A DNA stretch of 64,000 nucleotides. It comes from Longitalea arenae. GTDB taxonomy: Bacteria; Bacteroidota; Bacteroidia; Chitinophagales; Chitinophagaceae. The notes beneath the pieces were generated by a model. The model saw nothing but the letters and a program-made list of their open reading frames with translations. It did not search any database and was not told where the DNA came from. The stretch is from the NCBI RefSeq assembly GCF_016924755.1, contig NZ_JAFFJX010000013.1, forward strand, positions 1 to 64,000, read 5' to 3'. Below, piece after piece: positions 1-64,000 of the stretch (position 1 is its first letter; the number at the start of each line of letters is the position of its first letter). Position numbers and translations under genes: made by a program.

Positions 1-880
1 CTGCAGGATGCTTCCGTTGGATTATTACCGCTGATCTCTATCCAGTCGATCATTGCAAATTCAGAAGACACGGTGGTTTCCAGCCGGATCTTGTTGGCGC
101 CGGCCACCAATGTCACGGGTACCCACGCAGTGGTGGTCCAGGTGCTCCAGCTGGCCGTTTTCGGGAAGGCAACGCTGGCATGCGCCTGCACACCATTTAC
201 CAGTACCCTGGCCGTGGTAGCGCTTTGTGTACCGGCATTCGAATAGCGCCAGCGGATATTATAGGTGCCTGCTGAAGCCGCATGTACCGCCCAGGTGATG
301 CCTTGTCCGCTCGAATTGCTTAAGTTCACATAATATCCGCCATCAGCACCGCTATAGGAATTCTGCCTGGAACCATTGGCGCTGCAATACCCAATGCCGG
401 TGCCTGATTTATCATCGATGCGCAAGGTGGTTCCACCAGTACTGGTCGTAAAGCTCGCCGTAACACTGGTATTGGCATTCATGGTAACGGTAGTACTTGC
501 ATTGGTGCCACTGGCCCCGCCGCTCCAGCCGGTGAAGCTATAACCGGAGGCAGGTATAGCTGTTAACGTGACCACTGTACCGGCTGCATAGGAAGCAGCA
601 TCCGGACTGCGGGTGATGGTACCGCCGGCCGATGGACTAACCGTAGTGGTTAAGGTATAAGTAGTACCTGTGCTGTTGGTAAAGTTGGCAGTGACCGTTG
701 TATTGGCATTCATGGTAACCGTTGTAGTTGCATTAGTGCCACTGGCGCCACCACTCCAGCCAGTGAAAGTATAACCAGCAGCAGGTGTGGCTGTTAAGGT
801 GACCACTGTACCGGCTGCATAAGAGCTGGCATTCGGACTGCGGGAAATGGATCCGCCGGCAGAAGGATTGGCTGTAGTGG
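1..880. repeat. Long direct repeat, copy 1 (partner 2285-3170)
   Basis: Bases 1-653 match 2285-2937 exactly by eye, with the first difference at 654/2938. Similarity continues with scattered, mostly synonymous changes to about 880 and then fades. It covers the InlB-type repeats and carbohydrate-binding module of two adjacent pectate lyases. The copy probably continues left of the window. Confidence 0.93.
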
Positions 881-1889
881 TCAGTGTAAACTGTGACGGC
901 GTACCGCAACCGCATTGTGTGGGCGATGGCAATGTGGCCCCTGCACCGCAGCTGGCATTACTTACCAATGCCTTCACATTGGCAGCAGGCGCCATACTCA
1001 ATGAATAAGGTGGCGAAAACGAAGTACCGCTGCCGGCCGTATTACCGGTTGTATTGTTGAATACATTGTTACGGGCCGTTACAGCGGTAAAATCATTTTC
1101 ATACAGATCGATGGGTTGATTTACCCCATCAAAATAATTACCTTCTACCAGGATATCGGCTTCCACACCGGCGCGTACACAATAATCGGCCTGTGGGCTG
1201 TCGAATAAATTGTTTACCACATGCACCTGGCCAAAACGAACCCGGGGCATACGCTCCACATTACCGGTCGTAAACCAGTTATACATCATCGTCACTTTCA
1301 ACCGGCCGCGGTCAGAGGTCTTGCTGTCTGAATTACCAATAAGGCTGCAAAACTGGTGATTGCTCGAAGCAGAAGTGTAATGGAATTTTGTCCAGGTAAT
1401 GGAAACATAGCTGGCGCCATTGGTGATATCGAGATTGCCATCCTGGCCATCATATACATCACAGTGGTCGATCCACACGTTGGTCGTGGAAGCACCATCG
1501 ATATTGATACAATCGATGCCATTTACATCTTCGGCGCCAGGGCCCTGCACGATCATATTTCTGATAATGACATTGCTGCCCCGGATATCGAAGCCGCCAA
1601 ATAATTTGGCGCCGGGCAAACCGATGATGGTGGTATTGGAAGAAACGCGTACACGGGTGCCTTCTCCTGACCCCATTGTTCCGCTCACATAAATGACCCT
1701 CGGGCCGGAACCATTCGCTGCCGTAGTTAAACTGCTGAGGTTATTTACGGTAACAGGGGTGGCATTACCGCCACCGGTGGTACCGCCGTTCTGGGTGCAC
1801 CAGCCCACAGGTGCACATAGATCCTGTGCATATGACAACGAAAAAAACGTCATCATTACACATAGCAGTGTAAAGATCTTGCTTTTCAT
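1..1889 (-). CDS. Secreted pectate lyase, PL1 family, C-terminus cut by window edge
   Basis: Cleaves pectate by beta-elimination outside the cell (family knowledge). The visible 629 codons start with signal peptide MKSKIFTLLCVMMTFFSLSYA. A PL1 parallel beta-helix follows, with the family motif WIDHCD at residues 139-144 and RFGQVH at 218-223, where R218 is the expected catalytic arginine. From about residue 330 come two divergent InlB-type repeats (each ending GWSGGASGTN... then NANTTVTANFT-like). From about residue 486 there is a CBM6/35-like carbohydrate-binding module that runs off the window; a T9SS tail is expected beyond it. The start is the first ATG giving a signal peptide. It lies 79 bp after the PL9 gene, with a terminator between them. 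Its 3' part is nearly identical to that of the PL9 gene. Confidence 0.88.
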   Translation of the reverse strand, partial: MKSKIFTLLCVMMTFFSLSYAQDLCAPVGWCTQNGGTTGGGNATPVTVNNLSSLTTAANGSGPRVIYVSGTMGSGEGTRVRVSSNTTIIGLPGAKLFGGFDIRGSNVIIRNMIVQGPGAEDVNGIDCINIDGASTTNVWIDHCDVYDGQDGNLDITNGASYVSITWTKFHYTSASSNHQFCSLIGNSDSKTSDRGRLKVTMMYNWFTTGNVERMPRVRFGQVHVVNNLFDSPQADYCVRAGVEADILVEGNYFDGVNQPIDLYENDFTAVTARNNVFNNTTGNTAGSGTSFSPPYSLSMAPAANVKALVSNASCGAGATLPSPTQCGCGTPSQFTLTTTANPSAGGSISRSPNASSYAAGTVVTLTATPAAGYTFTGWSGGASGTNATTTVTMNANTTVTANFTNSTGTTYTLTTTVSPSAGGTITRSPDAASYAAGTVVTLTAIPASGYSFTGWSGGASGTNASTTVTMNANTSVTASFTTSTGGTTLRIDDKSGTGIGYCSANGSRQNSYSGADGGYYVNLSNSSGQGITWAVHAASAGTYNIRWRYSNAGTQSATTARVLVNGVQAHASVAFPKTASWSTWTTTAWVPVTLVAGANKIRLETTVSSEFAMIDWIEISGNNPTEASC

Positions 1890-1931
1890 ACATCGTTTTT
1901 TGGTTATTTATAAATTGGTTGAATAAAGAAA

Positions 1932-1957
1932 GGGCTATCCACCGGAGCGGATAGCCC
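1932..1957 (-). terminator. Rho-independent terminator after the PL9 gene
   Basis: Perfect 9-bp arms GGGCTATCC/GGATAGCCC around an 8-base loop, followed on the minus strand by TTTCTTT. It lies just beyond the PL9 stop codon and before the PL1 start, so the two lyase genes are probably separate transcripts or partly read through. Confidence 0.8.
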
Positions 1958-1968
1958 AATCATATCAT

Positions 1969-4413
1969 TTAGCGCGTCAGGATATTTTGCAGCAATTGCT
2001 GTTTGCCATCATAGTTGATGGAAATAAAATAAACCCCTTTTTGTAATCCTCTATAGTCAACGGGTATAGCATGGGTACCGGCTTGGAACAAACGATTCGC
2101 CAGTGTAGACATGAGCCGGCCATCTGAACCGTAGAGATGTACGGTCACTTTCTGCTGGCTGGTTATTGAAAAGCGCAGGGTAGATGATCCTGTTGATGGA
2201 TTGGGTACTACCACCGGCGCAATAGCAGGCAGCTCATTACCTGTTATCAGGGGCTCGGCAGCCACCCTGGCGCCCGTAGCAGCGCTGCAGGATGCTTCCG
2301 TTGGATTATTACCGCTGATCTCTATCCAGTCGATCATTGCAAATTCAGAAGACACGGTGGTTTCCAGCCGGATCTTGTTGGCGCCGGCCACCAATGTCAC
2401 GGGTACCCACGCAGTGGTGGTCCAGGTGCTCCAGCTGGCCGTTTTCGGGAAGGCAACGCTGGCATGCGCCTGCACACCATTTACCAGTACCCTGGCCGTG
2501 GTAGCGCTTTGTGTACCGGCATTCGAATAGCGCCAGCGGATATTATAGGTGCCTGCTGAAGCCGCATGTACCGCCCAGGTGATGCCTTGTCCGCTCGAAT
2601 TGCTTAAGTTCACATAATATCCGCCATCAGCACCGCTATAGGAATTCTGCCTGGAACCATTGGCGCTGCAATACCCAATGCCGGTGCCTGATTTATCATC
2701 GATGCGCAAGGTGGTTCCACCAGTACTGGTCGTAAAGCTCGCCGTAACACTGGTATTGGCATTCATGGTAACGGTAGTACTTGCATTGGTGCCACTGGCC
2801 CCGCCGCTCCAGCCGGTGAAGCTATAACCGGAGGCAGGTATAGCTGTTAACGTGACCACTGTACCGGCTGCATAGGAAGCAGCATCCGGACTGCGGGTGA
2901 TGGTACCGCCGGCCGATGGACTAACCGTAGTGGTTAAAGTATAAGTAGTACCTGTGCTGTTGGTAAAGTTGGCAGTGACCGTTGTATTGGCATTCATGGT
3001 AACCGTTGTAGTTGCATTAGTGCCACTGGCGCCGCCGCTCCAGCCAGTGAAGGTATAACCTGAAGCGGGTGTGGCTGTTAAAGTAACCACCGTACCGGCT
3101 GCATAAGAACTGGCATCCGGACTGCGGGAAACACTGCCACCACCGGAAGGTGATACATTGGTAGTAAGAGAATAATTTGTAGACGTACTGCCGGATTCAA
3201 TGGCGCCCAGATCCGGGGCGCTGCCATTATATGAAATACCGGTTGAAGTGACGCCGGCATTGATCAGGTCGCTGCCGGCGGCGAGGTTTAAAAATCCATT
3301 GGAAGTCGGACTGGCATTCGGGCCGGGTGTAAGGGAAACAAAATCGGCGGCTGTTACGGTAAATGAACCGGAAGCACCCTGGAAGGCATTGGGAGCTGTC
3401 GCCGTGCCGACGATCCGGTCGTTGGAACCGCTCAGGTACGACAAATTATTCTTAAACACACTGGTGCCGCCATCGAAATTGAAATTGCGTTCTGCATTGT
3501 CATACGACGTATTATTGGTCATTTCAATGGTGCCCAGGTTCCGGTTATACGTAAAACCATGTTTGCCGTTATTAAAGGCGATACACCTTCTTACAATGTG
3601 GTTTACGGAAACATCTTCGCCACCCAGCTTAAACCCGTTCTTATCACCATTGCCCGAAGTGGAGCCATCGGTGAGTACACCATTTGAGTGAGCGATGCAG
3701 TTCTCGAGGGTAACCGGTCCGATAGGACCTGTATCAGATTTTGTGTAAAGATCCCAGCCATCATCGATATTATGGTGGGCAACGCAGTTCCTGAATACAT
3801 TCCCGTTTCCACTGGTAAGTTTCGCTGCAAAGCCATCCGCATCCTCACTGTCGGGGTCCTTGTTATCATAGGCTTCACAGTTCAACACCAGGTTGTTACT
3901 GGGCCATTGACTGATGGAGTTATAAGAGGTATTATACCGGCTTAATTGCAAACCGGAATCAGCATTACGTCTGAAGATGCAGCTTTCGATCGTGTTATTA
4001 TCACCTGAAAGCAACAAGCCATTGTCTCCGGCGCTTTCAATGATCAAACCTTTGAAATGCCAGTAACTTCCATCCAGTACGATCCCCCTGTTTGAAGTAG
4101 CTACTGCCATGCCGGCAAAACTGATAATGGGCACTTCACTGCCATAAGCAAAGAGCTTTTTGGTAGCAGAAGCAGTACCACTGTTTGATTCTGCAATTAC
4201 AACTGTAGCCGTTAAATTATAAGTACCACCCCTCATATAAATGGTACCACCGGCAGTAACAGTGGCCAGCGCGTTGGCCAGGGTAGTAGGCGCTGAAATG
4301 GAAGTTCCCGGATTGGAAGCGCTTCCACCGGGCGAAACGTACAAGACCTGCTGGGCATAAGCACCCAAACAAAAAGCAAATAAGGCAAGCAATGAGAAGA
4401 ACATTTTTTTCAT
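1969..4413 (-). CDS. Secreted pectate lyase, PL9 family, with CBM and T9SS tail
   Basis: A Ca-dependent polygalacturonate lyase of about 814 residues. A signal peptide (MKKMFFSLLALFAFCLGAYA) precedes a right-handed beta-helix. The acidic residues D193, D217, D218 and D221 reproduce the spacing of the four Ca ligands of Dickeya Pel9A (D209, D233, D234, D237). K262 in NGFKLGG matches its catalytic lysine. Two divergent InlB-type repeats (about 415-575) and a CBM6/35-like domain (about 580-715) follow, then a C-terminal Por sorting domain (NPSTGSSTLRFSI..., ending NILTR), which implies export by the type IX system. An upstream in-frame ATG would add 33 residues encoded partly by a heptamer repeat array, so the later start with the signal peptide was chosen. 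It probably works with the adjacent PL1 lyase on pectin. Confidence 0.92.
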   Translation of the reverse strand: MKKMFFSLLALFAFCLGAYAQQVLYVSPGGSASNPGTSISAPTTLANALATVTAGGTIYMRGGTYNLTATVVIAESNSGTASATKKLFAYGSEVPIISFAGMAVATSNRGIVLDGSYWHFKGLIIESAGDNGLLLSGDNNTIESCIFRRNADSGLQLSRYNTSYNSISQWPSNNLVLNCEAYDNKDPDSEDADGFAAKLTSGNGNVFRNCVAHHNIDDGWDLYTKSDTGPIGPVTLENCIAHSNGVLTDGSTSGNGDKNGFKLGGEDVSVNHIVRRCIAFNNGKHGFTYNRNLGTIEMTNNTSYDNAERNFNFDGGTSVFKNNLSYLSGSNDRIVGTATAPNAFQGASGSFTVTAADFVSLTPGPNASPTSNGFLNLAAGSDLINAGVTSTGISYNGSAPDLGAIESGSTSTNYSLTTNVSPSGGGSVSRSPDASSYAAGTVVTLTATPASGYTFTGWSGGASGTNATTTVTMNANTTVTANFTNSTGTTYTLTTTVSPSAGGTITRSPDAASYAAGTVVTLTAIPASGYSFTGWSGGASGTNASTTVTMNANTSVTASFTTSTGGTTLRIDDKSGTGIGYCSANGSRQNSYSGADGGYYVNLSNSSGQGITWAVHAASAGTYNIRWRYSNAGTQSATTARVLVNGVQAHASVAFPKTASWSTWTTTAWVPVTLVAGANKIRLETTVSSEFAMIDWIEISGNNPTEASCSAATGARVAAEPLITGNELPAIAPVVVPNPSTGSSTLRFSITSQQKVTVHLYGSDGRLMSTLANRLFQAGTHAIPVDYRGLQKGVYFISINYDGKQQLLQNILTR
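2285..3170. repeat. Long direct repeat, copy 2 (partner 1-880)
   Basis: Second copy of the module-encoding repeat, inside the PL9 gene. Exact identity with window bases 1-653 over 2285-2937, then decreasing similarity. Identity at third codon positions shows very recent duplication or ongoing gene conversion. Confidence 0.93.
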
Positions 4414-4443
4414 AAAACAAGCTTTAGATAAATAATAAAAGAT

Positions 4444-4499
4444 GCGGAACGCGGAAACAGGAACGCTCAACGCACAACGTGCAACGCAAAACGCGGAAC
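4444..4499. repeat. Heptamer array, GCGGAAC/GCACAAC type, 8 units
   Basis: Eight consecutive in-phase 7-bp words: GCGGAAC, GCGGAAA, CAGGAAC, GCTCAAC, GCACAAC, GTGCAAC, GCAAAAC, GCGGAAC. Every unit conserves the AA at positions 5-6; the rest varies. It lies 31 bp upstream of the PL9 start. Confidence 0.85.
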
Positions 4500-4594
4500 T
4501 AACAAGCGCCAAGACTTGTTCAGATCATTTGATCCGAATAATTGATCTTATACGTTTACACCGGTGCTTTTCCCTTTAAACCATAGCCTTAAGA

Positions 4595-4636
4595 GTTAGG
4601 CGTTAAACGTTCGGCGTTACGCATTAAGCGTCAGGC
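4595..4636. repeat. Heptamer array, GTTAGGC/GTTAAAC type, 6 units
   Basis: Six in-phase 7-bp words: GTTAGGC, GTTAAAC, GTTCGGC, GTTACGC, ATTAAGC, GTCAGGC. Same period but different word family from the array 96 bp away. Confidence 0.8.
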
Positions 4637-5336
4637 ATAGCAGCCCCGCATAGTTCCTGTCAAAAACTACGTAAAGAATGGCTACACTATCTCTAGTGAA
4701 AATAACAGCAGCTATATAGCGGATGACATGCCCATTTGGGGAAGTGGTTCTGATAAAATAATAAGCAGGCAATCGCTATTAGCAATAACGGCATCAGGTA
4801 AACGGGCCGGATATACTTTCTGGGTAATGGTGGAAAACCGGGGAATGGGTATGAAAATAACTATAGGAAAGTTAAAAAAAGAAAGGAGTTATAGCAAGTG
4901 CATGGAAAGGTTTTTTTTACGCAAACGTTCCCGGAAACGTGATCCTTACAATTAACTATCGTACTACTACAACCGCAGCTATAAATCGTAACGGATATGA
5001 ACATGTCATTATAATTAACAAGCAGCATGCTGCTTTGCACCTTCGCTCCAGGTGCTGGCCCTGTAAAGCCTGCTGTTAGGGATTGCCGTTTGTGGCCCTG
5101 CATGACAAAGGTTTAAAACGCCAGCCGGCTTTTTGCATTATTTAACAAGCTGTAAACGATGCGCCTTTATAATTTTTTTATGTTAATGCGAAGTATTGTC
5201 TATCGAATTGACTATGAACTATTACAGCTATCGTAATGAAATGCTTTAACAATTGCCGTTTTTAATGGCACAGTTTTTCGCTTACTTCTCTTGTGCAGAA
5301 ATGATTTATTAATTGAAAAACCTAAAACGCAGATTT

Positions 5337-5846
5337 ATGAAACAGATTTTATACACAACCACAGCAGTAGTGATGAGTGCAGCTTTATTGATGACCTCCT
5401 GTAAAGACAATAACAGGTTGGCATCGGAAAGTATCCCGGTTGCGCCGGCCTCAGTTTCAGCAAAGGAATATGCTGAGTTTACCGCATGGAAACAACAACA
5501 GCAGCAACAGCAACTGGAACAGGAAAACACGGCTAAATACCGTACGGGTACGACAACTGCCAAACGCCCCGTTGTTGTACATAAACATTATACGACAAAC
5601 CGGGTAACCCCTGCTCCGAGAACTGCTCCTGTTACGCAGCCGGTTCAAACCAGGAAGAAAGGTTGGAGTAAAGCAGCTAAAGGAACCGCTATTGGCGCCG
5701 GTGCCGGTGCAGCCGCAGGTGCTATCCTGGTTAAAAAGAACAGAGCCCTGGGTGCGGTTATAGGTGGTGTAGTGGGTGGCGGTGTTGGTTACGGTATTGG
5801 CCGTTCGATGGACAGAAAGGATGGCAGGGTCGCCGCTAACCAGTAA
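5337..5846 (+). CDS. Glycine-zipper lipoprotein
   Basis: A protein of about 169 residues. The N-terminus MKQILYTTTAVVMSAALLMTSC is a lipoprotein signal with C22 as the lipidated cysteine. A Gln-rich stretch (QQQQQQQLEQ) and a Pro/Thr-rich linker follow. The C-terminus is a YMGG/17-kDa-antigen type glycine zipper (GTAIGAGAGAAAGA, then GGVVGGGVGYGIGRSMD), which in such families packs membrane-associated helices. A TTG eight codons upstream could start translation, but the ATG at 5337 gives the proper signal peptide. It is a single gene with its own terminator. The molecular role is unknown; an envelope location is likely. Confidence 0.85.
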   Translation: MKQILYTTTAVVMSAALLMTSCKDNNRLASESIPVAPASVSAKEYAEFTAWKQQQQQQQLEQENTAKYRTGTTTAKRPVVVHKHYTTNRVTPAPRTAPVTQPVQTRKKGWSKAAKGTAIGAGAGAAAGAILVKKNRALGAVIGGVVGGGVGYGIGRSMDRKDGRVAANQ

Positions 5847-5980
5847 CCGCGAAATGGACTGACACTCGACGCAGGATGTAGCAACTATAAGCATGGAATC
5901 AACCAGGTCTTAAACCGGCCAGCTTGAGACCGTGTACCTCAGCGATATTAAATTGATTGAATCGACATAAAATAAACAAG

Positions 5981-6011
5981 CCCTGGCGATACCGCCGGGG
6001 CCGTTTTTTAT
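5981..6011 (+). terminator. Terminator after the glycine-zipper lipoprotein
   Basis: Stem CCCTGGCG/CGCCGGGG (one mismatch) with loop ATAC, followed by CCGTTTTTTATTTGG. Confidence 0.7.
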
Positions 6012-6058
6012 TTGGTTTAATGGACGTGCGTGTTTTGTAATAGCCTGTATATCAAGTT

Positions 6059-6451
6059 TCAGGCCACCTGTAGCTGGTTGATCAGCGATAACACCATATT
6101 ATTCAGTTCTGCAAAAGGAGCGTCTTTCGCCACAAAGCCGTCTGCTCCCAGCTCTATTCCTTTATTGATATATATACCGCTATCTTCCATGGAAAAGAAA
6201 ATGATCTTCATGCCCGGCCAGTCCCGCTTCAAATGAACTGTAGTTTCAAGGCCATCCATTACCGGCATATTAATATCCAGTACACATATATCGGGCATTG
6301 CGTTGATCTGTAACTTATCAAGGAACTCCTGGCCATTCTGCGCTTCCATAACCACATTGTATCCCAATGAGTTAAGTCTAAATTTTACACTTTCACGGAT
6401 CAGGGGGTTGTCGTCAACAACGGCGATGGTGATTGCATGGTTTTTTTTCAT
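6059..6451 (-). CDS. Single-domain response regulator (CheY-like receiver)
   Basis: About 130 residues, essentially only a receiver domain. The acidic pair D13-D14 (AVVDDN), the phospho-acceptor D59 (CVLDINMP), the FFSM switch serine and the VAKD lysine are all present. No DNA-binding or enzymatic output domain follows, so it signals by protein contact, either through a partner kinase/phosphatase relay or by sequestering phosphate. The receiver most resembles those of NarL/LuxR-type regulators, so loss of an HTH domain is possible, but the stop codon is clean and the end is compact. No kinase lies next to it. A GTG 10 codons upstream is an alternative start. Confidence 0.88.
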   Translation of the reverse strand: MKKNHAITIAVVDDNPLIRESVKFRLNSLGYNVVMEAQNGQEFLDKLQINAMPDICVLDINMPVMDGLETTVHLKRDWPGMKIIFFSMEDSGIYINKGIELGADGFVAKDAPFAELNNMVLSLINQLQVA

Positions 6452-6852
6452 AGTTACTTCTTTCTTTTTCCGGTTTTTCACACTACACTAATCGTTAATA
6501 AGGGGTTTTGATAAAAGATATCCGCCCGGGCAGGGCACATACCTTTTATTACTAATACACCGGAGTGAACAGTTCGACAAAAGAATTTTCCAGAAAGGTC
6601 AAAAATGAATAGTTTTTCGTTTTTTTCTAAGTATTTGCACTTAGCCTTCAGGCAGATAAGCGGCATTTCGGGGCGCTGCCGCCCGTGAACCATCCAAAAA
6701 ATACTTGTGTTTTGGAAATTTCGAGCCAAATGCTGCCAGGCCGAATACCCTGGTCCATCCCCCTTCCTTATCAGTCCCCGCATCTTGCTTTCTACCTTGA
6801 AGCCGATCGCCGCCTCTTCCACCCGGGCAATAAGAAAAAGTTGACCCTGTAT
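6452..6852. other. Intergenic region, no supported gene
   Basis: About 400 bp between dinB and the receiver gene. A 114-codon minus-strand frame (6478-6822) has no recognised domain, no composition signal and no family resemblance, so it is not called. It may contain the promoter of the receiver gene. Confidence 0.5.
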
Positions 6853-8010
6853 TTATGTCCCTACCCCAACCGCCCTGATGATCGTTTTCTCCCCAAAGCG
6901 CTTTTTAACACTGTCAATCGCCTGGTACAGCCTGATCATTTCCTGGGTATCGTCGAACAGGCTGATCTGGTAATTGCCGGGAATGAGGTGAGTAAACCGG
7001 ATGCCCAATAACCGTACGAGCAGGCGGCGTTCGTACAACTTATTAAATAATGCAGTCGCCGTCTTTAATAAAATATGGTCGGCGTTTGTATAGGGAATGG
7101 TCATCTGTTTGGTAAAGGTCTCGAAATTTGAATAGCGCAGTTTTACAGTCACGCAACCGGTCAGCTTGTTTTGCTGCCGCAATTGAAAGGCGATCTCTTC
7201 TGTCATCCGTACCAGCTGATTATGCAGAAATTGGGTATCAATGGTATCCGTCTGAAAAGTGCTTTCCGTTGAAATTGATTTCTGTTCATGATAGGGAATA
7301 ACTGGTGCTTCATCGATCCCGTTCGCCTTCCGCCATAAATCGGTACCCGCTTTGCCCATGAGGTTTTCCAGCATCTCAAGCGGTATTTCACTCAGCAGCT
7401 TCACTGTTTCCACCCCCATTTTTAAGAGCTTGTAACCGGTTTCCCTGCCAATACCTGGAATTTTTATAATGCTGAGCGGCGCCAGAAAATTCTTTTCGTT
7501 GCCAAAAGGGATCTCCAGCTGCCCGTTCGGCTTCACTTCGTTGGTAGCCACTTTGCTCACCAATTTATTCGAGGCAAGGCCCCAGGAAATAGGCAGGCCA
7601 CTTTCCTTATTGATCTTTCGCTTCAACTGGTCGGTGAACTGCAGGCAACCAAAGAACCTGTCCATTCCCGTCAAGTCGATATAAAACTCATCGATGCTTG
7701 CTTTTTCAAATACCGGTACTGAATCTTTTATTATCTCAGTAACGAGCCGCGAATATTTACTATATGCTTCAAAATCGCTCTTTATAATAATTGCTTCAGG
7801 ACAGAGGCGGCGGGCAAGTTTCATGGGCATAGCGCTGTGAATACCAAACCTGCGGGCTTCGTAGCTACAGGCAGCCACCACACCGCGGTCGCTGCCACCA
7901 CCTACCAGTAATGGCTTACCGCAGAGCCTTGGATTTCGCAGAGTTTCTACCGATACAAAAAAAGCATCCAGGTCGAAATGGGCAATATGTCGGTCTTTTG
8001 ATAACAACAT
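6853..8010 (-). CDS. dinB: DNA polymerase IV (Y family)
   Basis: Error-prone translesion polymerase, 385 residues, near full family length. Catalytic carboxylates are intact: DLDAFF near the N-terminus (D13, D15) and SIDE in the palm (about residue 106). Finger motifs SYEARRFGI and MPM follow, then the helix-hairpin-helix segment (KIPGIGRETGYKLLKMG) and the little-finger domain. It lies 9 bp after the dnaE stop on the same strand, so the two are almost certainly co-transcribed. The catalytic residues separate it from ImuB, which pairs with DnaE2 in proteobacteria but is catalytically dead. Confidence 0.95.
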   Translation of the reverse strand: MLLSKDRHIAHFDLDAFFVSVETLRNPRLCGKPLLVGGGSDRGVVAACSYEARRFGIHSAMPMKLARRLCPEAIIIKSDFEAYSKYSRLVTEIIKDSVPVFEKASIDEFYIDLTGMDRFFGCLQFTDQLKRKINKESGLPISWGLASNKLVSKVATNEVKPNGQLEIPFGNEKNFLAPLSIIKIPGIGRETGYKLLKMGVETVKLLSEIPLEMLENLMGKAGTDLWRKANGIDEAPVIPYHEQKSISTESTFQTDTIDTQFLHNQLVRMTEEIAFQLRQQNKLTGCVTVKLRYSNFETFTKQMTIPYTNADHILLKTATALFNKLYERRLLVRLLGIRFTHLIPGNYQISLFDDTQEMIRLYQAIDSVKKRFGEKTIIRAVGVGT

Positions 8011-8019
8011 GGTGGCCTC

Positions 8020-10971
8020 CTATTTGATCGTATCGTAACTGCGTTTTTTAAATCCTGCCTTCACCATTTTACGCGCCTCAATACTGTACACCCCAAAGTC
8101 TTCGACCACCCTGCCGGTGATCGTATAAAAGCCACCGCTCTGCATCGGATAGGTTCTGGCTGCATCAGGAAAATGAACCGTATCTACCCAGTCGAGGTCC
8201 TTATCTATAAAAGTGCCGAAGAACATGATGTCATTATTTTTGGTTTGTACGTGTTTGCTGGCGATAAAATAAACCAGCACGGTAATTACTTTATGCAAAT
8301 GATTGCCTATTTCCCTGGCGGGAATGTATTTGTCAGGGTCATCATCTACCATATCAAATGGATTTGCCAAAGTAAAGCCGAGGATCTCTTTCTGATCATA
8401 CAGATCATCAATGGCATTGTCGGTTAATACAGGCATGTTGAACGCTACCGGCTTTTCTTTGAACAGGGATTCCCGCACCGGAATATGCGTTTTATTTTTC
8501 TTTTGCAGAAAATGAGCTTCCCATAACAATTGCTTTTTGGTTTTGCCGGTAAACCGGAACGCGCCGATGCTCACCAGCAGGTTAAGCTGTTCAAGCCCCA
8601 TATCCGTCCGCTCGATAAAGTCCTGCAAATGCAGGAAAACGCCCCCTGCCTTGCGTTCCTCCACGATCAGCTGCATCGAGCGCTCCTGCAGCGATCTTAT
8701 ATGGATGAAACCGGCATACACTTCATCGCCTTTAATGGCTGTATAAATTTCGCTGTTGTTTACACAGGGTGCATGAACGACGGCGCCGGTCTTCATCAGT
8801 TCAATAAAATATAATTCGGTGGAATAGAAGCCGCCAAAGTTGTTGATCACCGCTACCATAAATTCCCTGGGGTGGAAGGTTTTTAAATAGAGGCTCATAT
8901 AACTTTCCACCGCAAAACTGGCCGAGTGAGCTTTATTAAAACTGTAACCGGCAAAACTTTCCATTTGCCGCCATACTTCCTGCGCCAGGGCATCCGTGTA
9001 ACCGAGGCTGCGGCAATTGGCAAGGTATTTTTCTTTGATGTGCCAGAATTTACTGTTCGACCGGTATTTACCGCTCATAGCCCTGCGCAGGATGTCGGCC
9101 TCGCCTAACGATAAACCGGCAAAATAATGCGCGATCTTAATTACATCTTCCTGGAACACCATTACCCCAAAAGTTTCACGCAGGTGTTCTTCGAAAAGCG
9201 GATGCAGGTATACGACCTTTTCGCGGTTATGGAAGCGCGTGATATACTCCCGCATCATGCCCGATTTCGTAACCCCCGGCCGTATGATGGAGCTTGCCGC
9301 TACCAGCGTAACGTAATCATCGCACTGGAGCTTTTTCAGCAGTTGCCGCATAGCCGGTGATTCTATATAAAAACAACCGATGGTGTTCGCTTCGCGGATC
9401 TGCTTTTTAATAGCCTCATTATGCCGGAAATGGTGGAAATCATGAATATTCACATCAATGCCTTTATTGGCTTTGATCAGCCGCGGGCTTTCTTTAATAT
9501 GCCCTAAACCGCGTTGACTGAGAATGTCGAATTTGTTGATACCGATATTCTCTGCAACGAACATATCCATTTGCGTGGTGGCAAATCCCTTGGGTGGCAT
9601 AAACAGGGCGGCATACTCGTAAACAGGTTTCTCTGTTACCAGCATACCACAGGGATGTATTGATATATTGTTGGGAAAATTTTTAATGAGGCGGCCATAT
9701 TGCAATATGGTCCTGTGGATCTTATCGGCGGGTTCTGCAGCCCGCTGCAAAGTCTTGATCTCTTCAGGCGGTAAACCGAATACTTTGCCCAGTTCCATAA
9801 TGATAGCGTCATGCTGAAAAGTGGTATAAGCGCCCAGTAAAGCCACGTGCTTCCTGCCATATCGCTTGAAAATATAATCCATGATATCGTCGCGGTCTGT
9901 CCAGCTGAAATCAATATCAAAATCAGGTGGCGAGCTGCGCTCCGGATTGAGGAAACGTTCAAAATACAGGTTCAATTCAATAGGGTCCACATCGGTGATG
10001 CGCAAACAATAGGCTACAATGGAATTGGCTCCACTTCCCCGCCCTACATAATAAAATCCGCGCGACTGTGCATACCTGATCACATCCCAGTTAATAAGAA
10101 AATAAGCATTGAAGCCCAGGTCGTTGATGATCTTTAATTCTTTTTGCAGGCGCGCATCTGCTACTTTATTTTTCCGGCCATAGCGGGCTATCAGCCCTTC
10201 GGTAGCCAGCTTCTGCAGCAAGATGCGGTCATCTTCAGCGCTTGCGCTGAAGCATTTTTTATTTTTATCAACCCTGAAATCCATTTCGATCGTACAATTA
10301 TCGAGCAACCGGTAGGTATTGGTAACGATCGCCGGGAATTGTCTGAACTGTTCAAGCAAGCTGGCCGGTGAAACGAATGTTTCATCGGGCGAAGCCTGCG
10401 CTTCAACAGGCAACCTGGACAGTAGCATGTTTTTGTCGATGGCCCGTAACAAGCGGTGCACATTGAAGTATCGCTTGTTTTGAAAAGTGACCGGTTGCCG
10501 TACAAGCAGTTTGTGCTCCCATTTTTTCCAGTCGGCCCCAAACAACTTATTTAACTCGGTAGCAAGCAGCCCGATATATTCATGAGGCAACAGATCACCG
10601 GCAGCTTTTCTATCAAAGGGATAAATAACATACACATCAGCATTGTGCTGAAAATAATCGCTTGCATGGTCTGGAAAGTTCTTTTTATGTAGTAAATGAA
10701 TAGACAAAAACTCATTGATGCTGGCAAAACCACGGTTGTTCTTCGCTAATAGAATATAAAGCAGGGCATCTTCATTTCTTATTTCAACGCCCAATACCGG
10801 TTTGATGCCTTTTTGCCGGCAGACATGCACAAAGTCCCAGCAGTCACAGGTACAGTTAATATTGGTTAAAGCCAATGCCTGAACACCCTGCTCAACAGCG
10901 GTATTTACCAGCTCTTCGGTAGAAAAAGTTCCATATCGTATGCTGAAATAGGTTCTGCAATTCAAATACAT
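8020..10971 (-). CDS. dnaE: DNA polymerase III alpha subunit, short DnaE paired with dinB
   Basis: About 983 residues, shorter than the roughly 1160 of E. coli replicative DnaE. The polymerase core is intact, with PDFDIDFSW carrying two of the three catalytic aspartates. The N-terminal PHP domain (MYLNCRTYFSIRYGTFS, ALTNINCTCDCW) lacks the histidines and aspartate usually seen in metal-binding PHP domains (normally HxHxxYS and LTDH), so PHP exonuclease activity is unlikely. The size, the degenerate PHP and the dinB partner suggest an auxiliary, damage-related DnaE, analogous to DnaE2/ImuC, rather than the main replicase. An upstream in-frame GTG adds 9 residues; ATG at 10971 matches the usual DnaE N-terminus. 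Two palindromes lie just upstream. Confidence 0.92.
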   Translation of the reverse strand: MYLNCRTYFSIRYGTFSTEELVNTAVEQGVQALALTNINCTCDCWDFVHVCRQKGIKPVLGVEIRNEDALLYILLAKNNRGFASINEFLSIHLLHKKNFPDHASDYFQHNADVYVIYPFDRKAAGDLLPHEYIGLLATELNKLFGADWKKWEHKLLVRQPVTFQNKRYFNVHRLLRAIDKNMLLSRLPVEAQASPDETFVSPASLLEQFRQFPAIVTNTYRLLDNCTIEMDFRVDKNKKCFSASAEDDRILLQKLATEGLIARYGRKNKVADARLQKELKIINDLGFNAYFLINWDVIRYAQSRGFYYVGRGSGANSIVAYCLRITDVDPIELNLYFERFLNPERSSPPDFDIDFSWTDRDDIMDYIFKRYGRKHVALLGAYTTFQHDAIIMELGKVFGLPPEEIKTLQRAAEPADKIHRTILQYGRLIKNFPNNISIHPCGMLVTEKPVYEYAALFMPPKGFATTQMDMFVAENIGINKFDILSQRGLGHIKESPRLIKANKGIDVNIHDFHHFRHNEAIKKQIREANTIGCFYIESPAMRQLLKKLQCDDYVTLVAASSIIRPGVTKSGMMREYITRFHNREKVVYLHPLFEEHLRETFGVMVFQEDVIKIAHYFAGLSLGEADILRRAMSGKYRSNSKFWHIKEKYLANCRSLGYTDALAQEVWRQMESFAGYSFNKAHSASFAVESYMSLYLKTFHPREFMVAVINNFGGFYSTELYFIELMKTGAVVHAPCVNNSEIYTAIKGDEVYAGFIHIRSLQERSMQLIVEERKAGGVFLHLQDFIERTDMGLEQLNLLVSIGAFRFTGKTKKQLLWEAHFLQKKNKTHIPVRESLFKEKPVAFNMPVLTDNAIDDLYDQKEILGFTLANPFDMVDDDPDKYIPAREIGNHLHKVITVLVYFIASKHVQTKNNDIMFFGTFIDKDLDWVDTVHFPDAARTYPMQSGGFYTITGRVVEDFGVYSIEARKMVKAGFKKRSYDTIK

Positions 10972-11001
10972 TGGCCGTGCTTTATACAAAGCTACCACGA
11001 T

Positions 11002-11040
11002 TACTAATTATTTTAGTATTACCAGCACTAAGTATATTAG
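11002..11040 (-). promoter_or_regulatory. Twin CTAA-N5-TTAG palindromes upstream of dnaE-dinB
   Basis: Two inverted repeats of identical design: TACTAA-N5-TTAGTA (11002-11018) and CTAA-N5-TTAG (11028-11040), centres 24 bp apart. They are 31-70 bp upstream of the dnaE ATG, where a promoter should be. This fits a dimeric repressor with two operator sites, plausibly a damage-response (LexA-type or S24-type) regulator. The regulator is not in the window. Confidence 0.5.
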
Positions 11041-11253
11041 CATGTTACTCGCGCATTAGGCGATCCATTGCGATATTAACACAGTAATAAAATCTTTATA
11101 AATGAGGCGGGTATTATATCGTTACGAATGAAGAAGGGAGGTATATGCAATAATGGATCGTAATTTATTTTGTTACAGACCCGCCAAAAATAGTACAGTT
11201 TGTATTTTTCATCTTTCCACACGCATTCAACGTATGAACTTATTCTCAGTCCA

Positions 11254-11279
11254 TAAAAAAACCCCGTTGTAAAACGGGG
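11254..11279 (-). terminator. Terminator after the SRPBCC gene
   Basis: On the minus strand CCCCGTT-TTAC-AACGGGG followed by seven T. It is 23 bp beyond the SRPBCC stop codon. Confidence 0.88.
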
Positions 11280-11301
11280 CTGCACTGTAAAATACAATCA
11301 C

Positions 11302-11727
11302 TTAATTAGCTTCTGTGTACTTTTTGAAATTGTCAAGAATAGCCTGCCAGCCGCCTCTTTGCATTTCAATGGGGTGCGTGTTTTCAGCATCAAACGTTTC
11401 TACCACTTTTGTTTCATTACCATTGCTGGTAAAATTAACAACCACTTTGCGGCCATCACCCATTGTATATTCAATCAGCTCGTTTGTTTTTACCTGGTCA
11501 TAAACACCACCGAAATCAAAACCGAAGCTGCCATCTTTAGCTTCCATTCTGGTAGAAAATGTTCCGCCAACCTTCAGATCATTTTCAGCCTTGGGCGCAT
11601 GCCAGTCGTCAGAAGCTGCGCACCAATTTTTAATATGCTCAGGTTGACTCCAGAAATTCCATACTTTTTCAACAGGAGCTTTAACAACCGTTTCAACAGT
11701 AATTTTTGTTACGCCAGTAGTTTCCAT
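11302..11727 (-). CDS. SRPBCC/AHSA1-type protein
   Basis: About 141 residues of the START/Bet v1-like fold. It has the typical opening VETVVKAPVEKVWNFWSQPEHIKNW and the closing helix GGWQAILDNFKKYTEAN of the AHSA1 (activator of Hsp90 homologue 1-like) family. These proteins bind hydrophobic ligands or act in stress responses; the ligand here cannot be told. The start METTG was preferred over an upstream ATG because 22 extra residues of low-complexity Lys/Asn-rich sequence are not part of the family. It is a single gene with its own terminator. Confidence 0.88.
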   Translation of the reverse strand: METTGVTKITVETVVKAPVEKVWNFWSQPEHIKNWCAASDDWHAPKAENDLKVGGTFSTRMEAKDGSFGFDFGGVYDQVKTNELIEYTMGDGRKVVVNFTSNGNETKVVETFDAENTHPIEMQRGGWQAILDNFKKYTEAN

Positions 11728-11937
11728 TTTTTTGTTTTTTATTTTTTTAAAGATGTTGTTCAATTGACAAGGCAAACTTACAGCCAATTTCAATAACCCA
11801 TACTGTGCGATCGGGACTAATCAGGGGGTAATTTGTGACTTATCGTGTTCCGCCAACACGCATTATGATTTTTATCAATAAAGCAAGTAATTTAGCTGAA
11901 GGGAACGAGCCAAATTTAAACAAATATAACGATTGCT

Positions 11938-13752
11938 ATGTCTTCGAATCACTCACACGCATGCCCCTGCGCAGTTTGCCACGGCCAGGCAATAAGCCAT
12001 GCGGAAAAAGAGCTGCATGTTCAATTATCTGAGAACAGCCGGCGCGATTTCATTAAAAAAGCCGGCCGGCTGGGATTAAGCCTGGGAATAGGGGGCGGAC
12101 TGGTAACTACCCCCCTTGCAGCGGCAGCCTTGCAGGATGAAGATGCGGCCTGTAAGGCAAACAGTATGCAGCAAAATAAAGCTGTACAAAACGGGAAAGC
12201 CAACCGGTTTACCATTCTTCATACAGCCGATATTCATGGACAACTCATGACGCATGATGAGTTCTTTATTGAAAATGGACAGCCTGTCTTTAAAAAACGG
12301 GGCGGACTGGCCAACCTGAAAACAATGATCAACTCTTTAAGAAGTCAAAATGCCGGCAATACACTGGTGATAGATGGGGGCGACTGTTTCCAGGGCAGTG
12401 GCATTGCCGCATTGAGTGAGGGCGAAGCCATTGTTCCTTTGATGAACAATATTGGGTATGATATTATGCTGCCTGGTAACTGGGAAGTCGTATATGGCAA
12501 GGAAATGATGATGAAAGACATGTTCGGCTATAATGCATTAAAGGTATGCGCCAACATGTACCACGATACGGCAGATGATATGAAAGGCGATCTGATCTTC
12601 CCGCCTTATTACGTGAAACATATTGCCGGCATAAAGGTGGGATTTATTGGTTATAATGATCCCCTGACGCCTAAACGGCAATCTCCCGCCTATTGCGACG
12701 GAATAAAATTTACGCCGCCGGAGCAGAATGTAGCCAAGTATATTAAAATATTAAAAGAGTATGAGAAATGCCAGCTGGTATTTCTGTTAACCCATATGGG
12801 CCTGGCGCAACAATTCGGCCTGTCGAATATGGAACAGGTAAAAGGAGCAGATTATATCCTGGGCGCCGATACCCATGAGCGTCTTAGAAAGCCCATACAG
12901 GGCGCTTATGCAAAGGTGACCGAACCAGGCGCATTTGGTTCCTTTATAGCCAAACTGGATATTGTCGTTGAAAACGGAATCATTAAAGACCAAAGCTATC
13001 AACTACTGGATGTCGATCCGGATAAATACAAAGAAGATGAAGAAATGAAGCGCCTTATTATTAAAGCAGGCGAACCTTATAAAAAAGAGCTGAACCGGGT
13101 TATTGGTCAAACAAAGAATCCATTGGTGAGATATTATGTGATCGAGTCGCCGATGGACAATTTCATCACCGATGCCATCATGTGGAAATTCAAACCGGAT
13201 ATTGCGCTTAGTAATGGATTCCGGTTTTGTCCGCCCCTGATCCCCGACAAAGCCACCGGCCTGGCCGATATTACGGTGGATTATTTATGGTGCATGCTGC
13301 CCGTGGATAGTGAAGCCAAAAAGGGATCTATATCAGGCAAACAACTATGGGCGTGGATGGAAACGGAGCTGGAAAATGCGTTTGCCAAAGACCCTGCCAG
13401 GCGATTGGGAGGCTGGGTAGTGCGATTCAAAGGCATGGAAGTAAACTTTACCCTGGAAAAGGAAGCGAACAGAAGAGTGAACTATATCAAGGTAGGCGGC
13501 AAACCGATCGATCCTGACTGGGAATACAGCTTTATTGCCTGCGAGCGGGAAGGCGATCCGGATACTACTATTTGCCGCATGCAGGGCGTGAAAGAACCGC
13601 AGCTGCTTGGCCATACCATGCATAAAGTGATTGAAGAGTACCTTGCTGCACACTCACCTATTGCTCCAGTCATTGAAGGCCGGTGCAGTGCAACGGATGC
13701 TCCCTTCAATTTGCTCACCCAGGTAAGCGGGCTCGGGTATGAGTTCAGATAA
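11938..13752 (+). CDS. Tat-exported metallophosphatase, SoxB/5'-nucleotidase-like
   Basis: 604 residues. A Tat signal (SRRDFIKKAG then a hydrophobic stretch ending in Ala-rich sequence) begins at about residue 34, after an unusual Cys/His-rich leader (HSHACPCAVCHG). The metallophosphoesterase core shows HTADIHGQ (D-x-H), IDGGDCFQGSG, GNWE where nucleotidases usually have GNHE, LLTHMG and GADTHE. A 5'-nucleotidase C-terminal domain follows (SPMDNFITDAIMW). GNWE and the twin-arginine signal recall SoxB, the thiosulfate-oxidising hydrolase, but no sox genes are nearby, so the substrate is uncertain: nucleotides, or a sulfur compound. ATG 11938 is the only upstream in-frame start that includes the Tat motif. 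Confidence 0.85.
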   Translation: MSSNHSHACPCAVCHGQAISHAEKELHVQLSENSRRDFIKKAGRLGLSLGIGGGLVTTPLAAAALQDEDAACKANSMQQNKAVQNGKANRFTILHTADIHGQLMTHDEFFIENGQPVFKKRGGLANLKTMINSLRSQNAGNTLVIDGGDCFQGSGIAALSEGEAIVPLMNNIGYDIMLPGNWEVVYGKEMMMKDMFGYNALKVCANMYHDTADDMKGDLIFPPYYVKHIAGIKVGFIGYNDPLTPKRQSPAYCDGIKFTPPEQNVAKYIKILKEYEKCQLVFLLTHMGLAQQFGLSNMEQVKGADYILGADTHERLRKPIQGAYAKVTEPGAFGSFIAKLDIVVENGIIKDQSYQLLDVDPDKYKEDEEMKRLIIKAGEPYKKELNRVIGQTKNPLVRYYVIESPMDNFITDAIMWKFKPDIALSNGFRFCPPLIPDKATGLADITVDYLWCMLPVDSEAKKGSISGKQLWAWMETELENAFAKDPARRLGGWVVRFKGMEVNFTLEKEANRRVNYIKVGGKPIDPDWEYSFIACEREGDPDTTICRMQGVKEPQLLGHTMHKVIEEYLAAHSPIAPVIEGRCSATDAPFNLLTQVSGLGYEFR

Positions 13753-13753
13753 A

Positions 13754-13796
13754 AAAAGTGAGCCTCCCGGCAGCAGCTGCCGGGAGGCTCACTTTT
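13754..13796. terminator. Bidirectional terminator with perfect 20-bp arms
   Basis: Perfect arms AAAAGTGAGCCTCCCGGCAG and its complement around a three-base loop, with A/T runs on both sides. It lies 1 bp after the SoxB-like stop and 21 bp before the stop of the convergent phosphodiesterase gene, so it can end both transcripts. Confidence 0.95.
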
Positions 13797-13817
13797 AATG
13801 ATCTTTTAAGCGGTATA

Positions 13818-14597
13818 TTAACTGGTCTTTTGCTGTTGTTTCTTCAGGAATGAGGCCAGGGCCTTGATGCTATCAGAATCAATATAATCAACACCCAGCT
13901 CAATTACTTTCGACCAGGCATCATCAAAATCAGGTACGTTCCATAAGCGAACCTCTTTACCTAATTCATGGGCGCGGTCAATTAACTTCTTTAACCTTTC
14001 AACCACTTTAGGCGGAATAGGACCGTTGCCTTTCCAGTTAGAATAGGCGATAAAGTTATCGCTCAGCATAGCGATGCGGCCCATCGCTTCTTTGCTATAG
14101 CGGTTGCTTAATAAACCATCGAATACCACGAATGAAGGATAAGAGATATAGGTATTCGGATCGGGTTTATTACCACTGATCAATACTTTGAAATTACGCG
14201 TACGGGTAAGTTCAGGGTATTTCTGTAATACATCTATTATTTTATTCAATGTGGGAATCGCATCCGACTTAATGTCGAGCATCAATATGAGGGTGCGGGA
14301 TGTATCAGCATAAGGATACCCCTTATTGGTTTGAATATATCCCTGTATTGGTTTGAGGTAAATTTCTTCCAGCAATCTGCGTTGCGGAATATCCCGTTGG
14401 GTATGCGCCACCAGTAATTCATCATTAGCTAACATCACATCCACTTCAATACTGCCGAAGCCCAGGCTGTATGCAGAATACAAAGGCGCCGACTGTTGAT
14501 AATCATTGTGCGAATGTGCGTTGGTCGTAGAATACGTTTTAGGTTGTGCAAAGGCTGCAGTGTAAGAAAATGCAATAAAAAATAAAATCTTTCGCAT
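13818..14597 (-). CDS. Secreted GDPD/PI-PLC-superfamily phosphodiesterase
   Basis: 259 residues. A signal peptide (MRKILFFIAFSYTAAFA) is followed by a TIM-barrel phosphodiesterase of the PI-PLC-like superfamily. NAHSHNDYQ resembles the catalytic HxHxDY of this group; GFGSIEVDVML supplies the metal-binding E-x-D; LLVAHT the second histidine. The closest known class is the AIM6/GDPD-like hypothetical phosphodiesterases of Bacteroidota, which hydrolyse glycerophosphodiesters or phosphoinositide-like lipids; the substrate is inferred. Transcribed alone, convergent with the SoxB-like gene. Confidence 0.82.
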   Translation of the reverse strand: MRKILFFIAFSYTAAFAQPKTYSTTNAHSHNDYQQSAPLYSAYSLGFGSIEVDVMLANDELLVAHTQRDIPQRRLLEEIYLKPIQGYIQTNKGYPYADTSRTLILMLDIKSDAIPTLNKIIDVLQKYPELTRTRNFKVLISGNKPDPNTYISYPSFVVFDGLLSNRYSKEAMGRIAMLSDNFIAYSNWKGNGPIPPKVVERLKKLIDRAHELGKEVRLWNVPDFDDAWSKVIELGVDYIDSDSIKALASFLKKQQQKTS

Positions 14598-15113
14598 AAT
14601 AATTGGATTGGACTTTTTTTGCAGGTTTTACAATTAATGATCATCTGGCAATTGGATACTTCCTGCAATCGGAGTAAGTGACTAGCGTGTGCAAAATACA
14701 AATTAAATGTCACTTCAACACATATTAACAAAACAATACCCATTTACAGAAAAAACCAACAATGTATGCTTCGCAATTTTTCTGTTAAGGAGATCTGTCC
14801 GGCAAGGGCCGGGAATACCAGAAACCTAAACGAAAACATTTAAAATATATTGCAGAAAAAGCCCATAACGAGGCTTAAAAACCATTGTAAAAAATTGAAA
14901 AACAATGTTTAAACAAGGCCGTGTAAACTAAACGTTCGCAGGGGGCACCTGGTAACCTTTACCGCAAAACGCTCTTCAGGCGACCGGCGTCATCCATGCA
15001 TCGGCGTGATCTTTACCCATGTATACTTTTCCGGTAACATCATTTAGCTGTTTGTTTAACGATTATTTAAAACAAAACAGTAAATTTATGCGCAACACTT
15101 TATTGCCTTACAC
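14598..15113. other. Intergenic region upstream of two divergent genes
   Basis: 515 bp AT-rich region containing the start regions of the phosphodiesterase (minus) and DUF1080 (plus) genes. No gene, strong repeat or RNA was seen. A TAAATTTA sequence at 15081-15088, close to the -7 consensus TAnnTTTG, may drive the plus-strand gene. Confidence 0.45.
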
Positions 15114-15794
15114 ATGAAAAAAAGCATTTTATTAACGATTGCCGTAGCTCTTGCATTTTCTAAAAATGTTCGTTCCCAAAATATCCCGATCTCCCTTTTC
15201 AACGGCCGCGACCTGAGCGGCTGGCATACAGATGTTCCTGAAATGGACAATAACCCGGCGGCCAAAAATCCTTTTATCGTTCGCGATGGCATGCTGGTAA
15301 GTCTCGGTAAACCCAATGGGCACCTCATTACCGATTCTGTCTTTCAAAATTACCGGTTACAGGTAGAATATCGTTTTCCCGGCAAACCCGGCAACTGTGG
15401 CGTTCTGGTGCATGCCTCCACGCCCCGGGCGCTTTATAAAATGTTCCCAAAATCTATCGAAGCGCAATTAATGCATGAAAATGCCGGCGATTTCTGGTGT
15501 ATCCAGGAAGATATAACCGTACCGGATATGGAAAAACGCCGCGGTCCAAAAAATGAATGGGGCGTTTCAGAAGGGAAACAACGCCGTATCATCAACCTGA
15601 CAGACAATTCCGAAAAACCGCTCGGCCAGTGGAACACGGTGATCATAGAATGCAAAGGCAATACCATAAAAATATGGGTGAACAATGACCTGGTGAACGA
15701 GGGTTATAACTGTACTGCTTCAAAAGGTCAAATCGCCCTGCAGGCAGAAGGCTCAGAAGTAGAATTCAGAAAGCTCGAGCTCACGCGGCTATAA
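15114..15794 (+). CDS. Secreted DUF1080 protein (3-keto-disaccharide hydrolase family)
   Basis: 226 residues: signal peptide (MKKSILLTIAVALAFSKNVRS) then a concanavalin-like beta-sandwich DUF1080 domain opening with ISLFNGRDLSGWH, the family hallmark. It includes GNCGVLVHAS, EAQLMHENAGDFWCI and a C-terminal KGQIALQAEGSEVEFRKLEL segment, again typical. The family includes glycan-binding proteins and 3-keto-glucoside hydrolases. The signal implies a periplasmic or secreted role in carbohydrate use. It faces the endopeptidase remnant, with only 8 bp between the two stops. Confidence 0.9.
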   Translation: MKKSILLTIAVALAFSKNVRSQNIPISLFNGRDLSGWHTDVPEMDNNPAAKNPFIVRDGMLVSLGKPNGHLITDSVFQNYRLQVEYRFPGKPGNCGVLVHASTPRALYKMFPKSIEAQLMHENAGDFWCIQEDITVPDMEKRRGPKNEWGVSEGKQRRIINLTDNSEKPLGQWNTVIIECKGNTIKIWVNNDLVNEGYNCTASKGQIALQAEGSEVEFRKLELTRL

Positions 15795-15802
15795 AAAATA
15801 AC

Positions 15803-16192
15803 TTACTTAAGCTGGATATGAATGTGATCATCGTGGCGTACAGCATGGCAACCATGGAAACGGACCTTGGGATCCGTTAATCCGAGGCGCGATTGTAAGT
15901 GCGGTTCAATAAATATTTTGCCAATTTTATTATGCTGACAAAATAGCTCTACCAGGTGTTTTGTTTTAGCTGCATAAAACTCGAAATCCTGCCTGCTCCC
16001 TTGAGGTATAATGCTTTTCAACAGGCTGTATTGCCAATACCCATTTCTTGAGCAGAACCGGGCCATATCCTTTTCACCCCCAACCGGCTCCTCACAAATA
16101 CCATAACCGATAGGTGCGTCAACAGTGTAAGGAGCAGAAAAGTTAATAACCGGCCGGTATTGACAATTATCTTGCGCATTGATCAGTAATTG
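15803..16192 (-). pseudogene. Remnant of a murein endopeptidase-like protein (C-terminal part)
   Basis: The reading frame is open from 16192 but has no ATG until 16066. Translation from the open end (INAQDNCQYRPVINF..., IGYGICEEPVGGEKDMARF) continues seamlessly into the part after the first ATG, so the true protein began earlier. The end (IFIEPHL, then VRFHGCHAVRHDDHIHIQ) looks like the C-terminus of a zinc murein endopeptidase of the MepA type, where HDDHxH binds metal. There is no signal peptide, and a stop lies immediately upstream, 22 bp from the neighbouring stop codon, so it is a 5'-truncated gene or starts at a non-ATG codon. Confidence 0.6.
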
Positions 16193-16216
16193 CTATTGAC
16201 CTTTAAAAATCCCGCT

Positions 16217-17389
16217 TTAATCACATTCAATCCCAAACAGATCCAACGCACTCTCACCAAAACTTGCCTGGATGTTCTTTCCTTCGATCAATAAGATATT
16301 TCTGTCAGGAAATTTACACTTTGCCTGCCTGGGATTGGTTCCCCATAAAAAATCATCATGATAAATGAAATAGAAATTATCTGCATTACCCATGATCTTT
16401 GTTTTTATACTATCTGAGTAATCGGAAGGAAATGACGCCAGATAACTGTCTATATTTTTTTCCAATTTGCTATAGTCCCTGCCATAGTTCAATTCTATCA
16501 ATTGGGGTGAACAAAAGACCGGATGGCCAATGGATTTAAGATTGCTATTCTCAAAACAGAAGGCTAGAATATTCGTTTTGCATTCGCTCAGGCCAAAGGC
16601 TACGTTCCTGATCCGCGCTTTTGTATAACCGTTGGTTCCATACACATAAAACTCACCATTAAAACATTGCCTCGCTTCTTTTTCAAAGCGTTCACTTTTC
16701 ATTAAGCGGTAATATCCCGTTGTATCGTAGTACTTCCAGTCCCTGGCAACCCTTGACTTTTTATAGAAATCGTTCCGGTCGGTATTATAAATACTGTCGG
16801 CCGGATAAAAAATATTAAAGATCGTATCCAGATAAGTCCTTTTTTCCGGGTCCCGGAAAGGAACCACTAAAGCGGTTGTTTTGGAAGAAAGCTGGTATAC
16901 CGGGTAGAAAAACTTTTTCAGATCTTCAGCGGTCCACCACCTGTTTAATTTATTGGCAGCGGCGTCATATTCATACAGCTGTTTTTTTAGCGTATCCAAA
17001 TAGATCCACTGGTCTACAATAAAACGTGTATCTGCCCCTTCTTCCCTCGAGATCTCATGACCTATCCGGTACACATCATAGACCGCAGAATCAGTTTTGA
17101 GCGTATTATCATACACCAGTTCTACTGAATTATTGCTTTTATGGATCTGCTTTATTTTTTCATTCCCGGAAAAAGTCATGTACATCTTTAGTAAAGAATC
17201 TGACCAGCTTATTGAAGCATTCAACAATTCGCTGCCTGGTTTTTCTACGGGAACTTCTTCTGTAATAATGTCTGAAAGAGAATCGACAACGGCAGTTTCT
17301 ACATTTTCTAAGGGAGCGGTATTTTCGTTGATACCCTGGCAGCCATAGATCATAGCCATAGGCACCAAAATGGATAATAACCTTTTCAT
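16217..17389 (-). CDS. Hypothetical lipoprotein
   Basis: 390 residues. MKRLLSILVPMAMIYGC is a lipoprotein signal with C17 as the lipidation site. An acidic spacer (about 18-50) precedes a long mixed alpha/beta region rich in Tyr, Asp and Lys with no motif I recognise. It ends in FGIECD. It sits between the endopeptidase remnant and an alpha/beta hydrolase on the same strand. The function is unknown; a surface or periplasmic location follows from the lipobox. Confidence 0.8.
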   Translation of the reverse strand: MKRLLSILVPMAMIYGCQGINENTAPLENVETAVVDSLSDIITEEVPVEKPGSELLNASISWSDSLLKMYMTFSGNEKIKQIHKSNNSVELVYDNTLKTDSAVYDVYRIGHEISREEGADTRFIVDQWIYLDTLKKQLYEYDAAANKLNRWWTAEDLKKFFYPVYQLSSKTTALVVPFRDPEKRTYLDTIFNIFYPADSIYNTDRNDFYKKSRVARDWKYYDTTGYYRLMKSERFEKEARQCFNGEFYVYGTNGYTKARIRNVAFGLSECKTNILAFCFENSNLKSIGHPVFCSPQLIELNYGRDYSKLEKNIDSYLASFPSDYSDSIKTKIMGNADNFYFIYHDDFLWGTNPRQAKCKFPDRNILLIEGKNIQASFGESALDLFGIECD

Positions 17390-17477
17390 AGTGTATAGGA
17401 TTTCAAGCCCTTTTCAGGGGTTCAGACGCCAAAGATAGCCAAGAATCTGAGTTTAAGGAATAAAATAACGGGTTTGG

Positions 17478-18278
17478 TTAGTTGGTTAGTATCTTCTGAA
17501 GCTCCATTCTATAAACGGGGTTATCGGTTATGCCATTATGCCCCTGCCCTTCCAAGGTTATCAAAGTATCCTGTGGTTTAAATACGGTTTTCAGCTTCAC
17601 GGAGGACTCATAATAGATCACCTCGTCCTGGTTGCCATGAAAAACCACCACCGGCATTTTACACGCTTTTAAATAGCAGTTCGTTTCAAATTTGTATTTC
17701 AATATAAAGGTTGGAATGATCGGATAGGTCCGCCGCATCATATCGGTCAGGCTATAGTAAGGCGCCTGCAGCATCAATAACCTGGGATTGTTGGCCGACG
17801 CTACTTTAGTGGCGGGCCCGGTACCAATGGAATAACCCAGCACAATGATTTTGTCTTCGGCATACCTGGCCTTTAGCGAGTCGTATGCTGTTTGAATATC
17901 GTCAAAAAGCTGCTCCTGTCCGCTGATCACGCCTTCACTTTTGCCGTAGCCCCGGTAATCGAGCAGGAAAACATCATAGTTTATATCGGTATAGGTACGG
18001 GCCACTTCGCCCCAGGAATCGATGGCCCCTGCATTCCCATGCAGATAAAAGATAACCCCTCTGGAACGCTCGGCTTTAAACAACACACCGTGTAACAGGC
18101 TTTTATCTTTGGCAATGATGTTAACTTCTTCAAAAGGCTGGTCGAACTGAAAGCGGTGATCCTTCGCCAGCTTTGTAGGGAAAAAGATCAGGTATTCCTG
18201 GAACACATATAATAATGCGCAAAGAACAAAATAAAGCGACCCTGTTATGATCAAGATCTTAATAAGCATCTTTTTCAT
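17478..18278 (-). CDS. Alpha/beta hydrolase, membrane-anchored
   Basis: 266 residues. An N-terminal transmembrane segment (about 7-27: ILIITGSLYFVLCALLYVF) anchors a cytoplasmic-type alpha/beta-hydrolase. Oxyanion motif HGNAGA, nucleophile elbow GYSIGTG (Ser), acid in FHGNQDEV and histidine in EGQGHNG are all intact. The arrangement is that of the BEM46/YfhR family, whose natural substrates are unknown. It precedes the hypothetical lipoprotein on the same strand by about 90 bp and could be co-transcribed with it. Confidence 0.9.
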   Translation of the reverse strand: MKKMLIKILIITGSLYFVLCALLYVFQEYLIFFPTKLAKDHRFQFDQPFEEVNIIAKDKSLLHGVLFKAERSRGVIFYLHGNAGAIDSWGEVARTYTDINYDVFLLDYRGYGKSEGVISGQEQLFDDIQTAYDSLKARYAEDKIIVLGYSIGTGPATKVASANNPRLLMLQAPYYSLTDMMRRTYPIIPTFILKYKFETNCYLKACKMPVVVFHGNQDEVIYYESSVKLKTVFKPQDTLITLEGQGHNGITDNPVYRMELQKILTN

Positions 18279-18512
18279 GTTAAGCTCACAATGTACGCAT
18301 AGTTTACAGTACCGATTCCATTTGTTTAAACAATACCAAACACCTAAAAATGACTGGATAGAAAGAAATTATATTTAGTAGATAAGTTGATGATACCCGG
18401 CAAACATCACATATAAAAAAATCGTAAATAACGGCTATGCTTTATGTGTAGCTAAATGAGTCAATATACTATTAATAAATATTATATTTACGCTATAACA
18501 AATCTCTAAACC

Positions 18513-19499
18513 GTGAACATACCTCTGTTCGAACAATTTCACAAAGAGGGGCTAATATCAGCATCTTCTCTTCAAAAAGTAAAGCAAAGGGCCAATTCCG
18601 GTATTTTTTCCGTACACTGGGAGCTTAAAACGATCTTATATCTCGGCATTCTATTACTTACAGGTGGGTTAGGTATACTGATCTATAAAAATATTGACTC
18701 TATCGGTCACCAGATAATACTGACAGCTATTGGAATGTTATGTGCAGTATGCTTTTTTTATTGTGAACGTAAAAAGCTTCCTTTTGCTACCACCAAAGTG
18801 CCTGCACCTAATTCTTTTTTTGATTATATACTCTTATTGGGATGCCTGACCCTTATCACTTTTATAACCTATCTGCAGGTGCAGTACACCACTTTTGGAA
18901 ATGCTTACGGCCTGGCAACGTTCATTCCGATGGTTATATTATTTTTTTGCGCATATTATTTTGATCATCTGGGTGTTTTAAGTATGGCGATAGTCAATCT
19001 TGCCGCATGGATGGGCATTGCTATAACACCGCTCAATATACTTAAAGCGAACAATTTTGCTGATGCAGAGATCATTTTTTCCGGATTATTATTAGGAATG
19101 GCACTAAATGCAATAGCATGGGTCAGCAAAAACAGAAATATAAAAGCACATTTCTGTTTTACATATACCAACTTTGGGATGAACATTCTGTTCATCGCCT
19201 GCCTCGCAGGTTTGTTTTACTTCGAGCACCATTATCTGCTTTGGTTAGTACCGCTGGCCTGCATTGTATATCTTTTCTATAAAAAATCGCTCGCAACAGC
19301 TTCCTTTTATTTTATGTTAATGCTAACGCTTTACGGATATGTCGGCATCAGCTACGTTATAGTTAGGCTTACCATGGATACCAGTCTTAACATGGGTGCA
19401 GTTTACTTTGTAATAATGTACTTTATTTTATCCGCTGTAGGTATGATTGCATTTTTAAGCAGGATGAACAAAAAACTGAAACAGCATGATAGCATATAA
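18513..19499 (+). CDS. DUF2157-like multipass membrane protein
   Basis: 328 residues. A short soluble N-terminus (about 45 residues, helical, of the DUF2157 type) is followed by roughly eight to ten hydrophobic helices, beginning at ILYLGILLLTGGLGILIY. The start is GTG, directly after an AT-rich promoter region. It overlaps the next gene by 14 bp, indicating translational coupling and a two-protein membrane unit. No catalytic motif was seen; the function is unknown. Confidence 0.8.
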   Translation: MNIPLFEQFHKEGLISASSLQKVKQRANSGIFSVHWELKTILYLGILLLTGGLGILIYKNIDSIGHQIILTAIGMLCAVCFFYCERKKLPFATTKVPAPNSFFDYILLLGCLTLITFITYLQVQYTTFGNAYGLATFIPMVILFFCAYYFDHLGVLSMAIVNLAAWMGIAITPLNILKANNFADAEIIFSGLLLGMALNAIAWVSKNRNIKAHFCFTYTNFGMNILFIACLAGLFYFEHHYLLWLVPLACIVYLFYKKSLATASFYFMLMLTLYGYVGISYVIVRLTMDTSLNMGAVYFVIMYFILSAVGMIAFLSRMNKKLKQHDSI

Positions 19500-20655
19500 C
19501 CATCAATCACTTGACCACTTATTATTTAAAAAAGAAGCAAAGTTTGCTTTACACCATAAACTTATTTCAAAAGAAGAAGCGGATGCTATTGAAAAAGCAT
19601 ATCCAGACAACTTCTACATGCCTAATTTATTTATCCGGGTAGGATTGTTCCTGCTAACGGCAGTGATCATTCTTATGTGTTTTGGTCTATTATGCCTGAT
19701 AACCATGACAGGATCAGATAAAAATCTGGGCATATTGGCCTTTATTTTTACCATGTTCATATATGGGGCACTGGAGTATTTAATTTACGAGAAACAGCAT
19801 TACGCTTCCGGCATAGACGATGCCCTGCTTTGGCTCTGCCTTGGGTTTGCCGTAGCTACCGCAAACCTCCTGTTTTCTTTCATACCGCTGTTGGGCCAAT
19901 CCCTATTGATCTTTATCCTTGCATTTTATTTTCTTCTGCGCTTCGGTAATGTAATTATGGGTGCACTTGCTTATGTCTCCTTTCTTGCAATAGTGTTTTA
20001 TGGTTGGATCGCCCTTGGTGATATGGCAATAACCACAATGCCTTTTTTACTTATGGCCATCTCCATTGCCGTTTATTGGTATATGAGCAAATACAGGAAC
20101 CATAACCGGTTAAGGCATTATAAAAGCTGTTGTACGTTTATAGAGATCCTTGCATTGGTCACCCTGTATGCAGCGGGAAATTATTTTGTAGTGCGAGAAG
20201 TAAGCAATAGCATGTTTCATCTCAATTTAAAAGAAGGGGGATCCTTTCCTGGCGGATGGTTTTTCTGGATAACAACTGTTTTGATCCCCGCAGTATATCT
20301 CTTTAAAGGTATACAGAAAAAAGATGTTATTCTATTGCGAACAGGATTGGTATTGGTCGCGGGTATTGTATACACCATCCGCTATTACTATCACGTTGCT
20401 CCGCTTGAAATCACTTTTACTATAAGCGGCATCATCATGATCCTAATAGCATACATCATTACCAAATACCTGACGCCTGTCAAATATGGATATACACATG
20501 CTGAACCTAATGACCCAGAGTCAGCCGGATTGCTTCAACTGGAGTCATTGGTAGTTGCACAAACCTTCCATCAAACACCGGCAAATGAGCCGGAAAAACG
20601 ATTCGACTTCGGTGGTGGAAGCGGTGGTGGCGCCGGGGCAACCGACAATTTCTAA
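19486..20655 (+). CDS. Multipass membrane protein with Gly-rich tail, DUF2157-like partner
   Basis: 389 residues. The soluble N-terminal segment (HKLISKEEADAIEKAY) resembles that of the upstream protein, followed by about ten transmembrane helices. The C-terminus is a cytoplasmic or periplasmic tail ending FDFGGGSGGGAGATDNF, a Gly/Ser-rich end like those that close TPM-domain and some secreted repair-type proteins. Its start overlaps the end of the preceding gene by 14 bp, so the pair is expected to form one complex. The function is unknown. Confidence 0.8.
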   Translation: MIAYNHQSLDHLLFKKEAKFALHHKLISKEEADAIEKAYPDNFYMPNLFIRVGLFLLTAVIILMCFGLLCLITMTGSDKNLGILAFIFTMFIYGALEYLIYEKQHYASGIDDALLWLCLGFAVATANLLFSFIPLLGQSLLIFILAFYFLLRFGNVIMGALAYVSFLAIVFYGWIALGDMAITTMPFLLMAISIAVYWYMSKYRNHNRLRHYKSCCTFIEILALVTLYAAGNYFVVREVSNSMFHLNLKEGGSFPGGWFFWITTVLIPAVYLFKGIQKKDVILLRTGLVLVAGIVYTIRYYYHVAPLEITFTISGIIMILIAYIITKYLTPVKYGYTHAEPNDPESAGLLQLESLVVAQTFHQTPANEPEKRFDFGGGSGGGAGATDNF

Positions 20656-20710
20656 TATTAACACTATCCGCTTTATTCATCAATTGAGGCTTACTTTAGA
20701 ACTCTGATAA

Positions 20711-21292
20711 ATGGCAGCTATGGAAGATTTTTTCAAAAAGATCGCTGAATATACCGCCCTTAGCAAAGAAGCGGAATCGGCCTGGGTAAAGATCCTGCGC
20801 AGCCGCCGGTTTGCCAAAGGCGATTTCCAGATCCGCCAGGGAGAAATCGCCCGGACGGTAGCCTTTGTTTCTAAAGGATTATTTAGCCAGTATTCTCTTG
20901 CAGATGATGGCAGCACATTTATAAAACGGTTCTTTTCAGAAGGCTATTTTGCCGCTTCCACTACGTCTCTGTTAAGCAAATCGCCCAGTATAACCAGCAT
21001 TGAGGCTATCGAAAACACGATTGCCTGGGAATATGATTTTTGGGAATTTAAAAATCTCACGGAACGATACAAAGACATTGCGGCCTTTTATATTACCTAT
21101 ATGGAACGTCATTGGATCCTCGAAAAAGAGCCCGAGGAAATTGGCTTCCGCCAGAATACGGCCAAAGACAGGTACGATGATTTTGTCAAAAAATATCCGC
21201 ACCTCATCAACCGCGTAAAAAAACACCAGATCGCTTCTTACCTGGGAATTACTCCCACACAAATGAGCCGCATCTTCTTTGCCAATAAATAA
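20711..21292 (+). CDS. Crp/Fnr-family transcriptional regulator
   Basis: 193 residues: N-terminal cyclic-nucleotide-binding-like beta barrel (about 15-115, FAKGDFQIRQGE and FVSKGLFSQYSL), a dimerisation helix, and a C-terminal winged helix (KKHQIASYLGITPTQMSRIF). The effector-binding residues of E. coli CRP (Glu and Arg-Ser of the phosphate cassette) are not evident, so it probably does not bind cAMP. A palindrome, CTCAAC-ATTT-GTTGAG, lies 35 bp after its stop and upstream of the VOC gene, a plausible target site. Confidence 0.9.
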   Translation: MAAMEDFFKKIAEYTALSKEAESAWVKILRSRRFAKGDFQIRQGEIARTVAFVSKGLFSQYSLADDGSTFIKRFFSEGYFAASTTSLLSKSPSITSIEAIENTIAWEYDFWEFKNLTERYKDIAAFYITYMERHWILEKEPEEIGFRQNTAKDRYDDFVKKYPHLINRVKKHQIASYLGITPTQMSRIFFANK

Positions 21293-21326
21293 GGCATCAA
21301 CTAAAACTGTAATTACCTGCCGAATT

Positions 21327-21380
21327 ACTCAACATTTGTTGAGTGAATCTTTCCCGTTCTGCCTGCTTCTCAACATTTGT
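21327..21380 (+). promoter_or_regulatory. Palindrome and repeated half-site upstream of the VOC gene
   Basis: ACTCAAC-ATTT-GTTGAGT (7-bp perfect arms, 21327-21344). The 12-mer CTCAACATTTGT recurs at 21369-21380, 41 bp downstream, close to four helical turns. A TAGTTTTG that matches TAnnTTTG lies at 21406-21413. Together they look like an operator and promoter for the VOC gene, perhaps bound by the Crp/Fnr protein next to it. Confidence 0.5.
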
Positions 21381-21433
21381 AAAGGGAAACACTTTACATC
21401 CGGCCTAGTTTTGTTGTACAAAAACATCAAACT

Positions 21434-21841
21434 ATGGCAACAAAAATCTTTGTCAATCTTCCGGTAAAGGACCTTGCAAAATCGATCAACTTTTTTTCGA
21501 ATCTGGGATTTAGTTTTAATCCACAGTTTACGGATGACAAAGCAGCCTGTATGATCATCAGCGATCAGATCTTTGCCATGCTGCTCACAGATTCGTATTT
21601 CACCACATTCACTGCGAAAAAAGTATGTGATACTAAAACATCCACTGAAGTGCTCATTGCACTCGATGCAGCTTCAAAAGAAGAGGTGCAGCAATACATT
21701 CATAAAGCCAGGGACGGCGGTGCCCGGATTTACGCAGAGCCACAGGACCATGGCTGGATGTATCAGCACAGCTTTGAAGACCTGGATGGACATCAATGGG
21801 AAATCCTGTATATGAATGAAGCTCAGCTTCCGAACAATTAA
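21434..21841 (+). CDS. VOC-family (glyoxalase/bleomycin-resistance-like) protein
   Basis: 135 residues in the two-module beta-alpha-beta-beta-beta fold of the vicinal oxygen chelate superfamily. KIFVNLPVKDLAKSINFFSNLGFSF is the classic first module; EDLDGHQWEILYM the closing strand with the E that often binds metal. Extradiol-dioxygenase, glyoxalase and antibiotic-binding members share this shape, so the reaction cannot be named. It follows the Crp/Fnr gene with a shared palindrome between them. Confidence 0.88.
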   Translation: MATKIFVNLPVKDLAKSINFFSNLGFSFNPQFTDDKAACMIISDQIFAMLLTDSYFTTFTAKKVCDTKTSTEVLIALDAASKEEVQQYIHKARDGGARIYAEPQDHGWMYQHSFEDLDGHQWEILYMNEAQLPNN

Positions 21842-21921
21842 TTGAGTGTGATACTTATAAAAGTACGGTCAGCAATTCTCCACATCTTTAATCTTTTATT
21901 TTAACAATCAAAACAAAGATC

Positions 21922-22284
21922 ATGAACAACACAAATAATAAGATCGACGAATTTGTAAGCAAACTTAAACATCCGCTGAAAGCAGAAATGGAAGCTGTCA
22001 TAAAAATTATCCGTGAAGCCAGTCCAAAAATTGAAGAAGATGTAAAATGGGGCGGTCCCAGTTTCGACTACAAAGAGCCTATGGCAACATTCAATCCGCG
22101 TGTAACCGATTATGTGGCTGTGATCTTTCACAAGGGCGAATTGTTAAATGACAAAACAGGTTTGCTGGAACCTGGTCCGAAAGGCAAAGCCTATGCAAAA
22201 TTCTATTCTAAGGAAGATGTGAAAAAGCACAAAGCGAATTTGCAAAAGGTAGTAAAGGATTGGATAAAATTAATGAATGGGTAG
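21922..22284 (+). CDS. DUF1801 protein
   Basis: 120 residues. The N-terminal half (IDEFVSKLKHPLKAEMEAVIKIIREASPKIEE) and the conserved VKWGGPSF motif identify the DUF1801/YdhG family, structurally similar to iron-uptake protein Fra/YdhG. The molecular function is not known. It is a single-gene unit after the VOC gene, with an 80-bp AT-rich gap. Confidence 0.85.
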   Translation: MNNTNNKIDEFVSKLKHPLKAEMEAVIKIIREASPKIEEDVKWGGPSFDYKEPMATFNPRVTDYVAVIFHKGELLNDKTGLLEPGPKGKAYAKFYSKEDVKKHKANLQKVVKDWIKLMNG

Positions 22285-22469
22285 AATAAACTGCCTGGTG
22301 ATAAATATCTTATCGATCCCTGGTAATAGAATGTTTGTGGAGTCCGCCGACAAATTGTCGAACCAATTAAAGGAACTGCCTAATCGTATGAAGTTTGTAA
22401 ATCAATTGATAGATAAATTTAAGTGCATATAATAGCAAACAATTATTTCCGCACTAAGACTTTGAATCG

Positions 22470-22805
22470 TTAGAATGATAAGCTTTTTAACTTATCGAGA
22501 AGCTCAGGTAGAAAGGTTTCTTTGATTTTCCATACTATAGAGTAGTCAATTCCAAAATAATCATGAACAATGCGATTCCTAAAGCCTCGGATCCGATGCC
22601 AGTCTATATCCGAATGGTTATCTTTAAAATCTTCGGGAAGCCGATTCACAGCTTCTCCAATTATTTCAAAGTTTCTTACAACTGCATCAACCGTTTTGCT
22701 ATCGGCTATGAATTCCTCAAATGATAAGGAAGCTGTATAAATAAGTATCTTGTTACCGCTGTCTATTATATCCTCAACGAGAAGGCTGGGTTGTCTTTTA
22801 GACAT
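22470..22805 (-). CDS. hepT: HepT-type HEPN ribonuclease toxin
   Basis: 111 residues of the DUF86/HEPN fold. The catalytic R-x4-H motif is present as RNRIVH (FRNRIVHDYFGID). In type VII toxin-antitoxin systems HepT is an RNase or tRNA-targeting toxin that its partner MntA inactivates by adding AMP to the tyrosine after this motif; the Tyr in HDYFG is present. It overlaps the MntA gene by 8 bp and is downstream of it, the usual order. Such pairs stabilise plasmids and islands or act in phage defence. Confidence 0.9.
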   Translation of the reverse strand: MSKRQPSLLVEDIIDSGNKILIYTASLSFEEFIADSKTVDAVVRNFEIIGEAVNRLPEDFKDNHSDIDWHRIRGFRNRIVHDYFGIDYSIVWKIKETFLPELLDKLKSLSF

Positions 22806-23091
22806 AGATAATTTCAGGTTCTATTTGTGCGAAATATTTACTTTTAATTCCCTTTTTTGACACCAGATCAACCTTTTTATCAAGTGCTTTTTCAATGTAG
22901 TCGGCAAGATCAATGAATTCTATACCTATTGGTTTCGAAAAATCAACAATAATATCAATGTCGCTGGAAGCAGGAGAATAGTCGTCCCTAACAATCGAAC
23001 CAAATAAACCTATGGAACTGACGTAATACTTGTCAGCGAGAAATGGTTTCAACTGCTGTAACACGTCTTTTATATGCTTCACATGCGACAT
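22798..23091 (-). CDS. mntA: MntA-type nucleotidyltransferase antitoxin
   Basis: 97 residues. A minimal nucleotidyltransferase: GLFGSIVRDDYSPASSDIDI carries GS-x10-15-DxD with both aspartates, followed by IVDF. It AMPylates and thereby neutralises the HEPN toxin encoded next to it (family knowledge). The start MSHVKH at 23091 was preferred over an upstream ATG that adds nine hydrophobic residues. The pair stands alone and is on the opposite strand from the truncated primase gene. Confidence 0.9.
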   Translation of the reverse strand: MSHVKHIKDVLQQLKPFLADKYYVSSIGLFGSIVRDDYSPASSDIDIIVDFSKPIGIEFIDLADYIEKALDKKVDLVSKKGIKSKYFAQIEPEIIYV

Positions 23092-23205
23092 AATACAAAT
23101 ATAAAGAAAAGTTGACAAAGCCCGTGATCCCTAAAGTTGTTATAAATCGCTATCTCGATAAATCGATTTGACATAATCTATTCTGCTTGTCAAATAAACG
23201 CAGGT

Positions 23206-23414
23206 TTATTTGTAAGCCAGCTTTGCAATCGATTTTAAGAAATGGTTCTTCTTTTCATTGTGGGCTGACCTACTTTCGAATTCTTTTTTAACAGTAGGAT
23301 CCGAGCCAAAGCTTTGCAGAGATTTCTGATTGCTGTGTAATGATCTTCTTGCCTCTCAAGAACATCTCCTGTAATGATATTTTGAAGTTTTTGCCGGATT
23401 TCATCTGAGATCAA
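23206..23414 (-). pseudogene. Frameshifted remnant of an unidentified protein
   Basis: Two overlapping minus-strand frames join into one sensible peptide: the first reads DEIRQKLQNIITGDVLERQ then HYTAIRNL, the second SFGSDPTVKKEFESRS then NHFLKSIAKLAYK and stop. A single frame change near 23330 links them. Both parts are hydrophilic and helix-like, unlike random translation. The family was not recognised. It lies in the decaying island between the toxin-antitoxin pair and the TOTE primase fragment. Confidence 0.45.
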
Positions 23415-23559
23415 TTAGGCAATAATAAGAAAAATACCTAACATACAATACAGCCGATATTGCATTAATAATCAACAAGTTGCACTTTCCAACGATTGCC
23501 ACTTAAAGGGAAATTGATAGTTTACATTAAATTAGCCAAATGCTTTTACCAACATAGTA

Positions 23560-23823
23560 ATGATGACCCCATTATCGAAAGAATCATTGAATGTTTACAT
23601 ATCACTTTTCAAAGGCAGGCAAGATGTTTTTGCCATTCGCTGGGAAAGAGATGACCGAAGTGGTTATATGCCTGCTTATGATTTGAATTGGGATGAATAT
23701 GCCATGCATAAAGCAAATGGCGGTATGCTTAAGGACTTCTCCAATAAGTCTTATTCACGATTAACTGAACAAAGATTATTGAATCACCTGTCAGGCGAAG
23801 AAGTGATTGGTCTTTATCCGTAA
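23560..23823 (+). pseudogene. N-terminal fragment of a TOTE-type archaeo-eukaryotic primase
   Basis: 87 residues that match the beginning of the TOTE conflict-system primase-polymerase: SLFKGRQDVFAIRWE, SGYMPAYDLNWDEY, LTEQRLLNHL and EVIGLYP. In full-length proteins this is followed by PLL...SWFIAADFD, which carries the catalytic carboxylates, then a helicase. Here a stop follows right after LYP, so the catalytic part is missing. The proteins belong to TOTE conflict systems linked to mobile elements and phage defence (family knowledge). The gene is a decayed or truncated copy, with an IS66 remnant just downstream. Confidence 0.7.
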
Positions 23824-24027
23824 AATAAGCTTTCGTTCTCTTGATACTGCCAGGCTATTACATGCTGTTCAACTTAAGAAATTTACTTCAACCCCAAAGG
23901 TATTTGAAGTGTATCCCTCCGGGAATTTTAAAAAGCACAAACAGCCAAGCATCTAAATTTACGGTTACCAAAACTGAAATTTGATGCTGAAGCCAAAGTA
24001 TCCAATCCCAAACGAACCGCCCGGGAA

Positions 24028-24297
24028 ATGTTTTCCCTGATACAAGAGCAACAAACCGGGGAATTGCCTGTAAAAACATTCTGCAAGCTGAAAAAAGTAT
24101 CGGAAGCTTGTTATTACTATTGGCGAAAAAAATACATGAATCATGCAAAGGCAGTTGGCAGGCCGCAGGCAGAAAGTTTTAGCCTGTTGCAACTGGAGGC
24201 CGATGAACATAACGGCGCCCAAATATTCGCGGAATATAATGGGCTGAAGCTATACAAGGAGGTGCCTGTAAGTTATTTAAAAGAATTATTGCGTTAG
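24028..24297 (+). CDS. tnpA: IS66-type TnpA (OrfA)
   Basis: 89 residues from ATG 24028, with the frame open 5' to about 23937 (AKHLNLRLPKLKFDAEAK). FCKLKKVSEACYYYWRKKY is the helix-turn-helix-like core of IS66 TnpA. It lies 3 bp before tnpB. It may be truncated at the 5' end because no ATG precedes the open part. Confidence 0.65.
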   Translation: MFSLIQEQQTGELPVKTFCKLKKVSEACYYYWRKKYMNHAKAVGRPQAESFSLLQLEADEHNGAQIFAEYNGLKLYKEVPVSYLKELLR

Positions 24298-24300
24298 AGG

Positions 24301-24660
24301 GTGCTACAGATTAACCATGCGAGCCGGTACCTGCTGTATCATAAATGGACCGACATGCGCAAAAGCTTTGATGGGTTGTGCGGGCTTGTAACGAACGAGT
24401 TGAACATGGCAATTAAACTGGACGATATTTTTATTTTCTTCAACAAACGCCAGACGCATGTGAAACTTCTTCAATGGGAAGGTGATGGATTTAGCCTGTA
24501 TTATAAACGACTGGAATCAGGAACTTTTGAAATGCCAGGATGTATGCAGGTAGGAACGCATAGTGTTATCAGTAACCGGCAACTTATGCTCATCTTGCAG
24601 GGCATCTCTCTGAAAAAAGCGCACTACCGAAAGCGATATATTGCAGCCGGAAGCGTCTGA
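24301..24660 (+). CDS. tnpB: IS66-type TnpB (Orf2)
   Basis: 119 residues, full family length. The motifs DGLCGLV, IFIFFNKRQTHVKLLQWEGDGFSLYYKRLE and the ending helix are the IS66 TnpB pattern. Start codon TTG or GTG: at 24301 it is GTG, directly after the tnpA stop. TnpB is needed for IS66 transposition together with TnpC. Confidence 0.85.
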   Translation: MLQINHASRYLLYHKWTDMRKSFDGLCGLVTNELNMAIKLDDIFIFFNKRQTHVKLLQWEGDGFSLYYKRLESGTFEMPGCMQVGTHSVISNRQLMLILQGISLKKAHYRKRYIAAGSV

Positions 24661-24828
24661 GAATTGAATGATCCGCATTGGGGAGTTTACAAGAGTTAAG
24701 TACGCTATTGTGAAGGCCTTGATTTTTTAAAATCAGTTTTTTACCCCGGGTTATCCACGTTTGCACTGTATAACTTTTGTGGCACTCTTTAATGGGCAAT
24801 ACCTTCTGGCTGTTCTATCTTTGGATTA

Positions 24829-25041
24829 ATGGCAGCCGGTGGCGAACATATCAACTACAAAGAGCTGTACGAAGCATTATTACAAATGAATCAGCAACTG
24901 CTGCAAAACAATCAGCAGCTGCAAACCTCCAACGAAACATTACAAGCTCAATTACTCACGCTTCAATACCAGATACAACAGCTTACCAAACTTGTTAAAG
25001 GCTTCAACAATGATGTAGTAAGGCTAAAGCATAAATGTTAA
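24829..25041 (+). pseudogene. tnpC: Truncated IS66 transposase TnpC (N-terminal leucine zipper only)
   Basis: 70 residues: a Gln/Leu-rich coiled coil (YEALLQMNQQLLQNNQQLQ) that opens IS66 TnpC, followed by LTKLVKGF where intact proteins read LxKLxFGxxSE, then a stop. The DDE catalytic domain is missing. Confidence 0.75.
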
Positions 25042-25059
25042 CAATTGCCCGAGTTGCCA

Positions 25060-25989
25060 CTATTCTTTTACGAGGTCAGCTAGTTGGATCCAGCCTGCGG
25101 TTTCTTGACCCCTGGAGTTTACAAAAACTGTGTATAAAAAAGAACCGCTTTGTGTTATTTGCTTAATTCGCTGCCCTAGTATCAAATACGCTTGTCTTTT
25201 GTTTTGCCCATTAGGACTTGAATAAAAAAACGCTTTTTCGGAAACAACCCTAAAATAAACTTCGGTTGATGAGAGTTCTGAATATACAGGAGTAATGTCT
25301 TTTTCATTTATCCATCCGCGGGTAGTCTTACCTGTAGAATTAGTATAAATGGTATAGCAGAAACCATTGCTATTCGCAACAACCTTGAATTTTTCTCCCA
25401 AAACTAAATAAGCATTTTTAATCGATGAAACAGTATCATACTCGTAGAAGTAAGCTCTTGCATTAACGACCTGGTAGTATTTGACATCCGGAGACACCGT
25501 TTTGGTAGAAATTACATTGGCACTATTTGAACTAAAGGTTTTGGTAGGCACACTATTGCTTTGAGCATATGAGTGATTCGGCGTATAAGTAGGCGTATAA
25601 ATAGGTATAGATTTCGTTGCATGGTTAGATGTAATGGCAGAAATTTCATAGTCGATTGACGATGAATAGGTACTTCCATATCCATAATAGGAATAAGTGG
25701 TGGAGGGATATGAGTAATAGCTATTGGGGTATGTTGTTGGGCTTGTTGAGGAAGAAGAACGATTATAATAGTTCGACAAATAAGTATCGGGGTCACCGCC
25801 TGCTACTTTTCCAGTATAGGGATTAGTATTCCCTGGATAACTCCAATTATTATAAGGATTCCCATCGGGCATCGACCTATAATGAGGGCTTACATACGTA
25901 CCGTTACTTCGGTAATATCCTCTTACGTGTACCTGTGCGCTGGTAGTTAAACCAACAATGCACAGTAGTAAAATTATTAGCAATCGCAT
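25060..25989 (-). CDS. Exported protein with repeated SH3-like domains
   Basis: 309 residues. A signal peptide (MRLLIILLLCIVGLTTSA) precedes VHVRGYYRSNGTYVSPHYRS, PDGNPYNNWSYPGN and NPYTGK, a motif common in Bacteroidota secreted proteins. A Ser/Tyr/Thr-rich low-complexity region (about 60-165) follows, then two similar bacterial SH3-like repeats (about 175-240 and 245-305; both have YF.., AYLxLG and GWI). SH3b domains bind peptidoglycan or peptides. The start 59 codons into the longest frame was chosen because it gives a signal peptide. Role unknown; a cell-wall or matrix binding protein is possible. Confidence 0.78.
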   Translation of the reverse strand: MRLLIILLLCIVGLTTSAQVHVRGYYRSNGTYVSPHYRSMPDGNPYNNWSYPGNTNPYTGKVAGGDPDTYLSNYYNRSSSSTSPTTYPNSYYSYPSTTYSYYGYGSTYSSSIDYEISAITSNHATKSIPIYTPTYTPNHSYAQSNSVPTKTFSSNSANVISTKTVSPDVKYYQVVNARAYFYEYDTVSSIKNAYLVLGEKFKVVANSNGFCYTIYTNSTGKTTRGWINEKDITPVYSELSSTEVYFRVVSEKAFFYSSPNGQNKRQAYLILGQRIKQITQSGSFLYTVFVNSRGQETAGWIQLADLVKE

Positions 25990-26051
25990 AGAATAACAAA
26001 ATAAACCGGGTTGACCGATTAAGCAAGTTATTTGTAGTAATTCTCTAAAAT

Positions 26052-26083
26052 AAAAAAGCCTTCCCGACTTTCCGGAATGGCTT
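26052..26083 (-). terminator. Terminator upstream of the SH3-like gene
   Basis: On the minus strand AGCCATTCC-GGAAAGTC-GGGAAGGCT followed by TTTTTTATTTT. It ends transcription of the frameshifted gene or its upstream neighbour before the SH3-like gene. Confidence 0.75.
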
Positions 26084-26185
26084 AAACAATTTAGCAGCTT
26101 AATGTATTGTTCAGCGTATATCCAATCAATTGAAAGCTCAATCCAAATAATTTGCCAGGGTGTCACCTTGCCACGTGCACTTAAA

Positions 26186-26940
26186 TTATGGGAAGTGAAC
26201 CGTATTGTTTTTTACAAATTCATAAAGACGTTCTAATAATAATGGTCTTTGCCTTTTAAAGACTTCTTCACATTTTTGATATTCTTCGTGTACGCGTAAT
26301 TCGTTAATTACGTTTATATAATTCTGAAAATCCTTAGCTGTTTCATTTTTGAGAAAGTAAGGGTCTTTATGTTGTTTGCATGTTGCAGCGTATTAATTAA
26401 ATCAGTAAGTGCTAACTGGTTATTAATATGTTCAGTGACCAAATCCAAATTAAATGACAATGTATAGTCATACCCTTCCCATTCTTCATAGTTAAGCCAC
26501 TCCATAATTATCATAAAACTATAAACTTCGGAGGGTAGTTCCTTTAGACAATCAAACGATAGCCAGAATTCCCTTTTTAAAATAAAATGCTCTTCAACTT
26601 CCGACATTATTTCGAATAATGCGTCTTCTTTTTTGCTTTTGTTTTTTCTTAAAATTAGCTCTGTAACCGTATAACGCGTATCTTCAATACTTTTAAGTAC
26701 ATCCTTGACACTTTTAATTGCTACGGTTATATCAAAACTGCTTTTTATTAAATGGCTTAAAGCTACTTCTGATGTTACACCTGTTTTGTTAATTACAACT
26801 GTAACCATTTCGGTTTTAAATTGCTTTTCTGCTTTTTCCAGGTCCCCATTTACTTTCTCAATCAATATTAAGCCGTCACGAAGCCCAATTGGAATTCGTT
26901 GCCGTAGAATCATTAGTTTATCTTTATATATTTCGTTCAT
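26186..26940 (-). pseudogene. Frameshifted gene, EF-Ts/UBA-like N-terminus
   Basis: The frame from ATG 26940 starts with LRQRIPIGLRDGLILIEKV, GDLEKAEKQFK, resembling the UBA-like N-terminal helices of EF-Ts. It then runs through a helical acidic protein but ends in an incongruous tail near 26380. The next frame, from about 26398 to a stop at 26186, encodes a well-formed continuation (YFLKNETAKDFQNYINVINE, RVHEEYQKCEEVFKRQRPLL). One base change near 26372-26398 would join them into about 250 residues. It is either a real frameshift mutation or a sequencing error. It follows the 90-residue zinc-finger-like gene by 88 bp and is likely co-transcribed. Confidence 0.65.
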
Positions 26941-27027
26941 TCTGGCCAGTTGAAAAATGACACACAATTGGCATAATGCTATTTTACCCAATCCATTTCT
27001 AGACGCATCAGGATTTGTCCTGAAATT

Positions 27028-27300
27028 TCACTCATCATCTTCCAACCATTTTGGAATCCCATATTTTGTAACCATCTCTATATAATATTCTGAATTCTTG
27101 AACTTTTGCTTTTCTTCTTTAATAAGATTCAAAGCTTCTTCTTTTTTCTCCCAATTTTGGAAGCATTGTAAATGGAAGCCGCAGTAAAATAAAGGATGGA
27201 TTGTGTTAGATATTGCAGGCAAGCCTTTCACATGTTCGCCAGGCATAAGAAAATGACCACAAATGGCACAAGTTGATTGACTTAAAAATATTAATGCCAT
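27028..27300 (-). CDS. Small protein with putative zinc-binding motif
   Basis: 90 residues. It begins CAICGHFLMPGEHV and later has CGFHLQCFQNWEK, so two Cys pairs (CxxC and Cx4HxxC) could bind zinc. A Lys/Glu-rich C-terminal half follows. No family name is known to me. It sits upstream of the frameshifted gene, on the same strand, in the accessory stretch. Small pairs like this often belong to immunity or phage-related loci, but no toxin is seen. Confidence 0.65.
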   Translation of the reverse strand: MALIFLSQSTCAICGHFLMPGEHVKGLPAISNTIHPLFYCGFHLQCFQNWEKKEEALNLIKEEKQKFKNSEYYIEMVTKYGIPKWLEDDE

Positions 27301-27605
27301 AGGAAATGGTGATTAAGCTCAAAAGTCGGGGTTATTAAGCTCAATAATACTCAAATTTGAGTAAGAAATACAGTTAAATATATCCGAATCGGAATTATCA
27401 AAGATATTAGGGGTGTGGTTCCAGGAAATTCAAAATATTAAACAAGAAGGAGAAATTAGCCTGGCGTATAACCAGATAGTGTTATGTATACTAATACACC
27501 TGCAGGGATTGATATACAAGTATCCTACCGGATTCGAACCTGAAAACAATTCATTCTAAAGACATAAAACATTTTAATAACAGCAATCTGATTTCTTAAA
27601 ACACA
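27301..27605. other. Intergenic stretch with a tRNA 3'-end-like fragment
   Basis: No gene. At 27521-27545 the minus strand contains CAGGTTCGAATCCGGTAGGA, with a T-loop (TTCGAAT) and flanking C-G pairs but an imperfect stem; no other part of a tRNA can be folded. It may be an attachment-site scar or a decayed tRNA. Confidence 0.35.
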
Positions 27606-27630
27606 AAAACCCGCTGCCAGAGCGGGTTTT
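27606..27630 (-). terminator. Terminator after tRNA-Val
   Basis: Perfect 10-bp arms AAAACCCGCT/AGCGGGTTTT around GCCAG. Oriented to end the tRNA transcript, 10 bp from its 3' end. Confidence 0.85.
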
Positions 27631-27640
27631 ATAATTTTGT

Positions 27641-27714
27641 GGACTGCACTGGACTCGAACCAGTGACCCCTACTCTGTCAAAGTAATGCTCTAAACCAAC
27701 TGAGCTAGCAGTCC
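27641..27714 (-). tRNA. tRNA-Val (anticodon GAC)
   Basis: A 74-nt gene folds into a normal cloverleaf: acceptor GGACTGC/GCAGTCC, D arm GCTC...GAGC, anticodon stem-loop TTACT-TTGACAG-AGTAG with GAC at 34-36, T arm ACTGG-TTCGAGT-CCAGT. No CCA end is encoded. Anticodon GAC reads GUC, valine. A T-rich terminator follows. Confidence 0.95.
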
Positions 27715-27845
27715 GCTAAGAAGGCCGAAGGTAAAAAAGTCGGCCCCCTTTCCCAAATTTATATACGCAAAAATTTCATCCGGGGTGAGCGCCGAGATTG
27801 AAATCGCTATCTTTAGGAAAGCACTTCACCATTCAAGCCAATAAT

Positions 27846-28703
27846 ATGAAGCAGGAAATAATCAATCTCTTTGATGAATACACCCATGCCCCGCTGTCCC
27901 GCGATGAATTCCTTCGCCGGCTCACCAAAATAACGGGTAGCCTGGCAGCGGCGCTCGCTGTATTACCGATGCTGGAAGTAAATTATGCGCATGCGCAAAC
28001 CCTGCCTGTGCAGGACGACCGCATCACCACCGAACGGATCACCTATCCCGGAGATGATTGCACTATGAAAGGCTATGTGGCCAAACCCAGGGGCAATGGA
28101 AAATATGGAACTGTGGTGGTCATCCATGAGAATCGTGGTTTAAACCCGCATATAGAAGATGTTACCCGCCGGGTGGCATTGGCCGGTTTCCTGGCCCTGG
28201 CGCCTGATGGTTTATCGCCCCAGGGCGGCACCCCTGCCAATGAAGATGAAGCCCGTAATATGATCGGCAAACTGGATATGGCCAAGACCGTAAATAATTT
28301 TGTGAAGGCATTTGATTACCTGAAATCCAGGGAGGAGAGCAATTTCAAAGCGGCTTGTGTTGGCTTTTGCTGGGGTGGCGCTATGGCGAACCAGTTAGCT
28401 GTTCATGTGCCCGACCTGAAGGCGGCTGTTGCATTTTATGGCCGTCAGCCCGATGTGGCAGATGTTCCTAAAATAAAAGCTACGGTGCAATTGCATTATG
28501 CCTCACTGGATGAACGCATAAATGCCGGGATTCCGGCCTACGAAGAAGCCCTTAAAAAAGCAGGCACCAAATATGAATTGTATATGTACGAAGGCGTGAA
28601 TCACGCATTCCATAACGATACAGCACCCACGCGTTACAATGCAGCCGCTGCTAAACTCGCCTGGGAGAGAACATTGAAATTGTTTAATGATAAACTTAAA
28701 TAA
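27846..28703 (+). CDS. Dienelactone hydrolase family protein
   Basis: 285 residues. After an N-terminal region with a hydrophobic stretch (GSLAAALAVLPMLEVNYAHA, a possible signal) comes an alpha/beta hydrolase of the dienelactone type. Nucleophile elbow GFCWGG with Cys, the family's usual nucleophile; acid within QLHYASLDERI; His in GVNHAFHND. HENRGLNPHIEDVTRR is the conserved oxyanion region. It hydrolyses lactone or ester bonds; the substrate is not known. The start at 27846 was chosen over an upstream ATG lacking similarity. Its stop is followed by octamer and heptamer arrays. Confidence 0.9.
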   Translation: MKQEIINLFDEYTHAPLSRDEFLRRLTKITGSLAAALAVLPMLEVNYAHAQTLPVQDDRITTERITYPGDDCTMKGYVAKPRGNGKYGTVVVIHENRGLNPHIEDVTRRVALAGFLALAPDGLSPQGGTPANEDEARNMIGKLDMAKTVNNFVKAFDYLKSREESNFKAACVGFCWGGAMANQLAVHVPDLKAAVAFYGRQPDVADVPKIKATVQLHYASLDERINAGIPAYEEALKKAGTKYELYMYEGVNHAFHNDTAPTRYNAAAAKLAWERTLKLFNDKLK

Positions 28704-28716
28704 AATCCCGATTTTT

Positions 28717-28787
28717 GGGATTTCGGGATTTCGGGATTTCGGGATTTTGAGATTTTGGGATTTTGAGATTTTGAGATTTTGAGATCC
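28717..28787. repeat. Octamer array, GGGATTTC/GAGATTTT type
   Basis: Eight in-phase 8-bp words (GGGATTTC x3, GGGATTTT, GAGATTTT, GGGATTTT, GAGATTTT x2) plus a partial unit, starting 13 bp after the dienelactone hydrolase stop. Confidence 0.88.
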
Positions 28788-28830
28788 ATTACTAAGCTGA
28801 ATCTTGAACAAATCCCGAAATCAAATCCTG

Positions 28831-28851
28831 AAATCAGAAATCAGAAATCAG
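28831..28851. repeat. Short heptamer run AAATCAG x3 overlapping the proline dehydrogenase stop
   Basis: Three perfect 7-bp repeats (minus strand TTTCTGA). They encode the last residues SDF and the stop codon of the proline dehydrogenase gene, read in the minus direction. Confidence 0.85.
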
Positions 28852-30073
28852 AAATTGCTTTTCTTCTTTCGATCTCTCTTTTAATTAGTCCCAGCTCCCG
28901 CCCTGTTTGTCCAGACACCGATGAATTCTCCTGTGCCCTGCGCATCAGGTAAGGGATCACGTCTTTAATGGGACCGAAGGGCAAATACTTACTAACCTTG
29001 AACGAACTTTTTGCCAGGTTAAAAGTGATATTATCGCTCATGCCATACAGTTGTGAGAAATGTACATGGGGATGATTATGCGGTATTCCCTTTTTATCAA
29101 GCAGTTCGGTAGTGTATAAATTGCTGTATTCGTTGTGTGAAGCCACTATCAGGGCAATGTGATCGAGATAGTCGACACAAAATTCAAGGGCCGCATTATA
29201 ATCGCGGTCTGTAGTTTGTTTATTGGGTTGAATGGGCGATGCATAATTCATGGCAGCAGCCCTTTTGCGCTCCTTTTCCATATAAGCGCCCCGAACCAGT
29301 TTCGCTCCCAGCGTAAAACCCTTTTGCCGGGCAACGGCAAAACTGTCTTTCAGGAACTGCAGCCGGTCGTGGCGGTATAACTGGATGGTATTGTAGATCA
29401 CCGGCTTTTGCCGGTTAAACCGTTCCATCATTTGCATCGTGAGCGCATCTACCGGATCCTGGATCCAGCTTTCTTCGGCATCTATTAAAACACCGATACC
29501 TTTGGCTGCCGCTACTTCACAGATCCGGGTAATACGTTGTTCAACCCGTTGCCATTCTGCCTGTTCTGCAGCTGTTAAGATCTCTGTATGTACTTTTCCT
29601 TCAAATCCGCTTTTAAGGGTGGCCGCTGCATCCAGTTTTTCCAGCAATGAGAACCGCGCCAACCCGGTAATCTTCACACTCATGAAAGGAATATTCGGCT
29701 GGGTGGCCGCATAATTAATCACCTTAATGAATTCATCACAGCCATGATCGAAATTCTCTTCGCCTTCCATACCTTCTACCCCATAATCGAGGATCACCTG
29801 CACATTGAATTGCTTCAATTTTGCGGCAACCGGCGCTGTTTCTTCCAGCGTTTCTCCTCCTACAAATTGTTCAAAAATGGTGTTGCGGATAATATTTTTA
29901 ATGGGAAGCCCTACTTTAATAGCCCAGGGTGTTAATCTTGTACCCAGTTTTACAAGGACCTGGTAACCCATGCTCGAAAATAGGAAGTGGGCCTTTTTTA
30001 ACTCTTTATCTGATTTATAAGCAAATGCATTCTCCGTATTCTCAAAAGATACGGCTACGGCGGTTTTCGACAT
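28841..30073 (-). CDS. putA: Proline dehydrogenase
   Basis: 410 residues, a monofunctional FAD-dependent PRODH that oxidises proline to pyrroline-5-carboxylate at the membrane. TIM-barrel motifs: DYGVEG, DAEESWIQ, KLVRGAYMEKER, VASHNEYS and QLYGMSDN, the last with the conserved FAD/proline contacts. The C-terminal RREIERRK is also typical. The last three residues and stop fall inside a heptamer repeat. A palindrome CTAAC-AAAT-GTTAG lies 5-18 bp upstream of the ATG. No P5C dehydrogenase gene is adjacent. Confidence 0.92.
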   Translation of the reverse strand: MSKTAVAVSFENTENAFAYKSDKELKKAHFLFSSMGYQVLVKLGTRLTPWAIKVGLPIKNIIRNTIFEQFVGGETLEETAPVAAKLKQFNVQVILDYGVEGMEGEENFDHGCDEFIKVINYAATQPNIPFMSVKITGLARFSLLEKLDAAATLKSGFEGKVHTEILTAAEQAEWQRVEQRITRICEVAAAKGIGVLIDAEESWIQDPVDALTMQMMERFNRQKPVIYNTIQLYRHDRLQFLKDSFAVARQKGFTLGAKLVRGAYMEKERKRAAAMNYASPIQPNKQTTDRDYNAALEFCVDYLDHIALIVASHNEYSNLYTTELLDKKGIPHNHPHVHFSQLYGMSDNITFNLAKSSFKVSKYLPFGPIKDVIPYLMRRAQENSSVSGQTGRELGLIKREIERRKAISDF

Positions 30074-30077
30074 AGAA

Positions 30078-30091
30078 CTAACAAATGTTAG
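30078..30091. promoter_or_regulatory. Palindrome CTAAC-AAAT-GTTAG before proline dehydrogenase
   Basis: A 5-bp perfect inverted repeat whose 10-base core AACAAATGTT is the reverse complement of AACATTTGTT in the palindrome upstream of the VOC gene. It overlaps the 5' untranslated region, so a repressor site is possible. Confidence 0.35.
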
Positions 30092-30182
30092 GCGCGAAGA
30101 TAAGCAGTTTAGTCACTATGTGCTAGCTTTTCGGTGGTAAGATTTTGCTATTTGGGGGTAGGCGGCTGTACTAAACTGAGCG

Positions 30183-30222
30183 ATCAAATTATCACATTAT
30201 CAAATTATCACATCATCAAATT
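30183..30222. repeat. Octamer array, ATCAAATT/ATCACATT type, 5 units
   Basis: Five in-phase 8-bp words: ATCAAATT, ATCACATT, ATCAAATT, ATCACATC, ATCAAATT. Lies upstream of the epimerase gene. Confidence 0.8.
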
Positions 30223-30280
30223 GACCTTGCCGTTTCCTGCTGGCTTTCGGCTGCGCTTAACCTAGTATATTGTGATCAAT

Positions 30281-31381
30281 ATGAACATTCTGCATACCGA
30301 CATTTATAAGTTCAGCATTCCCATGCACCCCTTCACCATTGCCACCGGCACCATGTTCTATGCCCAGAATATTTTTATCAGGGTATATACCGACGCTGGC
30401 CTGTATGGCGTGGGCGAATGCTCGGCATTTCCCATGATCGTGGGTGAAACCCAGTCCACCTGTTTTGAGATGGCCAAAGATTTTGCCGGCCTCTGGAAAA
30501 ACAAAAGTGCGGCGGATATCGAAGACCGCCTGCAGGACCTGCACAATTACACGGCATTCAATGCAACCATCAAAAGCGCCTTCGATATGGCCTTGTACGA
30601 TCTGGCCGCTAAAGCAGCCGGTATGCCCCTCTATCGCTACCTGGGAGGTGACAAAAAGAAAGTATTGGAAACCGATCTCACCATTGGTATAGATACCCCT
30701 GAGAACATGGCTGCCAAAGCCCTTGACTTTGTGAAGCGGGGCGTTCGCATCATCAAGATCAAGCTGGGTAAGAATGCCGCCGAGGATGTGGAACGGGTGC
30801 GTCAGATCCGGGAAGCGGTGGGCGCTTCCATTGGTTTACGCATCGATGCCAATCAGGGCTGGAGTTATGAAGATGCCGTGTTTGCATTGACCGGCCTGGC
30901 AGCCTATGATATTGAGTTTTGTGAGCAGCCGATGCGGTACTGGGATGATGACAGGCTGCCCGAACTGGTTAAACAATCGCCGATAAAGATCATGGCCGAT
31001 GAAAGCGTATTTAACCACCATGATGCCAAACGGATCATCGCTGCCGGCGCCTGCGATTATGTGAACATCAAATTTTCCAAATCGGGCGGTATCCGGGAAG
31101 CCCGCAGGATACATGAGGTATGTAAACAACATAATATTCCCAATATGATGGGCGGAATGCTGGAGAGCCGCCTTGCCCTGACGGCCTTTGCGCATTTTGC
31201 GCTGGCGCACGACAACGTCGTTTTTTACGATATGGATACCTGCATGCTGGGCCATAAAACCGATCCCGTGACCGGTGGCGTAGTATACAATGGCTTTATA
31301 CTGGAAGTACCTGAAACGCCTGGAATTGGCGCCGATGCAGATGAAGCATTTCTGCAAACGCTTGAAAAAGTAACCGTTTAA
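30281..31381 (+). CDS. Dipeptide epimerase, enolase superfamily
   Basis: 366 residues of the muconate-lactonizing subgroup. KIK (K159, K161), metal ligands D189 (IDAN), E215 (EQP) and D240 (DES), and the second base K264 (KFSKSGG) match L-Ala-D/L-Glu and other dipeptide epimerases. It epimerises the C-terminal amino acid of dipeptides, in peptidoglycan recycling or peptide use; substrate specificity cannot be set. ATG 30281 was chosen over a GTG 9 bp upstream. The gene has a cytoplasmic sequence with no signal. Confidence 0.88.
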   Translation: MNILHTDIYKFSIPMHPFTIATGTMFYAQNIFIRVYTDAGLYGVGECSAFPMIVGETQSTCFEMAKDFAGLWKNKSAADIEDRLQDLHNYTAFNATIKSAFDMALYDLAAKAAGMPLYRYLGGDKKKVLETDLTIGIDTPENMAAKALDFVKRGVRIIKIKLGKNAAEDVERVRQIREAVGASIGLRIDANQGWSYEDAVFALTGLAAYDIEFCEQPMRYWDDDRLPELVKQSPIKIMADESVFNHHDAKRIIAAGACDYVNIKFSKSGGIREARRIHEVCKQHNIPNMMGGMLESRLALTAFAHFALAHDNVVFYDMDTCMLGHKTDPVTGGVVYNGFILEVPETPGIGADADEAFLQTLEKVTV

Positions 31382-31421
31382 ACGGCAAGCAAACATTTCA
31401 ACCATCTAACAATCGTTTGTA

Positions 31422-31429
31422 TATCTTTG
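31422..31429 (+). promoter_or_regulatory. -7 promoter element TATCTTTG
   Basis: Exact TAnnTTTG match 13 bp before the thioesterase ATG, which would give a leader of only about seven bases. Confidence 0.6.
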
Positions 31430-31442
31430 CGCAAAAAATAGC

Positions 31443-31961
31443 ATGGACCAGTTTTCCAAAACAGCCAAAGAATCGTCGGTCACCATGACCGAATTGGTGT
31501 TGCCCAATGACACCAATATGTTTGGCAATTTAATGGGTGGACGATTAATGTACTGGATGGATATTGCGGCTGCCCTGGCCGCTATGAAACACTGCGGCAC
31601 GCCTGTAGTAACGGCATCCGTTGATAATATTTCGTTCGAAAATCCTATTAAACTGGGTAATGCGGTTCATATTCATGCCAGGGTTTCCCGGGCCTTCACT
31701 ACTTCTATGGAGATTCATATGAGTGTTTGGGGCGAAGATGCCCTGCACCAGTATAAATATAAAAGCAACGAAGCTTATTTTACGTTCGTTTCCCTTGATC
31801 CCAATGGAAAGCCGCGGAAAGTTCCCACGCTTTTACCGGAAACCGAAGAAGAAGTAAAACTTTTTGAAGGCGCCTTACGCAGAAGACAGGTACGTTTGAT
31901 CCTGGGAGGAAAAATGCAGCCGGATGATGCGAAGGAGCTGAAAGCGTTATTTATGAAATAA
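31443..31961 (+). CDS. Acyl-CoA thioesterase (hotdog fold, YciA/BACH type)
   Basis: 172 residues. MTELVLPNDTNMFGNLMGGRLMYWMD is the family motif, with the catalytic Asn and Asp/Gly-Gly region of acyl-CoA hydrolases. SVDNISFENPIKLGN and ARVSRAFTTSMEIH complete the double hotdog elements. A basic C-terminal extension (ALRRRQVRLILGGKM) follows. It hydrolyses acyl-CoA to fatty acid and CoA. A TATCTTTG promoter element is close upstream and a terminator follows. Confidence 0.93.
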   Translation: MDQFSKTAKESSVTMTELVLPNDTNMFGNLMGGRLMYWMDIAAALAAMKHCGTPVVTASVDNISFENPIKLGNAVHIHARVSRAFTTSMEIHMSVWGEDALHQYKYKSNEAYFTFVSLDPNGKPRKVPTLLPETEEEVKLFEGALRRRQVRLILGGKMQPDDAKELKALFMK

Positions 31962-31975
31962 CAAACTTAGATATG

Positions 31976-32000
31976 ATCCCGCCAAGAGCGGGATTTTTTT
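31976..32000 (+). terminator. Terminator after the thioesterase gene
   Basis: ATCCCGC-CAAGA-GCGGGAT followed by seven T. Confidence 0.92.
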
Positions 32001-32099
32001 ATAAGCAAAAGGCAGACGGCAGATGCGGACAATTGGCAATCGGCTATCAGCTAGTGACCCTCTATTAACGGTATCAACCTGTCAACCTTCTTGTATTCA

Positions 32100-32195
32100 A
32101 TTATCACATTATCGAATTATCACATTATCGAATTATCACATTATCACATCAGCAAATCAGCACATCAGCACATCAGCTAATCAGCACATTAGCTA
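32100..32195. repeat. Octamer array, ATTATCAC to ATTAGCTA type, 12 units
   Basis: Twelve in-phase 8-bp words with no insertion or deletion: ATTATCAC/ATTATCGA alternate at the left, ATCAGCAC/ATCAGCTA in the middle and ATTAGCTA at the right end. The last unit contains the stop codon TAG (minus strand) of the acyltransferase gene. Confidence 0.92.
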
Positions 32196-32954
32196 ATTGC
32201 TCTTCCTGTGATGCGCCCCCTTTAGCATAAACGACTTGCTTTGTTCAATAGCATCCATCACCTGTTGTAAGATCACTTCCGTTGGCGCTTCATAATCTAT
32301 CTGCAGCGGTTCTTTAAATGTTACCGATAGCAGGGTGCCTTTCTTCTTAAACTTCAGGCCTTTTTTATTGAAAGCCCGCCAGAATCCGTTGATCACAACG
32401 GGGATCACAATTGGCCGGGTGAGTTTTATAATATGTGCTGTTCCTTTCCGCCCCGGCGCAAAGGGTGTTGTAGTGCCCTGCGGAAAAGTGATGACCCAGT
32501 TGTTATCAAGCGCCCGGGTGATTTTGCGTGTATCAGAAGGATCAAGTCCTTTTCGTACTTCAGTACCGGCCGAACGCCAGGTTCTTTTAACAGTGAGCGC
32601 GCCACCCAGTGTAAATAAGCGGCTGATCCAGCTGCCGCGCATGGTTTCTTCCGCAGCTACATAATACACGTTGGTAAAAGGATTCAGTAAGTAGTATGGG
32701 ATACCCAGCTTGTTCTTCTTGCCCCATTTCACGGCACAGAAAATATGCAGAAAAGTAATGACGTCGGCAAAATAGGTTTGATGATTACTGACGAACAACA
32801 CATTTTTCCTCGGCAGTTTTGCAATATGTTCAGTACCCCTGATCCGCAGTTTATTAACAATGACCAGCCCCGGCCAGGTTATTATGCCTATAATGGGGTA
32901 TAATATTTTTCGAACCAGTTTAAAATGTTTTAACCGTTCACTAAACGAACTCAT
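32193..32954 (-). CDS. Lysophospholipid acyltransferase (PlsC-like)
   Basis: 253 residues. Hydrophobic N-terminus (YPIIGIITWPGLVIV) then the PlsC domain: NHQTYFAD (histidine and aspartate, here with five rather than the usual four residues between them), FPQGTTTPF in place of FPEGTR, and PIVIPVVING. It transfers an acyl chain to lysophosphatidate or a similar lipid at the inner membrane. The long frame begins at 33137, but that would overlap the divergent HAD gene; ATG 32954 leaves 73 bp for both promoters. The stop codon lies in an octamer repeat array. Confidence 0.85.
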   Translation of the reverse strand: MSSFSERLKHFKLVRKILYPIIGIITWPGLVIVNKLRIRGTEHIAKLPRKNVLFVSNHQTYFADVITFLHIFCAVKWGKKNKLGIPYYLLNPFTNVYYVAAEETMRGSWISRLFTLGGALTVKRTWRSAGTEVRKGLDPSDTRKITRALDNNWVITFPQGTTTPFAPGRKGTAHIIKLTRPIVIPVVINGFWRAFNKKGLKFKKKGTLLSVTFKEPLQIDYEAPTEVILQQVMDAIEQSKSFMLKGAHHRKSN

Positions 32955-33014
32955 GCTCCATTGTTTTGACAACCAATTAGTGCCGAAATTAACCAAAAAC
33001 CAGAAACTATAAAC

Positions 33015-33022
33015 TAAATTTG
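33015..33022 (+). promoter_or_regulatory. -7 element TAAATTTG next to the HAD gene start
   Basis: Exact TAnnTTTG ending 5 bp before the ATG, which would place the transcription start at or next to the A of the start codon (leaderless mRNA). Confidence 0.55.
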
Positions 33023-33027
33023 CGGCC

Positions 33028-33684
33028 ATGAAATTTTCCGCGGTAATTTTTGATATGGATGGACTGCTGATAGATTCTGAACCTTTATGGCAGCAGGCAG
33101 GCGCAGAAATGTTACAACAATACGGTGTAACCCTCACTGACGAAGAATATATCCTTACAACGGGTTTGCGTACGCCCGAGTGGGTCGATTACTGGTTCAC
33201 TCATTTTACTATCGATAAACAGGAAGCTAAAGAAGCCGCCAAACGGGTTGAACAGGCTGCATTGGATAAGATCAAACAACATGGCGTTGCCATGCCGGGT
33301 GTGGAATACATCATGGAGTTTTTCAAAGCCAATAATTTCCTGATCGGACTGGCATCTTCCTCGCCTATGCGGCTCATTGAAGCAGTGGTTGAAAAACTGA
33401 ATATTCAACCCTACCTGAATGCCATCACTTCTGCCGAACATCTTCCCCATGGCAAACCACATCCCCAGGTATTTTTAAATTGTGCTGAATTACTGAATGT
33501 ACCGCCTACCTCCTGCATTTGTTTTGAAGATTCTTTTAATGGAATGATCGCCGCTAAAGCAGCCCGCATGAAATGTGTAGTCATCCCTGCACCGCATGTA
33601 CATCACGAAGGCCGCTGGGATGCTGCTGACCGCAAGCTATCCTCATTGTTGAAATTCAATAAAACGGTGCTGGAGACTTTATAA
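33028..33684 (+). CDS. HAD-family sugar-phosphate phosphatase (HxpB/YniC-like)
   Basis: 218 residues. Haloacid dehalogenase phosphatase: motif I FDMDGLLIDSEP (nucleophile D and acid D), motif II ASSSPM, motif III lysine GKPHP, motif IV CFEDSFNG. A helical cap between motifs I and II and the length fit 2-deoxyglucose-6-phosphatase/hexitol phosphatase YniC. It dephosphorylates small sugar phosphates. The gene is divergent from the acyltransferase. Confidence 0.92.
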   Translation: MKFSAVIFDMDGLLIDSEPLWQQAGAEMLQQYGVTLTDEEYILTTGLRTPEWVDYWFTHFTIDKQEAKEAAKRVEQAALDKIKQHGVAMPGVEYIMEFFKANNFLIGLASSSPMRLIEAVVEKLNIQPYLNAITSAEHLPHGKPHPQVFLNCAELLNVPPTSCICFEDSFNGMIAAKAARMKCVVIPAPHVHHEGRWDAADRKLSSLLKFNKTVLETL

Positions 33685-34234
33685 AATACATCTTAAAGCT
33701 AATTCAAACGGGACATCCCGATGGCAACCGGAACATCCCGTTGAACGTTACTACCCAAATGAACCTGTATGTACTAAGTTATACTACATGACCGCTTGCT
33801 ACCGGCATTGCGGTAACAGCCATCGCTGTACGTAATGATTTTATGCTGACAATAGGTTGATCGAATGGTGAATGCCGGCTAGGCACTACAGTGAAGTGCG
33901 TAAAAGAACAGGAAAATACAGATGAATACAAAAGAAGTGTATGGCTTCTTCATAATGGCACGAATTAATTGGTTAACTACGCTTTCTTCCGGGTTTCTTA
34001 ATGAAGGAATCTCGAGATCAATACAATAGGATAGTTATAGGTTGTCCCCTGAATCTTGGTTGGTGTAACTGTATCGCAGATAGGATCAAGATTGTGTATC
34101 GGTGATTGCTGGCATAAATATATAACGCTCATTTTTTATATGCAAGCTTGTATACGACTTTTTTAATAACTAATAATCCGGGTCAAGCAACCAATAAGCA
34201 ATAGACGATAGACAATTGGCAATCAACGCAAACC
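33685..34234. other. Intergenic region before the heptamer array
   Basis: 550 bp with no gene. It includes GGGACATCCCGATGG with a near-repeat GGAACATCCCGTTGA about 25 bp on, and AT-rich sequence. A terminator for the HAD gene was not identified with certainty. Confidence 0.45.
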
Positions 34235-34360
34235 GGCAATCGATAATCGATAATCGGCAAGCGTCAATCGATAATCGACGATCGTCAATCGTCAATCGAC
34301 AAGCGACGATCGACAATCGGCAAGCGTCAATCGGCAAGCGACAATCGGCAAGCGACAATA
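34235..34360. repeat. Heptamer array, GNCAATC type, 18 units
   Basis: Eighteen in-phase 7-bp words without a single indel (GGCAATC, GATAATC, GGCAAGC, GTCAATC, GACGATC, GACAAGC, GACAATC and others). Position 1 is always G, position 5 always A and position 7 is C in all but the last. Less regular copies continue left to about 34211. It translates to a seven-residue repeat in any frame, producing a spurious 78-codon ORF. Confidence 0.95.
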
Positions 34361-34488
34361 GACATCGAAAGTCGCTCATACTCCATGATCCGTTTTTTTT
34401 TTGCATACCTGCTTATTATAAACGTATAACTTAATAACCAAAAACCATAAACTATGAACTGCACACATCAACTGTGAATTATGGAACT

Positions 34489-34520
34489 AAAAAAAAAGCG
34501 CCCCGGTTAACCGGAGCGCT
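34489..34520 (-). terminator. Terminator of rpsA
   Basis: On the minus strand AGCGCTCCGG-TTAA-CCGGGGCGCT followed by nine T; one G-T pair in the stem. It is about 95 bp after the rpsA stop. Confidence 0.92.
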
Positions 34521-34612
34521 TATATCATTCAGGAATGCTTACTGTTTATTGTTCTTCGCGCTAGGCGTTTACTGTAAGCGCTGTCCACCCCCGGCGGAAT
34601 CAGCGTTCAAGG

Positions 34613-36532
34613 TTATTCTTTTGTTTCTGTAGAACCGCCTTGTTGCTCTTCCTGTTTTAATTTTTCTTTGATCTCAGCCAGTGCACCCAGATCGCCTAAA
34701 GTAGCTTTCTCTACTTTACCCTGGATGTTTTTCACTGCTTTCTTGGTTTTATCAGCTTCAGCACGGGCTTCTTTCTTCTGAGCTTCTTTCTCTTCATGCT
34801 TAGATTGTTCCCAGATACGGGTATGCGATACTACGATGCGTTTTTCATTGCGATCGAATTCGATAACCATAAACTGGATGGTTTCATCAGCACCGATGCT
34901 TTTGCCATCTTCACGCATGAGGTGACGGTTAGGGGCAAATCCTTCCAGACCGTAAGGTAACTGAACGATGCCGCCTTTGTCGTCTCTGCGGATAACTGTT
35001 CCCTCGTGTAAAGAACCAACAGCGAATGTGCCCTGTAATGCATTCCAGGGATCTTCTTCGAGTTGTTTGTGTCCGAGTTGCAGTTTGCGGTTGTCTTTAT
35101 CAATACCAAGGATCACTACGTCGATGTTCTCACCAACTTTAGTGTACTCAGAAGGATGGTTGAAGCGTTTCAACCAGCTCAGATCGCTGATGTGGATCAT
35201 ACCACCAATACCAGGAGCCAGTTCAACGAACACACCGTAAGGAGTGATGTTCTTCACCAGGCCGGTATGACGGCTGCCCTCTGGAAATTTGGTTTCGATT
35301 GTGCTCCATGGATCTTCGCTCATTTGCTTAATAGACAAGCTCATTTTGCGATTATCTTTATCGAGCGTTACGATCTTAGCTTCGTACTCATCACCCAGTT
35401 TGAAGAATTCTTTCGCATTGATCGGTGTGTTAGCCCAGGTGATTTCACTTACGTGTACCAGACCTTCAACACCTGGCATGATCTCCAGGAATGCGCCGTA
35501 ATCTTCGATATTCACCACTTTACCTTTCACAACAGAACCTTCGTGAATGTTTTCTGGCAGAATATCCCATGGATGTGGTGTCAGTTGTTTCAGACCCAGG
35601 CTGATGCGTTTTTTCTCATCATCGAAGTCTAATACAACCACTTTCAGTTTCTGATCCAGCTTCAGCACTTCGCCCGGATGGCTGATACGGCCCCAGCTGA
35701 TATCAGTGATATACAACAGACCGTCTAAGCCGCCCAGATCCATAAAGGCGCCAAAGTCGGTGATGTTCTTGATGGTTCCTTCCAGTACCTGACCTCTTTC
35801 GAGTTTGCTCATGATCTCTGCACGTTGTGCTTCGATATCGCTTTCGATCAGGGCTTTGTGAGAAACTACGGCGTTCTTGATAGCTTCGTTGATCTTCACT
35901 ACTTTGAACTCCATGGTTTTTCCTACAAACTGATCGTAATCAGTTACAGGCTTAACGTCGATCTGTGAACCCGGTAAGAATGTTTCCATACCGAATACGT
36001 CAACGATCAAACCACCTTTGGTTTTTGAAGTAACAGTACCGGTAATAACTTCACCAGTTTTATGAACTTCAACAATTTTTTCCCAGGCGCGGGTAATGCG
36101 TGCTTGTTTGCGGCTGAGGTTCAGATGACCTTCCCGGTCTTCTTTTTCTACAACCATTACTTCCACTTCATCACCGGTTTTCAGGTTGGGCAGATCACGG
36201 AATTCGTTTAAAGAAACCAGACCATCGCTCTTAAATCCGATGTTGATTACCACATCAGTTTTAGTGAGCGCCACTACCAGACCTTTTACGAGCTCACCGT
36301 CGGTAACAGCTTTGAAAGTGCCTTCGTACACAGCATCGTACTTTGCTTTCTCGTCTTTGCTGTAAGAAGCCACATTACGTTTGTCGATACTCCAGTCGAA
36401 ATCGTCGTGAGCACTATTATCCACAACTTCAGGAGCTGCAGGTGCTTTTGGTGTCGCTGTAGCTTCTTCACCCTGTGCGGCTGCAGAAGACTCCTGTGCA
36501 TCAGCGTTTAATTGTTTAATAAATTGAAACAT
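34613..36532 (-). CDS. rpsA: 30S ribosomal protein S1
   Basis: 639 residues, longer than the 557 of E. coli S1 due to an N-terminal Ala/Glu-rich extension (about 1-45) and a charged C-terminal tail (KHEEKEAQKKEARAEADKTK). Six S1/OB domains lie between about residues 70 and 570; DFGAFMDL, DYGAFLEI and PYGVFVEL are the hallmark turns. S1 brings mRNA to the 30S subunit. In Bacteroidota, where Shine-Dalgarno sequences are weak, it matters particularly. It stands alone with its own promoter, leader hairpin and terminator. Confidence 0.97.
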   Translation of the reverse strand: MFQFIKQLNADAQESSAAAQGEEATATPKAPAAPEVVDNSAHDDFDWSIDKRNVASYSKDEKAKYDAVYEGTFKAVTDGELVKGLVVALTKTDVVINIGFKSDGLVSLNEFRDLPNLKTGDEVEVMVVEKEDREGHLNLSRKQARITRAWEKIVEVHKTGEVITGTVTSKTKGGLIVDVFGMETFLPGSQIDVKPVTDYDQFVGKTMEFKVVKINEAIKNAVVSHKALIESDIEAQRAEIMSKLERGQVLEGTIKNITDFGAFMDLGGLDGLLYITDISWGRISHPGEVLKLDQKLKVVVLDFDDEKKRISLGLKQLTPHPWDILPENIHEGSVVKGKVVNIEDYGAFLEIMPGVEGLVHVSEITWANTPINAKEFFKLGDEYEAKIVTLDKDNRKMSLSIKQMSEDPWSTIETKFPEGSRHTGLVKNITPYGVFVELAPGIGGMIHISDLSWLKRFNHPSEYTKVGENIDVVILGIDKDNRKLQLGHKQLEEDPWNALQGTFAVGSLHEGTVIRRDDKGGIVQLPYGLEGFAPNRHLMREDGKSIGADETIQFMVIEFDRNEKRIVVSHTRIWEQSKHEEKEAQKKEARAEADKTKKAVKNIQGKVEKATLGDLGALAEIKEKLKQEEQQGGSTETKE

Positions 36533-36541
36533 GATAAAAAA

Positions 36542-36572
36542 CCCGATGATTTTAATTCGGGCTGCAAAGATA
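36542..36572 (-). promoter_or_regulatory. rpsA -7 element and 5'-leader hairpin
   Basis: The minus strand reads TATCTTTG (36572-36565), then GC and a 5-bp hairpin CCCGA...TCGGG (arms 36561-36557 and 36546-36542), then TTTTTT and the ATG at 36532. The leader of about 27 nt is thus mostly a small terminator-like hairpin. The rpsJ leader has the same layout. Confidence 0.55.
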
Positions 36573-36934
36573 GGCCAAAATGCTGAATAGTAATGGCTTT
36601 ACGCGTTTTTTTTCGCCTGGTAAACGATTGATTTGCACCGCATTAATCAATGCATTTTCAACCCGCTCCCAAATCATTCCGCGCACCCGCAGTTTATCGT
36701 ATTGATACAGCAATCGACGGGAAAATAATAATCGGCCTTAATAGTATGATTAACATTGCAAAAACGATTAGCCGTACCAACAGTATATATTGCACGAAAA
36801 TCTACTTTGGCTTGGGAAAACGTGTATAAATAAGATTGTTTTTAATTAATGAAAATTATTTTTTTGTGCAGTTATTCTGATAGGCGCTTTTTCTTTTTAC
36901 ATTTATCGAAAATTTTTTCAACTGACTATTTGTT
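36573..36934. other. Intergenic region between divergent rpsA and DUF1572 gene
   Basis: About 360 bp, AT-rich, holding the upstream parts of both promoters. No gene or strong repeat seen. Confidence 0.45.
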
Positions 36935-37396
36935 ATGATTACACCAGTTTTGATCACATTATTTGAGCGGGACCTGAATAAACTGACGGAAGAGATCTCC
37001 CAATACCCTGATGACAGCAGCTTGTGGGTAGTGAAAGAAGGGATCAAGAACAGTGGCGGCAATCTGTGTTTGCACCTGACAGGCAGCTTACAACATTTTA
37101 TTGGCGCTGTGTTGGGCGAATCGGGCTATATACGTAATCGCGAAGCAGAATTCAACTTAAAGAATATCAGCAAACACAAACTGTTGAATGAAATAGAAAA
37201 TGCTAAAGTAGCCGTTAAGGATGCATTGGAACAAACCAGTAAAAAAGAACTGGAAAAAAATTATCCCCTGCCTATTAATGGTGAAACAATAACAACAGAG
37301 TATTTATTGTTGCACATGCTGACCCATTTGAATTATCATATCGGTCAGATCAATTACCACAGAAGGTTGTTGGGATTCCCGCAAACCACTGAGTAA
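36935..37396 (+). CDS. DUF1572 / DinB-superfamily protein
   Basis: 153 residues, a four-helix-bundle protein. Three histidines expected to bind a divalent metal are present: HLTGSLQHF and HLNYHIGQINYH. DUF1572/YfiT-like proteins are metal-dependent hydrolases or thiol transferases; the reaction is unknown. It is a single gene, divergent from rpsA. Confidence 0.85.
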   Translation: MITPVLITLFERDLNKLTEEISQYPDDSSLWVVKEGIKNSGGNLCLHLTGSLQHFIGAVLGESGYIRNREAEFNLKNISKHKLLNEIENAKVAVKDALEQTSKKELEKNYPLPINGETITTEYLLLHMLTHLNYHIGQINYHRRLLGFPQTTE

Positions 37397-37431
37397 TGAA
37401 AGTTTCAGGCAACATTCAACTGTCTTAAATA

Positions 37432-37487
37432 CAGTTGGCAGTTGGCAATTTGCAGTGTACAACTGCCAACTGCTAACTGCTAACTTG
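37432..37487. repeat. Heptamer array with internal inverted repeat, 8 units
   Basis: In-phase 7-bp words CAGTTGG x2, CAATTTG, CAGTGTA, CAACTGC x2, TAACTGC, TAACTTG. The first and last halves are complementary: AGTTGGCAGTTG (37433-37444) pairs perfectly with CAACTGCCAACT (37460-37471). It lies between two convergent stop codons and can form a hairpin in both transcripts. Confidence 0.9.
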
Positions 37488-37515
37488 AAAATGACTGGTA
37501 GAGGAGAATTATGAA

Positions 37516-38808
37516 CTATGCCGTTTGAGCGATCGCTTTTGCTGCAATATATCCACTCGTCCAGGCATGCTGAAAGTTGAAACCGCCGGTAATGCCATCG
37601 ACGTCCAGTATTTCTCCTGCGAAATATAAATGGGGTATGATCTTGCTTTGCATGGTATTGGCATCCACTTCCGACAACTGAATGCCACCTGCTGTTACAA
37701 ACTCTTCCTTAAATGTCGTTTTTCCCTGCACTTTGAATTCCTGGGCACAACAATTTGTAATTAACCTGTTCTGTTCCTTGGCAGGCAGATCGGCCCAACG
37801 TTTATCTTCATCGATGCCTGATTGCTGCAACAAGTATTGCCATAACCGTTGTGGCAGATCAAATGGATTGCGATTGCCAATTTTTTGCGAAGCAAGCTCG
37901 AAGCGCAAAGCCTGCAAATGCTCGCGTAAAGTATTTTCATTGAAAAGCGGCAGCCAGTTGATGATAATGGCAAATTGCCAGTTACCCGTAGCCAGCTGCC
38001 TCGCCCCCCAGGCCGATAAGCGCAGCACTGCCGGACCGCTCATCCCCCAGTGTGTAACCAACAACGGCCCTTTGGCCATCAAATTAGTACCAGTTATTTT
38101 TACCGCAGCTTCCGGAACAGAAACGCCCATCAATTGCGTTATGGGATTACCGGGCATATTGAAAGTGAATAAGGAAGGAACCGGCTCTGCAATCGTATGA
38201 CCTAACTGTTGCAGCCAGCTGAATTGGGCAGCTTTCGCATAACCCCCACTCGCAACACATACAAAGTCAGCAGTCAGCTGCCGGCCCTCAGAGAGCTCCA
38301 AAATAAATTGCCTGTCATTACTTGTTCCACTACCATCGTCGTTCTTACTTCCAACTTCATTCTTCTCATTATGAGTTTGCAATTGCAGGCTCTTTACCTC
38401 GCTCATCTTCCTTATTGCTATCCCAAACTTATTCGCTTCCCGCATCAAACAATCGATGATCGATTGCGAAGAATTTGATTGCGGAAACATGCGGCCATCA
38501 TCCTCCGTTTTCAATGGCACTCCGCGTTCGGTAAACCACTGAATCGTATCGGTAGTAAAAAACTGGTGAAATGCTTTTTTCAGAAAATTAGCGCCGCGTG
38601 GATAATGGCGGATCATATCAGCAATGGAAAAACAGGCATGCGTTACATTGCAACGGCCACCCCCGGATATTCTTACCTTGGAAAGTAATTTGCCGGTCTT
38701 TTCGAGAATAATAACTTCCAGCGAAGGATGCAGGCGGGCAGCATTCACGGCACAAAAAAATCCGGCTGCCCCGCCTCCTATTACAACTAATCTTTTTTTT
38801 CCACTCAC
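37516..38808 (-). CDS. HI0933/BaiN-family FAD-dependent oxidoreductase
   Basis: 430 residues. Rossmann FAD site VVIGGGAAGFFCAVNAA, then ISGGGRCNVTH, a family signature, a middle lid domain and the closing GGFNFQHAWTSGYIAA motif. Members reduce quinone-like or bile-acid substrates (BaiN); the native substrate is unclear. It starts 9 bp after the map stop, so it is probably transcribed from the end of the ribosomal gene cluster. Confidence 0.9.
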   Translation of the reverse strand: MSGKKRLVVIGGGAAGFFCAVNAARLHPSLEVIILEKTGKLLSKVRISGGGRCNVTHACFSIADMIRHYPRGANFLKKAFHQFFTTDTIQWFTERGVPLKTEDDGRMFPQSNSSQSIIDCLMREANKFGIAIRKMSEVKSLQLQTHNEKNEVGSKNDDGSGTSNDRQFILELSEGRQLTADFVCVASGGYAKAAQFSWLQQLGHTIAEPVPSLFTFNMPGNPITQLMGVSVPEAAVKITGTNLMAKGPLLVTHWGMSGPAVLRLSAWGARQLATGNWQFAIIINWLPLFNENTLREHLQALRFELASQKIGNRNPFDLPQRLWQYLLQQSGIDEDKRWADLPAKEQNRLITNCCAQEFKVQGKTTFKEEFVTAGGIQLSEVDANTMQSKIIPHLYFAGEILDVDGITGGFNFQHAWTSGYIAAKAIAQTA

Positions 38809-38817
38809 TTATATTAC

Positions 38818-39627
38818 TTAAAAAACTTCACTCGAAACCTTTAAATTCGGATTGGCTGCCTCAGCAGCTTCAATGATACTGTAATCACTTAATATGTCAG
38901 CTTTCCCTTTACGCACACACACATCATGTTCAAAATGTACAGAGGGTTTATGATCCACCGTGCGCACCGTCCAGCCATCGTCTTCGGTATATACCTCTTT
39001 TTTGCCCATATTGATCATGGGTTCAATGGCCAGCACCAGTCCTTCTTTCAGTACCGGCCCCGTACCCCGGCGGCCATAGTTAGGCACCTGCGGATCTTCA
39101 TGTAACATTTTTCCCAGCCCATGCCCTACCAGTTCCCGCACGACCCCATAGCCATGTTTTTTCTCCGTATGCTCCTGGATGGCAAAAGCGATATCGCCAA
39201 TACGGTTGCCGGCGATGGCCTTTTCAATGCCTTTGTATAAAGATTCTTTTGTAATGCGTATCAGTTTCATGACATCTGCGCCCGGATCGCCTATTGCGAA
39301 TGTATACGCATGATCGCCATGAAAACCGTTCTTATAAACACCGATATCTACAGAAATGATATCCCCTTCCTTTAATTCTTCCTTGCCCGGAAAACCATGT
39401 ACTACCACATCGTTCACAGAGATACAGGAGTTGTAAGGATAACCTTTGTAGTTCAGGAAGGTGGGGGACGCCTGATGATCGCGGATGAACTCACCGATCA
39501 CCTTGTCGAGCGAAAGGGTAGTGATGCCCGGTTTTAAAAGACCGGCAATATGGGCCAGCGTTTTACTTACCAGCAAAGCGCTTTCCCGCATCAGGGCAAT
39601 TTCTGCTTCAGTTTTATAATAAATCAT
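38818..39627 (-). CDS. map: Methionine aminopeptidase type I
   Basis: 269 residues. Removes the start methionine from new proteins. All five metal ligands are visible: D in ISVDIG, D in HGDHAY, H in GHGLG, E in AIEPM and E in HFEHDV. There is no N-terminal SH3 or zinc extension, so it is a type Ia enzyme. It follows secY, as in most bacteria, but a terminator-like hairpin lies between. The usual next genes (infA, rpmJ, rpsM...) are not here. Confidence 0.96.
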   Translation of the reverse strand: MIYYKTEAEIALMRESALLVSKTLAHIAGLLKPGITTLSLDKVIGEFIRDHQASPTFLNYKGYPYNSCISVNDVVVHGFPGKEELKEGDIISVDIGVYKNGFHGDHAYTFAIGDPGADVMKLIRITKESLYKGIEKAIAGNRIGDIAFAIQEHTEKKHGYGVVRELVGHGLGKMLHEDPQVPNYGRRGTGPVLKEGLVLAIEPMINMGKKEVYTEDDGWTVRTVDHKPSVHFEHDVCVRKGKADILSDYSIIEAAEAANPNLKVSSEVF

Positions 39628-39644
39628 CTCAATGAGTAGATATT

Positions 39645-39681
39645 AAAACAAAACCTGACAACTAACTACAGCTGTCAGGTT
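39645..39681 (-). terminator. Terminator or attenuator between secY and map
   Basis: AACCTGACA/TGTCAGGTT (9 bp) with a 12-base loop, then TTGTTTT on the minus strand. It would reduce read-through into map. Confidence 0.7.
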
Positions 39682-39702
39682 CGGTTTGCTGAAAAATATT
39701 TT

Positions 39703-41034
39703 TTACATAGAAGATGCCGGGGTCACCTGCTGGCGTCCCTGAATTCTTCCACTCTTCATTAAGCCATCATATTGACGCATCAGCAACTGGGTTTCTATCT
39801 GTTGAAGCGTATCCAGAATTACACCTACCATGATCAGCAGGGAGGTACCTCCAAAGAAAGAAGAGAATGATTGCTGAATGCCCATTCTTTGTGCAAAGCC
39901 TGGCAAAATACCAACCAGCGCAAGCAATACCGCACCGGGGAATGTGATCTTATCCATTACAGCACCGATGTAATCGGCTGTAGGCTGACCGGGCTTTACG
40001 CCGGGGATAAATCCGTTATTACGTTTCAGGTCGTCTGCAATTTGCTTGGGGTTAAAGATCAGGGCAGTGTACAGGAAGGTAAAACCGATTACCATAACTG
40101 CATAGATGATCATATACCAGTAGTTGCTGTGATTACCAAACACGGCTGCAAGGCCTTTTGTTGAGTCGAAATTGCTTAACAAAGTGGGTAAGAACATGAT
40201 CGCCTGGGCAAAGATGATAGGCATTACACCGGCGCTGTTCACCTTTAAAGGTAAGAACTGACGGGCGCCGCCAAACTGGCGATTGCCTACGATCTGTTTG
40301 GCGTATTGTACAGGCACTTTGCGAACACCCTGGATCAGGATGATAAGGCCCATGATGATGGCAACCAGGATAGCAATTTCAATTACGAAGATCAGCAATC
40401 CGCCACCGCCTCTGTTGGAGCGGGCTGCCCACTCCTGCCACAGGGATTGGGGCAAACGGGCCAGGATACCAACCATGATGATCACAGAGCTTCCATTACC
40501 CAAACCTTTGTCGGTGATCTTTTCACCAATCCACATTACGAACAGGGTGCCTGCAGTAAGGATGACGGTGGTAGACAACCAGAAGAAGGGTTTGTACGAT
40601 TCAACCATGGCCTGGCCGTTGGTAGTATTCAGGAATGCTACATAGGCGCTGGCCTGTAATATCGTAACCAGTACGGTTAAGTAACGGGTGTATTGATTGA
40701 TCTTTTTACGACCGCTGTCGCCTTCCTTTTGTAATTTCTGGAATGGCGGATACAGGATGGTCATTAACTGAATAAAGATAGAGGCAGAAATGTACGGCAT
40801 GATACCAAGGGCCAGGATAGAAGCCTGCGAAAAGGCTCCACCGGCAAAGGCATCGATCAGTCCAAGAATGCCGCCAGAGGATGCACCTGTTGTGATTTTA
40901 TCGGGGTCTATACCGGGCAATACAATGTGAGTGCCTAAACGGTAAACGGCTATCAGGGTAATGGTAACCAGAATTTTACTCCTCAGCTCCTCAATACTCC
41001 AGATATTTTTGAGTGTTTGTATAAACTTTTTCAC
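39703..41034 (-). CDS. secY: Preprotein translocase subunit SecY
   Basis: 443 residues with ten transmembrane helices, the central channel of the Sec translocon. Conserved LGTHIVLPGIDP N-terminal segment and the plug helix after TM1 (GGILGLIDAFAGGA). Cytoplasmic loop with the ribosome/SecA contact region (VRKVPVQYAKQIVG) is intact. It is the last gene of the spc operon. Confidence 0.97.
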   Translation of the reverse strand: MKKFIQTLKNIWSIEELRSKILVTITLIAVYRLGTHIVLPGIDPDKITTGASSGGILGLIDAFAGGAFSQASILALGIMPYISASIFIQLMTILYPPFQKLQKEGDSGRKKINQYTRYLTVLVTILQASAYVAFLNTTNGQAMVESYKPFFWLSTTVILTAGTLFVMWIGEKITDKGLGNGSSVIIMVGILARLPQSLWQEWAARSNRGGGGLLIFVIEIAILVAIIMGLIILIQGVRKVPVQYAKQIVGNRQFGGARQFLPLKVNSAGVMPIIFAQAIMFLPTLLSNFDSTKGLAAVFGNHSNYWYMIIYAVMVIGFTFLYTALIFNPKQIADDLKRNNGFIPGVKPGQPTADYIGAVMDKITFPGAVLLALVGILPGFAQRMGIQQSFSSFFGGTSLLIMVGVILDTLQQIETQLLMRQYDGLMKSGRIQGRQQVTPASSM

Positions 41035-41111
41035 GGATTTACCAAGATTTTAGATTTCTCTCTAACAAAAAAAAGACGCATGGTTTATGCGTCTATGCAA
41101 GTTAGGAAAAA

Positions 41112-41561
41112 TTACTTTACCAATTCTACTGAACCGCCGGCAGCTTCAACAGCCTGCTTCGCTTTTTCACTGATAGCATTCACCTTGAAAGCTACTTTAG
41201 CTTTCAGCTCGCCGTTACCTAATATTTTTATTTTATCTGTTTGACCAACCAGGCCCCACTCTCTCAGGGTTTCATGGTTAAACTCAGACAGTTCATATTT
41301 TTCTACCAGATGATCGATCTGACCGAGATTAAATACTTTATACTCAACACGGAATGGATTCTTGAAACCACGTTTCGGCAAACGACGCTGAATGGGCATC
41401 TGTCCACCTTCGTGGGCATTCTTACGTTGATAACCTGCACGGCTCTGGCCCCCTTTGTTACCTTTTGTAGAAGTGCCACCTTTACCGGAAGCTTCACCAC
41501 GACCTAAACGTTTTTCTCTGTGCGTTGCGCCTTTCGCAGGCTTCAATTCATGTAATTTCAT
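41112..41561 (-). CDS. rplO: 50S ribosomal protein L15
   Basis: 149 residues. N-terminal KPAKGATHREKRLGRGEASG, the glycine-rich loop and the C-terminal KAKQAVEAAGGSVELVK segment are L15 hallmarks. Located between rpmD and secY as in other bacteria. Confidence 0.97.
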   Translation of the reverse strand: MKLHELKPAKGATHREKRLGRGEASGKGGTSTKGNKGGQSRAGYQRKNAHEGGQMPIQRRLPKRGFKNPFRVEYKVFNLGQIDHLVEKYELSEFNHETLREWGLVGQTDKIKILGNGELKAKVAFKVNAISEKAKQAVEAAGGSVELVK

Positions 41562-41608
41562 CTTACTTGATTTTTACTTACGGGGAATCGCCCCTCGCTT
41601 TAATTAAT

Positions 41609-41640
41609 TTGATAATGTGCTAATTTGCTAATGTGCTAAT
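41609..41640. repeat. Octamer array, GTGCTAAT type, 4 units
   Basis: TTGATAAT, GTGCTAAT, TTGCTAAT, GTGCTAAT, upstream of the rplO start on the minus strand. Reverse complementary to the array at 41709-41740. Confidence 0.88.
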
Positions 41641-41708
41641 AAAAGAACGCGAAATTAATGAATTACCAATTTAAACCGGCAATCAGCTATTATTCAATGC
41701 GGTTTTCC

Positions 41709-41740
41709 ATTAGCACATCAGCACATTAGCTAATTAGCTA
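41709..41740. repeat. Octamer array, ATTAGCAC/ATTAGCTA type, overlapping the rpmD 3' end
   Basis: ATTAGCAC, ATCAGCAC, ATTAGCTA, ATTAGCTA. The rpmD codons for LAN and the stop TAG (41730-41741) lie within it. Confidence 0.9.
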
Positions 41741-41915
41741 ATTCTTCTACTTTTACCAGGTGGGTTACTTTGCGAACCATACCCAGGATCTGCGGAGTTG
41801 CTTCTACCTCTTTGGTAGCGTTCGTTTTATTCAAGCCCAGGGCCTGCAGCGTCAGTTTCTGGCGCTCAGGACGATCAATAGGACTTTTTACTAAAGTGAT
41901 TTTAATCTTTTTCAT
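41730..41915 (-). CDS. rpmD: 50S ribosomal protein L30
   Basis: 61 residues. IKITLVKSPIDRPERQ and LGLNKTNATKEVEATP are typical L30. ATG 41915 is used rather than a TTG three codons upstream. The final three codons, LAN, plus the stop codon coincide with the octamer repeat, so the end of the protein may have been altered by repeat insertion. Confidence 0.95.
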   Translation of the reverse strand: MKKIKITLVKSPIDRPERQKLTLQALGLNKTNATKEVEATPQILGMVRKVTHLVKVEELAN

Positions 41916-42017
41916 TGCCTTCAATCTCCACCAAACGGAGGAGAAATTTAAAGTTTGAAATTATTTGAAATAACGGGTTCCTCTAACTCCTCCGCCAGCC
42001 GGCGGATCAGTGGGTGT

Positions 42018-42536
42018 TTATCCGTTAAATACTTTCTTCAGGTTGAGTTTGCGCTGACGGGCAACAGTAACCGGTTCGCGTAGTAAAGCCAGGGCCTTAA
42101 AGGTAGCTTTTACCACGTTATGCGGGTTAGCAGAACCCAGTGATTTTGCCAGAACGTCGGTGATACCGGCGCTTTCCAGCACTGCACGCATGCTACCTCC
42201 GGCGATCACACCGGTACCATGAGCAGCAGGCTTAACCAGTACTTTGGCAGCACCTTCTTTAGCCCATTGGTCGTGGGGGATGGTTCCGTGCATGATAGGC
42301 ACTTTAATCAGGTTCTTTTTGGCGTCTTCGATACCTTTGGTAATTGCTTCCTGAACTTCTTTAGCTTTTCCCAGACCATGACCTACCACACCATTTCCGT
42401 TACCTACTACTACCAGGGCAGAAAAACTGAAAGCGCGACCACCTTTGGTTGTTTTAACAACGCGGTTAATAGCCACCACTTTCTCTTTCAGCTCAATATC
42501 GCCGGCTTTAACCCTGTTTAAATTAACTTTTGCCAT
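42018..42536 (-). CDS. rpsE: 30S ribosomal protein S5
   Basis: 172 residues. The double-stranded RNA-binding-like N-terminal domain ([24 protein letters not shown]) and the C-terminal domain ([22 protein letters not shown]) are intact. S5 acts in decoding fidelity. Confidence 0.97.
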
Positions 42537-42579
42537 TATTTCTATTTGAAATTATTCGGAATTGTAAATGTGAATTGTC

Positions 42580-42933
42580 TTAAAATTCAAGGCCTCCTTC
42601 ACGAGCACCTTCGGCAACACTTTGTACACGGCCATGATACAGGTTACCACCGCGGTCGAAAACGATCCTGGTGATACCCAGCTCTTTTGCTTTGCGGGCA
42701 ATTGCCTGACCTACCAGTTTGCTTTTTTCAACTTTGGTTCCTTTTTGAGCGCTGATATCCTTATCGCGGCTAGAAGCGGCAGCCAATGTAAAGCCTTTGT
42801 CATCATCGATCAGCTGTACATAAATATCGCTGTTGCTGCGAAATACAGCCAGCCTTGGCTTTTCAGCGGTACCAGCTACCTTTTTACGAATGCGGTAGCG
42901 GATCTTCTGCCTTTGTTCTAATTTGGTATTCAT
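42580..42933 (-). CDS. rplR: 50S ribosomal protein L18
   Basis: 117 residues. [18 protein letters not shown] and [18 protein letters not shown] match L18, which brings 5S rRNA to the large subunit. Confidence 0.97.
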
Positions 42934-42980
42934 TGCTTTTATTTTTTGCCCTCCGATACTGCCGGAAAGCGAATGTTAAT

Positions 42981-43054
42981 GTGATAATGTGCTAATCTGC
43001 TAATGTGCTAATGTTTTCTTCAATTAGCACATTAGCACATTAGCTAATTAGCTA
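42981..43054. repeat. Opposed octamer arrays between rplF and rplR, hairpin-forming
   Basis: 42981-43012 is GTGATAAT, GTGCTAAT, CTGCTAAT, GTGCTAAT; 43023-43054 is ATTAGCAC x2, ATTAGCTA x2, with 10 bases between. The inner 15 bp pair perfectly and about 26 of 32 positions pair overall, giving a long intercistronic RNA hairpin. Confidence 0.92.
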
Positions 43055-43056
43055 AT

Positions 43057-43611
43057 TTATTTACCGGCTGCTTTACCAGCTTTACGACGGATATGCTCAC
43101 CAATGTATTTAACACCTTTTCCTTTGTAAGGCTCAGGTTTACGTAAGCTGCGTAATTTGGCGGCCACCTGTCCCAGTAATTGTTTGTCGATACCTTCCAG
43201 GGTGATCTTGGGGTTCTCCCCTTTTTCCTGAGCGGTAGCTACTTTCAATTCTTTGGGAACTTCAAATAAAATATTGTGAGAATAACCCAGTGACAGATCC
43301 AGCAGGTTACCCTGGTTGCTTGCTTTATAACCTACCCCAACCAACTCCAGTTTCTTTGTAAAACCTTCAGTAACACCTTTCACCATGTTAGCTACCAGCG
43401 CGCGGTACAAACCATGCAATGCACGGTGACGGATCTGGTCGGTAGGACGGGTGAATACTACTTCACCGTTCTCTACGGTTACTTTAATATCCCGGTCAAT
43501 GGCCTGTTTCAATTCGCCTTTAGGGCCTTTAACAGTGATCACATTGTCACCGCTCACGGTGATGTTCACTCCATTTGTAACAGGTACCGGTTTCTTACCT
43601 ATACGAGACAT
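43057..43611 (-). CDS. rplF: 50S ribosomal protein L6
   Basis: 184 residues. SRIGKKPVPV at the N-terminus and the two L6 domains with IDKQLLGQVAAKLRSLRKPEPYKGKG near the end. Its stop is followed at once by the octamer array. Confidence 0.97.
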   Translation of the reverse strand: MSRIGKKPVPVTNGVNITVSGDNVITVKGPKGELKQAIDRDIKVTVENGEVVFTRPTDQIRHRALHGLYRALVANMVKGVTEGFTKKLELVGVGYKASNQGNLLDLSLGYSHNILFEVPKELKVATAQEKGENPKITLEGIDKQLLGQVAAKLRSLRKPEPYKGKGVKYIGEHIRRKAGKAAGK

Positions 43612-43704
43612 AACTAATTCAGTTTTTAGTTTGTTGTTTATTGTTTCCGGCTGGCCCGACCGGTCAGCTCCTATAGGTTAAGAGCTTAATGTATCAGGCA
43701 ACCC

Positions 43705-43736
43705 CTTAGCACATCAGCACATTGGCTAATTAGCTA
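43705..43736. repeat. Octamer array after rpsH, 4 units
   Basis: CTTAGCAC, ATCAGCAC, ATTGGCTA, ATTAGCTA, ending four bases from the rpsH stop codon. Confidence 0.85.
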
Positions 43737-43740
43737 ATTA

Positions 43741-44139
43741 TTAATAGATATAGCAAAGAACTTCGCCGCCAACATTCTGGCTTTTGGCCTGCTTGTCGGT
43801 CATAACACCTTGTGATGTGCTCACAATGGCAACGCCCAAACCATTTTTCACTCTTTTGAATTCAGCAGGGCTGGCGTACTGACGTAAACCAGGACGGCTG
43901 ATCCTTTCCAGAGATTTGATAGCAGGCTCTTTACTTTGAGGATCATATTTCAGGGCTATTTTAATAACACCCTGTTTGTTATCATCCTCAAATTTGTATT
44001 TCAGAATGTATCCCTGATCGTATAAAATCTCAGTAATACGTTTTTTCAGATTAGAAGCCGGGATCTCTACAATCCGGTGTCCCGCCATCTGCGCATTACG
44101 AATTCTCGTCAGGAAGTCTGCTATGGGATCAGTAACCAT
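43741..44139 (-). CDS. rpsH: 30S ribosomal protein S8
   Basis: 132 residues. [18 protein letters not shown] and the C-terminal [20 protein letters not shown] are typical of S8. It binds the central 16S domain and often regulates spc operon mRNA. Confidence 0.97.
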
Positions 44140-44246
44140 GTTTATTTTAAATTAAAACAGTTTTATAATTTTATTCAAGAGTAGTACCTGCTTACAGGCT
44201 TGCTCTCGTGTCTTGTGAGGCTTTCCGATACGTATCGGGCCTGCCC

Positions 44247-44516
44247 TTACCAGGAAGCTTTTCTTACGCCTGGAATTTTACCCGCTAATGCCATATCACG
44301 GAACGTAACACGGCTCATGCCGAAGTAACGGATATATCCTTTCGGACGACCTGTTAACTGGCAGCGGTTTTTCAGACGAACTTTCGAAGAGTTCTTCGGC
44401 ATTTCATCTAAAGCTTTCCAATCGCCGGCAGCTTTCAGTGTAGCACGTTTTTCGGCATACTGAGCTACCATACGTTCTCTTTTTCTTTGTCTGGCTTTAA
44501 CTGACTCTTTAGCCAT
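44247..44516 (-). CDS. rpsN: 30S ribosomal protein S14 (long, zinc-free form)
   Basis: 89 residues, the C-minus form with only one cysteine and no zinc CxxC pairs. Ends with [22 protein letters not shown]. It starts 430 bp before the next zinc-type gene would be expected, and no second copy is in the window. Confidence 0.97.
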
Positions 44517-44625
44517 AATTATTTAAAATTTTGAGATTTTTAGATTTACAGATCCCGGGATTACCAATTCCAACCGTTTACTGCTGCTCCTGATTCCCGC
44601 CTCTCCTACACTTTATATTTATATC

Positions 44626-45195
44626 TTAATCCTTTTTTGCTCCTTTGAACGGCATGCCCAGCTCTTTCAACAGTTCATAAGCCTCTTCATTGGTTTGGGC
44701 AGTAGTTACAAAAGTGATATCCATACCTGTGATCTTGTTCACCTTGTCGATGTCGATCTCAGGGAAGATGATCTGCTCGGTAACACCCAGGGTATAGTTA
44801 CCACGGCCGTCGAATGCTTTATCGTTGATCCCTTTGAAGTCACGTACACGAGGTAATGAAGTAGCGATCAGCCTGTCGAGGAACTCGTACATTTTGGTGC
44901 CGCGCAAAGTAACGCGGGCGCCGATCGGCATATTCTTACGCAACTTAAAGTTCGAGATGTCTTTTTTAGACATGGTAGGCGTTGCCTTCTGACCAGAGAT
45001 CATTGTCAGCTCATCAATAGCCACATCCACGAGCTTCTTGTCAGAAACGGCTCCGTTCACACCGCGGTTGATACAGATCTTTTCCAAACGGGGACACTGC
45101 ATCACCGTGCTATAGCTGAAACGTTTCATTAAAGCAGGTACAACTTCTTTTTTGTACTTGTCTGCCAGCCTTGGAGTGTATTTTGTTGTAGACAT
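44626..45195 (-). CDS. rplE: 50S ribosomal protein L5
   Basis: 189 residues. [19 protein letters not shown] and [16 protein letters not shown] are typical of L5, which contacts 5S rRNA and P-site tRNA. Confidence 0.97.
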
Positions 45196-45263
45196 TTTTA
45201 TTTAGCTTAGCGCGTTATGTTTAATGCTTGCGCAAACAGCATAACGCAATTGATAATCGATAG

Positions 45264-45602
45264 TTATTTTATAGCTTCACCAGATTTTTTAGAAACACGC
45301 ACCAGCTTTCCTTCTTCACGGGTACGTTTTACTTTTACCCCGGCACCAGCTTTGGCATCCCACAGCATCACATTGGAGATGTGGATGGCAGCTTCTTTCT
45401 TTACAATACCGCCGCGGGTATTACGTGCAGAAGGCTTGGTATGGCGGGTAACAATGTTCACGCCTTCCACCAGCACACGCGACTTCTCCGGAAATACTTC
45501 CAGTACCTTGCGGGGTTTCTTAGCGTCTTTGTCGTCACCGGCAATAACTACTACGGTGTCGCCTTTTTTAATATTAAACTTTGGTTTGAATCTGTTGCTC
45601 AT
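45264..45602 (-). CDS. rplX: 50S ribosomal protein L24
   Basis: 112 residues. A KOW motif (KGDTVVVIAGDDKDAKKPRK) near the N-terminus identifies L24. ATG 45602 was chosen; the upstream frame start adds ten residues encoded by a heptamer repeat array. Confidence 0.96.
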   Translation of the reverse strand: MSNRFKPKFNIKKGDTVVVIAGDDKDAKKPRKVLEVFPEKSRVLVEGVNIVTRHTKPSARNTRGGIVKKEAAIHISNVMLWDAKAGAGVKVKRTREEGKLVRVSKKSGEAIK

Positions 45603-45610
45603 TTTATTTA

Positions 45611-45707
45611 AGCTTTTAGCTAAAAGCTGCAAGCTGCAGGCTTAAAGCCGTTTTCAATTATATTTCATGCAAGCGTGAAGCGCGGTGCTTACAGCTTGCA
45701 GCTTGTT
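45611..45707. repeat. Opposed heptamer arrays between rplN and rplX
   Basis: Five AGCTNNN words at 45611-45645 (AGCTTTT, AGCTAAA, AGCTGCA x2, GGCTTAA) and three GCTTNCA words at 45687-45707. AAGCTGCAAGCTG (45624-45636) pairs perfectly with CAGCTTGCAGCTT (45692-45704). Both arrays have a 7-bp period. Confidence 0.88.
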
Positions 45708-45709
45708 TT

Positions 45710-46078
45710 TTATAAAACTTCCGGAGCCAAAGAAATAATCTTCATGTATCCTTTATCACGCAACTCCCTGGCTACGGGTCCGAAAATACGGGTACCGCGT
45801 GGCTCATCTGACTGATTCAACAGCACTACGGCATTGTCATCAAACCGGATATAAGATCCGTCCTTGCGGCGTAATTTATTCTTTGTGCGAACAATTACCG
45901 CTTTGGTAACAGTGCCTTTTTTAATACCACCGGCCGGAATAGCATCCTTTACGGTCACTACAATTTTATCGCCTATTTTGGCGTAATCCTGGCCGCTGTT
46001 TCCCAGTACACGGATACACAGTACTTCCTTGGCGCCACTGTTATCAGCTACATTTAATCTGGACTCTTGCTGAATCAT
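45710..46078 (-). CDS. rplN: 50S ribosomal protein L14
   Basis: 122 residues. [18 protein letters not shown] and [19 protein letters not shown] are textbook L14. First gene of the spc half. Confidence 0.97.
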
Positions 46079-46198
46079 TTTATTAGCTTTTTAGCTCTCA
46101 GCCTTTGGCTCCCTTCCGGGAACCAATAGCGAATGATTAATAATTTATTTGAAATCGTCGTTGGTGAACAGGCTTGCATTCCTGCCCCAACAGCTATA

Positions 46199-46456
46199 TT
46201 ACTTCGCCTTTTCAACTACTTCAACCAGTCTCCAGCGTTTCGTTTTACTCAGGGGACGGGTTTCCATAATGCGAACAGTATCGCCTATGGTGCACTCATT
46301 TTTCTCATCATGAGCGTGGAATTTGGTAGTCTTCTTTACGAACTTACCGTAGATGGGGTGCTTTACTTTTCTTTCTACCGAAACAGTGATGGTCTTTTCC
46401 ATTCTGTTGCTGGTAACAACCCCAATTCTTGTTTTACGCAAATTTCTATCAGACAT
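46199..46456 (-). CDS. rpsQ: 30S ribosomal protein S17
   Basis: 85 residues. [20 protein letters not shown] and [20 protein letters not shown] define S17. ATG 46456 chosen; an upstream ATG would include octamer-array translation ([17 protein letters not shown]). Confidence 0.96.
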
Positions 46457-46474
46457 TATAAAAAATTTGATAAG

Positions 46475-46541
46475 TTGATAATTAGCAAATGTGATAATTA
46501 AAACCAACTAGCATATTAGCACATTGGCTAATTAGCACATT
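46475..46541. repeat. Opposed octamer arrays between rpmC and rpsQ
   Basis: 46475-46498: TTGATAAT, TAGCAAAT, GTGATAAT; 46515-46538: ATTAGCAC, ATTGGCTA, ATTAGCAC. The two blocks are nearly complementary (7 of 8 in the first two words). Confidence 0.85.
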
Positions 46542-46749
46542 ATTTTGCCAATTCCTTTTTTCTTAATTCTGTTTTTAAACGAGCCACATCCCTGCGCAGG
46601 TCGCGAATGCTCATCGGATTTTCCAGCGGAGAAATTGCATGCGCAAACTCCAGCTTTTTCAGCCGCAGCTCATCTTCCTGGATCCGGGCTTTCAGATCAG
46701 CCTCACTCATATCATTCAGGCTCTTTACAAAATCGATTCTCTTTGCCAT
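46540..46749 (-). CDS. rpmC: 50S ribosomal protein L29
   Basis: 69 residues. MSEADLKARIQEDELRLKKLEFAHAI... and IRDLRRDVARLKTELRKKE are typical of L29, near the exit tunnel. ATG 46749 chosen over an upstream start in the repeat. Confidence 0.96.
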   Translation of the reverse strand: MAKRIDFVKSLNDMSEADLKARIQEDELRLKKLEFAHAISPLENPMSIRDLRRDVARLKTELRKKELAK

Positions 46750-46780
46750 ATTAATAATTTGAAGATTTGATAAATAGCTC

Positions 46781-46804
46781 ATTAGCACATCAGCTAATTA
46801 GCAC
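46781..46804. repeat. Octamer array after rplP, 3 units
   Basis: ATTAGCAC, ATCAGCTA, ATTAGCAC, ending seven bases from the rplP stop codon. Confidence 0.85.
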
Positions 46805-46811
46805 ATTATGC

Positions 46812-47231
46812 TTATGCGCTATAGTCGCGTCTTACAATGAACTTGGTTTTAATGGGCAGTTTTTGAGCCGCCAGTTCCATGGCTTCTTTTGCTACTGCTT
46901 CTGATACCCCATCGCACTCGAACAAAATGCGACCTGGCTCAACTACTGCAGCCCAGAATTCAGGGTTACCTTTACCTTTACCCATCCTCACTTCAAGTGG
47001 CTTGCGGGTAATGGGTTTATCAGGAAATATACGGATCCAAACATTACCTTCACGCTTCATGGCGCGGGTCATAGCCTGACGAGCAGCTTCGATCTGACGG
47101 TTTGTTAACCAGATAGCTTCCTGAGCTTTCAAACCGAAAGAACCAAAAGAGATGGTAGTACCACGTTTGGCTACCTCGCGGATGCGGCCCTTTTGCGCTT
47201 TGCGGTGTTTCGTTCTTTTAGGCTGTAACAT
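46812..47231 (-). CDS. rplP: 50S ribosomal protein L16
   Basis: 139 residues. [19 protein letters not shown]-like [10 protein letters not shown] and [14 protein letters not shown] are L16 hallmarks. It helps organise the A-site of the 50S subunit. Confidence 0.97.
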
Positions 47232-47280
47232 TTATAAAACAATTTGATAATTAGAAAAATTGATACTTAACCAGGGGGCA

Positions 47281-48096
47281 TTAATGCTGACCACCTCCGC
47301 CGCCTCTGCGATCGCCGCGGTCTCCACCGCCTCTTCTGTCGCCACCGCCTCTTCTTTCGCCGCGATGACCACCATGGCCACCATGACCACCTTCACCTTC
47401 TCTTCTGTCTCTTCTGTCGTTCACATCGCTCTTACCGCCAACGAGGTTCGGGTTCAGATCTCTTTTACCCAGTACTTCACCTTTACAGATCCATACTTTG
47501 ATCCCGATCTTACCGTAAACAGTCAACGCAAATACGTTTGCGTAGTCGATATCCATACGCAGGGTATGCAATGGAGTACGACCTTGTTTGATCTCTTCGG
47601 TACGGGCAATTTCAGCACCACCCAAACGACCGCTGATCTTTATTTTGATACCTTCAGCACCCATGCGCAGTGCAGAAGCGATTGCCATTTTAATGGCGCG
47701 TTTGTAGTTGATACGGTTTTCGATCTGACGGGCGATGGTATCGCCTACGATCATCGCATCCAACTCGGGACGACGAATTTCGAGGATGTTGATCTGCACA
47801 TCTTCTTTACCTGTCAGTTTCTTCAGCTCTTCTTTGATGCGATCAACTTCGTTCCCACCTTTACCTATGATAATACCAGGCTTGGAAGTGTGAATGGTAA
47901 CAATCAGTTTATTCAGCGTACGCTCAATAACTATTTTAGAGATACCACCTTTATTGATACGGGCGTTCAGATAAGTTCTGATCTTGTTATCCTCGATCAA
48001 CTTGGTAGAAAAATCTTTTTTGTTACCATACCAGTTAGATTCCCAACCGCGGATAATCCCTAACCTGGCACCAATAGGATTCGTTTTCTGACCCAT
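47281..48096 (-). CDS. rpsC: 30S ribosomal protein S3 with Gly/Arg/His-rich tail
   Basis: 271 residues, about 40 more than E. coli S3. [20 protein letters not shown] and the KH motif ([18 protein letters not shown]) are standard. The last about 45 residues are a low-complexity tail ([20 protein letters not shown] repeats), unlike typical S3 and possibly RNA-binding. Confidence 0.97.
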
Positions 48097-48121
48097 TTAT
48101 TTTAATTTGAAAATTTGCTAA

Positions 48122-48463
48122 TTATTTAACATCAACGATTATGGTTACGTGGTTACTGCGCTTGCGAAGGCGATAAGCACGGCCTTGCGGGGCGGGTAAC
48201 ATTCTTTTCAAAGTACGTGCGCCGTCAACAAAGATCGTTTTCACAATTAAGCCGGCATCAGCAGCGCTTTGTCCTTCGTTCTTTTGCTCCCAGTTACTAA
48301 TGGCGCTCTTTAATAATTTATAAAGCGGTGTGGCAGAATGCTGAGGATGAAATTCCAGCAACGCTAATGCCTTTTCCACTTCAACACCACGTATTTCATC
48401 AGCCAGCAAACGCATTCTGCGGGGTGATGTGGGATAATTTCTAAGTTTTGCTACAGCTTCCAT
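48122..48463 (-). CDS. rplV: 50S ribosomal protein L22
   Basis: 113 residues. NYPTSPRRMRLLADEIRGV and FVDGARTLKRMLPAPQGRA, the tunnel-lining loop, are typical L22. Confidence 0.97.
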   Translation of the reverse strand: MEAVAKLRNYPTSPRRMRLLADEIRGVEVEKALALLEFHPQHSATPLYKLLKSAISNWEQKNEGQSAADAGLIVKTIFVDGARTLKRMLPAPQGRAYRLRKRSNHVTIIVDVK

Positions 48464-48520
48464 TTTTATTATTTCTGATTTCTGATCCCGGGTCCTTCAA
48501 CCTGGAATATTGAAATTTTA

Positions 48521-48793
48521 TTAACCAACTTTTTTACTTGAGTGTCCTTTGAACTGGCGCGTAGGAGCAAACTCACCCAGCTTATGACCAACCATAAATT
48601 CGGTTACATATACTGGTATGAACTTGTTGCCATTGTGCACAGCGAACGTATGACCTACAAAATCCGGAGTGATGGTAGAACGACGGCTCCAGGTTTTGAT
48701 CACACCTTTCTTTACTTTGCCATCGTTAATGCCAAGTACTTTATTCTCCAGTTTGGCGGCTACATAAGGACCTTTTTTTATTGAACGAGCCAT
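48521..48793 (-). CDS. rpsS: 30S ribosomal protein S19
   Basis: 90 residues. [17 protein letters not shown] and [20 protein letters not shown] identify S19. Confidence 0.97.
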
Positions 48794-48802
48794 AATTTTA
48801 AT

Positions 48803-48834
48803 TTGATAATGTGATAATTTGACAATGTGATAAT
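48803..48834. repeat. Octamer array between rplB and rpsS
   Basis: TTGATAAT, GTGATAAT, TTGACAAT, GTGATAAT. A short opposing piece ATCAGCACATT follows at 48841. Confidence 0.82.
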
Positions 48835-48849
48835 GAAATCATCAGCACA

Positions 48850-49689
48850 TTACTTCGCCAGCTTTTTGCCGTTCTTACGTTGAATGATCAGCTTATCGCT
48901 TCCTTTACCTGATTTACGTGTTTTCAGACCTTTGGCGTATTTACCCGTTCTGGAACGTGGGTGACCACCAGAAGCCTTACCTTCACCACCACCCATTGGG
49001 TGATCTACAGGGTTCATCGCAACACCACGGTTACGGGGGCGGATACCTCTCCAACGGTTACGACCCGCTTTACCCATCATTTCAAGGTTGTGGTCGCCAT
49101 TGCTTACTACACCTACTGTAGCATAGCAGTTGATGAGGATCTTTCTCAATTCACCGGAAGGCATTTTCAATACAGCGTATTTCTCTTCCTTGTTGGTGAG
49201 CTGGGCAGAAGTACCTGCACTGCGCACCAGTTTACCACCCTGGCCAGGTTGCATTTCGATGTTATGCACGTTAGTACCCAGTGGCATGTTCTTCATTTGA
49301 AGCGCATTTCCCACTTCAGGCGCTACGCTGTCGCCGCTCAGGATGGTAGCACCAACCTGTAAGCCCTGGGGCGCCAGGATATATCTTTTCTCACCGTCTA
49401 CATAGTTGATCAATGCGATAAATGCAGTACGGTTTGGATCATACTCAATAGAAGCTACGGTACCAGGAATATCTTTCTTGTTGCGTTTGAAGTCGATGAT
49501 ACGGAACATCTTCTTGTGTCCGCCACCAATATAACGCATAGATCTTCTACCCTGGGCATTACGGCCGCCGGTTGCTTTTACTTTCTCCAGCAGGCTTCTT
49601 TCTGGTGTATCGGTAGTGATTTCAGCATACGCATTTCCAATTCTCCAACGCGTACCTGCTGTTACCGGTTTGTATTTTTTAAGTGCCAT
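48850..49689 (-). CDS. rplB: 50S ribosomal protein L2
   Basis: 279 residues. [20 protein letters not shown], with the conserved His, is the L2 core near the peptidyl-transferase centre. Confidence 0.98.
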
Positions 49690-49767
49690 GTTTTCTTCTT
49701 ATACTGTTATAAAATCTTGGTCAATACTTTGCGGCGATTGACTCGCCATTCTTACTCCGCGGGCGGA

Positions 49768-50067
49768 TTAAATGTTAGCGTACAGATCGATGCTCTCCCC
49801 TTCTGCTACCTTCACATACGCTTTTTTGTATGCCGGTTTTACACCGGAAATAAAGCCGGATTTAGTGAACCGGTTCTTTGCTTTACCGGGCACTACCACC
49901 GTATTTACTTCTGTAACCGTTACACCGTAAAAGCTTTCAATGGCTTTTTTAATTTCCAGTTTGTTGGCTTTGCGGTTTACCCGAAAAGCAAAAGTTCTTT
50001 TTGCATCAGAAAGCTTGTTGCTTTTTTCGGTAACGATCGGTTTTATTAATACTTCTGTGAGTTTCAT
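49768..50067 (-). CDS. rplW: 50S ribosomal protein L23
   Basis: 99 residues. LIKPIVTEKSNKLSDAKRTF and ESFYGVTVTEVNTVVVPGK are L23. ATG 50067 chosen over an upstream start without similarity. Confidence 0.96.
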   Translation of the reverse strand: MKLTEVLIKPIVTEKSNKLSDAKRTFAFRVNRKANKLEIKKAIESFYGVTVTEVNTVVVPGKAKNRFTKSGFISGVKPAYKKAYVKVAEGESIDLYANI

Positions 50068-50104
50068 AATACTTTGTTTGAAAATTGGTGAATTCAATCA
50101 GCCC

Positions 50105-50120
50105 ATCAGCTAATTAGCAC
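50105..50120. repeat. Octamer words after rplD, 2 units
   Basis: ATCAGCTA, ATTAGCAC, close to the rplD stop codon (50124). Short form of the array. Confidence 0.6.
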
Positions 50121-50123
50121 ACA

Positions 50124-50756
50124 TTATGCCTCTACTCCTTCTTCACTGAAGAACTTGGCAGCACTTTCAGTCAGCAACAATACATCGGCATTCACAATAT
50201 CATATGTATTGATATCAGCGAACTGAATGCTGAGTGCATTTGGAATGTTACGAACACTCAACTGCAGGTTCTCATTATACTCAGGTAAAATAACCAGTGC
50301 TTTTTTATTGTCGATCTTCAGGCTGCTCATGATCTCAACAAATTGTTTTGTTTTGGGAGCATCCAGGTTGATATCTTCAACAACTACAATGGCATTCTCT
50401 TTTGCTTTATAAGACAACGCACTGATCTTGGCGAGGTCTTTTACTTTACGGTTCAGCTTGAAATCGTAATCGCGGGGTTTGGGACCGAAGATGGTACCAC
50501 CACCTTTGAACAGCGGGTTACGGATATTACCTTTACGGGAACCACCAGTACCCTTCTGACGGTGCAGTTTTTTGCTGGAACCTTTAACTTCCAAACGGGT
50601 TTTCACTTTGTGCGTACCCTGACGTTGTGCAGCCAGATATTGCTTTACAGCCAGGTAAACAACGTGATTGTTCGGCTCCGTAGCGAAAATATCATCGGCT
50701 AAATCTACAGAACGACCGGTTTTAGCACCCTTTATACTTAAAACATCTACTTGCAT
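50124..50756 (-). CDS. rplD: 50S ribosomal protein L4
   Basis: 210 residues. RLEVKGSSKKLHRQKGTGGS and GGGTIFGPKPRDY are the L4 core; L4 represses its own operon in E. coli via a leader hairpin. Confidence 0.97.
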   Translation of the reverse strand: MQVDVLSIKGAKTGRSVDLADDIFATEPNNHVVYLAVKQYLAAQRQGTHKVKTRLEVKGSSKKLHRQKGTGGSRKGNIRNPLFKGGGTIFGPKPRDYDFKLNRKVKDLAKISALSYKAKENAIVVVEDINLDAPKTKQFVEIMSSLKIDNKKALVILPEYNENLQLSVRNIPNALSIQFADINTYDIVNADVLLLTESAAKFFSEEGVEA

Positions 50757-50816
50757 CGTACTTTATATTTAAGATTACCTTCCCACAGAGCGGGAAATAA
50801 ATCTGCAATAACAAAA

Positions 50817-51434
50817 TTATTTTTGAATGTAAACTATCGCGCCATTGTGACCGGGAACAGATCCGTTCACCAGGATGTAATTCTTGTCAGGGAATACTTT
50901 CAGGATCTTCAGGCTTTTAACTTTCACGCGATCGTTACCCATACGGCCGGCCATGCGCATACCTTTGAATACGCGTGAGGCGTCTGATGAGTTACCAATT
51001 GAACCCGGAGCGCGCTGACGGTCGTGCTGACCGTGGCTTTGCTCGCCCACACCACTAAATCCGTGACGTTTAACAACACCCTGAAAACCTTTACCTTTTG
51101 TAGTGCCAACAACGTCAACTTTTTCACCTTCAGTGAAAATGTCAACGGTAATAGCATCACCTAAATTCTTGTCAGTAAAATAATTGCGGAATTCCTTAAC
51201 AAATTTCTTGGCGGCTGTATTGGCCTTTGCGAAGTGATTTTTTTCTGCAGCGTTTGTGTGCTTGTCGTTCTTATCACCGTAAGCTAACTGAACGGCGTTA
51301 TAGCCATCTGTTTCGGTAGTTTTTACCTGGGTCACAATACAGGGACCTGCTTCAATGATGGTGCAGGCTGTTTGCTTGCCATCCTGACTGAAGATGCTGG
51401 TCATCCCGATCTTTTTACCAATGATTCCTTTCAT
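50817..51434 (-). CDS. rplC: 50S ribosomal protein L3
   Basis: 205 residues. [20 protein letters not shown] and [20 protein letters not shown] are L3 hallmarks. The longest frame starts 40 codons upstream, in leader sequence; ATG 51434 was chosen. Confidence 0.97.
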
Positions 51435-51800
51435 CGTTGTTCGGTTTGTGCCCTCGTGGTTGAAGAGACATTTGCGTAATGATTGCAGAACAGGGTGTTC
51501 TGTTGGACGCTTATCCGCCGGGCGGCGGACAGGCACAACCATGCACAACTTCAATCTCCGTTTGCTGCCGACCTTTTCCGTTGTTCACCCTAATTGTAAG
51601 GGTTGCTTTAGAAGTACCGGCAGTAAACTAACCTCGAAGGGCTAGTTCATATTTTAAAATTTTTATAATCTCTTTTGAGCGTGAATCAGTTACAACTTTC
51701 TTCAATCTCCCCTTTTCACGGCTTTGTACACCCAGCGCTGTTTTATCTGCCCGTTTAAGGACCAGAGTTTACAGATGGGATGGAAAGAACTTTATGAAAA
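51435..51800 (-). promoter_or_regulatory. rplC leader region with two hairpins
   Basis: 366 bp between the rpsJ terminator and rplC. On the minus strand two short perfect hairpins: TCCGCC-GCCC-GGCGGA (51529-51514) and CAGAACA-CCC-TGTTCTG (51502-51486). Such a leader could be a target for L4- or L3-type autoregulation. No TAnnTTTG promoter element was found here. Confidence 0.4.
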
Positions 51801-51835
51801 AACCCTGTCAGGATTTTTAAAACCCTGACAGGGTT
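51801..51835 (-). terminator. Strong terminator between rpsJ and rplC
   Basis: AACCCTGTCAGG/CCTGACAGGGTT, 12-bp perfect arms, followed on the minus strand by TTTTTTCAT. It begins 13 bp after the rpsJ stop. Confidence 0.9.
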
Positions 51836-51847
51836 CATTACTTGCTA

Positions 51848-52153
51848 TCAAGCTTTGATCTCAACCTCAACACCACTGGGTAAGTCAAGCTTACTCAGAG
51901 CATCTACTGTACGGCTGCTAGATGTATAAATATCTAATAACCGCTTGTGCGTGCACAACTGGAACTGCTCACGGCTCTTTTTATTCACGTGGGGTGAACG
52001 CAATACGGTAAATATCTTTTTACGTGTAGGTAAAGGAATTGGACCTGTTACCACAGCGCCAGTGCTGCGAACGGTTTTTACGATCTTTTCAGCAGATTTA
52101 TCTACCAGATTGTGATCGTAAGACTGTAATTTTATTCTGATTCGCTGAGACAT
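51848..52153 (-). CDS. rpsJ: 30S ribosomal protein S10
   Basis: 101 residues. [17 protein letters not shown] and [22 protein letters not shown] are S10. First gene of the cluster; here followed by a strong terminator. Confidence 0.97.
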
Positions 52154-52160
52154 ATTGCAA

Positions 52161-52192
52161 AACCCAATTTTTCCAATGGGGATGCAAAGGTA
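52161..52192 (-). promoter_or_regulatory. rpsJ -7 element and 5'-leader hairpin
   Basis: The minus strand reads TACCTTTG (52192-52185), then CATC, a small hairpin CCCA...TGGG and GTTTTGCAATATG. The layout matches that of rpsA: TTTGCA, CCC, GGGTTTT, ATG. Confidence 0.5.
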
Positions 52193-52400
52193 GGGGTTGA
52201 TAATTACTGTGCAAAAGATTTCTCATAAAATTTTACGTCAGGGGCGAAAAAAATACCAAAAATGGGCGTTTTTGCGGCTTTTACGGTCCTTTTACCCCCT
52301 TTTTAAGCCACGCTTTCCCGGCGCTAACTGCAAATTTGCTGCCGCTCTGGCGCTAAGCATACTTTCCGGTCTCTTCCCCTCCCCGCCCTTTTCTCTCGAT

Positions 52401-53210
52401 TCAATTGACCGTATTATTGGCCGCCTGGGCTGCTGCACCTACCAGCACTCCCAATGCCACCGCACCGACGGCCACGCCGGCTCCCGGGTTCGTCTTACTG
52501 CTATAGAACTGGTTGCCCCGGCGCTCACCGTTCAACATCATGGTGGCCGGCCCGGTGCCCGTATTCATGATTTCCGACACATAAAAAGAATGTTCTATAG
52601 ACTGCGGTTTGGCGCCAGGCTCTCCTACCATGATCGTTAAAAAGCTCCTGAACCGTAACGGTGAACTTGTTTCGGTAAATGTGGCCCTTTTAACCGTCAC
52701 ACTCATCCCTTCTACAGGAACGTATTTAAAACGGTGAAAGGCAGTATCCGGCAGTGAGTCGATGGTTTTGGTATTGATCACAAGCGGGCTCTTGGTCAGG
52801 AATGTTTTGGGCGGCATAAAATCAACGGATGGCGGCAGCGTGGCATTGGCATGAATATGGCCGCCATTCACTTCATAACCGCTCCTGTTGCCTAAATTAT
52901 AAGAACCGCCGTGATAACTTCCGCTTATTTTCATTTCATTCGGCGCATACGAGACGGTCTTGTTATTTACGATCATGGCCGACCGCAGCCAGTCGACATA
53001 TACAGGCACCGCCAACTTATTCTCTATAGTAATATTCACCGGTGCATGGGCGCCATGGAAATTATATACGAGCCGGAAACTGTCGTTCTCATATATAAAC
53101 TCATTTTTGTCGTTTTTGCCCATTTCATTACTGCTGAGCGTAGCGTACTGATAGGTGAAACAGGAAGCTAAAAAAGGCAAGAAAGCAAGCAGGGGTAAAG
53201 ATTTAAGCAT
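52401..53210 (-). CDS. Hypothetical lipoprotein
   Basis: 269 residues. MLKSLPLLAFLPFLASC is a lipoprotein signal (C17). The central region is a beta-rich domain (NFHGAHAPVNITIENKLAVPVYVDW). Near the C-terminus lies a hydrophobic stretch (GVAVGAVALGVLVGAAAQA) that could insert in a membrane. No family is recognised. It is located upstream of rpsJ, on the same strand, with 247 bp between. Confidence 0.78.
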   Translation of the reverse strand: MLKSLPLLAFLPFLASCFTYQYATLSSNEMGKNDKNEFIYENDSFRLVYNFHGAHAPVNITIENKLAVPVYVDWLRSAMIVNNKTVSYAPNEMKISGSYHGGSYNLGNRSGYEVNGGHIHANATLPPSVDFMPPKTFLTKSPLVINTKTIDSLPDTAFHRFKYVPVEGMSVTVKRATFTETSSPLRFRSFLTIMVGEPGAKPQSIEHSFYVSEIMNTGTGPATMMLNGERRGNQFYSSKTNPGAGVAVGAVALGVLVGAAAQAANNTVN

Positions 53211-53323
53211 AATCAGTTTTTTCTAAAATTACCCTAATTAATTGCTGCCATTTGTTAAGGATCATTGAAATGACAAATTTTTAATTGTTGTATCCGTTTC
53301 TTCTTTCATATGAAAAAATAAGA

Positions 53324-54721
53324 TCAGCGGTTAGGGATCAATTCTATAAACGGCACCAATTGGTCACTGAATAATTTGCGATCGGCAGCATCCAGAAATG
53401 GCGGCGCGTGATCACCTACCAGCAGGATATGCGCTTTCGGTGAACCGGGTCTGCTTAATTTATCGGCCAGGTCCTTAAATAATAAGTAGTGCTGATATGC
53501 TATCTGCAATATATTTTCCGTTATTCCCTGCTGTTTCCATTTTTCGGCAAATCTCTGGTATTCCTTATCATGTATTTCAACCAGCGGCAAATGCGTATTC
53601 AAGGTAACCCAGTAATAAAACTCCTTTCTTTCACGCTGCTTGTTCATCATATTAAGCAACCACGTATTTATAGCGGTATCGCATACCCCGCGAAAAGCCT
53701 CACTACCACACATGGGCATTGACATGCCGGCAAAGTTTTCCGAGAAATACATTTCCTGTACGCCCAATATTGGCCATAATACCTGACGGCGATAAAAACG
53801 CCCGGTATTACCATGAATCCCTATAACATGGTATCCCTGCTGTTGTTTCTTTATCAGCAGCGAATTCTCTTTCACCCATGAATCTTTCACCTGGTAATAG
53901 TGAAAAACATAACCGGTCAACTCCCTGAATTCCCCTGCCTGCGTTAAATACTTATAGGCAGTAGAACCCGTTTTAATTGCATATTGGCTGTCCCTGGCAA
54001 GATCGAATAAAGGTTGCTGCACTTCCTGCTGCAAGTCGTTATCCGTTAAAAGCCCCCAGGATTCAACCAGTATCAGGGCTTCCTTTTTTGCCGGTTCACC
54101 AGTCGGTATCTCAAATACCTTCTTTGCGGCGGAGCCCAATACTTCAATATTTCGTTTTGCCGTACTCTTTACAATGGCATGCTGTACAGCCTTCATGAAT
54201 GGCCAGGCAGGCGCAGATGCAATGCTTTTCTTTGACGAGGAGAACGGCGCGGCCCATGACTTAAAAGGTCCCTCGCTATTGAAAGTGAAACAGACCAATA
54301 TCAATGGCCACAGAAAGCGTATATGCATTACCCGATATTGTTTATCGTACCGCATTAATAGTGTAAGCAACCCAAAAATGACAGCCAGAAACAGGACCAC
54401 CAGCGCTGCCCATTTCAGCAGATCAAACAATGGCATGGCCGGCATTTTGGTGAGGGCATGCGCTATTTCGATAAAATCCAAAAAGAACAGCGATGTTGTA
54501 GAAAAGAACATATCATAAACAGCGAACAGCATCCAGACCGCTATAAATAACCTGCGGTTGATATAAGGATACAAACAGGCGATAAGCAGATATTCTATCA
54601 CAAATAGGCCACGGGTCAGACTAAACTTCAGCTCCAGCACCCAAAATAGCAAATTAGGTAGTATAAGTATAACCAATGCGCTACATAACCATCGCCAGAT
54701 CTTTTGCTTTTGCAAATCCAT
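53324..54721 (-). CDS. Membrane sulfatase/alkaline-phosphatase-fold enzyme (LtaS/MdoB-like)
   Basis: 465 residues. Four to five N-terminal transmembrane helices (about 10-150) precede a periplasmic sulfatase-fold domain. LILVESWG (first metal-binding acid), AYKYLTQAGEFRELTG (Thr nucleophile region), VTLNTHLPL and LVGDHAPPF (D-H metal ligands) match the LtaS/MdoB/phosphoethanolamine-transferase superfamily. Family members transfer phosphoglycerol or phosphoethanolamine from a phospholipid. It follows pgpA on the same strand by 12 bp, which fits use of phosphatidylglycerol. Donor and acceptor remain to be determined. Confidence 0.85.
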   Translation of the reverse strand: MDLQKQKIWRWLCSALVILILPNLLFWVLELKFSLTRGLFVIEYLLIACLYPYINRRLFIAVWMLFAVYDMFFSTTSLFFLDFIEIAHALTKMPAMPLFDLLKWAALVVLFLAVIFGLLTLLMRYDKQYRVMHIRFLWPLILVCFTFNSEGPFKSWAAPFSSSKKSIASAPAWPFMKAVQHAIVKSTAKRNIEVLGSAAKKVFEIPTGEPAKKEALILVESWGLLTDNDLQQEVQQPLFDLARDSQYAIKTGSTAYKYLTQAGEFRELTGYVFHYYQVKDSWVKENSLLIKKQQQGYHVIGIHGNTGRFYRRQVLWPILGVQEMYFSENFAGMSMPMCGSEAFRGVCDTAINTWLLNMMNKQRERKEFYYWVTLNTHLPLVEIHDKEYQRFAEKWKQQGITENILQIAYQHYLLFKDLADKLSRPGSPKAHILLVGDHAPPFLDAADRKLFSDQLVPFIELIPNR

Positions 54722-54733
54722 ATTTGAGGGTAA

Positions 54734-55174
54734 TTAAAAAAGCCAGCTGTACAGCAAATAAACACCGACCGTGCACAGTGCCCCGATGATGTCATCCAGC
54801 ACAATACCTACGCCCTGCTGAATCTGCTCAACTGGTTTAAAGAAAGGTTTGAAAATATCAAACAATCGCCATACAATAAAAAAAATGATATTATAAACGA
54901 GCTTATGAGGAATAAAGCATAGTACCATCAATGAACCTATTACTTCATCAAGCGTAAAACACGAAGGGTCATGGCCTATGTATTTTTCAAACCGGTATCC
55001 GAGGTAAAACGACAAAGGCAATAATGCCAGTAATAAACCAATCAATACCCCATCGGGCCGTATAAACCAGGCTGCCAGAAAAACAAGTGCGCTGGTAACT
55101 GTTCCCGGGCCTTTTATTTTGTACCCTACATAGAAAAAAGAACCGGCTACTTTTTCCCAAGGTTCCAATGCCAT
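54734..55174 (-). CDS. pgpA: Phosphatidylglycerophosphatase A
   Basis: 146 residues, integral membrane. GPGTVTSAL, HDPSCFTLDEVIG and WRLFDIFKPFF followed by GVGIVLDDIIGAL are the PgpA hallmarks. It dephosphorylates phosphatidylglycerophosphate to phosphatidylglycerol. It overlaps the end of pgsA by 28 bp. Confidence 0.95.
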   Translation of the reverse strand: MALEPWEKVAGSFFYVGYKIKGPGTVTSALVFLAAWFIRPDGVLIGLLLALLPLSFYLGYRFEKYIGHDPSCFTLDEVIGSLMVLCFIPHKLVYNIIFFIVWRLFDIFKPFFKPVEQIQQGVGIVLDDIIGALCTVGVYLLYSWLF

Positions 55175-55734
55175 CGATGTATCAGGGGTTTTATTAAACC
55201 AATGTATGATAATAATATTATAAAAACTTCTAAAAAGGTATGCAACCAGAAGCTCATGCTACCTGAAAGCCTCATCATAAACAATTGCTCAAGGAACAGC
55301 ACGATTCCATAAACATAGGATCCCGCCGTTTTTAATTTGCTGCTAAACAAGGTAGGCACCTGTGCATGCTTGTCTGCCGCAAAAGAAACAATGCGTAAGA
55401 TGGTTTGTGCTATTTCCCGGGCAAAATAAAAGATCGTAAACCACGCGCTAATGTTACCTGAGTAACAGAACCAGGCAAAAGCCGCAAGCAGTACGACTTT
55501 GTCGGCAAGCGGGTCTAACAGCTGCCCCCAAGCGGTGTGGGCATTAGTTTTTCTAGCCAGCCATCCATCAACCCAATCAGTCATGGCTATGAGTATAAAA
55601 CAAACCATACGCCCGCCGGTTATTTTCCGGTCATAGAATATCCCTACAAACAGAAAGGCACCCGCTACCATCCGTATAATGGTGACTAAATTTGGCAACC
55701 ATACCGGCAACCTGTAAATGGAAGTATTTGACAT
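55147..55734 (-). CDS. pgsA: CDP-alcohol phosphatidyltransferase, probable PGP synthase
   Basis: 195 residues with about five transmembrane helices. The catalytic D-x2-DG-x2-AR-x8-G-x3-D-x3-D motif is complete: DWVDGWLAR then GQLLDPLAD. The next gene in the same operon is pgpA, so the product is probably phosphatidylglycerophosphate. Start ATG 55734 gives a usual length; alternatives were not better. Confidence 0.92.
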   Translation of the reverse strand: MSNTSIYRLPVWLPNLVTIIRMVAGAFLFVGIFYDRKITGGRMVCFILIAMTDWVDGWLARKTNAHTAWGQLLDPLADKVVLLAAFAWFCYSGNISAWFTIFYFAREIAQTILRIVSFAADKHAQVPTLFSSKLKTAGSYVYGIVLFLEQLFMMRLSGSMSFWLHTFLEVFIILLSYIGLIKPLIHRWHWNLGKK

Positions 55735-55753
55735 GATAATCGCTCAAAGATAA

Positions 55754-57955
55754 CTATTTCCCACCCGGCGCACAATGGGCCTTGAGGTACGTAGTATATA
55801 AAGTGCTCAGGTGTTCAAAGGTTCCCGGTCCTTCTGATATGCTGTGGGTACGGTTGGGATAACTCATGAACTGGAATTGTTTATTATGTTTGATCAGTTC
55901 GTTCAATAATAACTCGGCATTCTGGTAGTGCACGTTATCGTCGCCACTGCCATGGATATACAGGAGGTTGCCCTGCAAATTTTTGGCATGGGTGACCGGC
56001 GAGCCCTGGATATAATCCTGCGCATTTTCCTGCGGCAGGCCCATATAACGCTCCTGGTAAATATTGTCATAGGTAAAAATACTGCCTACTGCGGCCACTG
56101 ATATTCCCGTCTTGTAGATCTCCGGGTACTGGAACATCAGGTTAAGGGTAGCTGATCCGCCTCCGCTCCATCCCCATACGGCAATCCGGGAAGTATCTAC
56201 AAAGGGCCATTTACAAACCTCCCTGGCAGCCATGGCCTGGTCGCGGATGTTCACTTTGCCAATATTGCGGTAGATCACTTTACGCCATTGCCGCCCTTTC
56301 GGTACCGGGGTGCCGCGGTTATCGATCGAGATATAGATATAGCCATCGGCAGCCATATCACCCCTGTACAGGAAATTGTCTGTTATGCCGAACTGATCTT
56401 TTACATTCTGTCCCCAGGGTTCAGTATATACATAAAAAACGACGGGATACTTTTTACTGCTGTCAAAGTTTTGGGGCTTCACCATCCAGCCATCCATTTC
56501 AACTCCGTCTGCTGATCTTATTGTAAAGAATTCAATGCCTGAATTCTTGTTCGCCCTGGTAATGGCTTCATTGATCTTGTTTCCACCATTTAATCCTTTA
56601 TGATCAGGCAGCGAAACCCACTCATCGGTGTAGGGGGTAAAATAGTTCGAGAATACATGGCGGGCATAGGCAGCGGTTGGCGAAAGCGAATATTCATGCG
56701 TGCCTTCCTGCCCGGCCGGCGATACGCGCTCGGCCGTTCCTTTACCATTCAGTTTGGTGCGGTACAAATATTTTTGCGTGGCGTTGGTGGGCGAAGCCAT
56801 AAAATACACGTAACCGTTCTTCTCATCAATACCCGAGATCTCCATTACATCGTAATTGCCATTGGTAATGCGTTGTTCCTTTTTCCCATCGCGGCTAATG
56901 CGGTATAAATGCCGCCAGCCATCTTTTTCAGATGGCCAGATGAATTCTTTGCCCCCATTGATCCAGTCCCAGCCTCCCATGGTATAATCATTATCCCAGG
57001 TTGGCAGGATGTCGATCCAGGCAGAATCTTTCTCTGTATAAATAACCTGCGAAGCGCCGGTTTGGGCATTGCACAGCCTGAGGTCGCTCTGGTTCTGGTG
57101 GCGATTCATATGCTGCACGATCAGTTCATTGCTGTTGGCAGCCCATTCCATACGAGGTGCATAAGATTGCAAAGCAGGGTCGGTAGGAATATCCATCCAC
57201 TTCGTTTTGGCCGTCGCTATCTCCACCACGCCGATCTTAAAAGGAGAAGGTGGTTCCCCGGCAATAGGATATTCAACGGGAACGGCGAAAGGATATATTG
57301 AATCGGTATTATTCACCATCAGGTAATCCCTGGTTTTACGCGCATCTATCTGCCAGTAAGAAAGGTGCCTGCTGTCGGGGCTCCAGCGGAAACCATCCCG
57401 GCAAAAGAATTCCTCTTCATATACCCAGTCGAAAGTGCCATTTATCAATTTACGGTTGCCATCCTGAGTAAGCTGTGTCTGCTGTCCGCTGGCCAGGTCT
57501 TCCACATACAGATTATATTCGCTTACATAAGCCACCTTAGTGCCGTCGGGCGAAAATTTGGCAAACATCAAGGAGGAAGCCGGCCGGTTTTTGCCCAGCT
57601 GTTTCAATGCACCGGTATTTGTATCAAATACCCAGTAATCGCCGCGGGTGTTGAGGCGCCAAACCTTTTTAGTATTGGTGAACAGCAGCACCTTTTTCTC
57701 ATCGGCCGTAAAACTGAAACTTTGAAGCTTTAACGGGCTTGTTTTTTCTTCCGGTGTCAGCTGCTGTTTTGAAAGTACCGTTGTTTTTGTTTGCTGAGGC
57801 AAAGTATATAAAGCCAACTCGCCTTCCTCAAAACGATAATAAGCATTACCGCTTTTCGTCCATTTTATAGCGCCCTGCGCCAACAAAACAACAGGTACAA
57901 ATACAGTAAGTATTGTAATGATCCATTTCCTGGCTGGTATACGTTTACATGACAT
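55754..57955 (-). CDS. Dipeptidyl peptidase IV
   Basis: 733 residues: signal peptide (about 1-27), an eight-blade beta-propeller, then an alpha/beta-hydrolase domain. DWVYEEEF carries the double-Glu motif that binds the N-terminus of substrates. Nucleophile in GWSGGGS, acid in GSGDDNVHYQ, histidine in NRTHSI. It removes X-Pro dipeptides from peptides in the periplasm or cell surface. No T9SS tail is present. Confidence 0.96.
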   Translation of the reverse strand: MSCKRIPARKWIITILTVFVPVVLLAQGAIKWTKSGNAYYRFEEGELALYTLPQQTKTTVLSKQQLTPEEKTSPLKLQSFSFTADEKKVLLFTNTKKVWRLNTRGDYWVFDTNTGALKQLGKNRPASSLMFAKFSPDGTKVAYVSEYNLYVEDLASGQQTQLTQDGNRKLINGTFDWVYEEEFFCRDGFRWSPDSRHLSYWQIDARKTRDYLMVNNTDSIYPFAVPVEYPIAGEPPSPFKIGVVEIATAKTKWMDIPTDPALQSYAPRMEWAANSNELIVQHMNRHQNQSDLRLCNAQTGASQVIYTEKDSAWIDILPTWDNDYTMGGWDWINGGKEFIWPSEKDGWRHLYRISRDGKKEQRITNGNYDVMEISGIDEKNGYVYFMASPTNATQKYLYRTKLNGKGTAERVSPAGQEGTHEYSLSPTAAYARHVFSNYFTPYTDEWVSLPDHKGLNGGNKINEAITRANKNSGIEFFTIRSADGVEMDGWMVKPQNFDSSKKYPVVFYVYTEPWGQNVKDQFGITDNFLYRGDMAADGYIYISIDNRGTPVPKGRQWRKVIYRNIGKVNIRDQAMAAREVCKWPFVDTSRIAVWGWSGGGSATLNLMFQYPEIYKTGISVAAVGSIFTYDNIYQERYMGLPQENAQDYIQGSPVTHAKNLQGNLLYIHGSGDDNVHYQNAELLLNELIKHNKQFQFMSYPNRTHSISEGPGTFEHLSTLYTTYLKAHCAPGGK

Positions 57956-58013
57956 GCTGATACAATTTGGGGCAGGAAATTAAGACATAAGCCGCAAACA
58001 ATCGCTACCGCAT

Positions 58014-58057
58014 AAAAAATCCCCATTCCTTTCCGGCATAGCCGGTATGGAACGGGG
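58014..58057 (-). terminator. Terminator after the giant T9SS protein gene
   Basis: On the minus strand CCCCGTTCC...GGAATGGGG with an inner CCGGC/GCCGG hairpin, followed by ATTTTTTATG. It lies between the stop at 58116 and the peptidase start. Confidence 0.88.
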
Positions 58058-58115
58058 CGCTGCATTTATAACTGCCTTTGGCCATCGACAAGCGGCCGCC
58101 ACTAACTTATTCTTA

Positions 58116-61004
58116 TTACCGGATCAGCAACTTATGCATATATGCTTTATCGCTTACTATTATTTTCAACAGATAGCTTCCTTTTGACAGCTTTCCGAGA
58201 TCGAGTGGCGTTTTGAACAGCGTCGTATGTTGTTTGCCAAACTGCCTGGTGCCTACCAGCCTGCCCTGTTGATCAAGCACCTGCACCAGTACATTTCCGT
58301 CAATCATACCCTCCAGTTTAAGAGAAAGATTGCCATTACCGGGGTTGGGATATACCGAAGCGATTATAGCATCGTCACGCTTTACATTTACCATAACGAT
58401 AGGGGAAAACGAGTAGGCGCCATCCTGGTCAACCGGTTTCAGCCTGTAATAGTTCTTCCCGGCCAGGGGCGCTTCGTCAAGGAACAAATAGTTTGTTTTC
58501 CCGGCCTGCACAAAACCAATCGTGGTAAAATCAATGCCATTGGTGCTGCGCTCTACCTCGAACTCTTTAACATTTTCTTCCACCCCTGTTTTCCAGGTAA
58601 TGTGTACCGCAGCGCCTTTCAGCGCAGCCTGGAACGATACAAGGGTTACCGGTAAGGGGGTTAATACCAGCACGATGGTGCGGTCGGTATTGGTAATGAC
58701 GGGTGGATTAAAGTCAAAGTAAATCCCGGCCCTGTTCTTAATAGTGTCGCCTACCTGCACTGTAGATAAGGGTTTAATGCGATAGGATATATAACCGTGA
58801 CTGGCCGGTTCATTGATACCGGAATATGGAAGCTTGATTTTACTGAACTGCCAGGTCAGTTTATTACCATCTTCAATGGCCAGCTGATAGCTATGACTGG
58901 CAGAGATCATTTGCAGGGAATTCCAGTCGAGCCGGCTTTCGAGCGTATCTCTTACAGTTATATTGAAGGCGGTATCCGTTCCCATATTCTGAAACCGGAT
59001 CAGGTAATGCAGGTATTCTCCTTCATTGACCTGGGCAGGCGTGATCACGCCGGCATTCGCTTCTGTTTTATCATTGGGATCGTAAGAACCCTGTACGAGT
59101 TGTTTTAATACAGCCGTATCATCGGCAGGCGTTTCATCGCCGGCTACAGGCCCGATCGCCGCTACAGAACGAACGGTATCGCCGAGATTGGCTCCAGGCA
59201 TGGCTGCCAGGCGTAAAGTGACCAGGATCGATGCCGAATCAAAGGGATTCAGATTGGTGTAATTCCACGTCACTGTATTACCGGTTACAGCGGCCGGCGC
59301 CGGGGATGCATTTTGATAAGTGAATGTAGGATCGAAGCTGAGTTGTATGGTGCCAGAAGGGATGTTCACTGTACCTGCATTCCTGTAAAGTACCTGGTAC
59401 CGCACCTCAAACCCCGGCCGGGCCGGGTCAACTGCATGCATGGCTATGAACAGGTCTTTTTTGTTTGGGATGGGTTGAACCGCAAAGCCAATAGAATCCT
59501 GGTTATAATAGCTGGAGAAGGTATTGGTTTGTGATGCAGGAAGAACCGTATAATATGGACTGAATAATTGTACAGCCGTTGTGTAAGTACCGGTGTCTAC
59601 ATGAAGCATGAACGAGCCGTTATAAGGCATTGCAGCAACCGAAAACGCGTCTTTTTGTGTTTTTACAATGGCATGATCGAAATTCTTTTCACCCCCATCC
59701 CGTATTCCATTGCTGTTGGCATCTAAATAAATGGTTCCTTTTATGGTATTGGCATTGCTATACTTTATGATTAGCCCATCGCTGCCGTCGAATGAACCAG
59801 GGCTGCCAAAACCGGCGATGGCAAAGTCAACATCGTTGGTGGGCATAACGGCCATGGCATATTCATTATTCACCGTGCCTGAGGCCTTTTGCCAGAGCAA
59901 TGTCCCATTGGCATCGAGCCTCAGCGTCCAGCAATCGACGCCACCCGCTGCATCTGTCACTTCGCCATCCGCCGATTGGGTAAAACCGGTTACGAACGAA
60001 CCGTTTGCCGAAGCTGTTTGCAGCCCGAATGAAGCATCGTTGTTTGAACCGCCATACAGTTTCGACCAGAGCAGGTTGCCGCTATCATCAATTGTTATGA
60101 CCCAAAAATCGGCGCTGCCGTGATTACCGCTTAGATCGCCGTCATTGGAAAAAGAATAGCCGGACAGCGTATAGGTATTATCGGCATTGCGCACGAGGTT
60201 ATTCAAAACATCCTGTGCGCTGCCCCCGAAATTCTTTTTCCAGACCAGGGCGCCGGTTGCATCAATTTTAAATACCCAGCCATCGCTGGAGCCTTTATTG
60301 GCAGGCAGATCGCCATCGGTTGAAGAAGAGGCGCCGCAAACCAGGTATCCTCCATCGGGCATCTGGCAAATGGCATATGCAGTATCTTCCTGAGAACCGC
60401 CATAGGCAGCAGCCCATTGCCTGTCGCCATTGGCGTCGAGTTTGATGATCCAGGCATCGCGTTCGCTGTTAACTTTTAACACATCGCCGTTATTCGAATT
60501 GGTGAACCCGGCCACTATATAACCACCATCAGTAGTTGCTTTTAGTGAATACGCCCTGTCTTCGCCCGAGCCGCCATATGATCTTTCCCACAAGGCATTA
60601 CCCGATCCATCGCGTTTTGACACATAATAGTGGGCCGTATCAGGATAGCTGCTTATATAACCGGCGGTGACAAATCCGCCGCTAACCTCCTGAACCGATA
60701 AAAGCGCCCCGCCTATCGACCCCATCCATCGGGACCAGCGCAATGTTCCGGTACTATCCAGCCGGGTCATCCATCCCGCCCCGTTATTTGACTTAGTCCA
60801 TATAAATTCATCTTTATAATTGAACCCGCCGGTGTCGCTACCGATCAGTATATATCCTTTATCGACGGTTCGCTGGCCATCGTAAAAGAACTCCATATCA
60901 GGATGCGTTTTAATATATTTACTCCATATAATGCCTGGCGTTTGCGCAGGCGCGGCTGAACAGATCACTAGCAGGCATAAGGCAGGTAGTAGAAATTTTT
61001 TCAT
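58116..61004 (-). CDS. Giant T9SS-secreted beta-propeller and DUF11-like protein
   Basis: 962 residues from ATG 61004, with signal peptide MKKFLLPALCLLVICSAAPA. The N-terminal half (about 40-460) has repeats of the form TTDGGYIVAG...DAWIIKLDANGDRQW...YGGS.ED, a probable beta-propeller. DUF11-type Ig-like domains follow (about 470-860; GSYDPNDKTEANAGVITP and NEGEYLHYLIRFQNMGTDTAFN). The end is a Por sorting tail (ASVYPNPGNGNLSLKLEG...). Surface or secreted, possibly adhesive; function unknown. An earlier in-frame start would add 45 residues without a signal. Confidence 0.88.
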   Translation of the reverse strand: MKKFLLPALCLLVICSAAPAQTPGIIWSKYIKTHPDMEFFYDGQRTVDKGYILIGSDTGGFNYKDEFIWTKSNNGAGWMTRLDSTGTLRWSRWMGSIGGALLSVQEVSGGFVTAGYISSYPDTAHYYVSKRDGSGNALWERSYGGSGEDRAYSLKATTDGGYIVAGFTNSNNGDVLKVNSERDAWIIKLDANGDRQWAAAYGGSQEDTAYAICQMPDGGYLVCGASSSTDGDLPANKGSSDGWVFKIDATGALVWKKNFGGSAQDVLNNLVRNADNTYTLSGYSFSNDGDLSGNHGSADFWVITIDDSGNLLWSKLYGGSNNDASFGLQTASANGSFVTGFTQSADGEVTDAAGGVDCWTLRLDANGTLLWQKASGTVNNEYAMAVMPTNDVDFAIAGFGSPGSFDGSDGLIIKYSNANTIKGTIYLDANSNGIRDGGEKNFDHAIVKTQKDAFSVAAMPYNGSFMLHVDTGTYTTAVQLFSPYYTVLPASQTNTFSSYYNQDSIGFAVQPIPNKKDLFIAMHAVDPARPGFEVRYQVLYRNAGTVNIPSGTIQLSFDPTFTYQNASPAPAAVTGNTVTWNYTNLNPFDSASILVTLRLAAMPGANLGDTVRSVAAIGPVAGDETPADDTAVLKQLVQGSYDPNDKTEANAGVITPAQVNEGEYLHYLIRFQNMGTDTAFNITVRDTLESRLDWNSLQMISASHSYQLAIEDGNKLTWQFSKIKLPYSGINEPASHGYISYRIKPLSTVQVGDTIKNRAGIYFDFNPPVITNTDRTIVLVLTPLPVTLVSFQAALKGAAVHITWKTGVEENVKEFEVERSTNGIDFTTIGFVQAGKTNYLFLDEAPLAGKNYYRLKPVDQDGAYSFSPIVMVNVKRDDAIIASVYPNPGNGNLSLKLEGMIDGNVLVQVLDQQGRLVGTRQFGKQHTTLFKTPLDLGKLSKGSYLLKIIVSDKAYMHKLLIR

Positions 61005-61212
61005 ACCTAATTTTTGTAATGCTTGTATCCGGGAAAATGGGTGATGGAAATGAGAACAGGGAACGGACCACGAGGTTTTTGCCGGAGATTGGTTAACGGG
61101 AAGATAATTAAAATGAGTGAATACCACCCCTATGACCATGCAGGAGTTTGCAGCTGCGTCGTTTTCGCTGATAAGCGTGCAGATTTACCGGTTAAGCGTG
61201 CAGGTTAAGGCA

Positions 61213-61242
61213 ATAAAAAAGCCCCCGCGTGCGGCCCGGACT
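61213..61242 (-). terminator. Possible terminator before the giant gene
   Basis: On the minus strand a GC-rich GCCGCACGCGGGGGC stretch followed by six T, after the stop codon at 61257. The stem is imperfect. Confidence 0.4.
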
Positions 61243-61256
61243 TTTGTATTATTGGT

Positions 61257-64000
61257 TTATTGCTTTATTAACTGTACGGAACCCAACAGCCGGTTTTTTT
61301 TCTCATCGTAAATGCTTAACCAGTACACCCCTGCTCCCACTTTAAAGTTTCTGAGTTCAGCTGTGCTTTGGTTAGCCACCCGCTTCGACAATACGATCTG
61401 CCCCTGCAGGTTCGCTATTGTGAACATATATGTTTTACCGGTGCTTAACCCATTGATGGTTAATGGACCAGTAACCGGATTAGGATAAATGGTAATTACC
61501 TGCCCTGGATAATCAGTATCGGTAATTCCTGTGGACATATCCCGGCGAATGGTAATACTATCGATATTCGTTTGGGCCATGTAGCAATCTTCACTTGTTT
61601 TCATTTTTACATATACATTATTATCGCCCAGGGCGAGTGAAGAACCATTTATAGTAAGGGTGCTGATGTTGCTTTCGGCCTGCACTATATTGGTGAAGCT
61701 GTTGTTCCAGGCAAAAGTATACAGGGGATTCTTTCCTCCACCGCTTGCATTGGCGGCCGTTACGATCACCGGGTTGAACAGGTTGGTAACATGGGTAATG
61801 TTTGCCGACAGATCCACCTCGGGACTAACAGCTGCTGTTACTGTAAAGCTCGCTGTAGTGGTTTTGGTGTCTGTAACATTACTATAAGTAACCGTCAGAT
61901 TATGCGTACTGCCAGTAATGGCCGAAACGGTGAATGATACGGTGCTATCGGCGGCAATAGTCAACAACTCAGCATCTAATTTAGCCGTGACCGTGATACC
62001 GCTGGCTGCAGTCGGCAAATTCATGATCCTGATCTTTTGTTCTCCCGCGTTTTTACAGTAGTTCAACTGTAATCCACTTACTACAGGTGTGGGCGGAGCG
62101 GGCACAGGAGTAAGCGCAATTACCGTCTCATGGTTATTTGTTTGTACCGGCAGGTTAAAGTCAAAGTAAATAGAAGCCGAGTTATAGATCTTATCGCCCA
62201 ATTGCAAACTGTTCCTGGGTTTTATGCGATAAGTGATATAACCATGGCTGGCCGGTTCATTGGTATTATGATCAGGCAACAAAATATCGTTGAATGTCCA
62301 GGCAGCATACTTGTTATCTTTTAAACTGAACTGGTACGGATGACTGGCGCTGACCATCTCCAATGCCGCAATATCCAGCTGATCGCTGAGGGTGTCTTTT
62401 ATTATTATATTGAAGGCCGTATCGGTACCCATGTTCTGAAAACGAATGGTGTACGTCAGCGGCTGACCGGCCTGTAATTGCTCGATATACAAAGTACCGT
62501 TATGGTTTTCGTGTTTATCATTGGGATCGAAGGAACCTATGACGGTTTGTTTTAAAGTATCTATATTATCTTCAGGTGTCACATCATTTGCAATTGGATT
62601 AATGGCGGCTATGAAAGTGAGCACATCATGCAGGTTTACAGCCGGAGGCGGATCTATTTTCATTTGCAAATTAATATGAGAACCATCGAAAGGAGATAAA
62701 CTGCCAATATTCCAGACAAGTGTATCAGCGTTCGTTGATGAAGGCGGTATTGATGAAGATATCAGGCTGACAACGGATGGCTTAACTAATTTAATCACTG
62801 TATTGGTGATTACGGTTGTACCGACATTTGAATAATCGATCCTGAATCCTCCATTAAATCCGGGCCGCAATGCTCCCATCGACTGCAATGACAACTGCAG
62901 ATCATTTTTACCAGCTATCGGGACAATTGCAAAGGAGAGTGAATCTTTGTTTTTATAGGAGCTAAAGCTTGATGTTTGTGATACAGGGCTCACTGTATAA
63001 TAGGGTCTTGTATTCAGCGTTAACCAGGTGATGTAAGTTCCGGTGTCTACCAAATTAATAAAATCACCGCCGTTACTGATGTTTGACCTGTTTACGGCGC
63101 CCTCTTTTTTGCTTTCAACAAAGCCGTACTTAAAGAATGGCTCTGCCGGCTCTTTTACCCCATTGCCGTTATTGTCAACAAACGCTTTACCTTTTATTTG
63201 ATTCAGGGCTTTTACCTTTATAATCCAAAAATCTTGATTTTTAACGCCTGCAGCGACATACTCATCATTCTCCAGTGCAAGAACTGCATTCAAAGCACCT
63301 CCGCCATAAGACACCTGGTATAGAAAACCAGCTTGAAAGAACGGAGGAGTTATTGTACTTATTCGATTAAGATTAATAACAGGACTACTGGATACGTATG
63401 CAGATAAACATGTAAGTATCGTACTGTCTGGTAAGAGTTGCACAGCCTCGGGACCAGCTTCTTTAACGGTCGAAGAGCCGAGTATTGGTGGTGTCGATGC
63501 ACTGGCACCAAAGCCATTAATAAATGTTCCGTCTGAACTATTTAATCTGCTAAAACTCCAACTTGAATTAGCAGCTGTTACAAAATTTATCGAACTGCTC
63601 ACTTTTATCAACTGGTTGCTGGGTAATTCCAGTATACGGCAATTGAAACGCGAAGGCCCCGGATTGCCCGGAGTAAAAAGGGGATATTGTTCCCACAATA
63701 CATTCCCCTGCCCATCAATTTTTAACGCCGCCTCTTCATAAATGGCATACACGGGAGAACCAGTCACTTGCGGATATCCATTATACTGCTGATACCCGCT
63801 GATAATATAATTGTTGTCGCTGGTTACCGTTAAACTCGACGTAAACTGGTGATTGGGATTACCATATGTTTTTTGCCATATCAGATCACCCTGACCGTTA
63901 ATTTTCAATACCCATATGTCGGCCCCACCATGATTTCCGCTTACATCAAAATCATTTGACCGCGCATCGCCGGCCACCATATAATTTCCATCTTCCGTTT
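61257..64000 (-). CDS. Giant T9SS-secreted protein, N-terminus cut by window edge
   Basis: A paralogue of the preceding protein. The frame is open to the window edge (TEDGNYMVAGDARS...), so the visible part is internal. It has the same repeat module (VSGNHGGADIWVLKINGQGD), the same DUF11-like domains (GSFDPNDKHENHNGTLYIEQ) and a Por sorting tail (ITIYPNPVTGPLTINGLSTG). Between them lies an Ig-like segment not seen in the neighbour. Surface exposed or secreted; function unknown. Confidence 0.9.
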   Translation of the reverse strand, partial: TEDGNYMVAGDARSNDFDVSGNHGGADIWVLKINGQGDLIWQKTYGNPNHQFTSSLTVTSDNNYIISGYQQYNGYPQVTGSPVYAIYEEAALKIDGQGNVLWEQYPLFTPGNPGPSRFNCRILELPSNQLIKVSSSINFVTAANSSWSFSRLNSSDGTFINGFGASASTPPILGSSTVKEAGPEAVQLLPDSTILTCLSAYVSSSPVINLNRISTITPPFFQAGFLYQVSYGGGALNAVLALENDEYVAAGVKNQDFWIIKVKALNQIKGKAFVDNNGNGVKEPAEPFFKYGFVESKKEGAVNRSNISNGGDFINLVDTGTYITWLTLNTRPYYTVSPVSQTSSFSSYKNKDSLSFAIVPIAGKNDLQLSLQSMGALRPGFNGGFRIDYSNVGTTVITNTVIKLVKPSVVSLISSSIPPSSTNADTLVWNIGSLSPFDGSHINLQMKIDPPPAVNLHDVLTFIAAINPIANDVTPEDNIDTLKQTVIGSFDPNDKHENHNGTLYIEQLQAGQPLTYTIRFQNMGTDTAFNIIIKDTLSDQLDIAALEMVSASHPYQFSLKDNKYAAWTFNDILLPDHNTNEPASHGYITYRIKPRNSLQLGDKIYNSASIYFDFNLPVQTNNHETVIALTPVPAPPTPVVSGLQLNYCKNAGEQKIRIMNLPTAASGITVTAKLDAELLTIAADSTVSFTVSAITGSTHNLTVTYSNVTDTKTTTASFTVTAAVSPEVDLSANITHVTNLFNPVIVTAANASGGGKNPLYTFAWNNSFTNIVQAESNISTLTINGSSLALGDNNVYVKMKTSEDCYMAQTNIDSITIRRDMSTGITDTDYPGQVITIYPNPVTGPLTINGLSTGKTYMFTIANLQGQIVLSKRVANQSTAELRNFKVGAGVYWLSIYDEKKNRLLGSVQLIKQ

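Follow-up and report, generated by a model that had tools for sequence, protein, structure and literature searches.

Degenerate 7- and 8-nucleotide repeat arrays between genes of Longitalea arenae and their strand polarity at gene borders

Arrays in the window and across the genome

The window is the whole stretch analysed, 64,000 nucleotides of Longitalea arenae, a member of the Bacteroidota (contig NZ_JAFFJX010000013.1, positions 1 to 64,000). Its intergenic spacers, several of them between ribosomal protein genes, carry short-period tandem arrays and inverted pairs of arrays. A stricter listing (strict list below) contains 19 arrays in spacers and also shows examples of period 9 and 11.

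4444..4499, + strand: period-7 array of AACGCNN words (TRF; strict list), upstream of the beta-helix/sorting-domain gene at 1969-4413 (minus strand)
4589..4636, + strand: period-7 array of GCGTTNN words, in reverse orientation to 4444-4499 (strict list)
28713..28785, + strand: period-8 array, GGGATTTC/TGAGATTT, lying 9 bp past a stop codon in a convergent spacer and paired with the inverted arm at 28809-28855
28809..28855, + strand: C-richer inverted arm with AAATCCCGAAATC and GAAATCA (TRF; inverted-pair scan)
30183..30221, + strand: period-8 array, ATCAAATTATCAC (strict list); the site in the sister species G007 has period-7 words of other families
32100..32192, + strand: period-8 array, ATTATCAC to ATCAGCAC, adjoining the stop of a minus-strand gene at 32193
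34189..34364, + strand: period-7 array of GNCAATC, the longest in the window, >240 bp from both genes
34433..34460, + strand: period-7 array of AAACCAT-type words (strict list)
37432..37485, + strand: inverted period-7 pair, CAGTTGG / CAACTGC, between convergent genes
41605..41640, + strand: period-8 arm between rpmD and rplO, with the same sequence in G007
41708..41743, + strand: opposite period-8 arm, crossing the rpmD stop
42974..43056, + strand: inverted period-8 pair adjoining the rplF stop; strong hairpin in 9/9 compared spacers of the genus, with differing sequence
43708..43740, + strand: period-8 array adjoining the rpsH stop, a site where the words or hairpins differ in other species
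45607..45642, + strand: period-7 array of AAGCTGC in the rplN-rplX spacer; some other species of the genus have AACGC words
46470..46543, + strand: weak inverted period-8 pair, below the array threshold here and above it in G007
46757..46808, + strand: period-8 array between rplP and rpmC
48799..48842, + strand: period-8 array between rplB and rpsS

TRF returned repeats at the sites listed by the first-pass annotation, although 46475 proved to be only an inverted pair under the array threshold and 4595 was a TRF repeat of period 14. A lag scan of the window (cut-off, 21/30 matches) revealed 5 lag-7 and 10 lag-8 segments; lags not divisible by 7 or 8 gave 0-1, and each of five dinucleotide shuffles of the window gave none. 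We confirmed the short-period repeats as real and genome-wide. Our sample of the genome comprised 1.58 of 7.28 Mb, with genes called by our own hexamer caller and starts approximate. The 205 kb of intergenic DNA in a 1.2 Mb same-genome sample held 101 segments of period 7 and 87 of period 8, compared with 0 and 1, respectively, in shuffled intergenic DNA and 8 and 0 across the 994 kb of coding sequence. The intergenic preference claimed at the outset stands; neither of the outcomes named as fatal to it, equal density in coding or shuffled DNA and no positional preference, was observed. The array threshold was set at 11, 12 or 13 depending on the count, and the 1.2 Mb sample contained 235 arrays spread over 156/841 spacers.

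Periods 7 and 8 dominated over all others at genome scale. They were not exclusive, as had been supposed, since segments of periods 9 and 11 (11 of each) occurred too, as did periods that are sums or multiples, among them 15, 18 and 22. Adjacent units differed by 0-2 bases in 929/1183 comparisons, so the description of mixed units in a kept phase was correct. Many arrays form inverted pairs, a feature absent from the first-pass annotation. Such arrays were also found in 35/80 named loci, mostly from Bacteroidota, in a count that pooled coding and intergenic DNA.

Word vocabulary and divergence from the sister species

Rather than each locus having a private word family, as first proposed, 8 words within 2 mismatches accounted for 210/235 arrays, with variation lying at certain positions. 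Since words recur genome-wide without common flanks, slippage acting separately at each locus does not suffice, in agreement with the earlier reading. After masking of arrays, 6/220 array spacers were similar to another spacer; interiors are therefore not shared, and a dispersed mobile element or MITE was rejected. Two arrays in one spacer had a common word in 170/408 pairs, compared with 26/408 random pairs. Words showed no clear clustering along the chromosome (54/392 pairs <4 kb; permuted 43 ± 6, maximum 61), arguing against local copying along it, which we rejected. The exact vocabulary recurred in 13/41 arrays from elsewhere in the genus (expectation 1.5) and in 4/67 from distant loci (expectation 2.2). 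The vocabulary is thus lineage-bound and not shared even with distant Bacteroidota, and a universal dictionary was rejected. Also counting against a mobile element, a candidate inner motif, AATACAG, was no more than 1.4-fold enriched in spacers (30.5 versus 22.3 per 100 kb), although among its 116 spacer copies 14 followed an array end, 9 lay between two arrays and 3 preceded an array. Array-end phases were non-uniform, to which we attach no weight because it could stem from the words' own information content.

Many sites are common to G007, with words differing on 24/62 comparable sides. The first-pass annotation had suggested selection for spacing, which was not supported: array positions and other spacer positions were about equally often identical between the two species (0.725 and 0.730, n = 50), and the arrays diverge like neighbouring intergenic DNA. 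Arrays of the two species share ancestry, and the main counts are also given separately. Gaps of a multiple of the period (7 or 8) made up 30/204 in arrays and 53/390 in other spacer DNA, no excess, in a species pair too diverged for unit gain or loss of the phase-variation SSR kind to show cleanly. No clear trend in identity along the G-rich strand was seen between them, and inner units were slightly more degenerate than gene-side units. Directional growth was rejected, with no signal in gap size, identity or newest-at-inner-end pattern.

Inverted pairs, hairpins and stops

Paired arms match neither in unit order nor clearly co-evolve. The mean z for unit order was -0.20 in 46 own pairs and -0.34 in 44 G007 pairs, and recent snap-back copying was rejected; an earlier version that included uninformative arrays had a mixed outcome. 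Where both species had arrays, cognate arms paired at 13.82 and cross-species chimeras at 13.22 (P 0.35, n = 41); where one species had an array, the values were 10.34 and 9.18, a slight cognate advantage (P 0.059, n = 19). Tandem spacers showed no G.U excess (91 G.U vs 103 A.C; convergent, 48 and 27; divergent, 16 and 20), in a tally that may use one array twice. With no wobble bias in tandem spacers and no significant arm co-evolution, base-pair selection was rejected. The median gap between paired arms was 63.5 in our genome; at one site (C3:41561), the sequence between the arms is similar in the sister species.

Arrays lie close to stops: 27% of those in tandem spacers (n = 134) had the upstream stop ≤6 bp away (4.7% at random), and half of those in convergent spacers (n = 60) had a stop ≤12 bp away (21% at random). 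They also adjoin starts and occur in divergent spacers. Classical terminators were rarer in array spacers, both tandem (16/213 vs 84/525) and convergent (27/88 vs 35/78). A T/A tail followed 13/112 array hairpins, which as a set do not match the intrinsic-terminator design of a compact stem with a T-run behind it. The rplF-rplR spacer gave hairpin z values of -5.6 to -7.7 in all nine genus spacers compared, at a mean identity of 0.70. Hairpin strength was correlated between our genome and G007 in spacers of 62-80% identity (rho 0.52, n = 52), and orthologous post-stop windows of <62% identity had a hairpin in both species in 5 cases, in one or the other in 6 and 7, and in neither in 21 (P 0.26). 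An Rfam scan of the window found no match except a tRNA.

Strand polarity at gene borders

Own arrays lying ≤60 bp from a gene had their G-richer strand directed away from that gene in 186/219 cases, compared with 31/62 at >100 bp. In our genome and G007 together, the G-rich strand is nearer its 5' ORF in 416/570 arrays. This polarity is a new regularity that quadruplex-free words also obey. It strengthens as G minus C rises and does not depend on GGG runs: 320/397 bordering arrays with a G/C imbalance had no GGG or CCC run, and 264 of these 320 followed the rule, so a quadruplex requirement was rejected. Single arrays behaved similarly at convergent (101/121) and tandem stops (111/147), and Rho-site avoidance was rejected accordingly. 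Their polarity was highest at starts, reaching 0.96 for arrays no more than 15 bp away (n = 46), faded beyond 60-100 bp from the gene and ran counter to the rule at 60-150 bp (0.32, n = 31).

In inverted pairs, the G-rich arm came first in 41/46 own non-tied pairs and in 30/35 from groups outside our genome and G007; cyanobacterial pairs showed it in 6/8, not significant alone. All these counts pooled coding and intergenic DNA. Pairs with both outer ends far from genes had the G-rich arm first in 20/27 (>60 bp) and 11/17 (>100 bp), counts that may use one array twice. Non-array hairpins of the same spacers showed no polarity (65 G-rich vs 80 C-rich first without a tail, 64 vs 80 with a T/A tail), and a general hairpin property was rejected as its cause. 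In spacers without arrays, the 25 nt preceding starts were poor in G (skew -0.102), and the 25 nt following stops showed no avoidance of C (+0.015), a region in which array spacers were rich in G (+0.187).

Comparison with known systems

The first-pass annotation knew of no described mechanism, yet related repeats have been reported. STRR sequences of filamentous cyanobacteria (Mazel et al. 1990), described in PMC2670836, are intergenic, hairpin-capable 7-bp tandem repeats. The present arrays share with them 7-bp tandem units with internal variation, intergenic position, many copies and hairpin capability. They differ in that 8-bp words are about equally common, many word families coexist and the host belongs to the Bacteroidota, a photosystem family search having found no match that would point to a cyanobacterium; we regard them as working like STRRs, without assigning them to that class or a common origin. 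Jackman & Mulligan reportedly described, in 1995 and in the STRR context, 'highly variable but structured intergenic regions', to quote the title.

The sections of Rehm et al. 2015 (PMC4692102) used here describe quadruplex-forming heptamers, GGGAATC and GGGGA(C/T)T, in Xanthomonas and Nostoc, intergenic and in inverted pairs, closer to the ORF on the 5' side whatever its orientation, at sites mostly common to the species with varying length. Our arrays share this G-rich strand placement. Those heptamers represent one quadruplex-forming word type with runs of at least three G; here several 7- and 8-mer families coexist, mostly free of such runs. Quadruplexes are not required, because the same placement is seen in both sets.

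TAACTGA direct repeats (MacGregor 2015, PMC4679880, in part) are intergenic heptamers whose reported hosts include five Bacteroidetes, some with further heptamer repeats alongside. Unlike our arrays, they involve one exact heptamer, mostly just upstream of starts in the main genome, and the relevant passages report no strand rule or octamers. The P6b stem of the Nostoc tRNA-Leu intron, as outlined in PMC4476775, holds two degenerate heptamer classes, one repeatedly replacing the other, but at a single site inside a group I intron. A polymerase-contact idea for a 7/8-nt register is attributed to Mrazek 2007 in passages of PMC4679880 and PMC4692102.

The arrays also resemble another class in being intergenic and hairpin-forming. 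REP/BIME elements, associated with RAYT transposases, are intergenic, hairpin-forming and built on a fixed palindrome. Our arrays have no fixed palindrome and no shared interior; the genome has 2 RAYT-type transposase matches, and RAYT mobilisation was rejected.

Discussion

We favour, with somewhat less than even confidence, the view that the arrays are degenerate, STRR-like short tandem repeats, made and turned over by mutation and filtered at gene borders, without retention for a function. Steps of 7 and 8 nt dominate, almost only between genes, and the repeats would lengthen and shift through 7/8-nt register errors of DNA synthesis. Words recur genome-wide without shared flanks; existing arrays may template new ones elsewhere by short-patch template switching, and a lineage would therefore keep its vocabulary while sites come and go. 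This copying in trans is something we infer. Near genes the G-richer strand is directed outward, an effect that declines with distance, and arrays could act asymmetrically through that strand, with gene-directed ones removed by selection. Inverted arms would form hairpins as a consequence; we favour most hairpins as by-products, and a few, the one downstream of rplF for example, may have been co-opted as structural elements of the mRNA. We count in favour the intergenic confinement and choice of period, divergence like that of the neighbouring spacer, words common within a spacer, the lack of unit-order match, of better pairing than in chimeras where both species have arrays and of G.U excess, unshared interiors, the mere two RAYT-type matches, the absence of clear word clustering along the chromosome, the lineage-bound vocabulary and the border polarity. 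Against it count the lack of any direct sign of directional growth or unit slippage between our genome and G007, the slightly greater degeneracy of inner units, and a polarity that is not purely a border effect (far inverted pairs; single arrays at 60-150 bp). The rplF hairpin in 9/9 spacers, the fewer terminators and the slight cognate-arm advantage count against it as signs of function.

In an unlikely alternative, hairpins after stops are functional RNA elements that protect the upstream mRNA, set operon stoichiometry (ribosomal proteins) or end transcription, the sequence being otherwise free. Stop proximity, terminator scarcity, the rplF-rplR hairpin and strength shared at 62-80% identity agree with it, as does the general peak of inverted repeats after bacterial stops noted in part of PMC13155455. 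It fits poorly with the unmatched unit order, the lack of significant arm co-evolution or of wobble bias on the transcribed strand in tandem spacers, the non-significant sharing of strength below 62% identity, the arrays at starts and in divergent spacers, and the Rfam result. Selection on transcript composition near borders, disfavouring G ahead of starts and C behind stops, might alone orient otherwise random arrays; G-poor array-less spacers before starts and the peak there speak for this, whereas the missing C avoidance after stops, where array spacers are nonetheless G-rich, the likeness of convergent and tandem stops (against a Rho-site cause) and the unpolarised non-array hairpins make it improbable. 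Directional writing, in which genome-specific G-richer words are added to free 3' ends as at telomeres, with a putative RNA or protein template setting the vocabulary and inward arrays from a single family left on either side of a healed break, seems quite improbable as well. It would account for one word in opposite orientations with unmatched unit order in one spacer, for the G-rich arm coming first in several groups and, in part, far from genes (20/27), for the absence of this polarity from non-array hairpins, and for a genus-wide vocabulary while site words change. The arms, however, are usually tens of bases apart, G007 sometimes has similar inter-arm sequence (C3:41561), the polarity of single arrays weakens past 60-100 bp from a gene, the newest units are not at the inner end, and a search covering RAYTs pointed to no enzyme or template. 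We consider it very improbable that a multi-phylum process directionally writes lineage-specific 7/8-nt words flanking gene borders by the G-content of the strand, perhaps through template-directed 3'-end extension at breaks; such extension, if real, would amount to telomere-like synthesis on bacterial chromosomes that have no telomeres.

Prior heptamer reports dealt with single species and invoked quadruplexes, regulation, horizontal transfer or polymerase slippage. In the present arrays, the same strand placement extends across many unrelated, mostly quadruplex-free Bacteroidota words, and since period and placement hold for these words, we drop the quadruplex explanation as a requirement. 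The pattern is important because a similar, unexplained one exists in other bacterial groups, and it offers a sharp, testable rule: relative to the nearest gene, the G-richer strand runs outward, mainly at distances of up to ~60 bp. If mutational, the arrays would reveal that replication or repair errs in steps of 7/8 nt; as functional elements, they would mark gene borders genome-wide.

Short-period arrays are concentrated in gene spacers

The source genome of Longitalea arenae is a 7.28 Mb draft in 40 contigs, and ribosomal protein L6 places the Chitinophagaceae PMP191F (85%) and Paraflavitalea (84%) closest to it among named relatives, in a comparison that may omit records very near the window. 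A lag scan of the window, in which ribosomal-protein genes occupy 41 to 51 kb, revealed 5 segments at lag 7 and 10 at lag 8, with none in shuffles; 19 arrays passed a later threshold. For a genome-scale sample, we analyzed 1.2 Mb from two contigs other than that of the window, using a hexamer model for gene calling. Its 205 kb of intergenic DNA contained 101 period-7 and 87 period-8 segments, compared with 0 and 1 in dinucleotide-shuffled spacers and 8 and 0 in 994 kb of coding DNA. Periods 4–6, 10, 12 and 13 yielded 0–1 segments and periods 9 and 11 yielded 11 each, while multiples and sums (14, 15, 16, 18, 21 and 22) were elevated too. Degenerate period-9 (AGTCAAANN) and period-11 (e.g., AGGTAAAGAAG) arrays were observed in this genome (G000 C11:82983, 171075, 297216, 722491, 447387–447674 and 627524), so the favoured steps are not limited to 7 and 8.

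At a lower cut-off, 156 of the 841 sampled spacers (38/123 convergent, 92/579 tandem, 25/137 divergent and 1/2 at a stretch start) contained 235 arrays. Eight words account for 210 of these at ≤2 mismatches. The largest word family (58 arrays, 253 units, 179 of them represented by eight words) varies chiefly by A/G, G/T and C/A at three positions, and neighbouring units were 0–2 bases apart in 929 of 1183 cases. At G000 C22:164385–164581, three copies of an arm plus its inner flank lie 54 bp apart, representing duplication of an array at a higher order.

Arrays adjoin gene borders, form inverted pairs and follow a strand polarity

Tandem-spacer arrays (n = 134) crowded the upstream stop, 27% lying within 6 bp of it versus 4.7% at random (start side, 8.2% versus 4.8%), and half of the convergent arrays (n = 60) lay within 12 bp of a stop versus 21% at random; no crowding at gene borders was found for divergent arrays (n = 38). 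A reverse-complement partner (score ≥12) was present in the same spacer for 114/235 arrays, versus 3 with shuffled spacers and 30 with another array's complement. The ATTAGCNNATTAGC pattern occurs in 199 genome copies versus 0 for its backward reading.

Among non-tied inverted pairs, detected without gene calls, the G-richer arm came first in 41/46 cases in the source genome, 38/48 in the sister species (G007), 6/7 in other genus members, 8/9 in other genera, 10/11 in named loci and 6/8 in cyanobacterial plasmids. Array hairpins were G-rich or C-rich first in 67 and 9 cases without a T/A tail and in 8 and 2 with one; non-array hairpins of the same spacers displayed no arm-order bias (65 and 80 without a tail, 64 and 80 with one).

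Taken singly, arrays followed the polarity rule, whereby the G-richer strand reads away from the nearby gene, most strongly at gene borders. Across the four bins out to 60 bp the fraction in rule was 0.83, 0.87, 0.73 and 0.80; it was 0.60 at 60–100 bp, 0.49 at 100–150 bp, 0.58 at 150–250 bp and 0.31 at greater distances (n = 13). Within 60 bp and beyond 100 bp, respectively, 186/219 and 31/62 arrays obeyed the rule in the source genome, and 137/178 and 24/45 in G007; in one-array spacers it held within 60 bp (0.77 and 0.73) and failed at 60–150 bp (0.32, n = 31). In the window, 14/19 arrays fit and 5/19 do not. Within 60 bp, stops and starts behaved alike, with 101/121 arrays in rule at convergent and 111/147 at tandem stops, and 78/90 at tandem and 33/39 at divergent starts. 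Polarity rose with G–C imbalance (54/80, 85/115, 100/112 and 84/90), independently of T–A imbalance (logit 0.02 versus 1.17 for G–C), and GGG/CCC runs were dispensable (264/320 in rule without them, 59/77 with them). Skew after stops was +0.015 in array-less versus +0.187 in array spacers, and skew before starts was weaker without arrays (−0.102 versus −0.193). The G-rich arm came first in 43/50 pairs with both outer ends within 60 bp of genes and in 37/43 with only one; this order was partly kept with both ends beyond 60 bp (20/27) or 100 bp (11/17), which counts against a pure border effect.

Arrays diverge between sister species at the rate of surrounding spacer

Of 143 orthologous spacers, 47 carried arrays in both species, 16 in G007 only, 5 in the source genome only and 75 in neither. 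Per spacer side (n = 62), the word was the same in 37 cases (6.9% expected), different in 24 and reverse-complemented in 1. Where both sides could be compared, they showed no sign of changing in concert: the word was the same on both in 3 cases, different on both in 3 and mixed in 7, and in 1 case a single side was complemented. Identity to G007 was 0.725 at array positions and 0.730 at other spacer positions (n = 50). Gaps in multiples of 7/8 were not enriched in arrays (30/204 versus 53/390).

Unit order was unmatched between arms in 46 source-genome and 44 G007 pairs, and no significant excess was found in 35 pairs from other groups. Where both species had arrays, cognate arms paired no better than orthologous-arm chimeras (P = 0.35), and slightly better where only one had an array (P = 0.059). 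No wobble excess was found in tandem spacers (91 G·U versus 103 A·C); counts were 48 and 27 in convergent and 16 and 20 in divergent spacers. By eye, some inverted pairs in loci of other genera (L227–L256) resemble exact mirror images in which the variants match; a test of this group was nonsignificant, with P ≤ 0.05 in 1 of 9 pairs.

Some spacer hairpins may be functional

Post-stop hairpin strength was common to the source genome and G007 at 62–80% identity (rho 0.52, n = 52); below 62%, joint hairpin presence was not significant (P = 0.26, n = 39). The rplF–rplR spacer, obtained from 9 of 10 genus genomes, carried a strong hairpin right after the rplF stop in 9/9 (z −5.6 to −7.7) with differing sequences, and the words do not make up the main stem in two loci (L006, L007). 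In the rpsH–rplF spacer, z was below −3 in 5/10 species, with unrelated stems. Classical terminators were scarcer in array spacers (tandem 16/213 versus 84/525; convergent 27/88 versus 35/78). Two further elements were observed in the window:

43655–43695, minus strand, rpsH–rplF spacer: conserved element TACATTAAGCYCTTA.CCTATAGGRGCTGACCGGT upstream of rplF
45195–45264, rplX–rplE spacer: compact hairpin with stem GCGTTATG/CATAACGC

The former is present in the source genome, genus loci L006–L011 and L013, and L035 from another member of Chitinophagaceae; because its stem switches from T–A to C–G between species, it may represent an undescribed RNA element. Within the window, a tRNA was the only Rfam match. 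The rplX–rplE stem is shared with L006 and L007, and L010 carries GTGTTATG/CATAACAC, a compensatory change.

The phenomenon extends beyond lineages sharing a vocabulary

The source genome's words matched exactly in 13/41 arrays of other genus members (1.5 expected) and were slightly shared with the loci nearest in L6 (8/73, 2.9 expected). They were absent from sampled other genera (0/13) and from G018, another genus of Chitinophagaceae (0/22; 0.6 expected each), and distant loci did not share them (4/67 versus 2.2 expected). In G018 (L241, L242), arrays occupied 11/18 sampled spacers, with mostly AT-rich words missing from the source vocabulary. The phenomenon itself is widespread: 80 named loci, mostly from Bacteroidota (1.45 Mb), contained 71 period-7 and 44 period-8 segments, at least one in 35/80, and 2–6 segments for periods 4, 5, 10, 11 and 13. 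With 40 kb sampled per genome, 10 of 20 further genomes had spacer arrays and 10 had none; G005, G010, G011, G013 and G019 lacked arrays in these samples, yet have period-7/-8 segments in the ribosomal locus. Arrays of this kind in Chitinophagaceae were undescribed among the matches listed in the open-licence PMC literature.

Discussion

A rate resembling neutrality, arms that do not match, interiors that are not shared and a patchy distribution together point to a mutational origin of the arrays with lineage-bound copying of words. Polarity needs an asymmetry on top of this origin. In the simplest form, arrays would be directional by their G-richer strand and those aimed at a gene would be purged; directional growth was not demonstrated in the comparison with G007. 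Since inverted pairs far from genes partly keep their order, the data also leave room for a pair-level rule. Rehm et al (2015; PMC4692102) describe quadruplex-forming heptamers of Xanthomonas and Nostoc with the same placement, and report no regulatory role found. The words studied here demonstrate that this placement does not depend on quadruplexes.
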